This document shows positions 1 through 64,000 of a stretch of 64,000 bases of DNA, piece by piece. The position numbers and the translations under genes are program-made. Source of the stretch: Niastella populi. GTDB taxonomy: Bacteria; Bacteroidota; Bacteroidia; Chitinophagales; Chitinophagaceae. The DNA is taken from contig NZ_LWBP01000089.1 in NCBI RefSeq assembly GCF_002078015.1, positions 1 through 64,000 on the forward strand. Reading direction: 5' to 3'. Position 1 is the stretch's first letter. Each line of letters begins with the position of its first letter. The notes under the pieces are model-generated. The model saw nothing but the letters and a program-made list of their open reading frames with translations. It was not told the DNA's origin and ran no database searches.

Positions 1-2
1 TG

Positions 3-272
3 GAAAACCAACCGGTGTTCGAACTGAACCTCGCAAACAACGAAGAAGACGAGTATACCGTAACTTTCCGCGATGAATTCGGTAACGTACTATATAGCGA
101 TAAATTCAAAGGCGCCGGCTTAACCAAAAAATTCATGTTGAAATCTGATGATTTCGGTGATACAGCCCTGAACGTAACGGTAAAATCTAAGAAAGGCAAC
201 ACTACTGAAGTGTATTCGATCAACAGAAGCCACAGCTATGTTGAACAAACACAAGTGAACAAGATCAAATAA
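3..272 (+). CDS. C-terminal part of a small protein of unknown function
   Basis: The reading frame is already open at base 3, so the true start lies before the window and only the last 90 residues are seen. The visible part is hydrophilic and looks beta-rich, with alternating polar and hydrophobic residues and a Lys-rich end. I do not recognise a named domain. Small Bacteroidota proteins of this type are often exported with an N-terminal signal peptide, but that end is missing here, so export is only a guess. A strong intrinsic terminator follows 40 bp after the stop, which marks this as the end of its transcript. Confidence 0.75.
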   Translation, partial: ENQPVFELNLANNEEDEYTVTFRDEFGNVLYSDKFKGAGLTKKFMLKSDDFGDTALNVTVKSKKGNTTEVYSINRSHSYVEQTQVNKIK

Positions 273-311
273 TTCGCAGTTCAGTCAACTATCATAGAGT
301 GTTTTATAAGA

Positions 312-347
312 GCGTCGTACCGTTATAAACCGGGACGGCGCTTTTTT
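312..347 (+). terminator. Rho-independent terminator
   Basis: An 11-bp GC-rich stem with one mismatch (312-322 pairing with 331-341) has an 8-base loop and is followed by six T. It ends the transcript of the gene stopping at 272. Confidence 0.85.
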
Positions 348-355
348 ATTGGGGA

Positions 356-376
356 ATGGTCAATGGTGAATAGCTC
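356..376. repeat. Short heptad repeat (ATGGTNA units)
   Basis: Three 7-bp units follow directly after the terminator, the first two being ATGGTCA and ATGGTGA. It is the partner, in opposite orientation, of the array at 423-450. Confidence 0.6.
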
Positions 377-422
377 GCGATTTTCGGGATTTCAGAACCA
401 TGGAAACTCCGCATTGCGAAAC

Positions 423-450
423 TTCATTGACCATTGACCATTCACCATCA
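423..450. repeat. Heptad array (ACCATTN units) reaching the radical SAM stop codon
   Basis: Four 7-bp units. The last one contains the reverse-complement stop codon (448-450) of the radical SAM gene, so the array abuts and overlaps its 3' end. Read on the other strand the units match those at 356-376. Confidence 0.7.
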
Positions 451-1749
451 ATGCGCGAAATCTTCTTCGTAATTTCCCGTAATACGTTCCATCGACGGGT
501 TGAAGTAACCGAATTTCACCTGTGGAAATTCTTCATGGATCAGTTCCTGCAATTGTTTTACGCCCAGCATGTCGCCGGTTTCATAGGCGCCGATCCTGCC
601 CATATACCAGTCGGGATCGATATTGAAATTACGCCACTGGATCATGTTCAGCCCGGTATCGATGATCAGCTTCCGCAATGCCTCGTATTCTTCCTCACAG
701 TCTGTCATACCCGGAAATACAAAATAGTTGATGCTCGTCCACCCGTTAAAACTGCGCACCACTTTCAGACTTTCCACAATATCTTCAAACTGGTAGTTAT
801 TGGGGCGGTAATATGCTTCGTAAATATGTTTGCGGGCCGAGTTCATGCTCACGCGAATAGAGTTCAGTCCTGCTTCACACAAGGCTTGTACCGCGGCGGG
901 TTTTGAACCGTTGGTATTGATATTGATGCTTCCCTTACTGGTATGCCTGCGCATTTCAATGATCGACTCGCGAATGGTTTCCCACATCAGCAGCGGTTCG
1001 CCTTCGCAACCCTGGCCAAAACTCACAATGGGGTAGGGCGCGGTTTCGAGGTGCGGAACGGTAAACTCCACGATCTCTTCGGCTGTAGGTTTGAAAGTGA
1101 GGCGGTCCTGCGTTGAAACGATCTCTTCTTCCTGGGGTTGAAATGATATACAGCCGATACAATTGGCATTACAGGCCGGCGATGAAGGCACCGGGCACTC
1201 CCAGCGGCCCATGAAATAGTTGCGGGCGGCCGGACAATTATACGTGAGACAGCAATTTTCGGCGAGGTGTTTTACCAGCCGGTTATGCGGATATGCTTTC
1301 AGGTAGGTGCTTACGCCCGATTCAATTTTTTCGGTATCGAAACCAGCGCATTCCTGGCGAATGTCCTGCTCAATGCGAACTGCCGGAACATAGAACTGGT
1401 CGTTATGCCAGCCAACAGCGGTATAACAGAACAGTGGCAGGGTAGGCGCATCAGGCGCGGTTTCGTAGGCGGCCAGAAATAAACCGGTGTGTGCAGGCGG
1501 AATAAAAGCGGCCACCGCCCAGCCTTTATCGCACAGACGCATTTCACCGGTGTTTACATCGATACCGATGCCCCGGCGGCCAGGTAATTCGTACAAAGAA
1601 CCACCTTCGGGTAAAGCGATCCAATCCTCAACCGGCACTTCAAAAGCATCCCAACCGGCGCGGCCGGTGGCATACAGCGTCATATCTTCAAAAATGTTCC
1701 CTTTCCCGTCGGAATACAACAAATACGGAGAGCTCCTCAATACAGACAT
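448..1749 (-). CDS. Radical SAM protein
   Basis: 433 residues. A CxxxCxxC iron-sulfur motif (Cys193, Cys197, Cys200) would bind the [4Fe-4S] cluster that cleaves S-adenosylmethionine. GQGCEGEP at 246-252 sits where the SAM-binding glycine-rich strand is expected, and the following ~180 residues fit the partial TIM barrel. The ~190 residues before the cluster are an unusual N-terminal extension with extra cysteines (166, 167, 172, 185), which could hold a second metal site. The substrate cannot be read from sequence; this architecture occurs as an uncharacterised family in Bacteroidota and Deltaproteobacteria. An A-rich stretch just before the ATG suits Bacteroidota initiation. The gene stands alone on its strand between two heptad repeats. 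Confidence 0.85.
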   Translation of the reverse strand: MSVLRSSPYLLYSDGKGNIFEDMTLYATGRAGWDAFEVPVEDWIALPEGGSLYELPGRRGIGIDVNTGEMRLCDKGWAVAAFIPPAHTGLFLAAYETAPDAPTLPLFCYTAVGWHNDQFYVPAVRIEQDIRQECAGFDTEKIESGVSTYLKAYPHNRLVKHLAENCCLTYNCPAARNYFMGRWECPVPSSPACNANCIGCISFQPQEEEIVSTQDRLTFKPTAEEIVEFTVPHLETAPYPIVSFGQGCEGEPLLMWETIRESIIEMRRHTSKGSININTNGSKPAAVQALCEAGLNSIRVSMNSARKHIYEAYYRPNNYQFEDIVESLKVVRSFNGWTSINYFVFPGMTDCEEEYEALRKLIIDTGLNMIQWRNFNIDPDWYMGRIGAYETGDMLGVKQLQELIHEEFPQVKFGYFNPSMERITGNYEEDFAH

Positions 1750-1764
1750 CTTTACTCTTTTTTT

Positions 1765-1936
1765 GCTAAACGCTTAACGCTCAATGCAAAACGCCTATTC
1801 TGGAACAAGCGTTCAGCTTTTGGCGTCCGGTGCTAAGCCTGATTTATTTGCTAAAAGCTTAACGCCGAAGGCTTAACGTAAACTCCTTTTTGGGGTGTTA
1901 AGCGTTCAGCGTTTTGCGTTCAGCTTTAAGCTTGTT
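1765..1936. repeat. Intergenic heptad arrays (GCTTAAC / GCGTTCA vocabulary)
   Basis: There are three blocks in 7-bp phase: five units of GCTNAAC type at 1765-1799, five at 1850-1884 (GCTTAAC occurs twice), and about six of GCGTTNN type at 1895-1936. The last block runs over the stop codon (1926-1928) of the membrane protein gene. The array fills almost the whole gap between that stop and the radical SAM start. Confidence 0.7.
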
Positions 1937-2528
1937 TCAAATAATGTCTGCAAAATTCGTGAATTTGATCGAGTTCTTCGAATTGAAGATTGTTCCGCAG
2001 GTCAAAATGATATGATTTTTCGCCGGAAGCTGCAATTGTTATGCAATCATATTGAGCCTCAATACGATCTACGTTCGCCCAGATAAGAAAATAACTGTCG
2101 GGCAGGGCAGGGATGGTAATGCCGGTATGATGCAGCGCCACATATTCGGTGGTAAGCATTCTTTTCTCGCAGCGGAACAGATAAGCGTATGCCAGCGCCA
2201 CCAGGATATGACCAACACCTGTATACCACTCACTGCTCAAACAGCAGGCAGTTCCGATCCCGAGAAAAAAAATGATCTCTACCAGGCGGAAGAACAGGTT
2301 TACCATTGGCAGTTCGGCGGCGATATTTTTTCCGGCAACGACAAGAATAAAGATGTCGACCGCCATAAATAATAAACAACCCAGGTAAACCGGACTGCTA
2401 TGCGGTTGGTTGAGGTGCGACAAGGCATGAACAAGGATTAAACCACCGGCGGCCAGATGCAAAAAACGTCCGGCACGTTTCAGTTTCTGAAACGCCGGAT
2501 GAACGACAGGCAGGGCTAGTGAATCCAT
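1926..2528 (-). CDS. Small membrane protein with four predicted transmembrane helices and a soluble C-terminal tail
   Basis: 200 residues from the preferred start. Four hydrophobic segments lie at about residues 22-38, 47-64, 72-93 and 97-115. They are followed by a ~85-residue soluble tail with alternating hydrophobic and charged residues that resembles a bacterial PH-like fold. I do not recognise the family. The frame is open for 48 more codons upstream with a start at 2672, but that stretch is polar, lacks a signal peptide and includes a second ATG at 2555. The start at 2528, just before the first helix region, gives the more natural protein; this choice is uncertain. The last codons overlap a heptad repeat array. 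Confidence 0.6.
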   Translation of the reverse strand: MDSLALPVVHPAFQKLKRAGRFLHLAAGGLILVHALSHLNQPHSSPVYLGCLLFMAVDIFILVVAGKNIAAELPMVNLFFRLVEIIFFLGIGTACCLSSEWYTGVGHILVALAYAYLFRCEKRMLTTEYVALHHTGITIPALPDSYFLIWANVDRIEAQYDCITIAASGEKSYHFDLRNNLQFEELDQIHEFCRHYLKQA

Positions 2529-2812
2529 ATAACAGTAGTTTGTATGTAGATGCATCGGGAGGAAGATTCCATACTGTTGAATAGAAATTTCCTGTAACGG
2601 AAGGGAAAAAACATTTGATAATTTATTTTCATATGCATCAAAAGGAGATATAATAAATGCACCAGACAGCATAGAGCAAAGAATACCTGCAGCTTACCGG
2701 TAGTGTTTAATTGTGCATTTTGTTCGATTCTACTTTTTTACATTGTTTGATGACTAAAGTAGACGGATGATACCAGTTATGTTCTCATAAAAATTGTAAA
2801 GCATCGGTTTTC

Positions 2813-3286
2813 TCAGGGACTTACAGCCATTTTTTGTCCTAAAATAAAAGCGACTCTCTCCACTTTATTGAGGGGGGCGTACTCCTGATGTGCATCGCCG
2901 TGAAAAAGTGTATATCGAGGTGGGTTATCCGCAGAAAATTCAATCCGTTCTATGGTTTTTATGATTTTTGGAATGTTGGCTCCAAACCATTGTTCATCGG
3001 TTTGCAGTTGCCAGGCCACCTCATAAAGTACTGCTCCGGCCGGATAATGGCCATCAGCATTTGCAGCAGCATAATTGTAAGCCAAATCATTTCCATACAA
3101 TACAGCTATTGTGCTGTCTTTGGGATATATTGAGCTCGTTATCGCGTTAAGGAGTAATGGATTTTCAGGTAAAGCACCGGGATTTTGCAACGAAGCCTCT
3201 TCGTTTAACCCTAATGTCTTTTTGGAGTGACATGCGCCGCTCAAAAAAACTAATGCGAGGCAGAAGACGTATACAGTATGTCTCAT
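2813..3286 (-). CDS. Lipoprotein with a cytochrome P460-like domain, lacking CxxCH
   Basis: 157 residues. A lipobox (LSGAC, Cys19) follows a short hydrophobic signal, so the protein is probably anchored in the cell envelope. Residues ~60-150 carry the pattern of the cytochrome P460 fold seen in the adjacent gene: a residue run ending in YGND, then an Ala-rich helix, PAGAVLYEVAW, and a hydrophobic strand. Unlike its neighbour it has no CxxCH, so no c-type haem would be attached. The ATG overlaps the stop of the upstream haem gene by four bases (ATGA), which shows translational coupling. It could be a haem-free partner or accessory subunit; its function is unproven. Confidence 0.65.
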   Translation of the reverse strand: MRHTVYVFCLALVFLSGACHSKKTLGLNEEASLQNPGALPENPLLLNAITSSIYPKDSTIAVLYGNDLAYNYAAANADGHYPAGAVLYEVAWQLQTDEQWFGANIPKIIKTIERIEFSADNPPRYTLFHGDAHQEYAPLNKVERVAFILGQKMAVSP

Positions 3287-4254
3287 TTTTTATTGTTATT
3301 TGGTAAGTGACCCATTAAATACAGGGGTTTGGTAAAGACATAATCATTGTCTTTCATTGGTTTGTGGCAAGAGGTACATTCAGTAATAAAAGCTGCGGTT
3401 CCTCCGTAAGGCTTCAGGTCACTGCCCCGCCACCGTGCCCAGCCCCAGCCTTTGGTAGAAGCATATTTACGAGAATCCCTGATCATAAATTCTACCTGCC
3501 AAAATTGACCTGTCGAGATGCTTCCGTCTGCATTTGCCTGTTCTTTCCAGGCGGCTTTGGCTAAAATAGCGCCATCTGGCCAGGGGTTGATTTTACGCTC
3601 CTTAATTGCTTTAACCGCTACATCATTGGCATAAATTATCCGCATGGTACCGTTATCAAAGCGGTCTGAAATACTGACCGCTTTCCATTTCCGGTAATCC
3701 GGAATATATTCAATGCCATTGGGTGAAGGTTGCACCGCTTGTTTGGAAAGAGCCATTTTACCACTGATAAAATTCGAAAATTGCTGATTGACATTACTGA
3801 TCTGTGCGCTTTCGGCAGATTTACGGGGAGTTCGGGTAAGCAGGAAATTTTTTAGTGTTTGGATGGCGTTATCCGTCAATTTCGCATCCGGATGCACAGC
3901 ATTATAGGAAGCTAAAGGCATTTCTCCTTCCAAAATTTTATTCAGCGAATAGTAAAGTATGCCATTCTGTGCCTGGGGGGTCAATGAATCCCATTTTGAA
4001 AAATCCAATGCTTTACGACCTTTCAACACGTGGTCATAAACCAGGTAATTTGCCGGTGTCAATTTATCATACCATCGCAAATTGATTTGTGTGGAATGGC
4101 AATTGAAACAAGAATTACGAATAATGCTATTGACCTCCCCGGGGAGCCCGGCCAGGTCATTGACCGGTGCATATTCTGGTTCTTCCGGACCGAAAAATTG
4201 TAATAGTCCCAAGACAGTAGCAAGAATGACGATGACTAGGCCTGCTTTTTTCAT
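3283..4254 (-). CDS. Di-haem protein: N-terminal haem-binding domain plus cytochrome P460-like domain
   Basis: 323 residues with an N-terminal hydrophobic anchor or signal (residues 4-20). The first domain carries CFNCH at 49-53 and matches the short Haem_bd domain (Pfam Haem_bd). The second, about 180-310, matches the cytochrome P460 family and ends with CTSCHK at 293-298. Both CxxCH motifs would bind c-type haem, so the protein should work in the periplasm or on the membrane outer face. P460-family proteins oxidise hydroxylamine or detoxify NO in nitrifiers and methanotrophs; in Bacteroidota the role is unknown. It is the first gene of a two-gene operon and diverges from the LytTR regulator at 4473, which is a candidate controller. 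Confidence 0.8.
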   Translation of the reverse strand: MKKAGLVIVILATVLGLLQFFGPEEPEYAPVNDLAGLPGEVNSIIRNSCFNCHSTQINLRWYDKLTPANYLVYDHVLKGRKALDFSKWDSLTPQAQNGILYYSLNKILEGEMPLASYNAVHPDAKLTDNAIQTLKNFLLTRTPRKSAESAQISNVNQQFSNFISGKMALSKQAVQPSPNGIEYIPDYRKWKAVSISDRFDNGTMRIIYANDVAVKAIKERKINPWPDGAILAKAAWKEQANADGSISTGQFWQVEFMIRDSRKYASTKGWGWARWRGSDLKPYGGTAAFITECTSCHKPMKDNDYVFTKPLYLMGHLPNNNKK

Positions 4255-4282
4255 AATGCGCTTACGATTTGTTTCTTCGACA

Positions 4283-4290
4283 CAAAACTA
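4283..4290 (-). promoter_or_regulatory. Candidate -7 box (TAnnTTTG) of the haem operon
   Basis: On the minus strand the octamer TAGTTTTG, a perfect match to the Bacteroidota -7 consensus, ends 28 bases before the ATG at 4254. No convincing -33 element is visible. Confidence 0.45.
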
Positions 4291-4446
4291 TTGATAAGCA
4301 AAGAGTTGTCTAGCGTATCACCTGGTAAAAGGGAGAAAATAAAAATTAAAAAGGAAAAAAGAAGGGGTGAAAGGGAATTGTGATTTGTAGTAAAACAACT
4401 CAAAAAGCATCGAAAGTTAAAAGTTTTCATACCTGCCTTAAAAAAC

Positions 4447-4454
4447 TAATTTTG
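4447..4454 (+). promoter_or_regulatory. Candidate -7 box (TAATTTTG) of the LytTR gene
   Basis: A perfect TAnnTTTG octamer ends 18 bases before the ATG at 4473. A TTTTC about 20 bases upstream could serve as the -33 element. The box lies inside the longer reading frame starting at 4380, which supports the later start. Confidence 0.5.
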
Positions 4455-4472
4455 CTCACCGAATTAGACAGG

Positions 4473-5576
4473 ATGAAGAAAACAAAACTTTATATCCTCA
4501 CTTTTGCCGCAATAAGTTTGGTGACGATATTGGCAGGTTTGGGAGCGCTGCGATATTATTATTCCAATGCCCGGGAAACCCTTTGGGCTCATAAAACGCA
4601 ATCCGGGCAAAGAGAAATTCGTGAATTAGGCATATTGCTCGAACAGCAACTCAGGGCCGGTATTCCTTCTGCCGATGCAATTGAACACCTGCAGCAAAGC
4701 ATTCTCAATACAGATGTGCAGAGTGAATTTGTATGCATGTACAATACCGACGGAATAGAACTGTGCCATCCCGATCCTGCATTAGTGGGAACGAAAATAG
4801 TTGCAGGTAATTCCCGCTTTACAGATTCCGCCAGCTCGAAGAATTTTGACGAGATACTCAGGAATGGTAAACAGGCCTCTGGTATCCGAACATTTCCCGG
4901 GTCGGTAAGTCGCAGTTCAGAAATTGTAAGTGTCTTTCCTGTAAAGGGCACAAACTGGATGCTGGCCAGCCACGCAAATCTGGCAGTTTTACAGCTTCAG
5001 ATGGACTATCTATATCAAAAATTTATGTTCGGTACCCTGCTCCTTGTCGTTGTGATTTCCGGTAGTTGCTTTTGGCTTATCAGGCTTATATACCGTAAAT
5101 ACGAACGGGACATGAATTTGCAGATTGCCGGGCTCAATGAAGAGATCAATGAACTGAGTATGTTTAATCGTTCATTGGAACTAAAACAGCAAAACGCTGT
5201 AGCTGATACAAATAAAACCATACCAAGCGGAGAAACCACGAGGAGACGCATAATCACCTATCAAAAAGATGAGATCAATACTATTGATGTGGGAGATATT
5301 TCGTATATCTTTCTCGCAGACAATATTGTTTCGGTTCAGACATTTCAAAAACAGATGTACACCATAAATAACAGCCTGGACGATTTGATGAAACAGTTGG
5401 ACAATGACACATTTTACCGGGCCAACCGCCAATACATTGTCAATATCAACGCCATTGAAACCATATTGGTATATGGACAAAATCAATTGCAGCTAAATAC
5501 AAGACCCAAAAGCCCCGAACCTGTTATCATCAGTAAAAACAAAGTTTCAGAGTTCAAAAAATGGTTAGACCGGTAA
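4473..5576 (+). CDS. Membrane-bound sensor with extracytoplasmic sCache-like domain and LytTR DNA-binding domain
   Basis: 367 residues. Transmembrane helix 1 is at about 7-27, a ~155-residue periplasmic domain with Cache-like features (LCHPDP, GTK, ASGIR) at 30-180, helix 2 at 185-205, and a coiled-coil linker at 208-245. A LytTR domain follows at 260-365 with the hallmark FYRANRQYIVN (314-324). LytTR domains bind direct repeats in promoters. Here sensing and DNA binding are in one chain with no phosphotransfer, so this is a one-component, membrane-tethered regulator. It diverges from the haem/P460 operon, a natural first target. The upstream start at 4380 is rejected because it would add 31 polar residues before the helix and cover the promoter. 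Confidence 0.85.
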   Translation: MKKTKLYILTFAAISLVTILAGLGALRYYYSNARETLWAHKTQSGQREIRELGILLEQQLRAGIPSADAIEHLQQSILNTDVQSEFVCMYNTDGIELCHPDPALVGTKIVAGNSRFTDSASSKNFDEILRNGKQASGIRTFPGSVSRSSEIVSVFPVKGTNWMLASHANLAVLQLQMDYLYQKFMFGTLLLVVVISGSCFWLIRLIYRKYERDMNLQIAGLNEEINELSMFNRSLELKQQNAVADTNKTIPSGETTRRRIITYQKDEINTIDVGDISYIFLADNIVSVQTFQKQMYTINNSLDDLMKQLDNDTFYRANRQYIVNINAIETILVYGQNQLQLNTRPKSPEPVIISKNKVSEFKKWLDR

Positions 5577-5711
5577 ACGGGATAGTGAGTTAGTTAAAGC
5601 GTTTGGTTTTGATCAACGTATTATGAATGGCGCTTTTAAAGGGCCCTCCTCAAAATCAATGCGCAGACCGTAACCAGATTTGATGCCAGTTACAGGGGTT
5701 CCCTTATCAAT

Positions 5712-5735
5712 TTGTTAACCCGTCAACATTTCAAC
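5712..5735. repeat. Octad repeat (NNNTNAAC units)
   Basis: Three 8-bp units ending in AAC (TTGTTAAC, CCGTCAAC and one more) lie in the 250-bp gap before the amidase. The same vocabulary recurs at 19489-19512. Confidence 0.45.
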
Positions 5736-5828
5736 TTTCCCTAATGCGTGTTTCTGCGCTATAGATTTTTTACCTCGCAATCATTTTTTCAGTAGGTTTA
5801 TTTCTCACACCAAATACCAACCAACCTA

Positions 5829-8800
5829 ATGAGAAAATTCTACCTGCTCCTGCTTTGCATGCTCAGCAGCGCATCTATTTCATTTGCGCAAAATGATACC
5901 AGCATTGTAACCCATCTGAACCAGCTCATCAGTCAGGAACCGTCTATTCATTTACGGGTCGACAGTGTTATAAAACGCAACGGCGACCTGCATGTTTTCT
6001 TCAATACCGATGCCGCATTTGCACCCGGCGACATCTCCGAAACCGAATCGGAAGTGGTGACCGAGCTCCTGCTGCACCTGATCACCGATACCGACAGCCG
6101 AAACGTCTTACCGTTCGCAAAAGACAAAACAAACGGCGAATGGAGAACGCTTGACTGGTTCGTGCTTTCGGCCCCCATAGAAAAATATGAACCGGTAAAG
6201 AATAACGATCCCTATCCCGATAAGCCCGGGGCCGCCGGAACGGAAGGAGCGCGCATTTTTCCCGGCCAGGGCCAACCCGCAGGCCCAGGTGCATTGAGCG
6301 GAAAAACTGTTTGGTTAAGTGCGGGCCATGGCTGGCAGAATACCGGCACCGGGCTGGGTTTTCTTACCCAGCGGGGCAATTCAAACCAGTTGGTAGAAGA
6401 TTTCACCACCGCAGAAACGGTCGATCACTATTTGCTGAACTATCTTATCAATGCCGGGGCCAATGTATGGAGTGTACGCGAACGTGATATGAACCCGGCG
6501 GAGATCATCGTGAACAACGACGACGGCGCACCGGCCTATACTGAAACCGGTACCTGGAGCGATGGCACCATCGCCGGTTATGGCGGCACCTATCGTACCC
6601 ATGTTGCCGGCGCTGCGGAAAAAGCAAAAGCTGTTTTTAGACCTGCCGTTACCACCAGCGGGCTGTACTGGGTTTCCGTCAGGTATATCAGCGGCGTCAA
6701 TCGCGCCACAGACGTCAAATACGCCGTTACCCACGCCGGCGGCGCCACCACATTCACCGTTAACCAGGAAATACATGGCGATACCTGGGTATACCTGGGA
6801 CAATTTTATTTTTTCGCGGGCGGCAATTATACAATCACCATCAGCAACCAGTCGGCCGACAGCACCCAGGCCATTGTTGCCGATGCCATTCGCCTTGGGG
6901 GTGGTATTGGGCAAACACCCGACTGCCTTAACGGCGGCACAGCCAGCGGCAGACCGCGGTTCGAAGAATCGGCGCGGCAGTTCGCCCGCTTCCAGGGACA
7001 TCCGCCCTGCCGGGAAGATGTAACGGTTCGCCCCATATATACCGAATGGGAATTGAGCAAAGGCCTCGCCGGTGAAATAAGCAATGCCGTTTTTGTTTCC
7101 TTTCATACCAACGCCGGCGGCGGTACCGGTACCGAAAGTTACCGGTATAACGGACTGGGTTCCTCGCAACCGAACATAACGGCAGGCAGCACGCAGTTGC
7201 GCGACAGCATCCACCGCCAGTTGGTGGCCGATATTCGCGCCGGCTGGCGCAGTACCTGGACCGACAGGGGAGTTAAAACGGCTAACCTTGGCGAATTGAG
7301 GGAGTTGCGCACCATTCCCGGAACGCTGATAGAATTAGGTTTTCACGATCATACCGGCGATGCGGCCGCTATGCGGGAACCGGAATTCCGCCGCCTTGCA
7401 GCCCGCGCCATTTATAAAGGCATTCTGAAATTCTTTACGTACCGCGACAGCATTCCCGTTACCTTTTTACCCGAAGAACCGCGGCTGCTGGCTGCACGCA
7501 ATACCGGTTACGGAAAGATCCGCCTGAGCTGGGCGCCGCCGGTAAGCGGTGGCATTTATGGCGATGCCGCTACCGGTTATCGCGTATATGTAAGCGATAA
7601 CGGCCGCGGTTTTACCGATGCGGTTAATGTAACCGATACCAGCTTTCTCTTCAAAGCCAAACCCAATAAAACGTACTTCTTCAAAGTAACTGCCGTAAAT
7701 GCCGGCGGTGAATCATTTGCTTCCGGCGTAGTGGCGGCACGTACGGCCAGGCATTCAATGTCGCACAAACATAAACCGGTGAAATACCTGCTTGTCGATG
7801 GGTTCGACCGGCTCGATGCATCGGCCATGCTGTTGAAGTTTGAAAGCAGCGCCCTTGGCAATGTACGCCGCATGGTATTGAACAGCATGAACAATTACAG
7901 TTATATGGTAGAACATGGCAACGGACTTGCCGCCTGCGATGTGGCATTCGATGGGGTGCAAAATGAAGTGATCGGTTCCTGTACCATTGACCTGTCGGCA
8001 TATTTCGCCATCGACTGGTTTGCAGGTGAAGAAAGCACGGCAGGCAAATCGCTCGATTCAACCGAAAGATCACAATTGAAAAAATACCTCGATCGTGGCG
8101 GCCGCCTGCTGATCTCGGGCGCCGAAATAGGGTGGGACCTTGGCCGGGCGGCATCCGCCAATGCAGACACCGGTTTTTACAACGATTACTTAAAAGCAGT
8201 ATACGTAAGCGATGGCGCTGGTACTTATAACTTTAATGGCACTACCGGTTTTTTTAATGGAGGAACCGGCTCGTATGGCAATGGGGTGAACGGGGCGTAC
8301 AATGTAGATTTTCCCGATGTGCTCGATACCACCGGCGGTTCTGAACTGGTTTTGCATTATACTGGCGGCACAGGTGCAGGTATTGGTTACAAAGGCCGGT
8401 TCAGGGTACTGTATTTTGGTTTTCCGATTGAAGCAATAGTTGATGAAAACGTACGTAACAGTATTATTTGTCAGTCTGTTGACTATTTATCGAACCCCTA
8501 CCGGCATTGTGGTTTCGTATTACATGGCCATCATGGCCGCCACGGCAATCATTTGCAATGGACAACCGGCCCCGAAACCAATACCGCCTATTACCGGCTG
8601 GAAAAAAGCAGGGATGGAAAACATTTTGAAACGGTAAATGGCCGCATCGATCCCATGGGCTCGGCATCGGAAGGATATGAATATGAGTTTGACGACAGCG
8701 ATGATAACAGCACGGTTTATTATCGCGTGGTAACGATCGATAAGAACAATAAGCAAATAGTGTCGAACCTCGCTATTATTCAGCACGACAAACCCGCCCA

Positions 8801-9038
8801 GTTGTTTGTACTGAACAATCCGGCGCGCGGCGATATCCGGTTGAAAATAATTGGCAGCGGCGCGTTTAAATTAACGTTGATGAATGAGACCGGGCAAACG
8901 GTTTACCAAACCACTGTAAATGCATTCAACAGCCGCCTGGTGACGTTGCCCGCCGCCCGGCTGGCAAAAGGAATGTACTGGCTATCTGCCGCTGTTGATG
9001 GCCGGAAGGTGGAAACGGTTAAAATTTTGATGCAATAG
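5829..9038 (+). CDS. Secreted N-acetylmuramoyl-L-alanine amidase with golvesin-like insert, FN3 domain and T9SS sorting tail
   Basis: 1069 residues with a signal peptide (1-20). The Amidase_3 zinc site is complete: His167 in SAGHG, Glu190, His426 in SFHTNAG, and the catalytic Glu502 in IELGFHD. Between Glu190 and His426 lies an inserted beta domain (about 240-357, ending in VADAIRLGGG) that looks like the golvesin C-terminal-like carbohydrate-binding fold. A fibronectin type III domain (about 550-640) follows, then a ~330-residue beta-rich region I cannot name. The last ~80 residues form a T9SS type A sorting domain. The protein should cleave the amide bond between MurNAc and the stem peptide outside the cell, perhaps on other bacteria. 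It is a single-gene unit. Confidence 0.88.
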   Translation: MRKFYLLLLCMLSSASISFAQNDTSIVTHLNQLISQEPSIHLRVDSVIKRNGDLHVFFNTDAAFAPGDISETESEVVTELLLHLITDTDSRNVLPFAKDKTNGEWRTLDWFVLSAPIEKYEPVKNNDPYPDKPGAAGTEGARIFPGQGQPAGPGALSGKTVWLSAGHGWQNTGTGLGFLTQRGNSNQLVEDFTTAETVDHYLLNYLINAGANVWSVRERDMNPAEIIVNNDDGAPAYTETGTWSDGTIAGYGGTYRTHVAGAAEKAKAVFRPAVTTSGLYWVSVRYISGVNRATDVKYAVTHAGGATTFTVNQEIHGDTWVYLGQFYFFAGGNYTITISNQSADSTQAIVADAIRLGGGIGQTPDCLNGGTASGRPRFEESARQFARFQGHPPCREDVTVRPIYTEWELSKGLAGEISNAVFVSFHTNAGGGTGTESYRYNGLGSSQPNITAGSTQLRDSIHRQLVADIRAGWRSTWTDRGVKTANLGELRELRTIPGTLIELGFHDHTGDAAAMREPEFRRLAARAIYKGILKFFTYRDSIPVTFLPEEPRLLAARNTGYGKIRLSWAPPVSGGIYGDAATGYRVYVSDNGRGFTDAVNVTDTSFLFKAKPNKTYFFKVTAVNAGGESFASGVVAARTARHSMSHKHKPVKYLLVDGFDRLDASAMLLKFESSALGNVRRMVLNSMNNYSYMVEHGNGLAACDVAFDGVQNEVIGSCTIDLSAYFAIDWFAGEESTAGKSLDSTERSQLKKYLDRGGRLLISGAEIGWDLGRAASANADTGFYNDYLKAVYVSDGAGTYNFNGTTGFFNGGTGSYGNGVNGAYNVDFPDVLDTTGGSELVLHYTGGTGAGIGYKGRFRVLYFGFPIEAIVDENVRNSIICQSVDYLSNPYRHCGFVLHGHHGRHGNHLQWTTGPETNTAYYRLEKSRDGKHFETVNGRIDPMGSASEGYEYEFDDSDDNSTVYYRVVTIDKNNKQIVSNLAIIQHDKPAQLFVLNNPARGDIRLKIIGSGAFKLTLMNETGQTVYQTTVNAFNSRLVTLPAARLAKGMYWLSAAVDGRKVETVKILMQ

Positions 9039-9044
9039 GTAACA

Positions 9045-9079
9045 GGCTGGTGGTTAGTGCGAAATGGCTGGTGGGAATA
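9045..9079. repeat. Heptad array (GGCTGGT units)
   Basis: Five units in 7-bp phase, GGCTGGT occurring twice, start six bases after the amidase stop. A related block with GTGGCT vocabulary is at 57272-57299. Confidence 0.6.
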
Positions 9080-9124
9080 TTTTAGATTTTTGCAGTAACG
9101 AGCATATGCTGTAAATTCATAACA

Positions 9125-9817
9125 ATGGAACAAAATGATAAACTCAGCAGAATAGTAGAGGCCCGCATGAAACTGAAGAACCGGTTCGGGGAAAAAATAA
9201 AACAAACCCCATCCGTGGCCGATGAACGCCCCATGGGAAAAGGCAAACCCAACCGGCATGGCATGCCTGAAATACCGGTGGGACAAACGGAAACCCGCAA
9301 ATGGCCGGTGCTCGATCTGGGTATTCAACCCGAGATCCCCCTCGCAGAATGGCAACTGATCATCGATGGCGAAGTAGAACACCCGGTTACCCTGAACTGG
9401 GATGATTTTATGGCGCTGCCGCAAACAGAAGACACGTCCGATTTTCATTGTGTTACCACCTGGTCGAAATTGAATATGAACTGGAAAGGGGTGCGCCTGC
9501 TCGACCTGGCGGCCCTGGTTCAGCCCAAAGAAACTGCCACTCATATCCTTTGTTACGGGTACGATGATTATACCACCAATGTATCGCTTGAAGAAGCGTT
9601 GAAACCCGATGTGTTACTGGTGCATACATACGAAGGAGCGCCGTTACCGCCCGAACACGGCGGCCCGGTTCGCATGATAACGCCGCAGCTCTATGCCTGG
9701 AAAGGCAGTAAATGGATAAACAGAATAAAATTCCTGAAAGAAAATGTGTTGGGTTTTTGGGAAGAAAGGGGATATTCGAATACTGCATATCCGTGGAGGA
9801 ATGACAGGTATAGCTGA
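9125..9817 (+). CDS. Sulfite oxidase-like molybdopterin oxidoreductase
   Basis: 230 residues forming one oxidoreductase molybdopterin-binding domain. Cys109 in DFHCVTTWSKL is the conserved ligand to molybdenum in the sulfite oxidase/MsrP fold, and the WKGV segment that follows is typical. There is no signal peptide, no Tat motif and no haem domain, so this is the short cytoplasmic-type form (YuiH-like) rather than periplasmic MsrP. The substrate is unknown. No molybdopterin biosynthesis gene is nearby. The last codons and the stop lie inside a sequence (TATAGCTGAAAG) that is repeated almost exactly at the end of the DUF2071 gene, where the following repeat array also starts. Confidence 0.85.
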   Translation: MEQNDKLSRIVEARMKLKNRFGEKIKQTPSVADERPMGKGKPNRHGMPEIPVGQTETRKWPVLDLGIQPEIPLAEWQLIIDGEVEHPVTLNWDDFMALPQTEDTSDFHCVTTWSKLNMNWKGVRLLDLAALVQPKETATHILCYGYDDYTTNVSLEEALKPDVLLVHTYEGAPLPPEHGGPVRMITPQLYAWKGSKWINRIKFLKENVLGFWEERGYSNTAYPWRNDRYS

Positions 9818-9888
9818 AAGGAAATACAGCTGCAGGCTGTAAGCTACATGCGAATACAGGCGAAAGTCCGAAGCCTAAAGTCGAAAGG

Positions 9889-9992
9889 GAATACTGCTTA
9901 AAAGCGAGGCGTTGAGGCATAAAGGCAACGAGGCAACGAGGAATACAGCTTAAAAGCAAGGCGTTGAGGCATAAAGGCAACGAGGCAACGAG
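9889..9992. repeat. Two tandem 52-bp repeats in an intergenic repeat field
   Basis: Units 9889-9940 and 9941-9992 differ at two positions (GAATACTGC vs GAATACAGC; AAGCGAGG vs AAGCAAGG), and a partial third follows. Each contains the smaller echo GAGGCAAC twice. The whole gap 9818-10083 is repeat-like and shares words such as AATACAGCTG and GCGAATACAG with 16782-17026. Confidence 0.8.
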
Positions 9993-10062
9993 GAATACAG
10001 CATACCGGCTAAAACTGAAAGCGAGACTTGAAAATAGTCGCGAGACCCGAATTAAATGAACC

Positions 10063-10083
10063 ATAAACAATAAACAATAAACC
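10063..10083. repeat. Heptad repeat (ATAAACA) directly before a GTG start
   Basis: Three 7-bp units (ATAAACA twice, then ATAAACC) end at the base before the GTG of the oxidoreductase. This is one of the few arrays next to a start codon rather than a stop; being A-rich, it may also serve as the ribosome-binding leader. Confidence 0.6.
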
Positions 10084-11472
10084 GTGAATAGAAGAAGTGT
10101 TTTAAAACAACTCAGTCTAAGCGTAGGAGCTACGGTATTAGGCTCAAAAACAATGGCCCGGCTTACCAATGACACGATCGAGTATGAAATTCCGGAAAAC
10201 CCGTTGTACAAAAAGCTCGACAAACCCGTTACCGCCATTACCCTTGGCGCAGGTAACCGCGGTAATGTGTACGGCAATTTCGCCCTCAAATTTCCCAACC
10301 TGTTGAAGATCGTTGGCGTTGCCGAACCCGTTGCCCTTCGTAACGAACGCTATGCCACCAAACACCAGGTCGACGACAAAAACCGTTTCGATACCTGGGA
10401 GCGAGTTTTTGAACGCCCCAAATTCGCAGACGCCATCATCATCACCACGCCCGATGCATTGCATTATGCGCCCTGTATGAAAGCGCTGCAAATGGGTTAC
10501 GATATTTTGCTTGAAAAACCCATTGCCCCCACTGAAAAAGAATGCCGCGATATTCTGGCCCTCGCCAAAAAGACGGGCCGCATTGTAGCCGTATGCCACG
10601 TATTGCGTTATGCACCCTATTTTGTAAAAATGAAAGAACTGCTGGCAAAGAACACCATCGGCAATATTATCAGCATCCAACACCTGGAGCCCATAGAACA
10701 CCTGCACATGGCGCATTCTTACGTTCGCGGCAACTGGCATAACTCAAAAAAGACCACACCTATCATCCTGGCCAAATCGTGCCATGATCTCGATATCATA
10801 AAATGGATCATCAACCAACCGGCGAAACAAATTTCAGCCATGGGCGATCTGAAATGGTTTAGAAAAGAAAATGCACCGGAAGGCAGCACCGCACGTTGTA
10901 CCGATGGCTGCAAAGTAGAACGCAGTTGTCCATACTCGGCCATCAATGCTTATTACGACAAACGGCTTCGCCTGTCGGTGTTCGATCTGCCTGAAGACAA
11001 GGCCAAACACCCTGAGGCCATCATGGAGAAATTAAAGACAACCGATTACGGCCGTTGCGTGTACCGGATGGACAATGACCAGCCCGATCATTACATTACC
11101 AACATCCGGTTTGGTGATAATATCACGGCCAGTTTTTCAATGGAAGCATTCACCTCCTATGCCGGCCGCCGTACCCGCGTAATGGGTTCGCACGGCGATA
11201 TGGTAGGGGATATGACCGAACTGGTTGTCACCGATTTTCTTACCGAAAAACAAACCAAACTGGTTCCCAAGGCCGAAGATGTGGAAGGATACCGCAACAG
11301 CGGCCACGGAGGGGGCGACTGGTTGCTGGCGCATGATTTTGTGCAGGCCGTAGCTCAGCAAAATCCCAAACTGCTCACCTCAACTATCGATGAATCTATT
11401 GAAAGCCATGTAATGGGCTTCAAGGCTGAAGAAAGCCGGAAAAGCAATAAGGTGGTGTCAATAGTTATGTAG
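10084..11472 (+). CDS. Gfo/Idh/MocA family oxidoreductase with Tat-like leader
   Basis: 462 residues from a GTG start; an in-frame ATG is next found only at codon 24, after the leader. The N-terminus MNRRSVLKQLSLSVGA resembles the twin-arginine-type leaders seen on exported members of this family. The Rossmann motif GAGNRG is at 56-61 and the catalytic-loop EKP at 144-146. KSCHDLD (232-238) lies where the conserved His/Asp pair that handles the sugar hydroxyl is expected. Three cysteines (272, 276, 282) in the beta-sheet domain are a family-specific feature. It probably oxidises or hydrolyses a sugar or sugar derivative with NAD(P). It is convergent to the CE15-GH2 operon, which suggests a shared carbohydrate role. 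Confidence 0.85.
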   Translation: MNRRSVLKQLSLSVGATVLGSKTMARLTNDTIEYEIPENPLYKKLDKPVTAITLGAGNRGNVYGNFALKFPNLLKIVGVAEPVALRNERYATKHQVDDKNRFDTWERVFERPKFADAIIITTPDALHYAPCMKALQMGYDILLEKPIAPTEKECRDILALAKKTGRIVAVCHVLRYAPYFVKMKELLAKNTIGNIISIQHLEPIEHLHMAHSYVRGNWHNSKKTTPIILAKSCHDLDIIKWIINQPAKQISAMGDLKWFRKENAPEGSTARCTDGCKVERSCPYSAINAYYDKRLRLSVFDLPEDKAKHPEAIMEKLKTTDYGRCVYRMDNDQPDHYITNIRFGDNITASFSMEAFTSYAGRRTRVMGSHGDMVGDMTELVVTDFLTEKQTKLVPKAEDVEGYRNSGHGGGDWLLAHDFVQAVAQQNPKLLTSTIDESIESHVMGFKAEESRKSNKVVSIVM

Positions 11473-11473
11473 T

Positions 11474-11515
11474 TGCTGAAGGCTTAACGCTGAACGCTAA
11501 AGGCTGAACGCTTGC
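11474..11515. repeat. Heptad array (GGCTTAA/CGCTGAA units) after the oxidoreductase stop
   Basis: Six consecutive 7-bp units without a phase slip begin one base after the TAG stop at 11470-11472. Neighbouring units differ at one to three positions. Confidence 0.75.
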
Positions 11516-11635
11516 TCGCGAATTTCAGAAATTGTCAGGTAGACGGCATTCGGCATTTATCGTTCAGTGTTTTTGCTAAAGGTTCTATACCCCTGCTTTA
11601 TGCGTTTTGTTTTGAACCTCAAAATTGCGGCATTA

Positions 11636-11670
11636 GCCTTCAGCTTTTAGCCATGGGCCTTCAGCGGTCT
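11636..11670. repeat. Heptad array (GCCTTCA units) over the GH2 stop codon
   Basis: Five units in 7-bp phase, GCCTTCA twice. The array includes the stop codon (11661-11663, minus strand) of the GH2 gene. It is the counterpart of 11474-11515 on the other side of this convergent gap. Confidence 0.65.
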
Positions 11671-14606
11671 TCGTATATTTCAGCTTCAATTATGCTCAGC
11701 GTTCCCTTTGCTTTTGAATCGTCGCGCACCACGCCATCATCGAGCTTTTTGCCCGATACTTCAACCATTGCATTACCACCTTCATCTTTTGTTACAGTGG
11801 CCAGTTGAATTTTTACTTTTCTGCCTTTTTGCGCTTTGCAGAAAATGGTATAATAACCAAGCGTTGGCTTTGTTGTTCCGGAGAAAATTTCTTTGCCGTC
11901 AACCGAAATGATCAGCGGATAAGCGCGGCTTCTGAAGTTGTTTAACTTGAACGTTACTTCGCTAATGGTAGCTTCGCGCTCCAGCTCATATTCTATCCAG
12001 GCCGTGCCCAGGTTGCCATCGTTCACCCAATCGCTCAGTTCATTATCATCGTAACTGGCAAAAGCGCTGTCGCTATGGGCGCCGGCGGTCGCTTTTGTAA
12101 TGGCAACGGGCGTGCGTGTAATAGTATAAGAAGGTGTTAACGGGGTTGGGCCTCTTTCAAGCCTCGATGGTAACGAAGCCGATGGCAGCATGGTTGATAA
12201 TCCATCTTTTTCAATAAACGGGGTAGAAGTAAGCGTTATAACAGCCGGCTGCAATCCATCGGCGGCAGCCTTAATGGTTATTTTCCCCGTGGTGGTGGTT
12301 GACCGCACCAGTACGCGGTTCACGCCATTTTCAACAGGCAGGCTTTTCGCAAGAATATAATTACCGGGCCCCTGCGCCATACCGCCGCGCCATTCTGCCG
12401 GGCCATCCAAAGTAAAATTGATCATGTTCAATGCGGTTGGGCACCGGTTGCCTTTTGCATCTATCACTTCCACTTCAACAAGCGACAGGTCGTGCCCGTT
12501 TGCTATAAAGGAAGTAGGCCGCGCAACATTGGTCAACCGGAGTGCAACGGGTTCGCCCACGGTATTGATCTGTGTTGTGCAAAGCTGTTTTCCTTTTTCA
12601 TCGAAGCCAATGGCGGTAATAGTTCCCGGTTGCCAGGTTACATCTTTGAATGTGAACAGGAAGCCATCGCTTTTCTGCCCATAACCCAGCGATTTATTAT
12701 TTACCCGTAATTCAACTTTCGCCGCCGATGAAATAACGTAGATATCTTTTTTTACACCGGTTGCGTAGTTCCAATGGCCTATGATGTGCACGCGGTATTT
12801 TTCGGGGTTCACCCAACCATCCCACATTACCTGGTGCGCATAGAAGTTTTGCTTTTTGATGCGCATTGCATCCACTTCACCGCTGCGGCGATAATTTTCA
12901 GCGCCGCGATGGTGGGTATTGGTTTCAGAAAATACAATATTCACCCCGCCTGCACTTACGCGTTTGCCGGTACCGGGCCGTTCATTCCAGAATTCATACC
13001 AGCGTTTTACATTTTCAATGGCATGCGATTCCATATTGCGGTTGTATACTGCTGCGTTTTGCCCGTTGTGCAGCGGCCCGTCGCCATCTTTGTGATAGGG
13101 TGGGGTATAGTCGTCCCAAAACTTACGTGCGCCCTCATCGCGTGAATATTCCATGGCCCACATGGGAATGTGCGCGCTTTTGTTCGTGTACAACATTTCA
13201 CCGCCATATTCGGCCACCTTGCTGTCGAGCATTTCACGCGAACCGATGGCCCTTCCCCCATGCGGATCATACTGATCGCGGATGGCTTTCATTTCCTGCA
13301 TATGTTCTTCGCTGATAGACTCATTGCCCGATTCGTAAAATATGATGCTGGGATTATTCCTGTTGTAAATGATCGCGTCGCGCATAGCTGCTTTGCGCTG
13401 CTCCCACCGAACGCCGGTCACGTCTTTTTCGGCATCGCCCGCCGGCATGCTTTGCAGCAGGCCAACGCGATCGCAGCTTTCGATGTCCTGTTTCCATGGG
13501 GTAATGTGCATCCAGCGAACGAGATTGCCATTGCTTTCGACCATTAAATGATTGCTGTAATCACTGAGCCAGGCCGGAACGCTCATGCCGATGGCCGGCC
13601 ATTCGTTGCTGGTACGCTGCGCATAGCCATGTACCATCATCACCCGGTCGTTCAGGTAGATCATCCCGTTTTTAAATTCCGTTTTCCGGAAACCGGTTCT
13701 GGTGCTTACCATATCAACCGGTTTGCCATTCACTTTTACCGTGGTTTGCACAGTATATAAATATCCATAACCCCAGCTCCAGAAGTTAAGGTTATTTACC
13801 ATTGAAGCGGCTTTTACGATCTTCACTTCGCCCGGCGCCAGCGTTGTTTTATCGCCGGCAAATGTTTTTACCGGTTTGCCCTGCAGGTTATTGATGGTTA
13901 CTTCAAACTGTATTGCCTGTGGCGTATTGTCTTCATTCTTTACTTCCGCTTCGGCATGAATGGTGGCAGTGCGGCCTTTTATATTGAACTGATCGGCGTA
14001 AACATATACGCCCGTTGTGCCCAAGGTTGTATATAAGGGAAGCGTTTGATATACCCTGTTGGTTATATGCAGGAAAACGTTCTTACAAATGCCGCCATAA
14101 TTGGCGTTGAAGTTTTTGTCTTCCCACTGGTATTTTGTTTTGGTGGCGCGTTCATGGTAATCCCAGCTGTTATCGATGCGAACAGCCAGCACATTTTCGC
14201 CGTCATAATTAACAAGACCGGAAAGATCGAAACCAAAAGCGGTAACGCCATTCTCATGCAGCCCGATGTATTTTCCATTTAAATAAAAATCACCGGCCTG
14301 CCTGATGCCTTCAAACTCTACAAATACTTTTTTTCCTTTGGCGGTGGCAGGCAGTCTGAAATGTTTACGGTACCAGGCAATACCGGTAGTGAGGTCGCGG
14401 ATATCTTTTTTAAACGCATCGTCTTCGTTCCAGGCCCGGGGCAGGGTCACTGTTTTCCACGAGGCATCATTGAAAGCGGTTTCCTTTGCGGTGGAATCGT
14501 CGCCCACAAACACTTTCCAGTTGCTGTTGAAGTTATAGGTTGATCGTTGGGCATGGGTAGGCAGACAAGCTATGGCAAGTAAGATCGTTAATGTTCTTTT
14601 CAGCAT
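11661..14606 (-). CDS. Glycoside hydrolase family 2 protein (beta-galactosidase/glucuronidase type)
   Basis: 981 residues with a signal peptide at 1-20. The sugar-binding jelly-roll domain (about 25-190), the immunoglobulin-like domain (about 195-305) and the TIM barrel (about 310-600) follow in GH2 order. Glu429 in SGNES is the predicted acid/base and Glu486 in MEYSR the likely nucleophile. The C-terminal ~350 residues hold further beta-sandwich domains, one of DUF4982 type and one resembling a discoidin-like sheet. It should release a beta-linked sugar from plant or microbial polysaccharide in the periplasm or on the surface. The frame is open 73 codons further upstream into the esterase gene, but the start at 14606 yields the signal peptide. 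It lies 55 bp after the CE15 gene in the same operon. Confidence 0.88.
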   Translation of the reverse strand: MLKRTLTILLAIACLPTHAQRSTYNFNSNWKVFVGDDSTAKETAFNDASWKTVTLPRAWNEDDAFKKDIRDLTTGIAWYRKHFRLPATAKGKKVFVEFEGIRQAGDFYLNGKYIGLHENGVTAFGFDLSGLVNYDGENVLAVRIDNSWDYHERATKTKYQWEDKNFNANYGGICKNVFLHITNRVYQTLPLYTTLGTTGVYVYADQFNIKGRTATIHAEAEVKNEDNTPQAIQFEVTINNLQGKPVKTFAGDKTTLAPGEVKIVKAASMVNNLNFWSWGYGYLYTVQTTVKVNGKPVDMVSTRTGFRKTEFKNGMIYLNDRVMMVHGYAQRTSNEWPAIGMSVPAWLSDYSNHLMVESNGNLVRWMHITPWKQDIESCDRVGLLQSMPAGDAEKDVTGVRWEQRKAAMRDAIIYNRNNPSIIFYESGNESISEEHMQEMKAIRDQYDPHGGRAIGSREMLDSKVAEYGGEMLYTNKSAHIPMWAMEYSRDEGARKFWDDYTPPYHKDGDGPLHNGQNAAVYNRNMESHAIENVKRWYEFWNERPGTGKRVSAGGVNIVFSETNTHHRGAENYRRSGEVDAMRIKKQNFYAHQVMWDGWVNPEKYRVHIIGHWNYATGVKKDIYVISSAAKVELRVNNKSLGYGQKSDGFLFTFKDVTWQPGTITAIGFDEKGKQLCTTQINTVGEPVALRLTNVARPTSFIANGHDLSLVEVEVIDAKGNRCPTALNMINFTLDGPAEWRGGMAQGPGNYILAKSLPVENGVNRVLVRSTTTTGKITIKAAADGLQPAVITLTSTPFIEKDGLSTMLPSASLPSRLERGPTPLTPSYTITRTPVAITKATAGAHSDSAFASYDDNELSDWVNDGNLGTAWIEYELEREATISEVTFKLNNFRSRAYPLIISVDGKEIFSGTTKPTLGYYTIFCKAQKGRKVKIQLATVTKDEGGNAMVEVSGKKLDDGVVRDDSKAKGTLSIIEAEIYEDR

Positions 14607-14661
14607 GCTCAAATTTATACCCGGGGGGTGTTGGAACTGTCCTGTTACATCCTGAAACGGG

Positions 14662-15915
14662 TTATTTCCCAAACTCCCTGGAAGCAAACTCCAGGTATTG
14701 TTGCCAGTCATATACCGTAACCGCATGCCGTCCCGTTCTGAGATGATAGCGAACGGTTTCTCCAACGGGCTGGTTGGGTTCAGGCATTTTATCTGTTTCA
14801 ATACCTTGTTTGCCGAATAAGGCATAGACTTTACCGGCTTCGAAGGCGCTTAAAAATTCTCCTTTCGGATCGCTCCATTTATCGTCTTCCGCACTTGCCA
14901 CATACAGCGGACGCGGCGCTATCAACGACAGCAGCATATGCGCATCGACCGGCAGGGTGTTTACGCTATCGCCATAGGTCCTATACTTCGCCCCAAACCA
15001 GTGCGGGAAATTGTTGTTGATGATCTTCACCGTTTCGCCATACCATCTTCTTGAAATGGCAGCGCCGCCTTCGCCCGATTCGTTTGAAATAACCAATGCA
15101 ATGCGTTGATCGGAAGCGCCTGCCCACAGGGCAGCCTTGCCAAGGCGTGAATGGCCTATCAAAGCAATTTTACGGGCATCGACGGCTTTATCCTGTTGCA
15201 GGTAGTCGACGATGCGGCTCAACCCCCAGGCCCAGGCGCCCATAGCGCCCCATTCATTGGGTTGAATATTCAGAATATCCTTCATGGTGGTGCGGATGCC
15301 TGTCTGGTAACCGGTAACGGTATCGGTTTCCCAATCGCCGCAGTAGGCGGTGGCCAGCGCAAAGCCTTTTTGAAGCAGGGTATGCAGTTGCCAGCTGGCG
15401 GTATCGGCGCCCCGCGACGCTTCCGTGGCACGGTTATTTACCCCGCCTTTTGCTCTTGATGACACCCATCTTGTTGAAAGCGCAATATGCTTATCGGTAG
15501 AAACTGTATGGTTGCCGCTAAAGTTCAGTGCTATAAATACCGGCGGCTTTTTTACATTATTCGGGATATATAACAATACATCTGCATAAACGGTGCTGTC
15601 TGAAGGGTGCAACCAGATGCGCACCTGTTTTCGCGTGGCAATTCCATCCAATGCATTTCTATCAGACTCCATAACGCGGAAGCGAATGGCGGTTTTGGTT
15701 GCCGGGAACCGGCCAAACTGGTTTTCTTCAAATAAACGGTATATATAAGGGCGTTGCTTTAGCTGCCACTCCCTGCTGTTTGTCACCCGTTTACCATCGG
15801 GCATTTTCAGTACATCGGGCAGGGTATATGGCTGCACTTTCGATTCGTCTGTATTGCTTTGTGCAAGGCACTGGCAGGCGATAAAGGAAAACAGGAAGGC
15901 AAGGGCAATCTTCAT
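14662..15915 (-). CDS. CE15-type glucuronoyl esterase / acetylxylan esterase-like hydrolase
   Basis: 417 residues from the ATG at 15915, which gives a clear signal peptide (MKIALAFLFSFIACQCLAQ). The alpha/beta-hydrolase nucleophile elbow is GHSRLGK at 254-260 with Ser256, the arrangement seen in bacterial carbohydrate esterase family 15. NESGEGG follows at 278-284, and His397 in RTGRHAV completes the triad. CE15 enzymes cut the ester between 4-O-methylglucuronic acid of xylan and lignin alcohols. With GH2 55 bp downstream this forms a small glucuronoxylan-type utilisation operon without SusC/D genes. Upstream in-frame codons (to 15978) run into a repeat array and are unlikely to be translated. 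Confidence 0.85.
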   Translation of the reverse strand: MKIALAFLFSFIACQCLAQSNTDESKVQPYTLPDVLKMPDGKRVTNSREWQLKQRPYIYRLFEENQFGRFPATKTAIRFRVMESDRNALDGIATRKQVRIWLHPSDSTVYADVLLYIPNNVKKPPVFIALNFSGNHTVSTDKHIALSTRWVSSRAKGGVNNRATEASRGADTASWQLHTLLQKGFALATAYCGDWETDTVTGYQTGIRTTMKDILNIQPNEWGAMGAWAWGLSRIVDYLQQDKAVDARKIALIGHSRLGKAALWAGASDQRIALVISNESGEGGAAISRRWYGETVKIINNNFPHWFGAKYRTYGDSVNTLPVDAHMLLSLIAPRPLYVASAEDDKWSDPKGEFLSAFEAGKVYALFGKQGIETDKMPEPNQPVGETVRYHLRTGRHAVTVYDWQQYLEFASREFGK

Positions 15916-15967
15916 ATTACGAGACAGGTTGATAGGTAGATAAGTAAATTGGTTAACAGGCGAACCC

Positions 15968-16036
15968 GCGTTCTGCATTCAGCGTTTTGCGTTAAGCATT
16001 CTGCGTTAAGCGTAAGCGTTCTGCGTTCTGCGTAAT
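15968..16036. repeat. Heptad array (GCGTTCT/GCGTTAA units) between divergent genes
   Basis: Ten consecutive units, nine of 7 bp and one of 6 bp, beginning GCGTTCT GCATTCA. This is the cleanest example in the window. It lies between the CE15 start and the promoter of DUF2071, so arrays are not restricted to 3' ends. Confidence 0.8.
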
Positions 16037-16041
16037 TTAAT

Positions 16042-16049
16042 TAATTTTG
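16042..16049 (+). promoter_or_regulatory. Candidate -7 box (TAATTTTG) of the DUF2071 gene
   Basis: A perfect TAnnTTTG octamer ends nine bases before the ATG at 16059. Transcription would begin within a few bases of the start codon, giving an almost leaderless mRNA. Confidence 0.5.
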
Positions 16050-16058
16050 CCTCATCAA

Positions 16059-16781
16059 ATGAAACAAAAGAAGTTCCTTACTGCCCAATGGCTCCGGCTC
16101 ATCATGGCCAACTATGAAATTGACCCGGAAAAGTTGAGACCGTTTGTTCCTGCCCACACCGAACCGGATACCTTCAACAACCGCACTTATGTAAGCCTTG
16201 TTGGCTTTTTGTTTTATGATACCCGGGTTATGGGTATTCGTTTTCCCTTTCATGTTACTTTCCCTGAAGTGAACCTGCGTTTTTATGTGCGGTACAAAGA
16301 AAACGGGGAAATTAAAAGGGGGGTGGTGTTTATAAAGGAGATTGTGCCCAAACAGGCCATTACGTTTATTGCCAATACGCTGTTTAAAGAAAGGTATGTG
16401 ACCCTGCCGATGAAGACCTTTGTTCATACTACGGAAAAAGAGCAGCATGTTGGTTATTCCTGGAAGTATAAAAATCACTGGAACAAGCTGGAGGTTAAAA
16501 CGGGTTTGGAAAAATTTCCCATTCAACCCGGCAGTGAGGAGGAATTCATCACTGAACACTACTGGGGTTATACCGCGGTCAATGCAGCAAGTTGCGGCGA
16601 ATACCAGGTGGCACATCCGGGCTGGGATATTTACCCGGTTGAAGAGTTTACGATCGATTGCGATTTTGAGCAGTTATATGGAAAAGCGTTTGCGGAATTG
16701 AAAGACAAAAAGCCGGCATCGGTGTTTCTGGCGGAAGGGTCGGAGATCTGTGTGTATCCGAAGAGGATAAAATACAGCTGA
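16059..16781 (+). CDS. DUF2071 (YqjF-like) family protein
   Basis: 240 residues from the ATG at 16059; a TTG four codons earlier is possible, but it overlaps the promoter. The sequence follows the DUF2071/YqjF pattern: an opening ...FLTAQWLRLIMANYEI, YVSLVGFLF with a conserved Gly, FPEVNLRFYV (residues ~70-79), and a late Pro-rich strand. The fold is distantly related to acetoacetate decarboxylase, but catalytic activity has not been shown for the family. It is a single gene. Its 3' end (KYS-stop) merges into the repeat field that starts at 16782. Confidence 0.8.
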   Translation: MKQKKFLTAQWLRLIMANYEIDPEKLRPFVPAHTEPDTFNNRTYVSLVGFLFYDTRVMGIRFPFHVTFPEVNLRFYVRYKENGEIKRGVVFIKEIVPKQAITFIANTLFKERYVTLPMKTFVHTTEKEQHVGYSWKYKNHWNKLEVKTGLEKFPIQPGSEEEFITEHYWGYTAVNAASCGEYQVAHPGWDIYPVEEFTIDCDFEQLYGKAFAELKDKKPASVFLAEGSEICVYPKRIKYS

Positions 16782-17036
16782 AAGCGGGAATATAGCTGTA
16801 AGCCGTAAGCTGTAAGCCGCAAGCAAATACAGGAATACAACTGAAGACAAAAGCCAAAAGCGAATACAGCTGCAAGCTGCAAGCCGTAAGCTGTAAGCAA
16901 ATACAGGAATACAACTGAAGACAAAAGCCCAAAGCGAATACAGAATACAGCCGTAAGCCGTAAGCCGCAAGCAAAGCGAATACCGAACTGACCAACTGAA
17001 TAACTGAACAACTGAATAACTATGAACTATGAACTA
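16782..17036. repeat. Complex repeat field: heptads of GCCGTAA type inside ~74-bp direct repeats
   Basis: Three heptad blocks (16795-16822, 16869-16896, 16950-16970) use the words GCTGTAA, GCCGTAA and GCTGCAA. The connecting text between the first two blocks (AAATACAGGAATACAACTG and following bases) occurs at 16825 and again at 16899, an offset of 74 bp. The right end changes to AACTGAAT octads and then AACTATG heptads, which cover the stop codon (17027-17029) of the next gene. Confidence 0.8.
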
Positions 17037-17533
17037 AGTATTCGCCTCGCCCGCATCTTAAACGCCGGACTTTCATGCTCCCACCTTTCTTCAATGATCA
17101 ACTTTAGCTCGGGCCTGATATCGGGGTAAAGAGCGCACAGGTTTTCGAGAATGGTAAGCGAAGAGGCTTTTATAGCCGGGGCCGTATCCACACTGGCAAT
17201 AAATTCGAAACAGGTATTCATTATCATCCCGTGATACCGCCTGGGTATGGCAACAAACTGCAGCAGGCGCACTATATTTCGCACAACGGCGCCATGCACG
17301 CCCGGCTTTTGCAACAACGGCACTATCTGTTTATAATAAGGGGCAATGAGGGCCGGGTGCTTCTCCACACAAATACTCATGGGCCAGGCCGCCCGCTGGG
17401 TAACCCGGTACCCGCCGTTCAGGAATAACTGCATCAGTTCGGCAAACCGTTCTTTATCGCCGCCCACATACCTGACTATCTTTTCACACTGTGCTTTTGA
17501 ATGCTCCTTTTCGATCGCTTTTAATAAATCCAT
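17027..17533 (-). CDS. Alpha-helical HEAT-like repeat protein, hypothetical
   Basis: 168 residues from the ATG at 17533. The sequence is almost wholly helical, with regularly spaced Leu, Ala and Pro residues that suggest about four HEAT/armadillo-type helix pairs; no catalytic motif is seen. Such proteins usually serve as scaffolds. The reading frame stays open upstream to 17959, but that part overlaps the opposite gene at 17588 and reads as its shadow, so it is excluded. The last two serine codons and the stop belong to the AACTATG repeat units, so the array has shaped the C-terminus. The gene diverges from the lipoprotein at 17588 with a 54-bp shared promoter region. Confidence 0.7.
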   Translation of the reverse strand: MDLLKAIEKEHSKAQCEKIVRYVGGDKERFAELMQLFLNGGYRVTQRAAWPMSICVEKHPALIAPYYKQIVPLLQKPGVHGAVVRNIVRLLQFVAIPRRYHGMIMNTCFEFIASVDTAPAIKASSLTILENLCALYPDIRPELKLIIEERWEHESPAFKMRARRILSS

Positions 17534-17587
17534 ATAAATTTGAAAATTAGCCAAACTACAATTTAAACCAGACTCCATTTTCAAAAA

Positions 17588-18493
17588 ATGAAAAAGATCT
17601 ACGTAATAGCAGCATGCATAATCTTTATCGCCGCCGGGTGTACCCGTAGCAAAGGCACCGTTGTTTTTCAAACCGATTTTGGGGTAAAGGATGGCGCGGT
17701 GAGCGCCATGAAGGGGGTAGCCACCGGGGTTGACCCCGACCTGAAATTGTTCGACCTCACTCATGAGATCCCCGCCTATAATATCTGGGAGGCAGCCTAC
17801 CGGCTTGAACAAACGGCGCCGTACTGGCCGGCCGGGACTGTTTTTGTATCGGTGGTTGACCCCGGCGTTGGCACGGAACGGAAATCGGTAGTGCTGAAGA
17901 CCAAAACAGGGCATTACTTTGTTACGCCTGATAATGGCACGCTTACTCTGATCTCTCAATCTCTTGGCATTGAATCGGTACGCGAAATTGACGAGGAATT
18001 AAATAGAAGGAAAAACTCGCAGGCTTCCTATACCTTTCATGGCCGCGATGTATATGCCTATACCGGGGCGCGACTGGCAGCGGGAGTGATCGGCTTTGAA
18101 CAGGTGGGCAGGGAATTGCCATCGAAAGTAGTGACCATTCCATACCAGAAAGCTGTGGTTCAGGGCGATTCGATCATGGGCAACATACCCATTTTAGACG
18201 TGCAATATGGCAACGTTTGGACCAATATTAACGATTCGATTTTCAAAGTGTTACACGTGGAACCTAAAGCAAAAGTTGAGGTATTTATAAACAGAAATGG
18301 CACCCCGGTGTTTCACCAGGATGTTGAATTTGTGCATACTTTCGGCGAGGTGCCGGAAGGCAGGATGTTGGCTTATATGAACAGCCTTATGAATTTTTCG
18401 CTGGCCATCAACATGGGCAATATGGCCGATTCTTTTCATATTAACAGCGGACCGGAGTGGAATATTGTAGTTCGAAAGAAAAAACCAAATTAA
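17588..18493 (+). CDS. SAM hydroxide adenosyltransferase (DUF62) family lipoprotein
   Basis: 301 residues. The core matches the DUF62 / SAM hydrolase family: TDFG at 29-32, VVDPGVGTERKSV at 89-101, TPDNGTLT at 113-120 and FHGRDVYAY at 150-158, followed by the beta C-terminal domain. Family members split S-adenosylmethionine into adenosine and methionine using water; relatives use chloride or fluoride. This copy begins with a lipoprotein signal ending in IAAGC (Cys18), so the enzyme would sit outside the cytoplasm, where SAM is not expected. Either the export is real and the substrate is an external nucleoside, or the signal acts as a simple membrane tether. It is a single gene followed by 1.1 kb of non-coding DNA. 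Confidence 0.85.
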   Translation: MKKIYVIAACIIFIAAGCTRSKGTVVFQTDFGVKDGAVSAMKGVATGVDPDLKLFDLTHEIPAYNIWEAAYRLEQTAPYWPAGTVFVSVVDPGVGTERKSVVLKTKTGHYFVTPDNGTLTLISQSLGIESVREIDEELNRRKNSQASYTFHGRDVYAYTGARLAAGVIGFEQVGRELPSKVVTIPYQKAVVQGDSIMGNIPILDVQYGNVWTNINDSIFKVLHVEPKAKVEVFINRNGTPVFHQDVEFVHTFGEVPEGRMLAYMNSLMNFSLAINMGNMADSFHINSGPEWNIVVRKKKPN

Positions 18494-18494
18494 T

Positions 18495-18525
18495 TTTTAC
18501 ACATTTTTCCACAAACAGTGGATAA
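18495..18525. promoter_or_regulatory. Cluster of three DnaA-box-like 9-mers
   Basis: TTTTACACA (18495-18503) and TTTTCCACA (18505-18513) lie on the plus strand and AGTGGATAA (18517-18525) in inverse orientation. Each differs by one base from the DnaA consensus TTATNCACA. The cluster is the first thing after the DUF62 gene in the non-coding stretch 18494-19578. Confidence 0.35.
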
Positions 18526-18703
18526 CCAAAGAGATAGGGTAGAAAGTTTTTTAAGGGATTCTACGATGAAACCAATATACAGGTAATGATTACCATGAAC
18601 GTTGATTACCAAATCAAAACAAAGACTAAATACATTTTAAGATCAAATAATGTCACGTTTTGAGTTCTAAATCTACGCTTATTTGATACAAAACATACGT
18701 AGT

Positions 18704-18724
18704 AAAGGCCCATCGGGGCCTTTT
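18704..18724. terminator. Hairpin terminator
   Basis: AAAGGCCC, loop ATC, GGGGCCTTTT: a compact GC stem with flanking A and T runs that could work in both directions. It is the most likely end of the DUF62 transcript, about 210 bp after the stop. Confidence 0.5.
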
Positions 18725-18884
18725 ACCTTTAGTTTAATTGTAGAAAAGTTATTAAAGACATTGACAAATAGATCATTACTGAATTTATGTAACATTCGGA
18801 AGTGGAGTTTGAAGGTTATTAGATAGGGATTTACAGTCGCTACCTTTATCTGAGCTGACACTGGTTATTGAACAAGCTCTTTTA

Positions 18885-19240
18885 TAGTTTGTAGCGGTAC
18901 GATTTAACGTGGAAACACCTCATTTTTACTTTAAAACGATACGCTGCAAACTTTTAAGATCCCATATATAGTTGGAAACAGTACGCCATAAAACAATTAG
19001 CACCCCATATTTAGCTACAAACTCCCCCTAAAACATATAAACACCCCATTTACTCATTAAAATGGTACGTTTTAAACTTTTACTGCCCATTTTAGCGTAA
19101 AAACGGTACGCCAAAAACTATCAGTACCGCGCCAAAACTCCTGGAGGCCCGTTAAGAACTATTAACAGCACGCCAAAAACTCATAGCGCCCTGTTTATAC
19201 CTATTACTGATACGCTCCAAACGCTTAACCCCCTTTTTCA
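18885..19240. repeat. Degenerate tandem array, unit about 40-44 bp, about eight copies
   Basis: Successive segments share the order AACGGTACGCC, then an A-rich stretch, then TTAGCACCCCATTT. Units begin near 18891, 18931, 18973, 19017, 19059 and 19099, followed by less regular copies up to about 19240. The GGTACG core is present in most units and the CCCCATTT core in most; no two copies are identical. No reading frame spans the array. It resembles an old tandem duplication or an array of protein-binding sites rather than CRISPR, because similarity is spread over the whole unit. Confidence 0.7.
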
Positions 19241-19258
19241 GCCACAAAACACCAACCG

Positions 19259-19450
19259 CTATTTCGAAATGCCGGTGCATAACACCTTCTCGATCAGCAA
19301 GTTCATCGAATTACGCTCGATCCCACCGGGCAATGAGGCCTCAATCTCCGGGTCACCATATACAATATTGGAACCGGCGCCGTTATGCGCAAAGGCGGTT
19401 GCGGGAGCGCTGGCGTAAAATTTCCTGTATTTACTCCGGTAAAAGGTCAT
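19259..19450 (-). CDS. Possible small ORF or gene relic (63 aa)
   Basis: The only plausible reading frame in the 1.1-kb gap. Codon choice looks like that of neighbouring genes (GC-rich third positions), but there is no signal peptide, recognisable domain or promoter box. It could be the C-terminal relic of a lost gene. Treat as doubtful. Confidence 0.22.
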   Translation of the reverse strand: MTFYRSKYRKFYASAPATAFAHNGAGSNIVYGDPEIEASLPGGIERNSMNLLIEKVLCTGISK

Positions 19451-19488
19451 AACGGCCCTTGCGAACCCCGACTAAATCGAGGCAAACT

Positions 19489-19512
19489 CTGTCAACCCGT
19501 TAACTTGTCAAC
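19489..19512. repeat. Octad repeat (CCGTTAAC-type units)
   Basis: Three 8-bp units (CTGTCAAC, CCGTTAAC and one more) lie 67 bp before glk. They use the same words as 5712-5735. Confidence 0.45.
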
Positions 19513-19578
19513 TTACGATCATATCCTTATTATTGCAAAAGGAAGGAATTATACACGTAAAAATCAGAACCATTAATT

Positions 19579-20619
19579 ATGAGTATAAAAAATCTGTATA
19601 TCCCACGACGTTCAAAACCCGGAGAAAAAGGGATAACGGTGCTTGCCGGCGATATAGGGGGAACCAAAACCAACCTGGCGATATACCACGCTACAGAAAA
19701 CGGGTTGAAGGTATTGCAAACCGGAAAATATGCCTCAGCGGAATACGATTCATGCGTTGCCATTTTGCAGCAATTTTTAACAGACACGAACAGTCCCCGG
19801 CCCGACAGGATCTGCCTCGGTGTTGCAGGCCCGGTATTGAATGGAAAAGTAAACCTTACCAACCTGAGCTGGGACATCGACATCAATGTAGTGAAAAATG
19901 CAATGGGGGTAGAAGCGGTGTTCCTGCTGAACGATCTTGAATCGATGGCGTACGGCCTGGCAGGTTTATCGGAAGAAGATTTCATTACCATTCATAAAGG
20001 CAATGAGAACAGCACCGGCAATATGGCCATCAATGCACCGGGCACTGGTTTGGGCCAGGCAGGTTTATACTGGAATGGCCATAACCATTTTCCCTTCCCA
20101 ACGGAAGGCGGCCATGCAGATTTTGCACCACGTACCGATGTGGATTTTGCATTGTTGAAATTCCTGCAAAAAGAATATGGTGTTGTAAGCTGGGAAAAAG
20201 TAGTGGCAGGACCGGCCATAACAGATATCTATCGATTTTTACGCGATGAGCAGCATATGGAAGAGCCAGCCTGGCTGAAAGATGCGCTGGAACAATCGAA
20301 TCTCGATTCGGCGGTGATCAGTGGCGCAGCCATAGATAAAAAATCGGCGATCTGTGTAGAGACCATGGCGCTGTTTGTAAGATACCTGGCGCGTGAATCA
20401 TGCAACCTGGTATTGAAAATGAAAGCAACCGGTGGTTTGTTCCTCGGTGGCGGCATTCCGCCAAAGATCGCACCTTTGTTATTACAGAAGGAATTTATGG
20501 AACACTTTATGGATTGCGATCGCATGCAACACCTGCTGGAGCATATTCCTATAAGAATAATTAAAAATGATAAAACCGGGTTGATAGGCGCAGCAAACTA
20601 TGGCGCATATTTAATATGA
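19579..20619 (+). CDS. glk: Glucokinase
   Basis: 346 residues of the bacterial Glk (ROK-unrelated) type. The phosphate-binding loop is DIGGTKT at 25-31, the substrate-binding stretch LNDLESMAYG at 117-126, APGTGLGQA at 153-161 and the family signature EGGHADFAP at 176-184. It phosphorylates glucose to glucose 6-phosphate with ATP in the cytoplasm. The first ~18 residues before the beta strand are a short extension. It is a single gene, closed by the bidirectional terminator at 20651-20682 that it shares with the convergent small gene. It would feed sugars released by the CE15/GH2 type of enzymes into glycolysis. Confidence 0.9.
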   Translation: MSIKNLYIPRRSKPGEKGITVLAGDIGGTKTNLAIYHATENGLKVLQTGKYASAEYDSCVAILQQFLTDTNSPRPDRICLGVAGPVLNGKVNLTNLSWDIDINVVKNAMGVEAVFLLNDLESMAYGLAGLSEEDFITIHKGNENSTGNMAINAPGTGLGQAGLYWNGHNHFPFPTEGGHADFAPRTDVDFALLKFLQKEYGVVSWEKVVAGPAITDIYRFLRDEQHMEEPAWLKDALEQSNLDSAVISGAAIDKKSAICVETMALFVRYLARESCNLVLKMKATGGLFLGGGIPPKIAPLLLQKEFMEHFMDCDRMQHLLEHIPIRIIKNDKTGLIGAANYGAYLI

Positions 20620-20650
20620 TCATCTCCGTTATACGATACTATAAAAATAA

Positions 20651-20684
20651 AACGTGCCACACTTTCAAGGTGTGGCACGTTTCA
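20651..20684. terminator. Bidirectional terminator between glk and a convergent small gene
   Basis: AACGTGCCACACTTT pairs with AAGGTGTGGCACGTT with flanking A and T runs on either side. The core GTGCCACAC...GTGTGGCAC is nearly the same as in the terminator at 43681-43713. Confidence 0.85.
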
Positions 20685-20691
20685 TATAAAT

Positions 20692-20892
20692 TTAGTTTTG
20701 TGATGTAGAAGTAGACACGTTCAATTGCATCGTATCAGGCTTCTTCGTCGTGGTATCTTTTTTCTTTGGCGTAGTATCCTGCTCAATGTAATTACCATTA
20801 TACACTTCTGCCTGAACCGGATGGTTAGATACTACCATTGTAACTGCGAAAATGCAAAGACCAATGCCTGCCGCTAAAAAGCTTCTTTTCAT
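20692..20892 (-). CDS. Small exported protein, hypothetical
   Basis: 66 residues. An N-terminal signal peptide (about 1-28, cleaved after VQA) is followed by a 38-residue polar tail rich in Thr, Lys and Asp (DTTPKKKDTTTKKPDT). The tail looks unstructured. No family is recognised. Small exported proteins with such Thr/Lys tails are frequent in Chitinophagaceae. It shares the terminator at 20651-20682 with glk, which supports it as a transcribed gene. Confidence 0.6.
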   Translation of the reverse strand: MKRSFLAAGIGLCIFAVTMVVSNHPVQAEVYNGNYIEQDTTPKKKDTTTKKPDTMQLNVSTSTSQN

Positions 20893-21295
20893 AACTTTGA
20901 GTTTTTAATATGTAAAAAATGTAAATAACTACTCGAGGGGGCGGTCGGTCTACAAAATCAGGTTAAGCAATCGTAGTTTAGAATTGTTAGGATACCAATA
21001 CTTTAATAAGAATCATGCCAAAAAATTATATTGCATGGAAAGAAGAAAGAAGATTTGTATACTTAACACTTGAAAAATCATAACCTTTGCTTTAATAAAA
21101 CGCTATTATTTATTGATACTCCAAATGATATATTTCAACAAACAATATTCGTCCCGTCAATCCGTCTACCAATAAAAAATACCTTATCTCCCGTACGAAC
21201 CGGCTGGTGATTCTATTAATGACCGAAAGAGTTGGCATATTTTATCACTCTTTGCAACATTGATTTATAAACATTAATACTGTTAAAGGCATTTT
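20893..21295. other. AT-rich intergenic region between divergent genes, no gene seen
   Basis: This 403-bp stretch separates the small exported protein gene and the ABC transporter. It must hold both promoters. No perfect TAnnTTTG box is present; a TAACCTTTG near 21080 is the nearest match. No repeat array or open frame of note. Confidence 0.5.
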
Positions 21296-23131
21296 ATGGC
21301 TCGAGGCAACAGACAGGATAACGGTACACGTAAACCGGATATGCCTAAAGCAAAACTGACTAAGGAAAATCTGAAAGAAGCCTTCCTTATTTTCAATTAT
21401 CTTAAACCCTTTCGCCGGACGTTTGTTACCGGTTTACTTTTTATAGCGCTTTCAAGTGGCACTACCATGGCGTTTCCATATTTTTTGAAGAAGCTGATCG
21501 ATAGTGCGCACTCGCTTAGTTTAGGCAAAGACGCCGTTGCACCCGGCACCATTGCATTATGGATGCTGGGAATTTTAACATTGCAGATGATCTTTTCATT
21601 TATGCGGGTTTACCTGTTCACCTATGTAGGCGAGCATGCGCTGTCGGATATGCGAAAAGACGTATACCGAAAAATGATCATGATGCCCATGAATTTCTTT
21701 GCACAAAGAAGGGTAGGGGAACTCTCGAGCCGGATCAGCGCCGATCTTTCACAGATCCAGGACGCCGTAACCGGCATGCTGGCAGAAATTTTGCGTGGAT
21801 TGCTTACCCTTGTCATTGGCATGGTGCTGATATTTGTATTATCACCTGCGCTGGCTACTGTTATGTTATCGGTGGTGCCGGTAATAGTTATCATTGGTGT
21901 TGTGTTTGGCAAGCGTATAAGAAAACTCTCACGCAATACCCAGGATCAGCTGGCCGATTCCAATACCATTGTACAGGAAACCCTGCAGGGCATCAGTAAC
22001 GTAAAATCGTTTACCAATGAGTGGTATGAGATCGGCAGGTATACGCGCAGCCTGCAGCAGGTGGTAAAACTGGCGGTAAGCAATGGCCGGTTCAGGGGCA
22101 TGTTCGTGTCGTTTATATTATTAAGCATCTTCGGAACTATAATACTGGTTGTATGGTATGGCACTACCCTTGTACAGGCCGGCACGCTTTCCTTTGGCGG
22201 ACTGACCGCGTTTGTCGTGTATACCGCTTTTGTTGGCGGCAGCATGGCGGGATTTGCCGATCTGTTCAGCCAGTTTCAAAAAACACTGGGCGCTACGCAA
22301 CGCGTACGGGAAATTCTGCGCGATGAAACGGAACCCGTAGCTGTTACCGATGAACCGGTACAGGAAAAAAATAAACTACAAGGCGCTGTTAGTTTCGAAC
22401 ACGTGGCCTTCAGCTATCCATCCCGTAAGGAGTTGCATATACTAAAAGACGTAAGCATTAATGCCGCGCCGGGCGAACAAATTGCCATCGTAGGCCCCAG
22501 CGGCGCCGGCAAATCAACCATAGCCGCCCTGTTATTGCAGTTTTATCATCCCGATGAAGGCAGGTTATTATTCGATGGAAAACCGGCCAACAGCATTCCG
22601 CTTTCACAGCTTCGCAAACAAATGGCCCTGGTACCGCAGGATGTGTTGTTGTTTGGCGGAACCATAAATGAAAATATTGCCTATGGTAAACACGATGCCA
22701 CCCAGGCGGAAATTGAAGAAGCGGCCCGCAAAGCCAATGCGCATGATTTTATCACCGGCTTTCCTGAAGGGTACGAAACAGTGGTGGGGGAGCGGGGTGT
22801 TAAATTATCGGGCGGTCAACGCCAGCGCATAGCCATTGCACGCGCCATATTGAAAGACCCGGTTATACTGGTGCTCGATGAAGCTACCAGTTCGCTCGAC
22901 TCGGCTTCAGAATCGATCGTTCAGGAGGCGCTCGACAACCTGATGAAGAACCGTACCTCCTTTGTGATCGCCCACCGGTTATCGACCATTCGCAATGCCG
23001 ATAAAATTATCGTTCTCGACAAAGGTCATGTAGTTGAAAGCGGAACCCACCAGGAATTACTGGGTATGGATGATGGGTTATATAAGAGTTTAAATAAACT
23101 GCAGTTGGAATTTAAATCTGAAGACATATAA
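21296..23131 (+). CDS. ABC transporter, fused permease and ATPase (MsbA/multidrug type)
   Basis: 611 residues. Six transmembrane helices lie between about 40 and 335 and the nucleotide-binding domain between 365 and 605. Walker A is GPSGAGKST (400-408), the signature LSGGQ (504-508), Walker B ILVLDE (524-529) and the switch histidine His560. As a half-transporter it should act as a homodimer, exporting lipid A, lipids or drugs across the inner membrane; the exact cargo cannot be decided from sequence. A 20-residue basic N-terminal extension precedes the first coupling helix. It is a single gene; a heptad array begins eight bases after the stop. Confidence 0.88.
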   Translation: MARGNRQDNGTRKPDMPKAKLTKENLKEAFLIFNYLKPFRRTFVTGLLFIALSSGTTMAFPYFLKKLIDSAHSLSLGKDAVAPGTIALWMLGILTLQMIFSFMRVYLFTYVGEHALSDMRKDVYRKMIMMPMNFFAQRRVGELSSRISADLSQIQDAVTGMLAEILRGLLTLVIGMVLIFVLSPALATVMLSVVPVIVIIGVVFGKRIRKLSRNTQDQLADSNTIVQETLQGISNVKSFTNEWYEIGRYTRSLQQVVKLAVSNGRFRGMFVSFILLSIFGTIILVVWYGTTLVQAGTLSFGGLTAFVVYTAFVGGSMAGFADLFSQFQKTLGATQRVREILRDETEPVAVTDEPVQEKNKLQGAVSFEHVAFSYPSRKELHILKDVSINAAPGEQIAIVGPSGAGKSTIAALLLQFYHPDEGRLLFDGKPANSIPLSQLRKQMALVPQDVLLFGGTINENIAYGKHDATQAEIEEAARKANAHDFITGFPEGYETVVGERGVKLSGGQRQRIAIARAILKDPVILVLDEATSSLDSASESIVQEALDNLMKNRTSFVIAHRLSTIRNADKIIVLDKGHVVESGTHQELLGMDDGLYKSLNKLQLEFKSEDI

Positions 23132-23138
23132 GAGCCAG

Positions 23139-23173
23139 TTTGTTGTTTGTTGTTTGTGGTTTGTGGTTTGTGG
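23139..23173. repeat. Heptad array (TTTGTTG/TTTGTGG)
   Basis: Five uninterrupted 7-bp units, two of TTTGTTG then three of TTTGTGG, start eight bases after the ABC transporter stop. It is the least degenerate array here and may be the youngest. Confidence 0.85.
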
Positions 23174-23235
23174 TTCTTCAATTCGGAACTCGCTACCAAT
23201 GGCAGGCATCATGAAATAGAAAGTACTGTATTCGC

Positions 23236-23482
23236 TTACAGCTTAAGACTGTATTTCTGTTCAATTACGGGTTTTCCGAAAGAAGAAGAGGGTATTTCTT
23301 CAGTAACGACAAACCCATACCGGCGGTATAAGGCTGCAGCGGCGGGCAGTTCGCTGGTTGTCCATAAATAAGATGCCGTATACCCACGTTCCGCCAGGAA
23401 GTCCATATACAGGGTCATCAGCTTTTTATCAAGCCCAATGTAAGGTGGTTCTCACGATAATATCGGTTAAAGAAATGCTCAT
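23236..23482 (-). pseudogene. GNAT N-acetyltransferase remnant with internal deletion
   Basis: The reverse strand starts at the ATG at 23482 and reads MSISLTDIIVRTTL, the beginning of the GNAT family often fused to MarR regulators. After TTL it jumps straight to IGLDKKLMTLYMDFL in a different frame, followed by a good C-terminus (SSYLWTT-type motif, LYRRYGF, FGKPV). The middle of the acetyl-CoA fold, roughly 80 codons, is missing and the frame is broken at about 23436-23440. The open 60-residue frame at 23236-23418 alone is therefore not a functional gene. Confidence 0.7.
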
Positions 23483-23720
23483 AATGGTATAATTGGTTAT
23501 TTGATTACACGAATGACTGTTAGCTAAACTACAGAATTTCTTACAGGCTTAAGCGGGTGGCTGGCTGGTAAGTTTCTGCAAAACAATATATAGCAACCGA
23601 TTAAATTCACATTAATTTACTTCTAAAGCGAACGAACGCACCTTTTTTCTCGTCTAATATCGCGGCCCGGTTTTGTTGCATATATAAACCGGGGCAATAC
23701 AAACAACTTTAAACTGTATA

Positions 23721-26252
23721 ATGAAATCTGTATTTACACTGTTATTAGTGACATTTTTTTCAATATCCTTATGTGCGCAGGAGGAGAGCTTTTTACGCGA
23801 TAAACCAGCTGTAGCAGGAGTTGGTAAACTGTTTGGAAGAATTGTGGATGCCAAAAACAACAAAGGCATCGATGCCGCTTCTGTACAATTATTTCATAAG
23901 AACACAAATGCCCTGGCCGGCGGCATGCTTACCAAACCGAACGGCGATTTCGATATTCTCAACCTTTCTACTACCGATACATTCCGGCTGGAGGCTACGG
24001 CCATCGGTTATGCAAAACAGGAATTGATCATCTTTTTTGATAAAACCACCAAAGGCGACGTAGTGGAGAAAGATCTTGGAAATATTAAACTCACCGCTGA
24101 ATCGCAATATCTGGGCTCGGTAACTGTTGTGGCTCAAAAGCCGGCCCTGCAAATGGGCATCGACCGCAAAACATTCGACGTAGAAAAGAACCTTGCATCG
24201 GCAGGGGGTACGGGTATCGATGTAATGCGCAATATTCCTTCCGTTACTGTAGATGTCGACGGCAATATATTATTGCGGAACAATTCGCCCCAGATCTTCG
24301 TTGATGGCCGTCCTACCATACTTACCCTCGATCAGATCCCGGCCGATAACATTGAAAGGGTAGAACTGATCACCAATCCATCTGCGAAATTCGATGCAGC
24401 CAGCACCGGCGGTATCATTAATGTTGTGCTGAAAAAAAATAAAAAACTTGGCCTGAATGGTCTTGTAAGCGCAGGCATCGGGTCGCCTGAAATTTACAAT
24501 GGCAATGCGGCGCTCAACTTACGCCAGGGCAAATTCAATTTTTTTGTGAGCGGAAATTACAATCAATCGGGCGGGCGGCCGAAATCGGAAACGTATCGCA
24601 TCAATAAACAAAATGGCATTGTAGAGAACTACTTCAACCAGTTTGCGTTCAGCGACCGCACCCGCCGTTTTTATTCCGTTCGTTTTGGGATGGATTTCTT
24701 TTTAGATAACCGCAATACGTTTACGCTTACCCAAAACTTTGGCGCCGGCCGAAATGCCAACTATGAAGAACAAAACCAGGAATATCTCGACATTAACCAA
24801 CAGGCAGAACATTTTGGTTTTCGTACATCAGACAACCGCTCGAACAACCAGCGCAGCGGCACGCAGTTAATATTCAAACATAATTTTGTCGAAAGCGGAA
24901 AATCGATCAGCGCCGATATCAATTATAACTATGGCAACAATGATGACAATACGAATATCCTGAACACCTATTCGTATCCCGATGGCAGCCAGTATGCCGC
25001 CGACAGCCGGGTACGCAACAGCGGAACGGGCAGCAATAACCAGGTCACCATTCAGGTTGATTATGTTGATCCCAACGGCGAGAACGACAAACTCGAAACC
25101 GGTGTTCGTACTTATATCAACGACTTCAACAGTATCTTCAATGCGTTTTCGTTAAACAACGGCGGCGAAACCAAATTACCGTTGAGCAATAATTACAAGT
25201 ATCGCGAAATGGTGAATGCCGCTTATGTAACCTACACCGGTAAAGTGCTGGGAATCGGTTACCAGGCCGGTTTGCGTGCCGAGCATTCAAAGTTTGATGG
25301 CGAACTGGTTGACAGCGCCCGCAAATTTGGCTACCAGTTTCCCAAACAACTAAGTAATATATTCGATGCCCTGTTTCCCAGTTTGTATTTGAGTAAAACG
25401 GTAGGGGAAGGACAGGAAATACAATTGAATTACAGCCGCCGCATCCGTCGTCCCAATTTCTGGCACCTGAACCCGTTTGTAGATATAAACGACCCGTTGA
25501 ACATAAGACAGGGTAACCCGGCATTGCGTCCCGAGTTCACTAATTCATTTGAATTCAACTATAATAAAACATATAACTCGGGCAGCTTTTTGGGCGTTAT
25601 CTACTTCCGCAATACCGAAGGCGATATCACACGTTACAGCGATACTATTACGGCAGCCCAGTACCAGCAACTGAACAATGCAGCCATCGACCCCAGCGCA
25701 ATCTTAAATACATTCATAAATGCCCAATACCAGAACAGGTGGGGATCAGAGTTGACGTTACAGCAAAAGCTGGGGCAGCACCTTGATATTACGCCAACCA
25801 TCAATTTGCAATACAAAAAGGTGGTATCGAATGTCAACAATATCGATCTCAGCAATGAAGGGTTTAACATGGAAGCGAAGCTGATCATCAATTACCGCCT
25901 TGCGGCCAGATCGGCATTCCTGAACAAATGGAGTTTCCAGACTACCGCCGGTTATGAATCACCGGAAGTTGTTCCGCAGGGAAAACGCAAGGAAATGTAT
26001 GGAGTAGACCTGGGAATACGGAAAGATTTCATGAAGAACAAAGCGTCGTTTACATTCAATATAAACGACCTGTTCAACTCGAGAAGACGGGGTTTTATAA
26101 CCGATACCGAAAGTTTTTACCAGGATTCGTACCGCCGCTGGAATGTGCGCAGCTTCAGGGCTACGTTCACGTATAAATTCGGGAAGACCGACTTCCAGTT
26201 ATTCAAACGCCATGGAGGCAACAACCACGAAGAAAATATGGAAAGGGAATAA
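23721..26252 (+). CDS. TonB-dependent outer membrane receptor family protein
   Basis: 843 residues with a signal peptide (1-19). A carboxypeptidase-regulatory-like beta sandwich (about 35-110) comes first, then a plug domain (about 130-240) containing the typical NIERVELITNPSAKFD segment and GGIINVVLKK. A large Asn/Tyr/Arg-rich beta barrel of the outer-membrane beta-barrel type follows to the end. No SusD partner is adjacent, so it is probably not a SusCD glycan importer; siderophore, peptide or metal uptake are options. It is a single gene. The repeat that follows contains two heptad blocks, one beside its stop and one beside the convergent protease stop. Confidence 0.85.
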   Translation: MKSVFTLLLVTFFSISLCAQEESFLRDKPAVAGVGKLFGRIVDAKNNKGIDAASVQLFHKNTNALAGGMLTKPNGDFDILNLSTTDTFRLEATAIGYAKQELIIFFDKTTKGDVVEKDLGNIKLTAESQYLGSVTVVAQKPALQMGIDRKTFDVEKNLASAGGTGIDVMRNIPSVTVDVDGNILLRNNSPQIFVDGRPTILTLDQIPADNIERVELITNPSAKFDAASTGGIINVVLKKNKKLGLNGLVSAGIGSPEIYNGNAALNLRQGKFNFFVSGNYNQSGGRPKSETYRINKQNGIVENYFNQFAFSDRTRRFYSVRFGMDFFLDNRNTFTLTQNFGAGRNANYEEQNQEYLDINQQAEHFGFRTSDNRSNNQRSGTQLIFKHNFVESGKSISADINYNYGNNDDNTNILNTYSYPDGSQYAADSRVRNSGTGSNNQVTIQVDYVDPNGENDKLETGVRTYINDFNSIFNAFSLNNGGETKLPLSNNYKYREMVNAAYVTYTGKVLGIGYQAGLRAEHSKFDGELVDSARKFGYQFPKQLSNIFDALFPSLYLSKTVGEGQEIQLNYSRRIRRPNFWHLNPFVDINDPLNIRQGNPALRPEFTNSFEFNYNKTYNSGSFLGVIYFRNTEGDITRYSDTITAAQYQQLNNAAIDPSAILNTFINAQYQNRWGSELTLQQKLGQHLDITPTINLQYKKVVSNVNNIDLSNEGFNMEAKLIINYRLAARSAFLNKWSFQTTAGYESPEVVPQGKRKEMYGVDLGIRKDFMKNKASFTFNINDLFNSRRRGFITDTESFYQDSYRRWNVRSFRATFTYKFGKTDFQLFKRHGGNNHEENMERE

Positions 26253-26257
26253 ATTCC

Positions 26258-26338
26258 GGCAACAGGTTCCAGGTTACAGGGCGTACATGATATCGATTGT
26301 ATTTACCTGTATCCTGAAACCTGGTTACCAGTTTTCAG
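26258..26338. repeat. Paired heptad arrays in inverted orientation between convergent genes
   Basis: The left block (26258-26285) uses GGCAACA, GGTTCCA, GGTTACA. The right block (26304-26338) is largely its reverse complement (TACCTGT, AACCTGG, TTACCAG). Each begins or ends within a few bases of a stop codon (26250-26252; 26335-26337). The two could pair into a long imperfect hairpin and act as a two-way terminator. Confidence 0.75.
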
Positions 26339-27603
26339 CGAACGAAATCGACATACATATAACGGAAATTGATCACCATCTCATTAAACTGGTTCATGAT
26401 ATCCTGCCCAAAGTTTCCGTAGTATAACTTATCCTTGGGCGTGGTACTGGTTGTTTTAACCGAAACATCTTTTAACACGGCGGTTTGTCCGGCCACGTTG
26501 ATCTCGATCTGCGGCACCCGGTATGCTTTGGTTTTTGTGACGCCGCCAGCGCCGCCGATCTGCATATCGAATGATTTGGCTGCCGAATCGATCAGTTTTT
26601 TATAATCGCGGTAAAATGGTTCGTTCAAAAAAGTGAACTGGGCGCCGGTATCGAAAGTAAATGCCAGCGTATCGGTATTATAAGCCACCGTGATCACCGG
26701 TAATAACTCGTCTACGCCAAAATTGCGAATGTTGCGGTCAACCGCGGTTTGCGGAATTACCAGCTTGTTCTTATTGATCCTTATTTCCTGCAATTGTTCG
26801 ATAATAGGGAACCCGATTATTCCTTTGATGGTATAAACACCACGGCCAAAAGAAAGCGCGCTATCGGGAAACACCATGAATACGGCGTTTTTGATAATGA
26901 TGTTGCCGAGTTTCAAATCATCGGCGATGGCGAGGTTGGCATTCACCTGCAAACCGGTTATGGCCCGTACTTTAAACTTCACATTCAGCATGCGCAGGTT
27001 CGACTTACGTGCATATGATTCCGTTATAACCGACAAGTTTGCGCCTGTATCAAAAACAAAATCAAAAGTGCTGTCGGCAATACGTACGGGAATATTGATC
27101 AGTCCGGCCAGGTCGCGGCGATAGGGTATTGTCGTTTCGGTGCTGATGGCGGTAGTTTGGGGCGGAACGTTTTGCAGGCCTTTCCAGATTCGATCTGAAT
27201 TGCGGGCGTCATCACGTTCATCGGCCGTCAATGCATGTTTGTATTTGCGCAGCAACAACTGTGTGGTTAAATGGGCATCGCGGTATTGGTACAGTTTAAC
27301 ATGGTTATCGATCTTTTTCATCAGCAGGTTGCCGGCCTGGGCATCGGTAAGTTGTTTTTTATGCTTTCCGAGCAAAATGGCAATCTCATCGTTGGAGGTT
27401 GTGAGATCGTGAAAAAAATTATGTAAGAAGGCCTGGTAATAGAGTTTTCGCCAGGCGGGTAACTGGTTGTATGTATTGCTTTGCATTTCGCGTTTCAGCG
27501 CAAAAAAATGGCGATGCCGCAACAAACTGTCGAGCTTTTTTGTATCTGTAGCGAATACCGCGGTGCTGATAAATAAACAAACAACGAATAAAAATTTGTG
27601 CAT
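26335..27603 (-). CDS. Retropepsin-like aspartyl protease family protein, secreted
   Basis: 422 residues from the ATG at 27603, which gives a signal peptide (MHKFLFVVCLFISTAVFA). Two retropepsin-type motifs are seen: FVFDTGANLSVI (DTGA at 185-188) and FTFDTGAQFTFL (DTGA at 318-321). Two DTGA lobes in one chain suggest a pseudo-dimer resembling a pepsin formed from two retroviral-like halves. A ~150-residue helical N-terminal region precedes them. The start is supported by a perfect TAACTTTG box five bases upstream. Substrate unknown; it would act outside the cytoplasm. It diverges from the nitroreductase. Confidence 0.82.
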   Translation of the reverse strand: MHKFLFVVCLFISTAVFATDTKKLDSLLRHRHFFALKREMQSNTYNQLPAWRKLYYQAFLHNFFHDLTTSNDEIAILLGKHKKQLTDAQAGNLLMKKIDNHVKLYQYRDAHLTTQLLLRKYKHALTADERDDARNSDRIWKGLQNVPPQTTAISTETTIPYRRDLAGLINIPVRIADSTFDFVFDTGANLSVITESYARKSNLRMLNVKFKVRAITGLQVNANLAIADDLKLGNIIIKNAVFMVFPDSALSFGRGVYTIKGIIGFPIIEQLQEIRINKNKLVIPQTAVDRNIRNFGVDELLPVITVAYNTDTLAFTFDTGAQFTFLNEPFYRDYKKLIDSAAKSFDMQIGGAGGVTKTKAYRVPQIEINVAGQTAVLKDVSVKTTSTTPKDKLYYGNFGQDIMNQFNEMVINFRYMYVDFVR

Positions 27604-27608
27604 GGTCT

Positions 27609-27616
27609 CAAAGTTA
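27609..27616 (-). promoter_or_regulatory. Candidate -7 box (TAACTTTG) of the aspartyl protease gene
   Basis: A perfect TAnnTTTG on the minus strand, only five bases from the ATG at 27603. It implies a leaderless or nearly leaderless transcript and argues against the earlier in-frame codon at 27639. Confidence 0.5.
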
Positions 27617-27682
27617 AGCGGAAGAGGTATAAGCCCCAAAGCCGCCGTCGCGTTAAAGTCACAACATTATATAAGTCTTAAC

Positions 27683-27690
27683 TATCTTTG
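27683..27690 (+). promoter_or_regulatory. Candidate -7 box (TATCTTTG) of the nitroreductase gene
   Basis: A perfect TAnnTTTG ends eight bases before the ATG at 27699. Its divergent partner at 27609-27616 has the same close spacing. Confidence 0.5.
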
Positions 27691-27698
27691 CTCCTGTT

Positions 27699-28280
27699 AT
27701 GATAAAAAGTGAATTGATCAACGAACTTATACGAACACGCCGGAGTGTGTTTACCCCACAATTTGAGCCGGGAAAAGTTATTCCCGATGAAATTATCTGG
27801 CAGGCGCTGGAGAATGCCAACTGGGCGCCCAACCATAAATTCACGGAACCCTGGCGGTTTACGGTTTTTACGGGGAACGGCTTGCAAAAACTGGCCGAAC
27901 AACAGGCTGAGATCTATAAAAAATACGCCGGCGCCAAATTCAAACAAAACAAATATGAACAGATGCTGGTAACGCCGCAGCAGTGTTCGCATGTTATTGC
28001 CATTGGCTGTAAGCGGCATGCCGACCAGTTGCCTGAGATCGAAGAAATTGCGGCGGTGGCCTGTGCGGTGCAGAATATTTACTTAACGGTTTCGGCATAT
28101 GACGGCCTCGGCGGTTACTGGAGCACCGGCGGAATTACGTTTATTGAAGAAGCCAAAGCGTTATTTGATCTGGGCGCCGATGACAAACTGATGGGTTTCT
28201 TTTACCTGGGTTATGTTAAGGTTCCATCTGTTTCGGGCAAACGAAAACCGGTGCAGGAGAAAGTGACATGGGTAATTTGA
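27699..28280 (+). CDS. Nitroreductase family protein (FMN-dependent)
   Basis: 193 residues, one nitroreductase domain of the short YdjA-like type. RTRRSV at 12-17 carries the conserved arginines that contact the FMN phosphate, NWAPNH (41-46) is the usual start of the second flavin loop, and the C-terminal GYVKVP fits the family. Such enzymes reduce nitroaromatics, quinones or flavins with NAD(P)H as cytoplasmic dimers. The physiological substrate is unknown. An octad repeat starts at the base after its stop codon. Confidence 0.85.
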   Translation: MIKSELINELIRTRRSVFTPQFEPGKVIPDEIIWQALENANWAPNHKFTEPWRFTVFTGNGLQKLAEQQAEIYKKYAGAKFKQNKYEQMLVTPQQCSHVIAIGCKRHADQLPEIEEIAAVACAVQNIYLTVSAYDGLGGYWSTGGITFIEEAKALFDLGADDKLMGFFYLGYVKVPSVSGKRKPVQEKVTWVI

Positions 28281-28304
28281 TAATGGGATAATGGGATAAT
28301 GAAA
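28281..28304. repeat. Octad repeat (TAATGGGA) directly after a stop codon
   Basis: Three 8-bp units (TAATGGGA twice, then TAATGAAA) begin at the base after the nitroreductase TGA. Confidence 0.7.
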
Positions 28305-28533
28305 TACAAAGTGGCTCGTGGATGTTAAGCGGGATCTTACTGATTTGTGGCTTTATCGATAACCGAATTTACCAAAAGGGTAGAACTGCGTGGGAATTCC
28401 GGCGCTTGCCGATGGCCGGGTTTCAGCCAGCTGTAGTGTTTTTATGGGGTTTCAGGCAGAATCTGCTGCGATGCGGGCGATTTTAAAAACCCTGAAACTG
28501 CCAGGATTGTAATAAACCGCATGCGGGAACAAT

Positions 28534-28632
28534 TCAATTGAAATTTTTGAACCGTTTGTTGCTGCGGTAGCTGAGCCAGATAAAAACTACGGGCACTAAC
28601 AGAATTAAAATCAGGGATATTAAACCAAGCAT
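28534..28632 (-). CDS. Candidate 32-residue single-pass membrane protein
   Basis: An ATG at 28632 opens a 33-codon frame: about 18 hydrophobic residues (LGLISLILILLVPVVFIWL) followed by a basic polar tail (SYRSNKRFKNFN). The composition, with a positive tail directly after the helix, is that of genuine small membrane proteins. A near-consensus -7 box (TATCTTCG, 28669-28676) lies upstream. No homologue is recognised. The rest of the gap 28305-28790 shows nothing firm; a 40-codon plus-strand frame (28390-28512) could be a coding relic. Confidence 0.4.
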   Translation of the reverse strand: MLGLISLILILLVPVVFIWLSYRSNKRFKNFN

Positions 28633-28668
28633 AGACTGAATTTACCAGGATTTGGATCGATTATTTAA

Positions 28669-28676
28669 CGAAGATA
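28669..28676 (-). promoter_or_regulatory. Candidate -7 box (TATCTTCG) of the small membrane protein
   Basis: One mismatch to TAnnTTTG on the minus strand, 36 bases before the ATG at 28632. Confidence 0.3.
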
Positions 28677-28790
28677 GCCTTAGTTTAGTATAAGTATTTT
28701 CCCTAAAGCCGGCTAAATATGAATTTAAACCGGTTTAATTGATCTGCATCATGTTTTTATTGAAAATGCACCCCCATTATTTATTATTCC

Positions 28791-30086
28791 TCAGTGATAC
28801 ATAAACACGTTTAGCGGGTTTTCAATTACCTCGCAAATCCATCTGAGAAAACGGGCTGCATCGGCGCCATCGATCAAACGGTGATCATAACTAAGAGATA
28901 ATGGAAGCATTGGTTTTGGTTTAAATTCCCCGTCTTCAAATACAGGCTGTATTTTTGCCCTTGCCACTCCTAAAATCGCAACCTGCGGATGGTAAATAAG
29001 TTGGGTAAACTGGGTACCGCCAATGCTGCCTACATTTGAAATAGCAAAGCTTCCGCCGTTCAATTCATCGGCGGATAATTTCCCGTTTCGCGCCTTTTCA
29101 GATAATTCCGTCAATTCAACAGAGATATCGATCAGATTTTTTTTATCAACATTGCGAACAACAGGAATAAGCAGCCCTCTTTCAGTATCTACAGCCACGC
29201 CAATGTGTATATATTTTTTAAGGATCAGCTCTTCATTTCCGGTATCAATCGACGCATTGAATTTCGGAAACTCTTTTAACGCTTCAGCCAGGATCTTTAA
29301 TAAAACTCCTGTAATAGTTAACCTGCCGCCTTTCTCTTCAGCTAAATGATTCTTTTGTTTTACCAATTCTTCAACTTTAGCGATCTCCGCCTCATCAAAA
29401 TGCGTAACATGTGGAATAATTCGCCATGATGCCGCGGTTCTTTTTGCCGTTGCTTTTCGAATACCTTTTAGCCGGCTCTTCTCAATTTCCCCCCATTGCG
29501 AAAAATCAGGTAGTCCTTCAGGGCCGGCAGCGCCTTTTAGTTTACCCTGAATTATTTCTCTGGCATATGTTATTACATCTTCTTCTACAATTTTTTCCTG
29601 TGGTCCTCGCCCCTTTATGTCATTTATATCAATTCCCAATTCTCTTGCCAGTCTTAACGCATTGGGAATTGCAGCAATGCCTTCCGAAGGTGCTTTTTCT
29701 GCCTGTTCTTTCTTTTCCTGTGATCTCTCCTTTTCAATTTCAGGTTTCTTTTCAAGTTCGCCTTCATCTACAGGTTCAGGTTCCTTTATTTCGGACTTTT
29801 CATCTTTTTCTTTTATTTCTTTCTGAGGTTGTTCCTGTTTTTCCTGTATTTCGGTATCAAGGATCAATATCACTTCACCCGGTTTTATTTCTGCATCTTT
29901 TTGCACTTTAATAGCCTTTACTTTACCTGATTCTTCAGAAGGCACTTCAACAGAAGCCTTATCGCTTTCAACGATAATAACAGACTGTCCTTTTTCAATT
30001 TCGCTTCCTTCCTGTACCAATATATCTGTTACAGTAGCCGATTCAACACCTTCTGCCACCTGGGGTAATTTTATTTCTTTCTCCAT
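28791..30086 (-). CDS. aceF: Dihydrolipoamide acetyltransferase, E2 of pyruvate dehydrogenase
   Basis: 431 residues. One lipoyl domain (1-78) carries the lipoylated Lys43 in ESDKASV. A Glu/Lys-rich linker (80-134) follows, then a peripheral subunit-binding domain (about 137-174). The acyltransferase domain (about 205-431) ends with the catalytic motif DHRLIDG at 401-407 (His402). It takes the acetyl group from E1 to coenzyme A, forming the core of the complex. It has a single lipoyl domain where E. coli AceF has three. It is 37 bp downstream of aceE in the same operon. No E3 (lipoamide dehydrogenase) gene is present in the window. Confidence 0.92.
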   Translation of the reverse strand: MEKEIKLPQVAEGVESATVTDILVQEGSEIEKGQSVIIVESDKASVEVPSEESGKVKAIKVQKDAEIKPGEVILILDTEIQEKQEQPQKEIKEKDEKSEIKEPEPVDEGELEKKPEIEKERSQEKKEQAEKAPSEGIAAIPNALRLARELGIDINDIKGRGPQEKIVEEDVITYAREIIQGKLKGAAGPEGLPDFSQWGEIEKSRLKGIRKATAKRTAASWRIIPHVTHFDEAEIAKVEELVKQKNHLAEEKGGRLTITGVLLKILAEALKEFPKFNASIDTGNEELILKKYIHIGVAVDTERGLLIPVVRNVDKKNLIDISVELTELSEKARNGKLSADELNGGSFAISNVGSIGGTQFTQLIYHPQVAILGVARAKIQPVFEDGEFKPKPMLPLSLSYDHRLIDGADAARFLRWICEVIENPLNVFMYH

Positions 30087-30123
30087 AAATTAATTTCATT
30101 TTTGAATGCCTGCATGCTGCACC

Positions 30124-32808
30124 TCACAACGGGTCTGCAGGGTTAGTAATTTTTCTGTCAATTCCCAAAACCTCCATTGCTTTCCCTAATTCCTCTTTAT
30201 CAAACATTCCTTCTTCAAATAATCCGTACAGGGTAACGAAAACAATATGCCTGGCGTCTACTTCAAAAAAGTTGCGCAATGCCGCATTGGTATCGCTTCT
30301 GCCGAAACCGTCTGTTCCCAATGCAATAAACTTTCCCGGAAACCATTTGGCAACGGACAGCGGCAATGCTTTCAGGTAATCGCACGCAGCAACAAATATT
30401 TTCTTCCCGCTATTTTTCGTTGTATCGGTTGGAAAAAATTTTTCTATATGCGATCTCAAACTGAATTGCCCGTCAGACAGCCTGTTACCATGCTCAACAT
30501 TATTGGCATTATCGTATAACTGTTTATAGCTCGTAACGCTCCAAACAGCAGCGTGTAAATTGAATTGTGCTTCCAGCATCTGTGCTGCTTTTATTACTTC
30601 GGGCAATATAGCTCCGCTACCCAAAAGATTTATAGAAACACTTCCTTCATTTTCTATTGAAGATCTGTTATAACAATACATACCATTTATAATATCCGCA
30701 TCAATTCCTTCTTCGTTTGGTTTTGGAGGCATTTCGTAGGCATCGTTCATAATAGTAATATAATAGATCCAATCCTTTGCTTCAACAAACATATTCTTTA
30801 TGCCTTCTCTTATTATCACGGCCAATTCATACGCAAAGGCCGGATCGTACGCTTTAACGTTGGGATATGCCAACGCAAATACATGGCTTTGTCCGTCGCA
30901 ATGCTGCAATCCTTCGCCTGCAAGTGAAGTTCTGCCCGAAACACCGCCAATCATAAACCCTCTTGCACGCGCATCTGCGGCGGCCCATACAAGATCGCCG
31001 ATCCGCTGGAACCCAAACATCGAATAGAAGAAAAAAACCGGAATAACAGGCAGGCCGTGATTTGCATAGGCCGTACCCGCCGCTATAAATGTCGCCATTG
31101 AACCGGCTTCAGTGATACCTTCTTCAATTATAACCCCATTTTTTTCCTCTTTATAATGAAGCAGATTTTCTTTATCAACAGGTTCATAATTTTGTTCAAC
31201 GGCTGTATAAATTCCTGCCTGGCTGAATAATGAATCCAAGCCAAATGTGCGCGATTCATCCGGAATAACAGGCACAATGTACTTGCCGGCATTTTTATCT
31301 TTAAGCAATGCCGAAAGCAGCTGAATCATTACAATAGTTGTAGGCGCCTTCCTGTTATTAGACCCTTCATTGAACTTTTCAAATATTTTTTCTTCAGGCA
31401 TTTGTAAAGGCTGGCTTTTGTTTTTCCGTTCAGGTAAAAAACCGCCCAGTTTTTTTCTGCATGCTACCAGGTATTTATATTCTTCACTATTCTCAGGAGG
31501 TAAATAGTAAGGAACATTTTGGATATCTTCGTCTTTTACAGGTACGCCAAATCTATCTCTGAAATATTTAAGTTCATCTTCATCAAGTATCTTTTGCTGG
31601 TGTGCAATATTGCTTGCTTCGCCCGCTTTTCCCTGGCCGTATCCTTTTACAGTTTGGGCAAGAATAACCGTTGGGCCTTCTTCATTTTCGATGGCCGCTT
31701 TATATGCCTGATAAATTTTTACCGGATCGTGACCGCCCGGCCGAAGTTTTTGTAAGTCTTCATCAGACAGTGTCGATGCAAGTTCTTTCAGGTTTTCGTT
31801 TTGTTTGAAAAAATGCTCACGAAAATAACCGATGTCTGAGGCCGCATATGTTTGCATTTGGCCGTCTGGTGTTTTATTGAGCGCCTCAATAAGTATTCCG
31901 TCCCTGTCTTTTTCAAACAGGGCATCCCATTCTCTTCCCCATAAAACTTTAATTACTTTCCATCCGGCGCCCCTGAAAATGGCTTCCAGTTCCTGAATAA
32001 TTTTTCCGTTACCACGTACAGGGCCATCGAGCCTTTGAAGGTTGCAGTTTATGACAAAAATGAGATTATTCAATTTTTCTCTTGCTGCCAAAGTAATTGC
32101 ACCAAGCGATTCAGGTTCGTCCATTTCGCCATCTCCTATAAATGCCCAAATATGCTGTGGGCATTTTTCTTTGAGACCTCTGTTTTCAAGATACCTGCAA
32201 AACCGTGCCTGGTAAATGGCCTGTATAGGCGTAAGCCCCATCGATACGGTGGGAAATTGCCAGTAATTACTCATTAACCGTGGGTGCGGATAGGAGGAGA
32301 GGGCTTTACCTGATTGCACTTCCAGACGAAAATTATTCAGGGTTTCTTCATCAAATCTTCTTTCTACGAAAGAGCGGGCATAAACCCCGGGTGCAGCATG
32401 CCCCTGAAAATAGATCATGTCGGCTTCACCATTGGTAATTTTAAAAAAATGGTTGAAGCCAACTTCAAACAGATCTGCAGTTGAGGAGTAGGTTGAAATA
32501 TGCCCGCCAATACCTTTATTCTTTTTGTTAGCTTTTACCACCATTGCCATCGCATTCCAGCGAATAATGGCGGAAAGTTTGTATTCAATCTCTTCGTTTC
32601 CGGGATATTCCTCTTCGTTGGCCGCCAGTACCGTATTGACATAAGGGGAATGCATTTGTTCTAAACCCGGAATATTGTTTTCTGCCGCGCAGTCTTCGAG
32701 TAAACGCAATATTTCCCTGGCTCTTTCTACAGATTCATGCTGTATGATCCATTGAAATGAACTTAACCATTCCTGGTTTTCTAAAGCATACTCCCGGTGA
32801 GTTATCAT
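30124..32808 (-). CDS. aceE: Pyruvate dehydrogenase E1 component, homodimeric type
   Basis: 894 residues, close to the 887 of the E. coli enzyme. The thiamine diphosphate motif GDGEMDEPES starts at 225 and the matching NCN at about 254-256; the early QGHAAPG (135-141) and SYPHPRLM segments are typical of homodimeric AceE. It decarboxylates pyruvate and passes the acetyl group to lipoyl-AceF. Many Bacteroidota use a heterodimeric PdhA/PdhB, so the homodimeric form with its own E2 is notable. Third-codon positions of aceE and aceF are visibly richer in A/T than those of the genes on either side, consistent with transfer or a separate history. Confidence 0.93.
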   Translation of the reverse strand: MITHREYALENQEWLSSFQWIIQHESVERAREILRLLEDCAAENNIPGLEQMHSPYVNTVLAANEEEYPGNEEIEYKLSAIIRWNAMAMVVKANKKNKGIGGHISTYSSTADLFEVGFNHFFKITNGEADMIYFQGHAAPGVYARSFVERRFDEETLNNFRLEVQSGKALSSYPHPRLMSNYWQFPTVSMGLTPIQAIYQARFCRYLENRGLKEKCPQHIWAFIGDGEMDEPESLGAITLAAREKLNNLIFVINCNLQRLDGPVRGNGKIIQELEAIFRGAGWKVIKVLWGREWDALFEKDRDGILIEALNKTPDGQMQTYAASDIGYFREHFFKQNENLKELASTLSDEDLQKLRPGGHDPVKIYQAYKAAIENEEGPTVILAQTVKGYGQGKAGEASNIAHQQKILDEDELKYFRDRFGVPVKDEDIQNVPYYLPPENSEEYKYLVACRKKLGGFLPERKNKSQPLQMPEEKIFEKFNEGSNNRKAPTTIVMIQLLSALLKDKNAGKYIVPVIPDESRTFGLDSLFSQAGIYTAVEQNYEPVDKENLLHYKEEKNGVIIEEGITEAGSMATFIAAGTAYANHGLPVIPVFFFYSMFGFQRIGDLVWAAADARARGFMIGGVSGRTSLAGEGLQHCDGQSHVFALAYPNVKAYDPAFAYELAVIIREGIKNMFVEAKDWIYYITIMNDAYEMPPKPNEEGIDADIINGMYCYNRSSIENEGSVSINLLGSGAILPEVIKAAQMLEAQFNLHAAVWSVTSYKQLYDNANNVEHGNRLSDGQFSLRSHIEKFFPTDTTKNSGKKIFVAACDYLKALPLSVAKWFPGKFIALGTDGFGRSDTNAALRNFFEVDARHIVFVTLYGLFEEGMFDKEELGKAMEVLGIDRKITNPADPL

Positions 32809-33154
32809 TGGAAATTTTTTTTAACGATAATAATTACAGCTATGTCATGCAATGATCCTGCCATCGAAAACCCGGGAAGGGCCGATACTTCAATGGTATA
32901 ATTATAGCAGCAATTAGATGCCATTTGGCAGTATTAGCAGTATTATTAATATGGGGATAGTATTACACAGCCAGGAAGCCGGCAGTTAAAGCGTATCCGA
33001 AGCAGCATCTTACAAAGGGCGAAGCACCAGAGTTGATAAGGAAAATATAAGTGAACTGATCTCCATACCACAGGCTACCCGCATTTAAAAAAATGGCAGG
33101 GGCGTCTGAAGTACCCCTGCCTTAATTAAACAAACAACTGAACGGTTTAAAATA
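32809..33154. other. Intergenic region with a terminator, otherwise nothing recognised
   Basis: This 346-bp region holds the aceE promoter and, at its far end, the terminator at 33083-33121. No perfect -7 box or open frame stands out. Confidence 0.5.
33083..33121 (-). terminator. Terminator of the protease gene
   Basis: GGCAGGGG and CCCCTGCC form a GC stem (33095-33121). On the minus strand it is followed by a run of seven T. The stem ends about 35 bp after the protease stop. Confidence 0.8.
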
Positions 33155-35403
33155 TTAATCGAATGCTAAAATATCCGAGGTCTGGCGGGCTATTTGCTCT
33201 TTCACATGTTGCTTTAACCCCAAACCGTTAAAGTGAGCATTAATATCCTTAACTGCAGCTTCTGCGGCCTGCATATCACCTGCCCGCTGGTACGATTTGG
33301 CCAGCATGTGCATGGCCAGGTGGGTAGTAATGTTATCTAATCCGCGTCCTGATTTGGATTTATCAATTACAGTTCTAAGCAACGCCTGCCCCCATTCGAA
33401 GTCGGGCCTACGGATATGAACCCTTTTTTCAGCAGTAATAGTTTTGAATGTACGTTGGGCATTTACACCTTTAATAAACTGTACATATACTGCAAGGGGG
33501 TGATCCTTGAATTTGTCGCTAAGTAATATATCCAGCGAATCATTTGCTTTTTGCAGGTAAGGTGCGTCGGACCCCATGAGAGCCAAAAGGTAACCAACAT
33601 CGTTATTCAACATTATCATGGCTAATTCATTGTCCTCGACAGTGACCGGGTTGTTTACACGTATTGACAGCGTATCGGAAACGATGCGGGAGCCATCCCG
33701 GAGATAGTAAACAGCCCGCAATTGGTAATTGCCTGCCTGATCAAAAATAAATCCATTTTTACCGAAGCCAATATAAGAACTTTGATAAATGGCCGGATTT
33801 GACCCGTTCAAAACGGTATAACCTGGCTCGGCATCCATTTCAATTATAGGTTCATAAACCAGCGTTTCACCGCCGGGCTTCTTGATCCCAATTGTAATAA
33901 ACCCGAAATCAGCGTACAGGTTATTGATAACCTGCTGATTCATCATGCTGGTAGTTCTAAGTTGTGTTTCGAGGTAAACCGGTTCGCCCAGCAAAAATGA
34001 TCGATAGGCTTCCAGCTTCAGAACCAGGCTTGAGTTGTTTTCAACATTATCTTCAAACAGGGCCCCTATGTCAAATGCAGTAATTCTTTGTGAAAAAGGA
34101 TTTCTGCTTTTTATAAGATTAAGCCTGGCCCCATGACGTAAATGCGTTAGCTCTACGGGATCGAACTGGAACGAGAATGCATTCCAGAAAGCAGATGGCC
34201 CGCCCGGATAAAACCGCGGATAGTTCATCCAGGAAAGCGAATCGGAAATATTGGGTTTGGGCGGTGTTGCATAACTTTTTTGCCAGGTATGCTGCAGATT
34301 AAAACAATGCCCCAGCTCATGTACGCAGGTGTACAATTGCTGCCTATATTTTTCAGGATCCGCTCCCGCCATATCTTTGTAAAATACGGCACATGCATGT
34401 TGTTGCAACCCTGGCCCGTTAAACTTAATACCCTGTAATTTGGGGCCGAAACTATGTTCGTGCGCATGCAGTAACCAAATAGCCCATTCCGGTTTATCTT
34501 CGTAAACACTGAAGTGGTTGATCATGGCAGTGTACAGTTCTGCATTTGTCCATTTGGCTTCAGGGCCTTTTAATTCAAGTGGAATAAAGTTGGATATTCC
34601 GGAAGAGATCATATCCACGCCGGCTTCCAGATAGGTTGAATTGATCGAAAGCACCCGTTCGGGCCCGCCTGCGGGCAATGAGCCGGTGTTATATGCAGCA
34701 AAAGGAGTTACACCTTCAATACAATCCTGCTCCAGTTGAGCTGTGCGAAAAGACCTGCCGGTATTGTTGCAAACATACATGGCGCCTGGTGTATTGGTGC
34801 TTATATGATACCATTGCATAATAGCGGGCGACAAAGCCTGAAATACAGGTGTTTGTTTAAGAATGATCCTAAGCCTTGTAAACGATGTTGGCCAGGTAGT
34901 TTTTGCCGTTGTAATAATAGTGATCAGTCCATCGGCTATTTTGGTATTGATGCTATCAGCCTGAAAAGAGCCGAAATAGGTTTGGTTTGACCAGAAATCA
35001 AAAAATAATCACCGCTTACTTTTAGTAATGGATTAAATCCGTCAATATCAATTCTCAATACAATTTCAAAAGGCCCGAACCGGCCGGTATAACTGCCGAA
35101 TACTTTATTTTTTTCAATAGGGAGCGGAACTTTTTTTTCAACTACCAACTCAACGGCTTCCACACCTTCTTCCAATTCAATTTCTTCCTCAACTAACGGC
35201 GCCATTAAAGTTTCTTCCATTTCACGAAAAGCGGGCCTCTCTTTTTTTTCAGCCAATTCTTTTTTTTCTTTTGCACCAATCTTTACTTTCTTGGTGGCAG
35301 GTGTAGAAAATGTTTCGCCAATAGATGCGGCTACCGATGAAAGAGTGGGGGAATTGGGCTCAGCCAACGCATTGGAGTGCCCATTAGTTTGCAAATAGCT
35401 CAT
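33155..35403 (-). pseudogene. Metzincin-like metalloprotease gene interrupted by a 5-bp tandem duplication
   Basis: The first frame (35403-34936) encodes an acidic Glu/Lys-rich N-terminus and then GSYTGRFGPFEIVLRID. The second frame continues the same family without loss: TYFGSFQADS, then the zinc motif HELGHCFNLQH (34289-34321) and, 21 residues on, the Met-turn SWMNYP. The two frames join if one copy of a tandem GGTTT (34979-34988) is removed, which gives one 747-residue protein. The zinc motif has Asn in place of the usual metzincin Gly. The C-terminal half is beta-sandwich-like and ends in a helical tail. No signal peptide is seen. As written, the gene is broken; a sequencing or assembly error is possible. 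Confidence 0.75.
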
Positions 35404-36540
35404 AAGTAATGTAATTAAATTTAAACAAACATTACACCACTTCGCAGGTGAGGTTTGCGCTTCATTTCAGGAGAATGAAGAACCGCATTAGGAAGATAAG
35501 AGGAGGCTTCAGGATTAAAAAAGGAAGAGTACAAATGGGGTGTAAAGGTACTGGCAAAATAAAGTCAAATGCAAAAATACTTTTGTCTTAACTTATAAAA
35601 TATTTTAGAAAACTTATTCTTCAAATAAAGACCTTTTACGCATCCATCATTCCTATTGTATTATTTTCAATTCAGTAAGAGATACGCTTGAATCATTAAT
35701 TGAAATGATCAGTTCCAGAAATGTAACACTTGTTACTCAAACCATTTAGTTTACATTCCTGTTATAAGCAATTGGGGCTATTCAAAAAGTCGTTACAAAA
35801 ATACAATGTGCATAATTTTATAGTATAATAAGGTCTTAACTTCAAAATACTGCATTTGAGTGAAATTAAAACAACAGGCATACCTGATGAAAACTACACT
35901 TATATATACATGTGAGACACAGTAAGAAAAAAAAAGACAGTGTTCACCGTTAGTAATTTGGTTCTCATTGCTAAGATTTCGACCGCGGTCATTCCCGAAA
36001 TTTTACAGCAGACTAATGCCTTGAAAACCGCCTTTTTTTCTATGAAGGATATGTGTATTTTAGTTAATCTTTCTCTGAAGTGCAGAAAACCATGAAAACA
36101 AAACAACGCTCAACCTCGTTTTTCTTTTTGGAAAAACATTTGCCTGTTATATAGGCCCTGCTTTGATCTTTTATCAACTTGATTTTATAATTAATATTAT
36201 GTTAAATAGAATAGCAGGAACAAAAGGCAAAGAATATAAAGTCCTTCCTGCGCCCGGTAAGTAAAAAGTAATGGTTCTGAATAAGTGAATCCGAAACGTA
36301 AACCCAAACGGGTTGCATGTTCCTTTTTCGCTATTCATTCCCGGAACCGGAATGTCATCATTGTTCCGCTGTTCAGAGGGAATACTTCCCAACATAATAG
36401 TAGTGTACTAACACTGTTCCCCTACTTTAAGCAAGTTAATTACAACCTGATAGTAAGATACTCCTATTTCCCATTATTAGAAATGGGAAAAAAAGCGATT
36501 GCCATTCCCTTAACCGTACTTTATCTAGAATTTAACCCTT
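35404..36540. other. Long AT-rich intergenic region, no convincing gene
   Basis: 1137 bp, clearly more AT-rich than the surroundings. Short open frames on both strands have low-complexity Phe/Lys content and no start context. The only ordered structure is the perfect inverted repeat at 36467-36490. It holds the promoters of the protease and of the giant surface protein. Confidence 0.55.
36467..36490. promoter_or_regulatory. Perfect 9-bp inverted repeat upstream of the surface protein
   Basis: TTTCCCATT and AATGGGAAA are separated by six bases, 50 bp before the ATG at 36541. It may be an operator or an mRNA leader hairpin. Confidence 0.4.
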
Positions 36541-39500
36541 ATGAAAAACATTCATCTGATCTTTATTTTTTTACTATCCGGTATTCTTATTTCAACAGCC
36601 TCGCATGGCCAAACCAGTTGGAAAGGCACCGTAAGCAGCTCCTGGAACACGGCAGCCAACTGGACTTCCGGTGTGCCCTCTTCGGGTGTAAATGTGATTA
36701 TCGGAGATGAAAACTTTACAGGTAGTTATCAACCCTCCATTTCAACGCCTTCAGCCTGTTCGTCGCTTACAGTAGGCGGTGAAAAAGCGGCTACGCTTAC
36801 GATCGGTAAGAACCTTACCGTAGCAGGCGCACTTACCATAACCAGCAATGGCACGGTTTCGCATGGCAAAGGCTCCGTTACCCTTTCGGGGAATTTAAGC
36901 AATAGCGGTACCTATACTACTACCAGTAACAATGCATCGATGAATTTTAGTGGGACTGCTCAAACGATCAGCGGCGCTGTTACTTCAACTTTCAGGAAAA
37001 TGACCATCAATACGGGCAGCGTTGTAACCTTGGCCGCCAATATAACGGTAAGCGGCAACGGTAGCCAGCTTTTGGTAAACGGTACCCTGCAGCCGGGTGG
37101 ATCACCCACCTTCCAGGCAACGGTTACCACACTGGTGGTAAATCCCAATGGCGTACTGAAAGTAAATGCCGCCACATTTGCCGCCAACTATTCAGCATCG
37201 AATGTTATATTAAATGCAGGCAGCATAGTAGAATACAGCGCTACGGCGGTTAACCAAACCATCAGCCATACGCTTACTTATGCCACCTTAAGGATCAGCG
37301 GCTCAGGAATAAAATCATTGAGTGGCAATCTGCCGGCATTGAATTCATCCAACGCTTCGGAAGGAAATATTTATGTAAACGCCGGCACGCTCGACCTGGG
37401 CGCCTATACAGCCAATCGGGGCACATCGGTTGCAGGCGGCACAATCAGTGTAGCCAACGGTGCCGTATTGAAGATCGGCGGCACAAACAGTTTTCCGGTA
37501 AACTATGCCGGCAATACATTGAGTTTGACAAGTACAGTGGAATATTCCGGCGCCAACCAAACCGTTTCGGCCAAAACCTATGGAAATCTTACATTAAGCA
37601 GTTCGGGCGGCACAGCACTAAAAACAATGCCTGCCACCGCGCTTACAATTGCCGGTAACCTTACCAGCACCCTTGGGCACGGGCACTGCGGTAAATTTTA
37701 CAGCAGCTTCGGCTGTTTCAGTAAGCGGTAATGTGAGGATCGACGCCGGCACCACCTTCAATGGCGGGAGTTATATGCATACCATTACCGGCAACTGGGT
37801 AAACAATGGAACCTTTACAGGCAGCACCAGTACCATTACCTTCACAGCCGACGGTGCTGCTATCAGCGGCAACGGAACCAATAGTTTTAATAACCTTGAT
37901 TTCAATGCGTCAAACATCACCGCGGCTACCGGCCTTAACTTTACCGTTTCAGGTAACTTAAGCACTTCAGGCTCGGGATCATTTACGCATTCCGGTGGCA
38001 CCATTACCTTTACCGGCACCGGTAAATCCATCGTTGGCACAGGCATTTCATTCGATAATCTTACAGTATCCGGCTCCCTTTCAACAGAATCTTCTTTTGC
38101 CATTACCGGTAACCTGGCTGTAAGCAATGCTTTCACCAGCACCGGCGGAACAGTTACCATGCCCGGCAAATCGAAAACGATCAGCGGCAATGGCATCATT
38201 TCGTTTACAGGACTGGCCATAACAGGAGCAATTACCACCAACGCCAATATTTCCATTTCCGGGTCAATCGATGTAAGTGGCACGTTTAGCGCATCGGCTG
38301 GTACAACAACTTTTACCAACGCCTCCACATTGAACGGTACTGCCAATTTGAACAATGTAACCCTTAACGGTACCTCCTTACAGCTTTCTACCAATGCGGT
38401 GCTTGGTATTGCCGGTACCTATTCAGTAGCAGCCGGCTCATTAAATGTAACCAGCACCATTCCCAATACCGTTAACTTTAATGGCTCAGTTGCCCAAAAT
38501 ATCAATGGCGGCACCTACCATCACCTTATATTGTCAGGAGGCAATACCAAAACAGCAACAGGCGCTGTTACCGCCAATGGCGATATTGCCCTTAACAGCG
38601 GCACTACGTTTGCTGCGGGCAGTTATACGCATACTGTATATGGCAACTGGAACAATAACGGCAGCTTTACCGCGGGCTCCGGCGCTATTGCTTTTGCAGG
38701 ATCAGCTGCCAACAACATAAGCGGTAACACTATATTTAATATACTTACTATTAATAAATCATCGGCCACTGCACAGGTTAGGCTGCAAAGCAATATCAGC
38801 ACACCGGTTTTAAATATGACCAGCGGAATGATGCTTACCGGAATCAACACCGTAACCATTACCGGTTCGCGGACCGGCAATGGCATAATTCTGGGAAATA
38901 TTCAGCGCACACACAACTTCACCACAGGCACGGCTTATGCTTTTGAAGGGCCGCAGAACACCATCACTTTTTCAGGTGTTTCGGGTGTAAGCAGTATTTC
39001 CGTATCGGTCAGAAGCGGCAGTACCGGCGATTTCCCTAATAATGGTTCAATAAACAGGGTATATAATATTTCAATCCCTTCAGGCAGCTATACAGCGGTA
39101 CTGCGCCTGCATTATGAAGACAATGAACTGAATGGTAATGAAGAAGAGGCGATGATGCTGTGGAATTACAACGCTTCATGGACAGCATCGGGCAAAAGCG
39201 CTAACAGTGCCGCGTTCAATTATGTAGAGAAAAGCGATCTTACTTCGTTGAACGGTCGCTGGACGCTGTCAGATAATGCTAACGTAGTCCGGTGGAATGG
39301 TTCTGTAAGCAGCGACTGGAATACCGCCGCCAACTGGACATCGACAACAGGCCCGTCGGCCACACCGCCAACCGCTATCGACATAGTCGAAATCGGCACG
39401 GCTGCATTTATCAATCAACCGGTGATCAGCACCAATGCAACGGTTAAGAATATAACTTTCGGAAGTGCACAGGCGGTTACCCTCACCCTTGCCCCCGGCG

Positions 39501-42500
39501 GTTCGCTCATCTCGTCAGGTAATATCAATGGTAGCTGGAACAGTAATGTTACCCATACCATTCAAACAGGCGCGCAATCGCTCACCATCAACGGTGATTT
39601 ACAACTGGGCGACGGTACAGCAGGTCATGCCATTGACCTGCATATTGGATCAGGATCGGTAAATATCACGGGAACGCTTACACAAACCAGCGGAGCTAAT
39701 GTGGTGTTTTCAGGCAACGGTACTTTGTATATCGGCAGTGATTTCGATCATAGCAGCGGCACCCTAACGCCCGGGAATGGCACGGTAATATACAATGGCA
39801 GTCATACCCAGCACATTGCCGGCATCGGATACAACCACCTGCACATAAATAAAAGCGGCGGTATCGCCAATATCACTACAGGCGTTACCATTGCAGGCAA
39901 CCTGGCCGTTAACGCGGGTGAGCTGAATGTAGATGCGGCCACTACAGTGACCGGTGATGTAACAATTGCCAGTGACGCCATCATGGATGGCGCTAACGTT
40001 ACCCTGCTTGTAGGCGGCAATTGGGAAAACAATGGTACGTTCAAAGCTTCGGTTGGCACTATCACTTTTAATGGAACCGGTACCCAATCGATTACTGCTT
40101 CCACATTCAATAATTTTACCGTCAATAAACCTTCGGGCGCAGCATCCCTGACCGGTAACATAAGGGTAAACGGAAATACGACAATAACTGCCGGCACTAT
40201 GGATCTGGCTACATATACCGCAAACCGCAGCTCATCGGGCGGAACACTTACCATTAGCAACGGCGCCATACTGAAGCTGGCGGGCGCCGGCAACTTCCCT
40301 GCCGGCTATGCAGTAAATGCGCTTGCAACCAACAGTACCGTACAGTATAATGGTACAACAACCCAAAACATTGCGGGTGTTGCCTATGGCAATCTCTTAA
40401 TAAACAATGGAGGCTCCAACAATAAAACATTGGCAGCTTCAACAAGCGTAAATGGCGACCTGAACATTGCAGCCGGCGCTGCTCTCAATGCCGGTGCCTA
40501 TACCCTGTCGCTTTTTGGTAACTGGATCAATAACGGCACTTTCATTCCGTCAACCGGCACGCTCCTGTTGAACGGCGCCGGCAAAACCATTACGGGCAAT
40601 TCCGTTTTTAACCGGGTAACCGTGTATGGAAGCTATACTGTTGCCAACAGCGATATTACTTTTAATGGGCTCATGTTCATTACAGGCACCGGTTCTTTCT
40701 CGTGCGGTAATGGTACAATGACGGTAAACGGCGATCTTACCAACAGTGGCACCTTGACCAGTACAGGTGTTACCACTTTTACAGGTACTACCCTGCAAAC
40801 CATTCGTTTGTTAGGCGCCATGGTCACCAACTCGTACGGCGTCATCAATTTTAACGGCAACGTATCACCCGTTTTGAACTCAACGAGCGCGCCAACCTAT
40901 GCCAACCTGAACATCAACAATACCGCCGGTATTAATCCCAGTGTAAACTGGACGGTACTCGTATCCTGCACTGTGGGCAACGGCGCTGCATTCAACGGCG
41001 GCGTATCAACGCATACCATGGCCGGCGCCTTTACTAATAATGGTACCGTTACCAGCACGGGCACATTGAATTTTGCGCCTTCTTCGGCAGTTACCGTAAA
41101 CCTCGGCAGCAATTTCAGCAGCACCGGAACTGTTGTATTCGGCGGGCCCGGCGCTACAACGCTGGCAGGAACACCCACAGCATTAAAAGATGTAGTGATT
41201 GCCAACACCAACAGCGCAGGTGTAACCTTCCCTTCCGACTGGACCATAGGCCGTAACCTTACGATCAACAGCAATGCCACATTGAACGGCGGCAACCGCA
41301 GCATTACCATAGCAGGTAATATTGAAAGCAACGGAACGCTGAACGGCGGCACTTCTACCTTCATTATGAGTTCAGCCAATGGCCAGGTATCGGGCAGTGC
41401 GGCTACGCAGTTCAATCATTTTACAGTAGCAGGAACTACAACCCTGAATTCAGATATACAGGTAGCGGGGAACTTTAGCAATAATGGCGTCTTCGATGCC
41501 AGTATAGGTAGTTTGGTAATGAATGGCACCGGAGCAGCTACTATCGGCGGAACTACTAGCCCTTCGCCTATTGGTCAGCTTGCAATAACCAAAAGCGGCA
41601 ATGCGACAGTGACCCTGGCGAGGAATTTAACCAGCGTTACCAACCTGGATATTTTGAACGGTATGCTGGATGCCGGCGCATATACCATTACACAGGATGC
41701 CGGCGGCGGTGCGCTTACCATTAGTAACGGCGGCACGCTCAGGATCGGGGGCACGAACGGTTTGCCTGCTTTTTCTTCGAATACCTTCGATACGTTAAGC
41801 ACGGTAGATTATGCAGGCAGCACCCAAACCATTGCTGCGGCAACACCTTATGGAAACCTTACCGTTTCGGCAACCGGTACCAAAACACCGGTGGCGGCCT
41901 TAACGATATTGAATAATTTTTCATTGACAAATGGCACATTTACCGGCGGCGCATACACGCATACCGTAGGTGGTAACTGGAATATGGCCGGCGGCGTATT
42001 TACCAATACCGGCACTACCATATTGATGAATGGAACCGGCACCCAGGACATTTACGCTACCGGTGCCTTCAATAACCTTACATGTAATAAATTAACCGGA
42101 CAAGTAACCCAAAGCAGCAACGTTGCTGTAAATGGAACCCTGACATTCATCAGTGGTAAAATCTCCATCGGTAATTATAATTTAACTATCGGCAGCGCAG
42201 GCTCTATTGCCGGAGCTGCATCAAACACCGGGTATGTTATTGCCAATGGCACCGGTACCCTCATTCAACAGGTAAACAGCGGATCTTCAAAAACTTACCC
42301 CGTTGGAACCGCTTCTTATTATTCACCGGCCACCATTGCATTAACAGCATCCTCCACCACCGATAACTTAAGTGTACGGGTAATGAATGCAGTTTATATC
42401 AACGGCACGAGCGGCAACCCGGTTACTTCAGGGGTGGTCAACAATACCTGGCTCATCAGCGAAAACACGCCCGGCGGCTCCAATGCCACGGTTACTTTAC

Positions 42501-43231
42501 AATGGCCGCAAAGCCTTGAATTAAGTGGCTTCAGCAGAACAGCATGCAGGCTGGCGCATTTTGTTTCGAATGCATGGGATAACGGGGCGGCCAATCTGTC
42601 TGCTTCAGGCGCCAACCCTTATACCGTTAACCGTTCGGCATTCACCAGCTTTTCGCCTTTTATTGTCGCGTCAGACCTTAGTGTATTACCGGTTGTATGG
42701 GTATCGGTAAGAGGTCAACGGGAGAACAATGCCAATCAAATTTACTGGACGGTTACCAACGAATACAACAACGCTTATTTTTCGGTAGAAGCCTCAACCG
42801 ACGGGAATAATTTCCATGAAATTGGAAAAGTTACAGGCCGTAATAACAGGATGGGAACCGAAACGTATCATTTTACAGACAATAATAATACAGCCGTGAT
42901 GTATTACCGCATTAAACAGGTTGATATAGATGGCAGGCATGAATATTCAAAGATCCTTCGAATCAACAACAGCGCTTCATCGATGCAGGTATCTTACCAA
43001 AACCCGGTAAAACAAAACGCCACTTTAACGCTTGAAGTTGACATGAGCAGCCAGGTAATAATGACAGTAATGAACACGGAAGGAAAGCAGTTGCTTAAAA
43101 AAGCGGCTTTGCTGCAGGCAGGCAGGAACCAGGTACAGCTCGATCTTTCGCGGTGGCCGGCAGGTGTGTACTACTGCAATATCCACAATACACAATTAGG
43201 AGATCAGACTTTAAGGCTCATAAAGGAATAA
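36541..43231 (+). pseudogene. Giant repetitive surface protein with T9SS sorting domain, frameshifted
   Basis: A signal peptide (1-23) is followed by WKGTVSSSWNTAANWTSGVP. The chain then consists of dozens of ~60-70-residue beta-rich repeats of the type GSYTHTVTGNWNNNGTFTAG...ITFNGTG, with Thr, Asn, Ser and Gly dominant. A second NTAANW block lies in the middle. The end (about the last 75 residues) is a T9SS type A sorting domain. The first frame stops at 37731, but the second already continues the repeats. One G too many in the GGG at 37675-37677 explains it (TLG then TGTAVNFT); corrected, the protein has 2229 residues. It is probably a surface adhesin or biofilm protein. Confidence 0.8.
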
Positions 43232-43293
43232 CCTGAACTTTCATCGTTGCCCAAAGGCAACTATCTTCTGAAAATATTTGCCGTCTCTTTGAG

Positions 43294-43330
43294 AAAGAGT
43301 CTCGCCAGCAACGGGACTCTTTTTATTTTC
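43294..43330 (+). terminator. Terminator of the surface protein gene
   Basis: AGAGTCTCG pairs with CGGGACTCT (one G-U pair), followed by a T run. Confidence 0.75.
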
Positions 43331-43476
43331 CGGTATCTGGATCTCCTACCGCACGCCACATATTGGCGTTTTTTTATACATGTCTGGCATGATCATGAAG
43401 TCATAATGATAACGACTGGCGTTTTTGCTGTATATCTTTCACAGGCACAACCAGGTAAAAGCGATTTTCATAAGAT

Positions 43477-43566
43477 AAAAAAACGCAGCCTGGAAAAGCT
43501 GCGTCAAATTGATTGAAAAATTAAACCCTTAAACCCATGCGCACAATTGTTCAGCGCATGAGGTAA
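43477..43566 (-). ncRNA. Candidate small RNA with two hairpins
   Basis: On the minus strand there is a near-consensus -7 box (TACCTTTA, about 43566-43573). A CATGCGC/GCGCATG hairpin (43536-43560) follows almost at once, then a single-stranded AT-rich stretch. A canonical terminator ends it (ACGCAGC/GCTGCGT, 43483-43504, with seven T). It lies downstream of the terminator at 43676-43713, so it is unlikely to be only the end of the TPR/gyrA transcript. No protein frame longer than a few codons is inside. Length about 85-90 nt; no known RNA family recognised. Confidence 0.4.
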
Positions 43567-43675
43567 AGGTACTTTCCAGTGCTCATTTGGTTAACCCGAT
43601 CTAATTAAAACAGAATTAAAATACATATTATGCAACCTTCCCATACATGAATGCGTCGCCCGTTGGATATACGGC

Positions 43676-43713
43676 AAAAAAGAAGTGCCACACCTTGTGG
43701 GTGTGGCACTTCT
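43676..43713 (-). terminator. Terminator of the gyrA-TPR transcript
   Basis: A 14-bp stem (AGAAGTGCCACACC with GGTGTGGCACTTCT), 20 bp after the TPR stop, with T residues following on the minus strand. Confidence 0.88.
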
Positions 43714-43732
43714 ACTATTTCGTGTATGCTTC

Positions 43733-45112
43733 TTAGTGTTTTCTGTCGATGTTGTTATACTTGTCGGTATACTTGGTTACAGCATCCTGCATTTTTTTGA
43801 TCTCGGCATCGATGGCTTTAACACCTGCTGCATCTTTCTTTGCTTCAGCCTGGCGTTTCTTTTGTTCCAACTGATTCACTTTTTCTTCATTGATGATGAT
43901 CAGGAGGTCAAGCGCATTTTTCAGGTTGTCTTTATCTTCCATTTTCAGTTTGCCCTGCGTGTCGAGCAGTTCATCGACCTTCATGAGGTAAGGCAACGCC
44001 TGGTCAAACTTCTTTGCGGTTTCAGCGCGTAACTCTTCTTTCTTTTTCAACTGATCAGGTGTCAGTTTTACATTTCCCTGCGGACGAATGTTCTTGTTCT
44101 CGTTGTTGATCTCAACGCCCTGGTTGTAATAGATCTGTCCGAGTACCATGCTGGCATTTGCGTAGTCAGGCTTTTTTTCCAGCGTTTTTGTCATTACTTC
44201 AATTGCTTTTGCAATGAGCTCTTTGCTGTTGGCCGGGCGTTTGCTGGCATCAGGATCGTAACCGGTCTGGTATAATTCAACACCATAGTTGAACAGGAAC
44301 AGGTAGTTATCGGGATTTTCCTTGATCACCTGCTCATATTTCTTAAACAGGTCTTCCTTGTTGCCTTTCTCGCGCGCCATGTCAAGTTCAAAACCTGTCC
44401 AGAACTGATCCTCGGGATATACTTCGCGGCCCAGTGCAGAGAATTTCGAAGCGTTGGCGATATCATCTTTCCTGCGATAATAGTCGGCCAGCCACTTATA
44501 GATCTCTACAAAGCCTTCGCCTTTTGCTTTTGCCTCGGCGATCTTACCATAATAAATGGCTGCATCATCGGGCTTTTGCGCCTTTTCGGCAGAGATACCG
44601 GCGTAGAGGGTTGTAGTGGTATCGAGCTTAATGGGGATAATGCCTTTGGAAGACATCAGGTCGAATATGGCCAGTGAATTTTTGAAGTTTACAAACGCGT
44701 CGTTGAAGTTGCTGGCATTATAAAAAGAAGCCGCATCTTTTGAATAGCCTGTGTACAGGTCGATCAGCGGAGCGTTGTTATCCAGGGTGAGCTGAATATT
44801 TCTTTTTGCCGCATCTTTTTCTTTTGTCTCGAGATCGAGATACGTTTTCATGGCTTCAAAAGCGGTGTTGCGGGCATCGGGTACCGATGATTTCAATGTA
44901 GAATCAGCAGCTATAGCACCGTAAACTTTTGCTTTTGTATACCACGCTTCTGAATTTGTTTTGTGCTTTTCCAATGCCAGCACATTATCGATCTCTGTTT
45001 TTGCGTCGGTCAGCTTTTTCCTGGACAAGAGGTCCTTCGCCTTTTCGAGTTTCTGGGCCTGTGACAAGAACCCAACTGCAGCAAGCAATGCTGTCAGAAA
45101 CATTTTTTTCAT
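43733..45112 (-). CDS. TPR-containing exported protein
   Basis: 459 residues with a signal peptide (1-19, cleaved at SQA-Q). Several tetratricopeptide helix pairs can be followed from about residue 20 to 340, including YKWLADYYRRKDDIANASKF and NYLFLFNYGVELYQTG. A Lys/Glu-rich coiled coil forms the C-terminus (about 400-450). Likely a periplasmic or outer-membrane-associated scaffold; no enzyme motif. It is 50 bp downstream of gyrA on the same strand and probably co-transcribed, a neighbourhood that may be conserved. The strong terminator at 43676-43713 ends the unit. Confidence 0.82.
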   Translation of the reverse strand: MKKMFLTALLAAVGFLSQAQKLEKAKDLLSRKKLTDAKTEIDNVLALEKHKTNSEAWYTKAKVYGAIAADSTLKSSVPDARNTAFEAMKTYLDLETKEKDAAKRNIQLTLDNNAPLIDLYTGYSKDAASFYNASNFNDAFVNFKNSLAIFDLMSSKGIIPIKLDTTTTLYAGISAEKAQKPDDAAIYYGKIAEAKAKGEGFVEIYKWLADYYRRKDDIANASKFSALGREVYPEDQFWTGFELDMAREKGNKEDLFKKYEQVIKENPDNYLFLFNYGVELYQTGYDPDASKRPANSKELIAKAIEVMTKTLEKKPDYANASMVLGQIYYNQGVEINNENKNIRPQGNVKLTPDQLKKKEELRAETAKKFDQALPYLMKVDELLDTQGKLKMEDKDNLKNALDLLIIINEEKVNQLEQKKRQAEAKKDAAGVKAIDAEIKKMQDAVTKYTDKYNNIDRKH

Positions 45113-45162
45113 GTGTTAATATTAATTTGTTTAGCCTATGTGCTTAATAAAACGCACGTCAA

Positions 45163-47814
45163 TTATTCTTTAACCGGCTCATCTTCCGTTCCGGTATCAT
45201 TACCTTCGCCGGAAGCATCGTCGGCATTCATTTCACTCTCATCAGATGCAATCTCATTGCCATCGGTTGCCTCTGCAATTACATTGCCATCTGCCAGTGC
45301 TTCCACTTCGCCATTTTCGCCATTCTCTTCTTCCTCACTATCATCGAGTTTTGTGATGGCGGCGATCTCATCGCCGTCATCGAGGCGAATTAATTTAACA
45401 CCTTGTGTGTTACGGCCCAGCTCGCTGATACCTCCTGCCGGCATCCGGATGGTCATGCCGCTTTTACAGGTGATCATCAGGTCTTCTTTCTCTGCAACAT
45501 CGAGCATACCTACCAGCGAACCCGTTTTTTCGGTAACGTTGAGGGTTTTCACTCCTTTTCCGCCCCGGTTGGTGATGGGATATTCTTCCAGTTGCGTTCT
45601 TTTTCCGTAACCTTTTTCACTCACAACCAGCACACTACGAGAGTTGTCTTCTTTTGAGACACATATCATGCCAATAACTGCATCATTATCATCATCTACA
45701 TCGATACCCGATACGCCAATGGCGCCGCGGCCGGTTGCCCGTACTTTTTCTTCGGGGAAGCGAATAGCGCGACCGCTTTTTACGGCCATCATGATCTCGC
45801 TGTTGCCGGTTGTTAACCTAGCCACCAGCAGTTCATCGCCTTCCACTATGGTAATGGCATTTACGCCGGTCTTGCGCGGATTGCTGAAATCTTCCAGCAC
45901 GGTTTTCTTGATGATGCCTTTTTTAGTACACAATACAATATTGTGTTCTTTTACAAAGGTTTCATCTTCGAGGTCTTTGATATCGATGATCGCCCTGATC
46001 TTATCATCGGGCGGTAACTGTATCAGGTTCTGGATAGCGCGGCCTTTGGCGGTTTTGTCGCCCTCGGGGATCTCATACACGTTCAGCCAGAAACAGCGGC
46101 CTTTTTCGGTAAAGAACAACATGGTGTGGTGCGAAGAGGCCACGAACAGGTGCTCGATATAATCTTCCTCGCGGGTGCGGCCGCCTTTGGCGCCCCGGCC
46201 GCCACGGCGCTGGGCGCGGTATTCCGTAGCCGAGGTACGTTTAATATAACCAAGGTGAGAAATGGTGATCACCACATCTTCTTCCTTGATGAGGTCTTTA
46301 ATACGTACTTCGTTATCGAGGTAAGTGATCTCGGTTTTGCGTACATCGCCGAATTTATCTTTTACCTCGGCCAGTTCTGTTTTGATGATATCGTATCGCA
46401 TACCTTCATTTCCTAATACTTCACGCAGGTGACCGATCAGTCGCATGAGCTCTTCGAACTCTTCCCTGATCTTATCGCGTTCCATGCCGGTCAACCTTTG
46501 CAAACGTAATTCCAGGATGGCGCGGGCCTGAATTTCATCGAGCCCCCAGCCTGCATTGATCAAACTTTCGCGGGCGATCTCCGGTGTGGCCGAAGCGCGG
46601 ATCATGGCGATCACTTCGTCGAGATGATCGAGAGCGATGAGGTAACCCTGTAACAGATGGGCTTTCTTTTCCGCTTCGCGCAATTCGAATTGCGTGCGGC
46701 GAACCACTACTTCATGACGGAACTCCACAAACTCACTGATCATATCTTTTACGTTCAGTGTTTTGGGACGGCCTTTTGAGAGGGCCACGTTGTTGATACC
46801 GTATGAAGTTTGTAATTCGGTGAATTTATACAGCTGGTTGATCACCACATTGGCAATAGCATCACGTTTAAGATCTATTACGATACGGGTGCCTTCCTTT
46901 GCGTTCGATTCGTTATTGATATGCGCAATGCCTTCGATCACTTTCTCATTTACGAGCTGGCCGATCTTATCGCACAACGCATCGCGGTTCACCTGGTAGG
47001 GCACTTCGGTTACGATAATGGTTTCGCGACCGCTGGGTTTGGTGTCGATGGTAAGTTTACCACGCAGCACTACCCTGCCTCTTCCGAAATGCATACCGGC
47101 CCGAACGCCTTCCATACCGTAAATGATACCACCGGTTGGGAAGTCGGGGGCTTTGATGTGTAACATCAGTTCATCGATGGTGATCTCGCGGTTATCGATA
47201 TAGGCAATGCAACCGTCGATCACTTCACTCAGGTTATGCGGCATCATGTTGGTGGCCATACCAACGGCAATTCCACTTGAACCGTTTACCAGCAGGTTGG
47301 GAACACGGGCGGGCAAAATGGTTGGTTCCTTTTCCGAGTCGTCGAAGTTGGGTTGAAAGTCGACGGTATCCTTATCGATATCCATCAACATGAATTCAGC
47401 CAGCCGGTCGAGCCGGGCCTCGGTATAACGCATGGCCGCGGGGCCATCGCCATCCTGGTTACCATAGTTACCCTGGCCATCTACAAGGGTATACCGCATG
47501 CTCCACTCCTGGGCCATACGCACCATGGCGTCGTACACCGATGAGTCGCCATGCGGGTGATATTTACCCAACACCTCTCCTACTACACGCGCCGATTTTT
47601 TGTACGCCCTGTTATAGTTCAAACCCAGTTCGTTCATGGCGTACAGGATACGCCGGTGAACCGGTTTCAAACCATCGCGTACATCGGGCAAGGCACGGCT
47701 TACGATCACTGACATAGAGTAATCGATGTACGCCGTTTTCATTTGCTCTTCGATATTTACAGGGATAATACGATTCTGATCGTTTGTTTCCTGTGGTGTG
47801 AAGTTTTCTTCCAT
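45163..47814 (-). CDS. gyrA: DNA gyrase subunit A
   Basis: 883 residues. The N-terminal breakage-reunion domain holds the catalytic Tyr130 in [10 protein letters not shown]. The quinolone-determining region [10 protein letters not shown] (87-96) keeps Ser91 and Asp95, equivalent to E. coli Ser83 and Asp87, so no classical resistance substitution is present. The gyrase-defining box QRRGGRG lies in the C-terminal beta-pinwheel, so the protein is GyrA and not ParC. The pinwheel is followed by a ~45-residue acidic tail. With GyrB it introduces negative supercoils. gyrB is not in the window. A perfect -7 box lies 52 bases before the start. Confidence 0.95.
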
Positions 47815-47866
47815 ACTTGTTTACAGATATGATTTACATCCGTTTAAAAGTGCTTTGGATGGGGGG

Positions 47867-47874
47867 CAAAAATA
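47867..47874 (-). promoter_or_regulatory. Candidate -7 box (TATTTTTG) of gyrA
   Basis: A perfect TAnnTTTG on the minus strand, 52 bases before the gyrA ATG. Confidence 0.5.
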
Positions 47875-47963
47875 CCCTATTTAAGCGTGAAAACCCGGTA
47901 ATTGAAGGGGTTTTTTAGGCTTAAATTTTATCAACAAATGTTAAGAAATACAGCAGAAGATCA

Positions 47964-47984
47964 CCGGTTACCGGTTACCGGATA
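47964..47984. repeat. Heptad repeat (CCGGTTA)
   Basis: CCGGTTA twice and CCGGATA once, in phase, in the gap between gyrA and the histidine kinase. Further degenerate text with CAGGTTAC words runs to about 48075. Confidence 0.6.
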
Positions 47985-48092
47985 CGGGGAAAACCAGTTG
48001 CAGGTTACAGGGCATACCTACATGACCCGCGCAACCAGGAATGGTACCTGGCAACAGGTAACCAATAGCCGTTAAGAAGAAAGAGAAATCGT

Positions 48093-49271
48093 TTAAAGTG
48101 GCAATTCTATTATGAAGCTGCTCCCCTGCCCTTCGGTACTTTGTACCTGAATGGAGCCATTGGCCTTTTCAACAAATTCTTTGATAAGCACCAGCCCAAG
48201 CCCGCTCCCCGACTCATTCTGCGTACCGCGGCGGCTGTATTTTTCCTTGCTGAGGAACAGGCGTTCGCTCATACGGGGCGGCATGCCTATACCGGTATCA
48301 GCAACACGTATCACTACCTTTTTGCCGAAGTTGAAGCCATCGACGGTAATACTGCCTTTTTCGGTGAATTTATTGGCATTGGTGAGCAGGTTACGGAGTA
48401 TGAAGCGTAAGATGTTCTCATCCATATTGAGCTTTACCGCTGCATGTACCTGGTTCACGAGGCGGTTCTCTTTCATGCTGGCCTGAACGGTAACTTCGGT
48501 AAACACCTTTTCAACCGCATCTTTCAGCGAGAACATTTCGGACACCAATGACGCCGGCTGCAATTGAATATTCCCCCACTCTACAAGGTTCTCGAGTAAA
48601 GCCATGGTGCTGTGAAGCTGGGCACTGCTTACATGTAAAAAATTATTAAAACGATCAGGGTCTATCATTTTATTCTGGTATAACTGGAACAGGCTGACGA
48701 TCGATGCCAGCGGGCTTCTTACATCATGCGCTATGATGCTGATCATCCGGCGCTGGGTTTCGGTTATGCGTTCCAGCTCCTGGTTCTTCAACCGCAGTTC
48801 CATTTGTTTTACCACCTGCTGTCCTATTACCATCAACGCCTGCTGTTGCTCGCTGGTGAGGCTACGGGGAACAGTATCTTTCACACACAGCATACCGAGG
48901 TTATTGCCGGCCCCGGTCGTGAGCGGTACGCCGGCATAGAACCGTATTCCCTGTTTTCCGGTAACCATGGGGTTTTGGGCAAAACGGTTATCATTAGTGG
49001 CATCAGGTACTATGAAAATATCGCCATTGAGTATCCCATGGCTGCAAAAGGAGGTGTCCCTGGAGGTTTCAGTTAAGTCGATACCCACCCGGGCTTTGAA
49101 CCATTGCCTTTCGGCATCGATGAGGCTTATAAGCGAAATAGGAGCGTTACATATGGCGGAAGCCAGCTGCACAAGATCGTTGAACTCCTTTTCTTCGGTC
49201 GTATCCAGTAGGTTGTACTGGTAAAGGTCGGCCAATCTTAAGTTTTCATTAACAGGTATATCAGCTTTCAT
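48093..49271 (-). CDS. GAF-domain sensor histidine kinase
   Basis: 392 residues from the ATG at 49271; starts at 49307 or 49337 are possible but add a polar stretch. There is no transmembrane helix, so it is cytosolic. An N-terminal GAF domain (about 20-170) shows the LLDTTEEKEFNDL opening and the SFCSHGI motif of the bacterial GAF-kinase group. The HisKA helix follows with the phosphorylated His in IIAHDVRSPLASI. The HATPase domain has an N-box (LLTNANKF) and the G1 motif DTGIGMPP. No response regulator is adjacent, so it is an orphan. The ligand of the GAF domain is unknown. Confidence 0.85.
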   Translation of the reverse strand: MKADIPVNENLRLADLYQYNLLDTTEEKEFNDLVQLASAICNAPISLISLIDAERQWFKARVGIDLTETSRDTSFCSHGILNGDIFIVPDATNDNRFAQNPMVTGKQGIRFYAGVPLTTGAGNNLGMLCVKDTVPRSLTSEQQQALMVIGQQVVKQMELRLKNQELERITETQRRMISIIAHDVRSPLASIVSLFQLYQNKMIDPDRFNNFLHVSSAQLHSTMALLENLVEWGNIQLQPASLVSEMFSLKDAVEKVFTEVTVQASMKENRLVNQVHAAVKLNMDENILRFILRNLLTNANKFTEKGSITVDGFNFGKKVVIRVADTGIGMPPRMSERLFLSKEKYSRRGTQNESGSGLGLVLIKEFVEKANGSIQVQSTEGQGSSFIIELPL

Positions 49272-49337
49272 TATGCGTTGTTGTGAACGGGTTGGATTAT
49301 CGGGCATAAAAATGGCATATTGATGTCTTATAAACAA

Positions 49338-49659
49338 TCGTTATATATCCGCTTTGCCCTAATTACAGAAAGGTTTTAAAAGGCGTTACTGGTTACTACC
49401 TATGGCAATCAGGTAGTGAATGCGTTATGGTGGAAAACTACTTGCATTTTTAACGTCTCTTTTTATAACTTTCCGGTATGAGTATTTGGTACAATTACTG
49501 CCACTTGTTAACTTGCATTATACTGTAATCTGCCTCCCGGTATCCTATTCAAAATCCCAATTAACCATCTGAGCCCGCGACCCGCTGAATAAATTTCGGT
49601 TACGAAGTAGCTTAACTACAGCTACCTGCCTGCAATTTTTTTACTGAGTTTTTATAGTT
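49338..49659. other. Intergenic region, no gene; weak sigma-54-like element
   Basis: This 322-bp gap contains TTGGTACAATTACTGCC (49486-49502), which has GG and GC at the 10-base spacing of a -24/-12 promoter but other mismatches. A short GTAGCT/AGCTAC inverted repeat lies near 49606-49624. Nothing else recognised. Confidence 0.3.
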
Positions 49660-51186
49660 ATGAATCAATACCTATTATTACGCGATAACAAGCAAACAGG
49701 GCCGTACACAGCGCAACAGCTGGCGGAAAAAGGGTTGAAACCTTATGACCTGGTATGGTTGGAAGGCAAAAGCGCAGCCTGGCGTTATCCCGGTGAGTTG
49801 GAAGAACTGAAAGCTTTTGCTCCGGTTGTTGAAGAACAGCCGTACGATCGTTTCTATAAAAAACCGGGTGAGCAGCCAACCCACCAGTCAGCCACAGTAC
49901 AACAAACCCAACAGGCCAATACCGTGCAGGAAAGCCGGCCTGTAAACAAACAGGTTGAGCAAACCGCCAAACACATCTACGTTACTATGCCCGGCGGCTC
50001 AGGCGCTGCTACTGCAGCTACCGCCAAAAAGGAAGAAACAGCCAAACCGGTGGCACAGCAGAACGACAAGAACGCCTCTACTGCTAAAAACACCGAAAAG
50101 AAGGCTGCCGCTGCTTCCTATATCATTTCTGAAGAAGACGATGAACTGAACAGCAGCATGCTGAAAGGTTATCAAAGCCGGAAAAAAGAGGATGACGTGA
50201 TCAATAACGAATTCATGTCGGATTACGAATCCCGGAAGGCGGCTTATTCAAAACATAGATCAACCGGTTCAGCCATACCGGAAACCATTGCCGAAAAACC
50301 GGCAGCTTCCAAAAAAGAAAGCCGGGCAACCCCGGCCAGAAAGCAAGAGCAGATCGATTTCAGGGCGTTGGTGGCCGGTTCGGGCAAATACCTGCAGGAT
50401 AATAAAAACCTTACCCGCGTACTGGTTGCCGTCGTGCTTATCCTCGGCGGGGTAGTCATTGGCCTGGTAATAAACAAAGGCAGCCGCCAGCCCGATACGC
50501 AGGCGCTGGAAAGCCTGGTGAAAGAGATCAGGGAACAACAGAGTGGGAAAGCCGGCTCAGGCGCTCCGGCCGTTGAAACCGCCCAAAAGGAAAAAGCGCG
50601 CGTTGAAGAGGGCAACGGCAGTAGTGAGTATGATAATAATAACAGTATAGCCGATCCGGCGCCTCAACCGTCCGAGGCTTCGGTAAACAATGATCAAACC
50701 CAGCAGGCGCAACGTTCCGTGATCAAAAAGGACAATAATGTAGTTCCGCCGCCACCAAATAATAACCGGTCGATATCCGTATCGGTTTCCAACCCTTCGC
50801 AACAGGTAGAAGCAACAACGGCTGTTTTGGAAACCAGAGAAAAGCCCATTAACCACGAAGTGATTGAAAAGGCCCGCAAAAACATTTACGAACAGGTTCG
50901 GGCAGAAGCCAGCGCCTTTAAAGTAGGCGTGTTCGGCGGGGTGAGCGATCTCGACATTACTTTGGTGAACAGCAGTCTGTATACGCTCGACCAGGTAGCT
51001 GTTGAGGTGAAGTACTTTGGTATGGAAAAGAAGCTGGTAAAAACGCAAACGATCATCTTCAATAATGTTCCACCCGGTAAACGAAGAACACTGGAAGTAC
51101 CAAAGACCAATCGCGGTATAACCATCGATTACACTGTTACCAGTATTAACTCAAAAGCGCTGGGACTCGCACAGGCCGGGTTCTGA
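49660..51186 (+). CDS. GYF_2 (DUF4339) domain membrane protein
   Basis: 508 residues. The N-terminus (1-50) is a GYF_2/DUF4339 domain with the GPYTAQQLAEKGLKPYDLVW core. A long Gln/Lys/Ala-rich unstructured region (60-245) follows, then a single transmembrane helix at about 252-271. The C-terminal ~130 residues after a Ser/Asn/Pro linker form a beta-rich domain (LDQVAVEVKYFG, VPPGKRRTLEVP) similar to small immunoglobulin-like extracytoplasmic domains. The topology would place the GYF_2 domain inside and the beta domain outside. GYF_2 domains bind Pro-rich peptides in a few cases; its role here is not known. Confidence 0.78.
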   Translation: MNQYLLLRDNKQTGPYTAQQLAEKGLKPYDLVWLEGKSAAWRYPGELEELKAFAPVVEEQPYDRFYKKPGEQPTHQSATVQQTQQANTVQESRPVNKQVEQTAKHIYVTMPGGSGAATAATAKKEETAKPVAQQNDKNASTAKNTEKKAAAASYIISEEDDELNSSMLKGYQSRKKEDDVINNEFMSDYESRKAAYSKHRSTGSAIPETIAEKPAASKKESRATPARKQEQIDFRALVAGSGKYLQDNKNLTRVLVAVVLILGGVVIGLVINKGSRQPDTQALESLVKEIREQQSGKAGSGAPAVETAQKEKARVEEGNGSSEYDNNNSIADPAPQPSEASVNNDQTQQAQRSVIKKDNNVVPPPPNNNRSISVSVSNPSQQVEATTAVLETREKPINHEVIEKARKNIYEQVRAEASAFKVGVFGGVSDLDITLVNSSLYTLDQVAVEVKYFGMEKKLVKTQTIIFNNVPPGKRRTLEVPKTNRGITIDYTVTSINSKALGLAQAGF

Positions 51187-51330
51187 GGAAGATTCTACAG
51201 TTATAAAACGTTTTTCCACATTTATTACGTCTGGCATAGTTTTTAGACCTTATAAAGTGTTGGCACAGTTTTTTTAAATGTTATGTGCTTCAAATAACTG
51301 ATGCAATAACGGGGATTTAAAATCTTGCTT

Positions 51331-51636
51331 ATGGATAAAACTGTTGCCACGTTTATCGGTGTGGTAAGTGTGGTTGTAGGTCTTCATGCCTCGCGCGCCA
51401 TGCACCAATCAAACATCACGGGTAAAGTATTTTCAGAGAAGGATTCAGTTTGGGTTGTTGCAGTGAACGGAAAAGATTCTTTAAAAACAATGGTGAATAA
51501 TGGCAGGTTCCGGTTTACGGTAAAGCCAGGGAGTTGGAAGGTAACAGTGGCGCCGCACCATAAAAACGTAGAAGGGAAGATAGTGGAAGCGGTGGAAGGC
51601 AGCACCCTCGATATGGGAACGATAATTCTGAATTAA
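51331..51636 (+). CDS. Small exported protein with carboxypeptidase-regulatory-like beta fold
   Basis: 101 residues from the ATG at 51331, preferred over the TTG two codons earlier. An N-terminal hydrophobic segment (6-18) may be a signal anchor. The rest (NITGKVFSEKDSVWVVAVNG, FRFTVKPGSWKVTV) follows the pattern of a small CarboxypepD_reg-like beta sandwich. No enzyme motif. It is a single gene, closed by the terminator at 51670-51697. Confidence 0.65.
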   Translation: MDKTVATFIGVVSVVVGLHASRAMHQSNITGKVFSEKDSVWVVAVNGKDSLKTMVNNGRFRFTVKPGSWKVTVAPHHKNVEGKIVEAVEGSTLDMGTIILN

Positions 51637-51669
51637 AAATATTAAATAAGGGACGGTTCAAAACCAAAA

Positions 51670-51697
51670 GAGCTGGTGTTTATCACCGGCTTTTTTT
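51670..51697 (+). terminator. Rho-independent terminator
   Basis: AGCTGGTG pairs with CACCGGCT (one G-T pair) over a 5-base loop and runs into seven T. Confidence 0.82.
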
Positions 51698-51832
51698 ATG
51701 CCTACTGGTGAATCGTGAATGGCCGATGAAGGCCGCGCTGAAGTGCCGTTTGCCGGCTAGGCCACGTTGAGGTGGCCGATTGCCGCCCCAGGAACACAGT
51801 TAATATCATGAAACTTGTAGCTTCATTCTATG

Positions 51833-51840
51833 TACCTTTA
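51833..51840 (+). promoter_or_regulatory. Candidate -7 box (TACCTTTA) of the saccharopine dehydrogenase-family gene
   Basis: One mismatch to TAnnTTTG, 17 bases before the ATG at 51858; a TTG at 51815-51817 lies 15 bases upstream as a possible -33 element. Confidence 0.35.
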
Positions 51841-51857
51841 AAGTATATTTTTTCTTC

Positions 51858-53363
51858 ATGAAGCATATTGCCGTGCTGGGAGCAGCCTCCTCTTCATCAA
51901 CGCTGACCGGGTACCTCGCAAAAGAGGCTGCCGCCAATAACTGGCAAATAACCATTGCCGGTTTATCATCTGCACCAGCGCCTCATATCGATGCTTCCTT
52001 TATTCAAACCCAACTGTTTCAACCGGAAAACGAAACCGAACGACGCCGGCTTATCGCTTCCGCCGACCTGGTTATTTCCCTGCTGTCCCCTGCCCTGCAC
52101 ACACTGGCAGCCACCGAATGTGTGCATTATAAAAAGCATTTACTTACGCCATCGGAGATCGACGAGCCCGTTTCCGACCTGCACGCTTCCATAAAAAAGG
52201 AAAACCTGTTGTTCCTGCACGAAATGGGGCTCAATCCCGGTATCGACCACATGAGTGCCATGCAACGCATTCACCGCATCAAAGCCAATGGCGGTTCCAT
52301 CACTTCTTTCAGATCACATTGCGGCGGGCTCATCTCGCCCGAAAGCGATAACAATCCCTGGCATTATAAAGTAACCGGCGCAAACCATAACATGGTTCAG
52401 GCCGATATCAATGGAGCCGTTTTTAAAGAGAACGGGCTGGTTATACAATGGCCATATGAAAAATTATTCGATCCCAACCGGGTAATACATATTCCCGGCA
52501 TCGGCTACCTGGCCTGGTATCCCAACCGCAACTCCTTACATTATATGTCACTCTACGGTTTGCATAATGCCAATACCTTTATGCGCACCACCCTGCGCTA
52601 TCCCGAGTTTTGTTTTGGCTGGAAGAATGTGATCGATCTTAAACTTACCGATGCCACCAGGCGGTACCAGACCGATGGACTTACCCTGCAGGAATTCTTC
52701 CAGGAACATTTTGCCAGTCATGGTTTTAGTGAATGGATAGAAAGACAGTTGACATCGCGTTTTGCGCAAACCAGGCAACTGCTCGAAAAACTACAGCAAC
52801 TGCTCGACGCCGAACAGGAAGCCAATGAAGAGGAAAGAAAAGCGCTGCAGGATTTTATGATGGTCGATTATAACGGACAACTCATGGATGTAAATCTCGA
52901 TTCCATCAAAACCCAGGCAGCGGCCACGGTGGCCGGACAAATGCATGAAGCCAACCTTTCGATGAAACAGCTTTTTTACCTCGGGATGGACGACAATGAA
53001 ACCTGCATCAACAAAGGAGCCTGTAGTGCCGCGGATGTATTACAGTTTGCCATGGAGCAAAAATTATTGCTGCAACCGGCCGATAAAGACATGGTGGTGC
53101 TGCAACATGAGATCGGGTATGAACTTGACGGCAATGAGCATATAGCCACCAGCAGCCTGGTAGTAAAAGGCGAAGACCATCTCAACACCGCTATGAATAA
53201 AACAGTGGGGCTGCCGCTGGGTATTGCCGCCAAACACATCATGCAGGGCACGATCAAGGAAACCGGTTTGCACATTCCGGTTATGTCGGCCATTTATGCC
53301 CCCGTTTTACAGGAGCTGGAAAAGAACGGGATCCGTTTTGAGGAAAGCGATACGGTTATATAG
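51858..53363 (+). CDS. Saccharopine dehydrogenase family protein
   Basis: 501 residues. A Rossmann opening (HIAVLGAASSSSTL) is followed by the family core: LLSPALH, LLTPSEID, HEMGLNPGIDHMSAM (residues ~121-135) and FRSHCGGLISPESDNNPW, which shapes the substrate pocket. A C-terminal stretch (TVGLPLGIAAKHIMQGTIKETGLHIPV) closes the fold. Between these lies a polar, partly coiled insert (about 290-350). The family includes saccharopine dehydrogenase of lysine breakdown or synthesis, so this may be LYS9-like, but the exact reaction is not certain. It is a single gene. The stop codon is the first part of a short heptad run. Confidence 0.8.
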   Translation: MKHIAVLGAASSSSTLTGYLAKEAAANNWQITIAGLSSAPAPHIDASFIQTQLFQPENETERRRLIASADLVISLLSPALHTLAATECVHYKKHLLTPSEIDEPVSDLHASIKKENLLFLHEMGLNPGIDHMSAMQRIHRIKANGGSITSFRSHCGGLISPESDNNPWHYKVTGANHNMVQADINGAVFKENGLVIQWPYEKLFDPNRVIHIPGIGYLAWYPNRNSLHYMSLYGLHNANTFMRTTLRYPEFCFGWKNVIDLKLTDATRRYQTDGLTLQEFFQEHFASHGFSEWIERQLTSRFAQTRQLLEKLQQLLDAEQEANEEERKALQDFMMVDYNGQLMDVNLDSIKTQAAATVAGQMHEANLSMKQLFYLGMDDNETCINKGACSAADVLQFAMEQKLLLQPADKDMVVLQHEIGYELDGNEHIATSSLVVKGEDHLNTAMNKTVGLPLGIAAKHIMQGTIKETGLHIPVMSAIYAPVLQELEKNGIRFEESDTVI

Positions 53364-53459
53364 GCAATAAGCAAAAGACAAATTTGAACTCGCAAATAAT
53401 AGCGACATCCGACAACCGGCAACGTTTGCAATTGCCAGTTATCCATTGCCAATTGACTA
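53361..53459. repeat. Heptad arrays at both ends of a convergent gap
   Basis: Left block 53361-53381: TAGGCAA TAAGCAA and a third unit, the first containing the stop codon of the upstream gene. Right block 53404-53459: eight units of GACAACC, then TTGCCAA type, the last one reaching the DUF1501 stop (53457-53459). Confidence 0.75.
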
Positions 53460-54737
53460 CACGATTGGCAGCATCGGATAATTTCCCATCAATATCTGCT
53501 GCACTTCTTCTGCAGGCATCTTCAACCAGTGCTGCAGCACCGTAGCATACAACGACCTGAAGTCATGCTGCATGGGCACATTATCATTTACCGTTGCATT
53601 TTCAGGAATTATGGGGTTGGAACCGATAACACCGGCCTTCACATTATTGCCGAAATAAAACACCGGCGCCGCAACGCCATGATCGGTACCGCCGCTGGCG
53701 TTGCTTTTTATTCTGCGGCCAAACTCCGAAAACGTCATTCCCATTACACGGTCCCCGATCTGCAGGAACTGCAGATCGTTTACAAAAGCGCCAATGGCTT
53801 CTGATACACGCGCCAGCAATTTAGCATGTGTACCTGTAGTGGTATCGGCTTCGGTTTGTTTGGCATGCGTATCGAAACTGCCGGTGCTTACCATGTACAC
53901 CTTTGTTTTTAAACCGCCGGCAATTAAACGGGCTACGATCTTTAACTGATCGGCCAGCGGATTTTTACCCGTGGCCGGATAAGCAGGTGATTGCGCAGGC
54001 ACTTTTTTCGCGGCCGTTTTTATAACCGTAGCGTACTGATCGGTTTTCTGGCTCATGAGCTCAATATAATCGAGCTGTTCGCCCCAGCGCGAATTGGCGT
54101 TCACATTCACTTTCCCCTCAACCAGTTTATAAAAACCGGCGGGGTTGGTAATGGCCATTCCCATCGTAAATAGAGGTCCCTGCAAAGTGGTTGACACAAC
54201 TGAGCCCACCTGAATGGCCAGCGGATCGGGCATGGCGTCATTGGGATAATTATCGGGAAACTGCGGATATACATCATTTAAAAAACGGCCCGCCCAGCCG
54301 CTGCTCAGTACCTTATCACTGTCAGACCCCGTCATCCAGATATCGGTTGCCCTGAAATGTGAGAAGTTGGGTTTGGGATAACTCACCGCCTGCACCACGC
54401 CCAGTTTACCTTCATTAAATAACTGATGCATATTCGTCATGGCGGGGTTAAAAGCCGATGCATCAAAACCATTCAACCGCAATACTTTCTCCTGCGGAAG
54501 ATAAATGTTCGGCCGTGCTGCCGTATAAGCGCTATATTGATCAAAAGGGATCACCGTGTTTATACCATCGTTTCCACCAGCCAGTTGAATAAGCACCAGT
54601 ACCCGGTCGTCGGTCTGTGCTGCATGACGCGCATGCACGCCCGGCAAACCTGCCAGTGCTTTCAGCGAAATGCCCTGCAAAAACGAGGGCAGTACAACGC
54701 CCGTAATGGTATCCCTTAAAAATCTTCTTCTTTTCAT
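53457..54737 (-). CDS. DUF1501 domain-containing protein
   Basis: 426 residues. The N-terminus MKRRRFLRDTITG resembles a Tat-type leader and suggests export. GGNDGIN at 54-60 and a later GTDHG are hallmarks of DUF1501, a family with the alkaline phosphatase/sulfatase fold. No activity is established. The gene follows DUF1800 by nine bases and is clearly translated from the same mRNA. DUF1501-DUF1800 pairs are widespread in Bacteroidota and Planctomycetota and are thought to act together in the cell envelope. Confidence 0.85.
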   Translation of the reverse strand: MKRRRFLRDTITGVVLPSFLQGISLKALAGLPGVHARHAAQTDDRVLVLIQLAGGNDGINTVIPFDQYSAYTAARPNIYLPQEKVLRLNGFDASAFNPAMTNMHQLFNEGKLGVVQAVSYPKPNFSHFRATDIWMTGSDSDKVLSSGWAGRFLNDVYPQFPDNYPNDAMPDPLAIQVGSVVSTTLQGPLFTMGMAITNPAGFYKLVEGKVNVNANSRWGEQLDYIELMSQKTDQYATVIKTAAKKVPAQSPAYPATGKNPLADQLKIVARLIAGGLKTKVYMVSTGSFDTHAKQTEADTTTGTHAKLLARVSEAIGAFVNDLQFLQIGDRVMGMTFSEFGRRIKSNASGGTDHGVAAPVFYFGNNVKAGVIGSNPIIPENATVNDNVPMQHDFRSLYATVLQHWLKMPAEEVQQILMGNYPMLPIV

Positions 54738-54746
54738 AGTTGTGGT

Positions 54747-56363
54747 TTACATTAACTGGTACTGGGGAAGGCTCATCATGTATTTCAACAGGTTCTTCAG
54801 TTTATTGGTAACGTTCTTTGTATTGGCCGCATCATCGGGTTTATCCTGCAATTTCTTCCAGGCATCGGTCCAGTAATGATCGCTGGCCATACCCTGTAAC
54901 CCCTGCAACAAAATACCGGTTTTCATATACTGTTTTTCTTCGGCGGGAAGATCTACGGCGTACAGCAAAGCAGCCAGGTCATCGATCAGTTTATTGGGAT
55001 CACCGGGCGCCGGTAATTGTTTTACGTATTGAACGGGATCTATCAGCAATTTCTTTCCATTGCGCGCAAAACCATTTGTCACCATGCGATCGGTAAAAGC
55101 CGTACGTTTGGGCAGCGTGTCGGAACTGATCCATGATTTATCGAACAACGGTTCCTGGTACCAGGCAGGCCAGCCGGCCACATTGGGCGGGTCGCCGATG
55201 TTTTGCTGCATTTGCGATGCGGTTGCCTGTATATTGCTCCATAAGCCATACTGTTCAACAAAACTGTCTTCGCCGGGAAAAGGAATTTTATATTCACGTA
55301 CGAGGCCAACCGAAAAATCGACCGGGCTTTTTATGATGCCGCCGCGATTGCCCGCATCAAAAAAATGCCGGCTGCTGAACAATCTTTCCAGTACCGGTTT
55401 TATTTCATAATGGTTTTCGCGAAATGTGCGGGCGAGGGGTTCTATGATCGTTCTCTCGGTATCTTCATCTATCTGGTGATACACAAAAAAGCGGTATAGT
55501 TTCCGGCAGATAAAACGCGCCACTTCGGGTTGCTGGAAAATAAGATCGAGCAATTCATCCAGCTCGCTCTCCCCTTCTTTTCCCTTACGGCCTTTGATCA
55601 CTTTGTTATTGTAAAATGCGCTGAATTGTTTATCGCTTTCATCGTGACGGCCGGCATCGAAGATGCCGTGCACCCCGGGCAGCACTTTATTATTTATGCG
55701 AAAACCGGTAAGAACGCGGGCGGCGGCCTTCACATCAGCCTCGGTATATTGCGAACCGGGCCCCTTTCCTACTGTAAATAATTCCTGCAGCTCGCGGCCG
55801 TAATTTTCATCGGGCGCTTTTTTGGTATTCGCATTTCCATTCAGGTATTTTAGCATGGCGGCATCAACCGTAACGGCCCGCACCATGGCTTTAAAATTGC
55901 CCAATGCATATTGGCGCAGGAGAACATTATGTTTGTAGATCATAAACGGATTGTCGACCATATTCATTTCCGTAGCGAAATGATTATGCCAGAACAACAC
56001 CATTTTTTCGCGCAGTGTGCGCTGCTGGTTGATCATACAACCCATCCACCAGGCCTTAAAGGAATTGCGCCGGCGGCCGCTGTTCTTCCCGCTCAGTTTG
56101 GTAGCGGTAATCCAGGTAGCGCCGGGTTGAATTTCTTCATCCGTATATTTCTCGTCGTTATAATTGTTTACGGGTGGTGCCGGCGCAGGTTCTTCGGTGT
56201 GGAGCAACTGCTGAATGGCATGTTTAAGCGATTTCGAAGCAAAATGATCCAGGTCTTCTTTGCCTGCTCCGAACAGGGTGCGCTTCAGCAAATGTTTTGC
56301 TTCGGCACGGCCCCATTTGCCTTTGTATTTTTTCAGGGATGAAGTAACGGAAGGTACTACCAT
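54747..56363 (-). CDS. DUF1800 domain-containing protein
   Basis: 538 residues, all-helical with many Trp and Phe. The opening HLLKRTLFGAGKEDL and LREKMVLFWHNHFAT (residues ~116-130) are the DUF1800 signature, followed by ALGNFKAMVRAV and the NENYGRELQELFT-type segment (DENYGRELQELFTVG). No signal peptide is evident, so export may depend on its partner or on another route. First gene of the two-gene operon with DUF1501. No catalytic role is known. Confidence 0.85.
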   Translation of the reverse strand: MVVPSVTSSLKKYKGKWGRAEAKHLLKRTLFGAGKEDLDHFASKSLKHAIQQLLHTEEPAPAPPVNNYNDEKYTDEEIQPGATWITATKLSGKNSGRRRNSFKAWWMGCMINQQRTLREKMVLFWHNHFATEMNMVDNPFMIYKHNVLLRQYALGNFKAMVRAVTVDAAMLKYLNGNANTKKAPDENYGRELQELFTVGKGPGSQYTEADVKAAARVLTGFRINNKVLPGVHGIFDAGRHDESDKQFSAFYNNKVIKGRKGKEGESELDELLDLIFQQPEVARFICRKLYRFFVYHQIDEDTERTIIEPLARTFRENHYEIKPVLERLFSSRHFFDAGNRGGIIKSPVDFSVGLVREYKIPFPGEDSFVEQYGLWSNIQATASQMQQNIGDPPNVAGWPAWYQEPLFDKSWISSDTLPKRTAFTDRMVTNGFARNGKKLLIDPVQYVKQLPAPGDPNKLIDDLAALLYAVDLPAEEKQYMKTGILLQGLQGMASDHYWTDAWKKLQDKPDDAANTKNVTNKLKNLLKYMMSLPQYQLM

Positions 56364-56452
56364 TGCATGAATTTAAGAGAAGCCCGGTTACACAATGCAA
56401 ATTGCCTACCACTCCTTACAAAAATATGTGAACGGAATGTTATGTGCAAAAT

Positions 56453-56487
56453 AGTTCTGAGTTCTACGTTGTTAGTTCTTAGTTTTG
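56453..56487. repeat. Heptad array (AGTTCTN units)
   Basis: Five units in 7-bp phase (AGTTCTG, AGTTCTA and variants), 66 bp before the sirtuin stop codon on the other strand. Confidence 0.65.
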
Positions 56488-56552
56488 GCAGGATTTGCGT
56501 CAGAAATAATTTTTACCTGTATTTCATTTGCGAAATGACCTCCGCCGCACCA

Positions 56553-57251
56553 TTACTTAACACCCGCATCCCGTAAAATTGTAATTAAATCCTTCACACC
56601 AAGGGTAGCCGGTTTTTCGATGTTTGTAACATTCATAACATCGGGGGTGCCGGGGATCTTTTTGTCGATCACGTATTTGGGAATATCCATGGGTGCATAA
56701 TTCACCAGTCCGGCCGCGGGATAAACCACCAGCGAAGTTCCCACAACCACAAATACATCGGCGCTGAGTACTACCGGTACAGCCAGTGCGATCATGGGCA
56801 CCGGTTCTTCGAACCAAACAATGTGCGGCCGCAACTGGGCGCCGTCTTCGGCTGTATCGCCCAGTTTTATATCGTCACGAATTTCGTATACCAGCGATTC
56901 ATCATGTTCGCTGCGCATTTCAAAAATAGAACCGTGCAGGTGTAATACTTTTTTTGAACCTGCGCGTTCGTGCAGGTCATCGATATTTTGGGTAATGATG
57001 GTAACGTCAAAATCATCCTGCAGGCTGGCCAAACCAAAGTGGGCCGCATTGGGCTCGGCTTCGAGCGCGCTTTTACGGCGCTGGTTGTAAAAATCCAGCA
57101 CCAGTGCAGGGTTCTTTTTCCAGGCGCGGGGTGTTGCCACATCTCTTACGTCATATCCTTCCCATAAACCATCGCTGTCGCGAAAGGTTTTCAACCCGCT
57201 TTCTGCACTTATTCCTGCGCCGGTCAATACTACGATCTTCTTTTTGCTCAT
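56553..57251 (-). CDS. cobB: NAD-dependent protein deacylase (sirtuin), zinc-ligand-free
   Basis: 232 residues. The NAD site is GAGISAESGLKTFRD (11-25) and TQNIDDLH (87-94); catalytic His106 sits in HLHGSIF. Tyr55 and Arg58 form the YxxR pair that marks class III sirtuins preferring succinyl or malonyl lysine (SIRT5 type). The zinc module that normally follows the catalytic His with four cysteines is missing: the protein contains no cysteine at all, and the segment 107-140 is short and acidic. Similar cysteine-less sirtuins are known in Bacteroidota. A leaderless-type promoter sits four bases upstream. Confidence 0.88.
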   Translation of the reverse strand: MSKKKIVVLTGAGISAESGLKTFRDSDGLWEGYDVRDVATPRAWKKNPALVLDFYNQRRKSALEAEPNAAHFGLASLQDDFDVTIITQNIDDLHERAGSKKVLHLHGSIFEMRSEHDESLVYEIRDDIKLGDTAEDGAQLRPHIVWFEEPVPMIALAVPVVLSADVFVVVGTSLVVYPAAGLVNYAPMDIPKYVIDKKIPGTPDVMNVTNIEKPATLGVKDLITILRDAGVK

Positions 57252-57255
57252 AGGT

Positions 57256-57263
57256 CAAATATA
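57256..57263 (-). promoter_or_regulatory. Candidate -7 box (TATATTTG) of the sirtuin gene
   Basis: A perfect TAnnTTTG, only four bases from the ATG at 57251; transcription would start at or within the start codon. Confidence 0.45.
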
Positions 57264-57271
57264 CAAAAGCC

Positions 57272-57299
57272 AGTGGTTAGTAGCGAGTGGCTGGCAGGG
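57272..57299. repeat. Heptad array (AGTGGTT/AGTGGCT units)
   Basis: Four 7-bp units upstream of the sirtuin start; vocabulary close to 9045-9079. Confidence 0.6.
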
Positions 57300-57413
57300 C
57301 TTTTATTGTGTATTGGATTTCCTACCTGCTCATAAAAAGGTGAGCCTTTCAGAGAAAGACCCACCGGATAAAAAATGAACCCTATTTAGAACACTACTGT
57401 TATGAATGGTATT

Positions 57414-57441
57414 CCCACTTACCACTTATCACCAGCTATTT
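57414..57441. repeat. Heptad array (ACCACTT units) over a stop codon
   Basis: Four 7-bp units; the last contains the stop codon (57436-57438, minus strand) of the VWA-less lipoprotein gene. Confidence 0.6.
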
Positions 57442-58119
57442 CTTTACGGTTAATGAACCTGCTGCACGTACCAGGCTGATAAACTCCTGCCGATAGCCGT
57501 TTGTATCGGCTCCTTTGGACCCTTTGGCCAAATCAAGCACCTGTTGAAAGGAAGCATTCTGTTTAAATTCAGAATCGCGCAGCAACATACCGAAGGAAGC
57601 TACTGCAGCCGAGAACCGGAAATTATCGGAAGCGGCGGCTAAAGCCAGACGCGAGTCGGTAACCGGATGAATACGCACCGCGCCTGCATGTGGAATAATG
57701 CCGTTATTTATATAGCGGCGAACATTGCTATAGGCCGCTTCGTCTACGTCGATGGAAAAGGTGGAAAGGGGATGCTGCGTAGCAGCAAGGAACCTGTTCT
57801 CGACAATATGATCGTAATCTTCGGTTTTAAAATCCTTTATTTTTTCTTCCAGAGTGTAAGGCTTAGGAGCCTCTTCATGCATTTCTTCGCAGTCTTTTAC
57901 CATCTTTGGAACAGTGTATTCATTCGTCCATACTGTAGGCGCAGGTGATGGAAATACCAACGAGTTATCAATTGTAAGATCTTCATTTTTGTATTGGGCT
58001 GCTGCGCCGCCACTGTCAGCAGCTTGTTTTTCGGTTGTACCGCCATTCTTTCCGGAATCGTTACAGGCAATAAAGATCCATAGCAGCAATGCTGCAAGCA
58101 GTTTACATAAAAATTTCAT
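57436..58119 (-). CDS. Lipoprotein of the YfbK/VWA family with the VWA domain deleted in frame
   Basis: 227 residues. A lipobox (FIAC, Cys19) anchors it. Residues 95-150 (ENRFLAATQHPLSTFSIDVDEAAYSNVRRYINNG) match the N-terminal domain that precedes the von Willebrand factor A domain in YfbK-like proteins. Residues ~160-222 (FRFSAAVASFGMLLRDSEF, then GYRQEFISLV) match their C-terminal DUF3520 end. At about 57640-57672 the text passes directly from AVRI to HPVTDSRLAL, so the whole VWA domain (~300 residues) is missing while the frame is kept. It may be a non-functional deletion product or a stable stump. Downstream sits the sirtuin gene. Confidence 0.75.
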   Translation of the reverse strand: MKFLCKLLAALLLWIFIACNDSGKNGGTTEKQAADSGGAAAQYKNEDLTIDNSLVFPSPAPTVWTNEYTVPKMVKDCEEMHEEAPKPYTLEEKIKDFKTEDYDHIVENRFLAATQHPLSTFSIDVDEAAYSNVRRYINNGIIPHAGAVRIHPVTDSRLALAAASDNFRFSAAVASFGMLLRDSEFKQNASFQQVLDLAKGSKGADTNGYRQEFISLVRAAGSLTVKK

Positions 58120-58458
58120 GACTGTGTTTTTAGGTGTGCGTAGTATTTAGATGCAGGCAGAGAAAAATTACATAAATAATTGTCGGGTCCTTTAGATTTG
58201 GATCTAAGATTTGTTACGGGTACAAATTACAAATGTCCGGTTTGCAGAATGATCATGGCCGGCGGGAAGTACATTTAAAAACGAAAAAAGGTGCCACAGT
58301 TTGAACCGTAACACCGTTAAATTTATAGAAGAAAGCCGCAGCGGAAAATAGTAAGGCTGAGCAGTGTTATTTGCCGTCCCCGGTAAAGCCGGGATCTTCC
58401 GTTTGCCCTTTCACGTTTGCCGTTTCACGATTGCCGATTGCCGTTTAACGACTGCCGG
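58120..58458. other. Intergenic region holding the lipoprotein promoter and a heptad array
   Basis: The left half holds a TAGATTTGGATCTA near-palindrome (about 58191-58206) that could be a regulatory site. A CCCCGGTAAAGCCGGG hairpin lies near 58378-58393. The right end is the array 58401-58463. No gene seen. Confidence 0.5.
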
Positions 58459-58463
58459 CTACA
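58401..58463. repeat. Heptad array (GTTTGCC/GATTGCC units) up to the EVE stop codon
   Basis: Eight to nine units in unbroken 7-bp phase (GTTTGCC and GATTGCC each twice). The EVE gene stop codon (58459-58461) lies in the last unit. Confidence 0.8.
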
Positions 58464-58866
58464 GCCCAGCCAGCTCCATGATCGCCGCCCATTCATCATC
58501 GGTAACCGGCTGCACCGATAACTGGCTAATGCGTACCAGGGCCATATTGGCAAGACGTTTATCTTTTTTTATGGCGCTTAATGAAACGGGATTTTTCAGT
58601 TTCTTATAAGGCTTAAAGTCAACCGCCACCCATTTATCGTCATCGGTGGAGGGATCCTGGTAAAATTCTTTTACCACCTTGGCTATACCAACGATCTCCA
58701 GCCCTTCATTGCTATGATAATATAATACCTCTTCGCCTTTTTTCATTGCTTTCAGGTTGTTCCGCGCCGCGTAATTGCGTACGCCGTCCCAAAAGGTCTG
58801 TTTGTCTTTTTCGAATTGTTCCCAGGGATAAACGGAAGGTTCCGATTTTACCAGCCAGTATGCCAT
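58459..58866 (-). CDS. EVE domain-containing protein
   Basis: 135 residues from the ATG at 58866, which gives the classic opening MAYWLVKSEPSVYPWEQF. The EVE domain (related to PUA and YTH folds) continues with WDGVRNYAARNNL and GEEVLYYHSN and ends in LARISQLSVQPV-type strands. EVE domains bind modified bases in DNA or RNA and occur in defence and restriction systems, but single-domain housekeeping copies such as this (THYN1-like) are found widely in bacteria. No defence genes are adjacent. An in-frame codon at 58908 adds 14 residues and is unlikely. Confidence 0.88.
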   Translation of the reverse strand: MAYWLVKSEPSVYPWEQFEKDKQTFWDGVRNYAARNNLKAMKKGEEVLYYHSNEGLEIVGIAKVVKEFYQDPSTDDDKWVAVDFKPYKKLKNPVSLSAIKKDKRLANMALVRISQLSVQPVTDDEWAAIMELAGL

Positions 58867-59039
58867 TGTTACTTTAATTAAGGGCGAAAGGTAATAAAAA
58901 ACAGGCATAGAATATTTTTTTCGAAACGCTAAATCCAGCCAAAACCGGCTTCCGTATATGACCTGAACTCATTACCGGTACATGATCGATAAACAGAAAA
59001 AACATTTGTTACCTAAGTCAATATTTAAACTACTCATTT

Positions 59040-59597
59040 ATGAAATCGGTAAAAAGTCTGGCCATGCTGGTTGCAGCTGCCTTAATAATGAACACATCAT
59101 TTGCACAGGAAAAAACAGTGAATGTAGGCGGCGCGCCTATGTTCCCTTCGAAAAACATTGTTGAAAATGCCGTTAATTCCAAAGATCACACCACGCTGGT
59201 AGCCGCCATCAAAGCTGCCGGTCTTGTTGAAACACTACAAACACCTGGTCCGTTTACCGTATTCGCACCTACCAATGAAGCATTCGACATGTTGCCCAAA
59301 GGCACTGTTGAAACTTTACTGAAACCTGAAAACAAAGGAACGCTTACAAGCATTCTTACCTACCATGTAGTGGCCGGCAAACTCGATGCAAAGGAATTGT
59401 CGAAGCTAATTAAAGCCGGCGGTGGCAAAACCGAATTGAAAACCGTTGCGGGTGGTAAACTGTGGGCCTCTATGAAGGGGAATAAGATCATGTTGACAGA
59501 TGAAAAAGGTGGCATGGCTACCGTTACCATCGGGAACGTTTACCAAAGCAATGGCGTTATTCACGTAATTGATCATGTGGTGTTACCCAGGAGCTAA
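59040..59597 (+). CDS. FAS1 (fasciclin) domain exported protein
   Basis: 185 residues with a signal peptide (1-22). A single FAS1 domain (about 40-183) shows the H1 motif (GPFTVFAPTNEAFDML) and the H2 motif near the end (VHVIDHVVLP-type: IHVIDHVVLPRS). FAS1 domains mediate adhesion or are part of stress-linked secreted proteins in bacteria. It is transcribed alone, with a terminator at 59613-59643, just upstream of the DUF4331 cluster; FAS1 and DUF4331 proteins often appear near each other. Confidence 0.9.
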   Translation: MKSVKSLAMLVAAALIMNTSFAQEKTVNVGGAPMFPSKNIVENAVNSKDHTTLVAAIKAAGLVETLQTPGPFTVFAPTNEAFDMLPKGTVETLLKPENKGTLTSILTYHVVAGKLDAKELSKLIKAGGGKTELKTVAGGKLWASMKGNKIMLTDEKGGMATVTIGNVYQSNGVIHVIDHVVLPRS

Positions 59598-59612
59598 AAG
59601 CTCTATTTAAAA

Positions 59613-59643
59613 GGGCCCCGATATCTATTGGGGCTCTTCTTTA
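59613..59643 (+). terminator. Terminator of the FAS1 gene
   Basis: GGGCCCC pairs with GGGGCTC (one G-T pair) over a 10-base loop, then a T-rich tail. Confidence 0.65.
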
Positions 59644-59893
59644 ATGTTATAACGCCCTCGTCTCACTTCTCCCTGCTTTTTTTGCCCTTCTCTACTCTAT
59701 CCTGCTTTTTTATTTTCCTGCTCATCATTATCAATTTGTTTTATGAAACAGATTGCAAACATTCTTCGTGCTTACGCTGGTAAATAACCGAATAACCGTT
59801 TTATAAAAATATTATACTAATAAAAATCCAACAGGTTCACGCCCCCGTAAATAAAATGAATCATTACCACTTTTTTAATTTAAATGTTCAATC

Positions 59894-60550
59894 ATGAAAA
59901 AGAAGAAAATGCTGCTCACTGTTCTGGCGGCGGCAGGTATTACAACGGCTGGTCTGGTATATGCTGCAGACCATATTGACGCTCCCGCTGTCACCAACCG
60001 GTCAACCGACATTACCGATGTGTATGTATTCAGGGGACAGGATGTAAACAACCTGGTATTTGTTGCCAATACGCAGGGATTGCTTGCCCCTTCAGCTACC
60101 GGGGCAGCCCAATGGGATGCCAACACCCTTATTGAATTCAACATCGACAACAACGAAGACAATATAGAAGATCTGGTGATACAGGGTATTTACAACAATG
60201 GCATGATGAGAGTTTATGGCCCGGTAAAACCATCAGAAACGGGCAACCGCAGTCAGCTTGAAGGCAAGGTTACCGCCGAAGTGTCCGTTACACCTTATGG
60301 CTCTGCTGCCAATATAGGCACCGGTAGCGGAATGAAAGTATTTGCCGGCCCGCGCGACGATCCATTCTTTTTTGACCTGAACCAGTATAAAAAGATCATT
60401 GCAGGAACCGCTACCAGTTTCAACAACCCGGGTACCGATGCATTCGCCGGCACCAATGTGTTAAGTTTCGTTGTAGAAGTTCCGAAAACGATGCTTAATG
60501 CAAAGAATGGCAAGCTGAACGTTTGGGTGGAAACAAAGAAAAAAGTCTAG
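59894..60550 (+). CDS. DUF4331 family exported protein
   Basis: 218 residues with a signal peptide (1-24) ending before ADHIDAPAV, the mature start typical of DUF4331. The domain continues with ITDVYVFRGQDVNNLVF, a Pro/Asp-rich middle and PRDDPFFFDL near residue 155. The family is periplasmic, of unknown function, and often forms pairs. Here the second half of the usual family length sits in the next gene, so the two products may act together. First gene of the cluster DUF4331-DUF4331-TPR-TonB receptor. Confidence 0.82.
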   Translation: MKKKKMLLTVLAAAGITTAGLVYAADHIDAPAVTNRSTDITDVYVFRGQDVNNLVFVANTQGLLAPSATGAAQWDANTLIEFNIDNNEDNIEDLVIQGIYNNGMMRVYGPVKPSETGNRSQLEGKVTAEVSVTPYGSAANIGTGSGMKVFAGPRDDPFFFDLNQYKKIIAGTATSFNNPGTDAFAGTNVLSFVVEVPKTMLNAKNGKLNVWVETKKKV

Positions 60551-60586
60551 TTATTCAGTTATTCAGTTGTTCAGTTCAGTTATGAG
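60551..60586. repeat. Octad repeat (TTATTCAG units) directly after a stop codon
   Basis: Three 8-bp units, a 5-bp unit, and another partial one, starting at the base after the TAG of the first DUF4331 gene, inside the operon. Confidence 0.75.
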
Positions 60587-60620
60587 TAACTCATTCTTAC
60601 AAAAAATCAACAAAAAATTT

Positions 60621-61136
60621 ATGAAACTATATAGCTATTTATTGATCGCGGCCGGTTTACTAACTTTCTCCGCCTGCAACAAAGACGATGATAAAGAAAA
60701 AACTTATTATCAAACGCAGGACCAGATGGCGCGTCCCGCAATCAATACGGTATTCGTATCTGCCGCCGACAAGGATATGTTCAATACCACGACGCCTTCC
60801 ATGATGAATGGGGCATTTGCCAGCAAATTCAAATCAACACTGTTGGCGCTGAACCCCGGTTATACCACCAACCTGCTGGGCTTAAACGCCGATCAGTTCA
60901 CCAATGTGCTGGTAACCGATGTACTGAATGCATCCACCACCGCGCCCACTACGTTTTACGATGGCACCAATGTACTTACGGGCCGCGCACTCGCTGATGA
61001 CGTAATTGACGTTGAGCTTACGCTGATCTTTGGCGGACCAACCGGCGCCTCCAACCCCGGTTTAACCAGCGATAAGGTAAGTGCAAATGACAAAGCGTTT
61101 CTGAGTTCATTCCCTTACCTGGCAACCCCACATTAG
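60621..61136 (+). CDS. DUF4331-like lipoprotein
   Basis: 171 residues from the ATG at 60621 (the earlier start at 60567 lies in the repeat). A lipobox (FSAC) follows a short hydrophobic signal. The rest, from MARPAINTVFVSAADKDMFN to GLTSDKV, matches the C-terminal part of DUF4331 proteins. Together with the preceding gene it looks like a two-gene version of one DUF4331 protein, or a pair of tandem paralogues that have diverged. It is membrane anchored, unlike its neighbour. Confidence 0.78.
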   Translation: MKLYSYLLIAAGLLTFSACNKDDDKEKTYYQTQDQMARPAINTVFVSAADKDMFNTTTPSMMNGAFASKFKSTLLALNPGYTTNLLGLNADQFTNVLVTDVLNASTTAPTTFYDGTNVLTGRALADDVIDVELTLIFGGPTGASNPGLTSDKVSANDKAFLSSFPYLATPH

Positions 61137-61148
61137 CATTACAGGAAC

Positions 61149-61218
61149 ATGAAGTAAGAAGTTCGAGACCGGCAATATCCTGGGTTTTCTTACTCTGACT
61201 TCTTACTTCATACTTCCT
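61149..61218. repeat. Long inverted repeat between two genes of the operon
   Basis: A perfect 14-bp inverted repeat (ATGAAGTAAGAAGT at 61149-61162 and its complement at 61198-61211) extends imperfectly to about 22 bp on either side of a 35-base loop. Its units also read as heptads (ACTTCTT, ACTTCAT, ACTTCCT). It sits in the gap between the second DUF4331 gene and the TPR lipoprotein and could regulate read-through. Confidence 0.8.
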
Positions 61219-61245
61219 GCATCGCTTCCACCAACACCACATGAC

Positions 61246-62529
61246 ATGAAAAAAATATTATATTACACACTGCTGATCGTATTCGCTTCCTGTAAAGACG
61301 AACCTGTAACCAATGCCACCGACTATGCCGCCTATCTGCAACCATCGCCCAACACCCGGTTACAGCAAATTGAAGAAGAGCTTACGTTCTGGCAAAACAG
61401 GCCGCCGGGCGATATCATTGCGGAATCAAAAATTGCCTCCCTGTACGCAAAACGGTTTGCCTATACCGGCAACATTACAGAAATACACCTGGCCGACAGC
61501 CTTTACCGGCAGGTGAACACACTCAACCACACCACCAGTTCGGGCACCTTTCGCTCACTGGCTGCCAATTGCATTACCCAACACCGCTTTTTGCAGGCAA
61601 AACAATACATTGATTCGGCGCTTGCTTTAGGCGATGATAAATACCTGACCGTGCTGATGGAATTTGACGTATCGATGGAACTCGGCGACAAAGACCGTGC
61701 ACGAAGGGCATTAAACAGCCTGGCCGACAAGAACAGTTTCGAATACCTGATCCGTGAAGCAAAATTTAAAGATCATGTGGACGGCGACCTGGATGCGGCG
61801 ATCGTTCTTATGGAAAAAGCATATGATAAGATAAAAGACAATGCCAACCCGGCGCTTTATTGCTGGATCAAATCGAACCTCGGCGATTTCTACGGCCACG
61901 CCAACCGTTACCGCGAATCGTACAAATGCTATCTGGAAGTGCTGGCTACCGACAGGCATTATTACCATGCATTGAAAGGAATTGCCTGGCTGGCTTTTTC
62001 GCACGATAAAGATGTGGCGAACGCCCGCAAAATTGTGGCATATTTACAGCAGCGGCATCCCGTTCCTGATTATGAATTATTACTTTCGCAGCTCGCAGCC
62101 GGGGAACAGGACAGCGTTGGATATAAACGGCATTTGACCGCATTTTTAGCGGCTGCGGAAAACCCGCTTTACGGAGGGATGTATAACAAATATCTTTTCG
62201 GCATCGCGGCCGGGGAACTGAACGATCCCGCGCGGTGTTTGCAGATAGCGCAGGAAGAGGTAGCGCACAGGCCCACACCCGAAGCATACAGCTGGCTGGC
62301 CTGGGCGTATTGCCGGAACGCAGAGGTATCAAAAGCGATGGAAATAGTGCGGCGGCATGTTGCAGGCAAATGTTTTGAACCCGACGCCCTGTTCTATACA
62401 GGCAAAATATACCAGGCCGGTGGCGAAAAAAAGGAAGCCCGGAAATATTTACAGGCCGCGAAAGAAAGTGCATATGAATTAGGACCGGTGATGAGCGGCA
62501 AAATAGACGAATCACTAAAAACCCTGTAA
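61246..62529 (+). CDS. TPR-repeat lipoprotein
   Basis: 427 residues. A lipobox (FASC, Cys16) is followed by about nine tetratricopeptide-like helix pairs (for example ALYCWIKSNLGDFYGHANRYRESYKCYLEVL and PEAYSWLAWAYCRNAEVSKAMEI), which extend to the C-terminus. It would be anchored in the outer or inner membrane facing the periplasm and serve as a binding scaffold. It is in the DUF4331-TonB receptor cluster and only six bases before the receptor start, so the two are probably translated together. Confidence 0.82.
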   Translation: MKKILYYTLLIVFASCKDEPVTNATDYAAYLQPSPNTRLQQIEEELTFWQNRPPGDIIAESKIASLYAKRFAYTGNITEIHLADSLYRQVNTLNHTTSSGTFRSLAANCITQHRFLQAKQYIDSALALGDDKYLTVLMEFDVSMELGDKDRARRALNSLADKNSFEYLIREAKFKDHVDGDLDAAIVLMEKAYDKIKDNANPALYCWIKSNLGDFYGHANRYRESYKCYLEVLATDRHYYHALKGIAWLAFSHDKDVANARKIVAYLQQRHPVPDYELLLSQLAAGEQDSVGYKRHLTAFLAAAENPLYGGMYNKYLFGIAAGELNDPARCLQIAQEEVAHRPTPEAYSWLAWAYCRNAEVSKAMEIVRRHVAGKCFEPDALFYTGKIYQAGGEKKEARKYLQAAKESAYELGPVMSGKIDESLKTL

Positions 62530-62535
62530 CTGATC

Positions 62536-64000
62536 ATGAAAAAGATTTTTATAACTGCTTTCATCTGTTTGCTGGCAACAATGGCCTGGAGCCAAAGCGC
62601 TGTACGGGGTTACGTTATTGACAAAAACAGCCGGCAACCGCTGGAGCTGGCGTATGTACGCTGGAGTAATACCACAGCAGGGGTTGTTACCAATAAACAG
62701 GGTTTCTTTACATTGAATAAAAACGCCGCAGATAACAATGCCGCGCTTATAATCTCATATATTGGTTTTGCCACCAGGGAAATACAAACGGCCGGAGAAT
62801 CGTCAATTGTGGTTGAAATGGATAAAGGGCCGGTGAACTTACAGGAAGTGGTGATAATGCCGCAATCGACAGCCGCTTCATTTCACACGATCAGCAAGAT
62901 CGATCTGAACCTGCAACCCGTTCGGTCTGCACAGGATATCCTGCGCACAGTGCCCGGTTTGTTCATTGGTCAGCACCAGGGCGGCGGAAAGGCCGAACAG
63001 ATCTTCCTGCGCGGTTTCGATATAGACCATGGAACCGATATCAATGTAACGGTTGACGGGTTACCGGTAAATATGGTGTCTCACGCGCACGGACAGGGGT
63101 ATGCCGATCTGCATTTTCTTATTCCCGAACTCACCGGCAACGTTGACTATGGCAAGGGGCCCTATTACACCCAATTTGGCAACCTTGGAACCGCCGGCTA
63201 TGTAAGCATGAACACGGTGAACAGTCTTGATAAAAGCACGGTAAAGCTTGAAGGCGGTCAGTTCAATACCATGCGCGCGGTGGCGATGATCGACCTGTTG
63301 AGCGATAAGCAGAAACAAAAAGGAACGAATGCATATGTAGCCGGTGAATTCCTGTACTCCGACGGTCCGTTTCAGTCAGCACAACATTTCAACCGGTTCA
63401 ATATATTCGGTAAGCTGAACACGCACCTGGGCAATTCAAACAAACTCACGCTCTTTGCCTCCACATTGAACAGTGACTGGGATGCGTCGGGACAAGTGCC
63501 CGACCGCGCCGTAAAAAGCGGACTGATCGGCCGGTTTGGTTATATCGACAATACCGAGGGCGGTTATACCAACCGCACCAATGCCAGCGCACAACTTACC
63601 AGTTATTTATCGCCCAATACCACCTGGGAGAACCAGGCGTATTATTCCAATTACAATTTCAACCTGCATTCCAATTTTACTTTCTTTTTGAACGATCCGG
63701 TAAATGGCGATCAGATCCGCCAGCGGGAAGGAAGAAATATTTATGGGTATCATTCCAAATTGTCGAACGAAACCAATATCGGCACCTGGAAACTCCAATC
63801 ATTATACGGCGCCGGTTTTCGCCTCGACCAAACCCGCAATACCGAATTATCGCATACCATCAACCGCAATACCGTGCTTGAATATTCCCAGCTGGGAGAT
63901 ATTCGCGAAACGAATGCTTTTGTTTATGCAGATGAAAGCATAGAAAAGAACAGTTGGCGGTTCAATGTAGGCGCACGGCTCGATTATTTTCATTTTCATT
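62536..64000 (+). CDS. TonB-dependent receptor, N-terminal part (runs off the window)
   Basis: The frame opens at the ATG at 62536 and is still open at the last base, so only about 488 residues are seen. A signal peptide (1-19, MKKIFITAFICLLATMAWS) is followed by a carboxypeptidase-regulatory-like domain (about 22-95, RGYVIDKNSRQPLELAYV) and a plug domain (about 105-225). The plug contains DILRTVPGLFIGQHQGGGKAEQIFLRGF and a short His-containing motif (VSHAHGQGYADLHF), suggesting a metal ligand. The barrel begins at about 230. Only six bases separate it from the TPR lipoprotein. With the DUF4331 genes it forms an envelope transport cluster whose substrate, possibly a metal, is an inference. 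Confidence 0.85.
   Translation, partial: MKKIFITAFICLLATMAWSQSAVRGYVIDKNSRQPLELAYVRWSNTTAGVVTNKQGFFTLNKNAADNNAALIISYIGFATREIQTAGESSIVVEMDKGPVNLQEVVIMPQSTAASFHTISKIDLNLQPVRSAQDILRTVPGLFIGQHQGGGKAEQIFLRGFDIDHGTDINVTVDGLPVNMVSHAHGQGYADLHFLIPELTGNVDYGKGPYYTQFGNLGTAGYVSMNTVNSLDKSTVKLEGGQFNTMRAVAMIDLLSDKQKQKGTNAYVAGEFLYSDGPFQSAQHFNRFNIFGKLNTHLGNSNKLTLFASTLNSDWDASGQVPDRAVKSGLIGRFGYIDNTEGGYTNRTNASAQLTSYLSPNTTWENQAYYSNYNFNLHSNFTFFLNDPVNGDQIRQREGRNIYGYHSKLSNETNIGTWKLQSLYGAGFRLDQTRNTELSHTINRNTVLEYSQLGDIRETNAFVYADESIEKNSWRFNVGARLDYFHFH

What the first reader, a model, noticed from the sequence alone, without database searches (positions are those of the whole stretch)
356..61218. Intergenic DNA written in 7-bp (sometimes 8-bp) phase, with a different vocabulary at each locus
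At least fifteen intergenic stretches consist of degenerate units of exactly 7 bp. Examples are 1765-1936, 9045-9079, 11474-11515, 15968-16036, 16795-17036, 23139-23173, 53404-53459, 56453-56487, 57414-57441 and 58401-58463. A few have 8-bp units (5712-5735, 28281-28304, 60551-60586). The word differs between loci (TTTGTGG, GCGTTCT, GTTTGCC, AGTTCTN) but the period is constant. Heptanucleotide STRR repeats of heterocystous cyanobacteria are the nearest known analogue, but those share a fixed word; here only the period is shared. This points to a copying mechanism that steps by about 7 bp, or to a structural requirement for the phase, rather than one mobile sequence.
Basis: partly seen in the sequence, partly recalled or inferred. 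Interest (0 to 1): 0.85.

Follow-up and report, generated by a model that had tools for sequence, protein, structure and literature searches.

The report
Polar seven-letter repeats between genes
Many gaps between genes in this bacterium and its relatives hold short 7-8-letter DNA words repeated in tandem; the words change from place to place and species to species but keep the same length and the same direction, which hints at a DNA-copying or break-repair process that has not been identified.

Summary
All 13 named intervals carry the claimed period. In 864 kb of this genome, intergenic DNA has 86 lag-7 and 43 lag-8 runs against 0.4 and 0.6 in dinucleotide shuffles; lags 5, 6, 10, 12 have 1-2. 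Coding DNA has no lag-7 peak. All seven congeners tested show lag 7.

'Only the period is shared' is half right: words recur, and two more rules exist. (1) Polarity: of 171 spacers with at least two arrays, 112 have a C-poor array before a G-poor one, 3 the reverse; it holds for unrelated neighbouring words (38:3) and away from genes (12:1). (2) Rewriting: 178 of 410 orthologous species-spacers are filled, and co-filled pairs share vocabulary in 26% (chance 9%).

No common mobile core was found, and the transposase and reverse-transcriptase families searched do not track arrays. I favour repeats added at 3' ends in intergenic breaks and then joined (inferred, 0.35); slippage with foldback copying is close behind. 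Prior art is near: one-word heptamers of Xanthomonas and Nostoc have the same polarity (PMC4692102).

The parts
425..448 (-). right arm CATTGAC (7 bp, G-poor on +) ending at the stop of the minus-strand radical SAM gene; weak left arm around 354-371; together a hairpin
   Evidence: run score 14.5; RNA fold of 345-450 z -6.90; Pfam Radical_SAM
1765..1787 (.). GCTNAAC array (7 bp), left arm; the spacer 1750-1925 seems to hold two left/right series
   Evidence: lag-7 identity 0.47 over 1765-1936; series read by eye
1897..1933 (.). GCGTTNN array (7 bp), right arm, overlapping the end of the minus gene 1926-2672
   Evidence: run score 12.5
5712..5735 (-). 8-bp RTCAACNN-type units
   Evidence: lag-8 identity 0.62, 0 of 400 shuffles
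9045..9079 (+). weak GTGG-type 7-bp units just after the stop of 5829-9038(+)
   Evidence: lag-7 identity 0.43, P=0.040: weakest of the 13
9906..9993 (+). two AGGCAACR arrays (8 bp, C-poor) inside a 52-bp tandem duplication 9888-10001
10056..10082 (-). ATAAACN array (7 bp, G-poor) 1 bp before the start at 10084
   Evidence: run score 15.0
11475..11512 (+). GCTNAAS array (7 bp) 2 bp after the stop of 10084-11472(+)
   Evidence: run score 13.5
15968..16036 (.). GCGTTNN array (7 bp)
   Evidence: lag-7 identity 0.65; TRF
16794..17021 (.). mosaic of AGCYNNA heptads, AATACAG connectors and AACTGAAT octads filling the convergent spacer 16782-17026
   Evidence: spacer 20 bp in G006 and -8 bp in G003
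23138..23175 (+). GTTTGTK array (7 bp, C-poor) 6 bp after the stop of the ABC-transporter gene 21296-23131(+)
   Evidence: run score 28.5; Pfam
26263..26280 (+). GTTNCAG left arm of a convergent-spacer hairpin 26253-26334
   Evidence: RNA fold z -4.44; other words, a plain terminator or overlap in congeners
28273..28301 (+). GATAATGG array (8 bp, C-poor) overlapping the stop of 27699-28280(+)
   Evidence: run score 16.0
47963..47988 (+).
   Evidence: run score 14.0
53364..53456 (.). block with weak arms in a convergent spacer; RGCAATA-like left, CAATTGC-like right
   Evidence: lag-7 identity 0.55 over 53404-53459; six congeners have the two genes overlapping by 8-11 bp here; RNA fold only z -1.02
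56453..56484 (+). AGTTCTN array (7 bp) in the spacer 56364-56552
   Evidence: run score 10.0
57412..57432 (-). CACTTAY right arm (7 bp, G-poor), 3 bp from the end of the minus gene 57436-58119; left arm around 57272-57298 is conserved in G003
58414..58446 (.). CGTTTGCC/CGATTGCC-type heptads
   Evidence: run score 11.0
60549..60576 (+). AGTTATTC array (8 bp) at the stop of 59894-60550(+); orthologous spacers keep AGTT but differ in word and period
   Evidence: run score 17.5
61194..61216 (-). ACTTCTT right arm (7 bp, G-poor) pairing with AAGTAAGAAGT at about 61151-61163
   Evidence: run score 11.0; RNA fold z -5.19

Best explanation
Each block is a patch of extra DNA between two genes, made of degenerate 7-8-bp tandem words, with a built-in polarity: on both strands the C-poor words run 5' to 3' towards the middle of the block. 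SHOWN: period, polarity, preference for stop codons and convergent spacers, presence/absence at orthologous spacers, replacement of vocabulary in place, no common core. INFERRED: blocks are written at 3' ends. When the chromosome breaks or a fork stalls in a spacer, each 3' end facing the gap is extended by a polymerase that re-anneals about every 7-8 nt on a short C-rich template (the end itself, another array, or an RNA), and the ends are then joined. Because each end gets the C-poor strand, the product reads C-poor, middle, G-poor, often with the same words but unrelated unit order on the two sides, like two telomeres fused head to head. Later breaks add nested or replacement vocabularies; duplication in 14-bp steps and mutation reshape the arms; blocks survive where insertions are tolerated, mainly past stop codons. 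No enzyme is identified.
For: Polarity between arrays with unrelated words: C-poor then G-poor 38, reverse 3 (GG 19, CC 13); whole spacers 112 vs 3, two of the three containing both orders; 171 spacers with two or more arrays. Inverted same-period pairs: left arm C-poor 103, G-poor 7, tie 5. The rule holds for neighbouring arrays both >=60 bp from ORFs, 12:1. Array-free spacers lack it: left G/C 0.96-1.17, right 0.86-1.05, against 1.53-2.15 and 0.41-0.72 in arrays. Arms share vocabulary but not unit order: 6 of 98 pairs at P<=0.05, as expected of two independent additions from one template. Units of one GCNTTNN locus are identical in 10.1% of pairs, 4.9% between loci (regex-selected units). 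Adjacent identical units are not in excess, against single-unit slippage. Middles are only slightly more native than chance: longest shared string with unfilled orthologous spacers 7.0 vs 6.7. An apparently nested block: outer GGCAGTA, inner GGTTAAA (G009).
Against: No enzyme or RNA template found; RVT_1 and Y1_Tnp presence does not follow arrays. Neighbouring heptad units are more alike letter by letter than distant ones (0.802 falling to 0.702; permuted about 0.75; 30 arrays), and identical units at distance 2 are in excess, so tandem duplication certainly acts. Arrays share longer strings with unfilled orthologous spacers than with others (>=8 nt in 16.4% vs 5.3% of 383 comparisons), which fits local seeding or undetected old arrays. 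Lone arrays 30 bp or more from genes do not follow the rule (15 of 41), only those nearer than 30 bp do (28 of 34; spacers >=200 bp). Proximal units better conserved than distal ones only as a trend (22 vs 12, P=0.12). In G018, another genus, polarity is weak (14 of 22).
Confidence: 0.35

Rival explanations
1. Ordinary replication slippage plus foldback copying. Local words expand by slippage; 7-8 nt is favoured because it is about the duplex length held by the polymerase (the idea that the papers read attribute to Mrazek and co-workers; original not seen). Inverted arms arise when the nascent strand folds back and copies itself. No special enzyme.
For: Letter similarity decays with unit distance and distance-2 identity is in excess in heptads; some arrays consist of nearly perfect copies, e.g. 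GATTTTGA in G006 and GGAACCT in G009; seed excess; heptanucleotides are the commonest 5-11-nt class in most genomes (PMC4679880 introduction).
Against: Does not predict polarity between unrelated words (38:3). Adjacent identical units are not in excess, and unit order is not shared between arms. Many loci and species share the same degenerate word, which independent seeding does not explain.
Confidence: 0.33
2. Selection for transcript-end hairpins. The blocks work as alternative, often bidirectional 3' ends or terminators; slippage only supplies raw material, and C-poor trailers and G-poor leaders are favoured in mRNA.
For: Arrays lie near stop codons (38.7% within 15 bp vs 17.9% expected, n=406) and not near starts (16.8 vs 15.4%, n=310); density 2.0 per kb in convergent vs 0.7 per kb in divergent spacers. 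Intrinsic terminators in 23 of 159 filled vs 41 of 121 unfilled spacers, OR 0.33, P 1.7e-4. Filled tandem spacers fold better: median z -2.4 vs -1.37 (++) and -2.84 vs -1.2 (--).
Against: Stratified by spacer the exclusion is weak (Mantel-Haenszel OR 0.47, z -1.3, 13 informative spacers) and reversed in -- spacers (6 of 49 filled, 3 of 34 unfilled). Filled convergent spacers do not fold better (-3.5 vs -4.05). Intrinsic terminators have the opposite arm bias (C-rich first 105, G-rich first 54, tie 24) and 46 of 230 array pair ends have a T-rich tail. Neighbouring arrays away from genes obey the rule too.
Confidence: 0.17
3. Families of small mobile hairpins (MITE- or REP/RAYT-like), moved by a transposase in trans, with degenerating arms.
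For: Words recur at many loci; one family (GTTTRTN) shares a middle in some loci and species, in either orientation; empty sites in congeners; all ten genus members have a Y1_Tnp match.
Against: 35 of 443 own spacers share a core once arrays are masked. G018 has arrays but only a stop-containing or short Y1 match; G013 has two Y1 matches and no arrays in 80 kb. The Y1 protein read scores 24.2 bits against a cut-off of 80 for the REP-associated model. Arm vocabularies differ even at orthologous sites. Target duplications were not tested.
Confidence: 0.08
4. A protein that polymerises on DNA or RNA reads the 7-8-bp phase, and selection keeps the phase but not the word.
For: Constant phase with variable words; column variation within units is uneven (variance/mean 1.65 vs 0.75 for uniform scatter, 65 arrays). 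Similar proposals are in print for Bacillus repeats (PMC8161180), and CspB binding to heptamer repeats is cited in PMC4679880.
Against: 41 of 45 ever-filled orthologous spacers are empty in some species. Polarity towards the middle is not predicted.
Confidence: 0.07

Closest known systems
G-rich heptameric repeats GGGAATC (Xanthomonas) and GGGGA(T/C)T (Nostoc); PMC4692102, passages and sections 13 and 16 read
   Same: Intergenic heptads, rare between divergent genes, close to ORF ends, with the same polarity: downstream of a stop on the coding strand, upstream of a start on the non-coding strand.
   Different: One G-rich word per genome with quadruplex potential; here there are many words, most without runs of G, 7- and 8-bp units, paired arms, and replacement of words between species.
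Constant-size, variable-sequence tandem repeats of Bacillus (52 and 20-21 nt); PMC8161180, abstract and section 14 read
   Same: The repeat length is kept while the sequence is not; several families per genome.
   Different: Much longer units; polarity and inverted arms are not in the parts read.
TAACTGA heptamer repeats of Beggiatoaceae, cyanobacteria and some Bacteroidetes; PMC4679880, abstract, passages, sections 3 and 12 read
   Same: Intergenic heptads; some Bacteroidetes spacers hold further heptamers and lack them in close relatives; AACTGAAT-type octads occur here.
   Different: One fixed word, mostly just upstream of starts in BOGUAY; related heptamers rarely repeated there.
STRR heptamers of heterocystous cyanobacteria (recalled)
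   Same: Seven-bp intergenic tandem units.
   Different: Fixed words; no polarity known to me.
Foldback elements of eukaryotes and head-to-head interstitial telomeric repeats (recalled; PMC6410037 seen only in a search listing)
   Same: Inverted arms built of short tandem subrepeats; telomere fusions read G-strand then C-strand.
   Different: No transposase, telomerase or conserved word shown here.
BrickBuilt MITE with minisatellite in Porphyromonas gingivalis; PMC4596501, abstract and outline only
   Same: Bacteroidetes, intergenic, tandem units with small inverted-repeat ends.
   Different: A 23-nt repeat unit with leader and tail subunits.

Membership tests
Heptanucleotide long simple sequence repeats | tandem units of 7 nt beyond chance, mostly intergenic | tested here: met
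   86 lag-7 runs vs 0.4 in shuffles; 8- and 9-bp units also occur
Heptanucleotide long simple sequence repeats | growth by single-unit slippage (neighbouring units identical more often than distant ones) | tested here: inconclusive
   identical units: distance 1 0.170 vs 0.198 permuted, distance 2 0.258 vs 0.194; letter similarity does decay
STRR / TAACTGA-type fixed-word repeats | one or a few fixed words per genome | tested here: not met
   111 consensus forms among 138 intergenic arrays of G000 (not clustered)
Xanthomonas/Nostoc G-rich polar heptamers | G-rich strand runs out of the nearest ORF end | tested here: met
   after stops read C-poor 124 vs G-poor 26 (9 ties); towards starts read G-poor 36 vs 14 (2 ties)
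Xanthomonas/Nostoc G-rich polar heptamers | runs of G able to form quadruplexes | not tested
   arm composition A 0.285 C 0.106 G 0.264 T 0.344; the words read have no runs of four G
MITE | conserved ends and body in many copies | tested here: not met
   35 of 443 spacers share a core with arrays masked; one GTTTRTN group is an exception
MITE | target-site duplication | not tested
   intergenic divergence between the species held is too large to read target ends
REP/RAYT system | a REP-associated Y1 transposase accompanies the repeats | tested here: not met
   the protein read misses both NCBIfam cut-offs; presence does not follow arrays
Intrinsic terminator | G+C-rich hairpin followed by a T tract | tested here: not met
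   T-rich tail at 46 of 230 pair ends; opposite arm bias
Telomere-like end addition | C-poor strand 5' to 3' towards the end; head-to-head after joining | tested here: met
   architecture only
Telomere-like end addition | a templated terminal polymerase | tested here: inconclusive
   RVT_1 matches exist but do not follow arrays; the genus-wide one read is a retron type XIII RT

The most novel reading that the evidence does not exclude
Bacteria of this genus heal intergenic double-strand breaks by adding short C-poor repeats, 7-8 nt per cycle, to both 3' ends before joining them. Each block is then the trace of a repair event, a bacterial counterpart of fused de novo telomeres, and the polar heptamers of Xanthomonas and Nostoc are products of the same process.
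Probability: 0.18. Interest if true: 0.95.

Novelty: new variant of a known kind. Interest (0 to 1): 0.68.

Why it matters
Heptanucleotide repeats are reported as the commonest 5-11-nt class in most bacterial genomes (PMC4679880), without a settled reason. Here many unrelated words in one genome share unit length and strand polarity and are rewritten at orthologous sites. That takes the word out of the explanation and leaves the process. The order rule between unrelated words is a constraint any mechanism must meet, and close strains or a break-repair assay could test it directly. It also means such spacers should be used with care for phylogeny and for promoter or terminator annotation.

Tried and rejected
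Rejected or weakened. Common mobile core. Y1 transposase and reverse transcriptase as drivers: G015 has an RVT_1 match of similar length and no lag-7 run in 100 kb; G018 has arrays but only a stop-containing or short Y1 match. Stop codons in three frames as the reason for a period not divisible by three: 104 of 346 arrays on the C-poor strand (30.1%) against 31.2% column-permuted. Exact copying between arms. Arrays as evolved intrinsic terminators. Gene-proximal units older: trend only. Window scans: Rfam 0 matches at gathering threshold, ARAGORN 0 genes. Paper searches: 'Niastella' with 'intergenic repeats' gave 0 papers; only open-licence papers are held.

Limits. ORFs are greedy longest-ORF calls (60, 80 or 100 aa minimum by script). 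Run thresholds differ between tests (8.5, 9, 10). Runs in which one base exceeds 65-70% were dropped, not. C-poor/G-poor calls leave out ties, or differences below 2. Binomial P values treat arrays as independent, which orthologous spacers are not. Shuffle control for filling: one shuffle per spacer. Own-genome counts use 864 kb of 8.6 Mb. Orthologue counts use G000 with 7 (region 1) or 8 (region 2) congeners; G008 was not fetched and G001 only for region 2. The printed spacer list was cut, so I read part of it. GCNTTNN and GTTTRTN unit counts are regex-selected. The genus name Niastella and the match of G005's 9,033,684 bp to N. koreensis are recalled, not verified.

Full report
1. Setting. 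The window is part of contig C89 of an 8.61-Mb draft genome, G000. Nine congeners G001-G009 are held; median protein identity of orthologues in the two regions compared is 81-89%. One congener, G005, is a single contig of 9,033,684 bp; I recall that as Niastella koreensis but did not verify it. The own sample is 600 kb of C1, 200 kb of C187 and the window, 864 kb in all; further 460 kb of G005, 260 kb each of G003 and G009, 60 kb each of G006, G007 and G004, 40 kb of G002, and a second orthologous region around a metK-like gene in nine species including G001 (C1:346585-347838, name from its sequence, not from a family search).

2. The observation. All 13 quoted intervals carry the period. In 477 own intergenic segments there are 86 lag-7 runs (shuffled 0.4), 43 lag-8 (0.6), 9 lag-9 (0.2), 4 lag-11 (0.3), and 1-2 each for lags 4-6, 10 and 12. 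Coding DNA is flat at lag 7 (0.2485). All seven congeners tested have the lag-7 excess; lag 8 is weak in G004 (1 run) and absent in G002. Words shift between species: GTTTRTN gives 217 matches in G000 and 273 in G003 but 0, 1 and 2 in G001, G005 and G009, while G009 has the highest lag-7 identity of the syntenic stretches, 0.338. Outside the genus that word occurs in 2 of 49 genomes. The trait itself is patchy there: 23 of 80 named loci, G018 yes, G037 2 runs, G015 no lag-7 run, G013 none.

3. Words. Words recur between loci: GCNTTNN, GTTTRTN, GGTSAAT, AGCYNNA, GAATNTY, AGTTCTN, and 8-bp AGGCAACN, RGTTRACN, ATGTGMTA, GATTTNGR. Within a unit some columns are fixed and others not (241 columns with one state, 157 two, 62 three, 8 four). 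In GCNTTNN arrays two units of one locus are identical in 10.1% of pairs, units of different loci in 4.9%. Heptad arrays lack identical neighbours (0.170 vs 0.198) but have an excess at distance 2 (0.258 vs 0.194); octad arrays show neither. Against full independence, neighbouring heptads are more alike letter by letter than distant ones.

4. Anatomy. Many blocks have a left arm, a middle and a right arm whose words are the reverse complement of those on the left: 115 same-period pairs, loop median 49 bp. The left arm is C-poor in 103, G-poor in 7, tied in 5. The arms share words but not unit order (6 of 98 informative pairs at P<=0.05). The order also holds where neighbouring arrays have unrelated words (C-poor then G-poor 38, reverse 3; same type 19 and 13), and over whole spacers (112 vs 3 of 171; two of the three hold both orders). 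It holds for neighbours both at least 60 bp from ORFs (12:1; same type 7 and 4). So neither pairing nor gene-end composition explains it alone. Array-free spacers do not show it; the non-array parts of array spacers do, weakly (left G/C 1.16-1.37, right 0.82-0.96). Lone arrays follow it only within 30 bp of a gene end (28 of 34) and not farther away (15 of 41). Outside the genus it is weaker: 37 of 50 in the named loci, 14 of 22 in G018.

5. Position. Array edges cluster near stop codons (38.7% within 15 bp vs 17.9% by random placement) and not near starts (16.8 vs 15.4%). There are 92 arrays in 45.9 kb of convergent and 44 in 63.1 kb of divergent spacers. Read out of the gene, arrays touching a stop are C-poor in 124, G-poor in 26, tied in 9; arrays touching a start read G-poor towards the gene in 36, C-poor in 14, tied in 2.

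6. Evolution. Of 410 species-spacers in 58 orthologous spacers, 178 are filled; one shuffle of each gives 0, and periods 5/6, 9, 10/11 and 12/13 give 3, 10, 9 and 5. Forty-one of 45 ever-filled spacers are empty in at least one species, and filling is clustered by spacer (dispersion 3.5). Co-filled species pairs share vocabulary in 26% of 386 pairs, against 9% between different spacers. Examples: the convergent spacer C1:356166-356272 carries GTTTATR (G000), GTTTGTN (G003, G004), GTTCCNA-type (G005), GTTNAAA (G009), GTTGCAG-like words (G007), GTTATTCA of 8 bp (G002), and no array in G001 and G006. The spacer at window 60550 keeps the letters AGTT while word and period change. At window 53364-53456 six congeners have the two genes overlapping by 8-11 bp. 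By eye, the middle of the first window block is inverted in G006 relative to G000. Middles are only slightly more native than chance. Arrays share longer strings with unfilled orthologous spacers than with other spacers, as local seeding or undetected old arrays would give.

7. Function. Filled spacers hold an intrinsic terminator less often (23 of 159 vs 41 of 121, P 1.7e-4), but stratified by spacer the effect is weak (OR 0.47, z -1.3). Filled tandem spacers fold better than unfilled ones; convergent and divergent ones do not. Of four window blocks folded, three have z below -4 and one -1.0. T-rich tails follow 46 of 230 pair ends, and terminators of array-free spacers have the opposite arm bias (105 vs 54, 24 ties).

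8. Drivers looked for. Y1_Tnp (PF01797) matches 32 of 39 genomes and RVT_1 (PF00078) 21 of 39, both including all ten genus members (G008 only weakly for RVT_1). The nine near-complete members each have an RVT_1 match in an open frame of 507-529 aa; the own copy is a type XIII retron RT beside its SWIM partner and a WGR/HEAT protein. The Y1 protein read (G005) lies between aro-type genes named from sequence, not searched, and misses the IS200 (53.8 vs 55) and REP-associated (24.2 vs 80) cut-offs. Neither family follows arrays.

9. Interpretation. On both strands the C-poor repeats run towards the middle. Extending the two 3' ends that face a gap, then joining them, gives that without requiring the sides to match in order or even in word. 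I rank this first (0.35); enzyme and template are unknown. Slippage with foldback copying (0.33) accounts for duplication and decay within arrays but not for order between unrelated words. Selection for transcript ends (0.17), mobile families (0.08) and a phase-reading protein (0.07) are less likely.

10. Relation to print. Heptanucleotide dominance and multi-heptamer spacers in other Bacteroidetes are in PMC4679880 (sections 3 and 12 read); constant-size, variable-sequence repeats in Bacillus in PMC8161180 (abstract and section 14). The polarity is published for one word type each in Xanthomonas and Nostoc and discussed there as a placement prone to allow gene regulation, without a role found (PMC4692102, sections 13 and 16). 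The searches listed no paper whose title or abstract start reports many words in one genome sharing the polarity, or orthologous spacers rewritten word by word.

Noticed in passing
window 9888-10001: A 52-bp tandem duplication (2.2 copies, 96% matches) containing the octad words and a GGAATACAG connector.
   Followed up: no
G000:C253, locus L226:1896-9105: WGR/HEAT, SWIM and RT genes in a row: a type XIII retron by PADLOC models (RT 623.6 bits, SWIM 789.5 bits). G005 has three genes of the same sizes in a row (L228:3959-10938), and the nine near-complete genus members have an RVT_1 open frame of similar length.
   Followed up: partly
L227:9941-10369 (G005); G000:C145:137808-138143: An IS200-like Y1 gene, mostly one clear match per genus member, between aro-type genes in G005 and at the matching place in G000.
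   Followed up: partly
G000 spacers, e.g. window 20654-20689 and 43675-43713: A dispersed GTGCCACAC...GTGTGGCAC palindrome followed by pyrimidine-rich DNA, found in eight spacers of one cluster, probably a terminator family.
   Followed up: no
own intergenic DNA beside arrays: AATACAG/CTGTATTC and GCGAGC/CTCGCGA are enriched in array-bearing spacers outside the arrays and seem to join vocabularies.
   Followed up: partly
L109, L116, L127: A Chitinophagaceae MAG has GCGTTNN, another GGTGAAT, and Pedobacter chitinilyticus 8-bp AACCAATG arrays; the first two are words of this genome.
   Followed up: no
G018 (L234-L237): In this other genus the nearly balanced word AACTGAAT/ATTCAGTT lies in the opposite orientation to that in the window's genome, an exception to fixed word orientation.
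   Followed up: no
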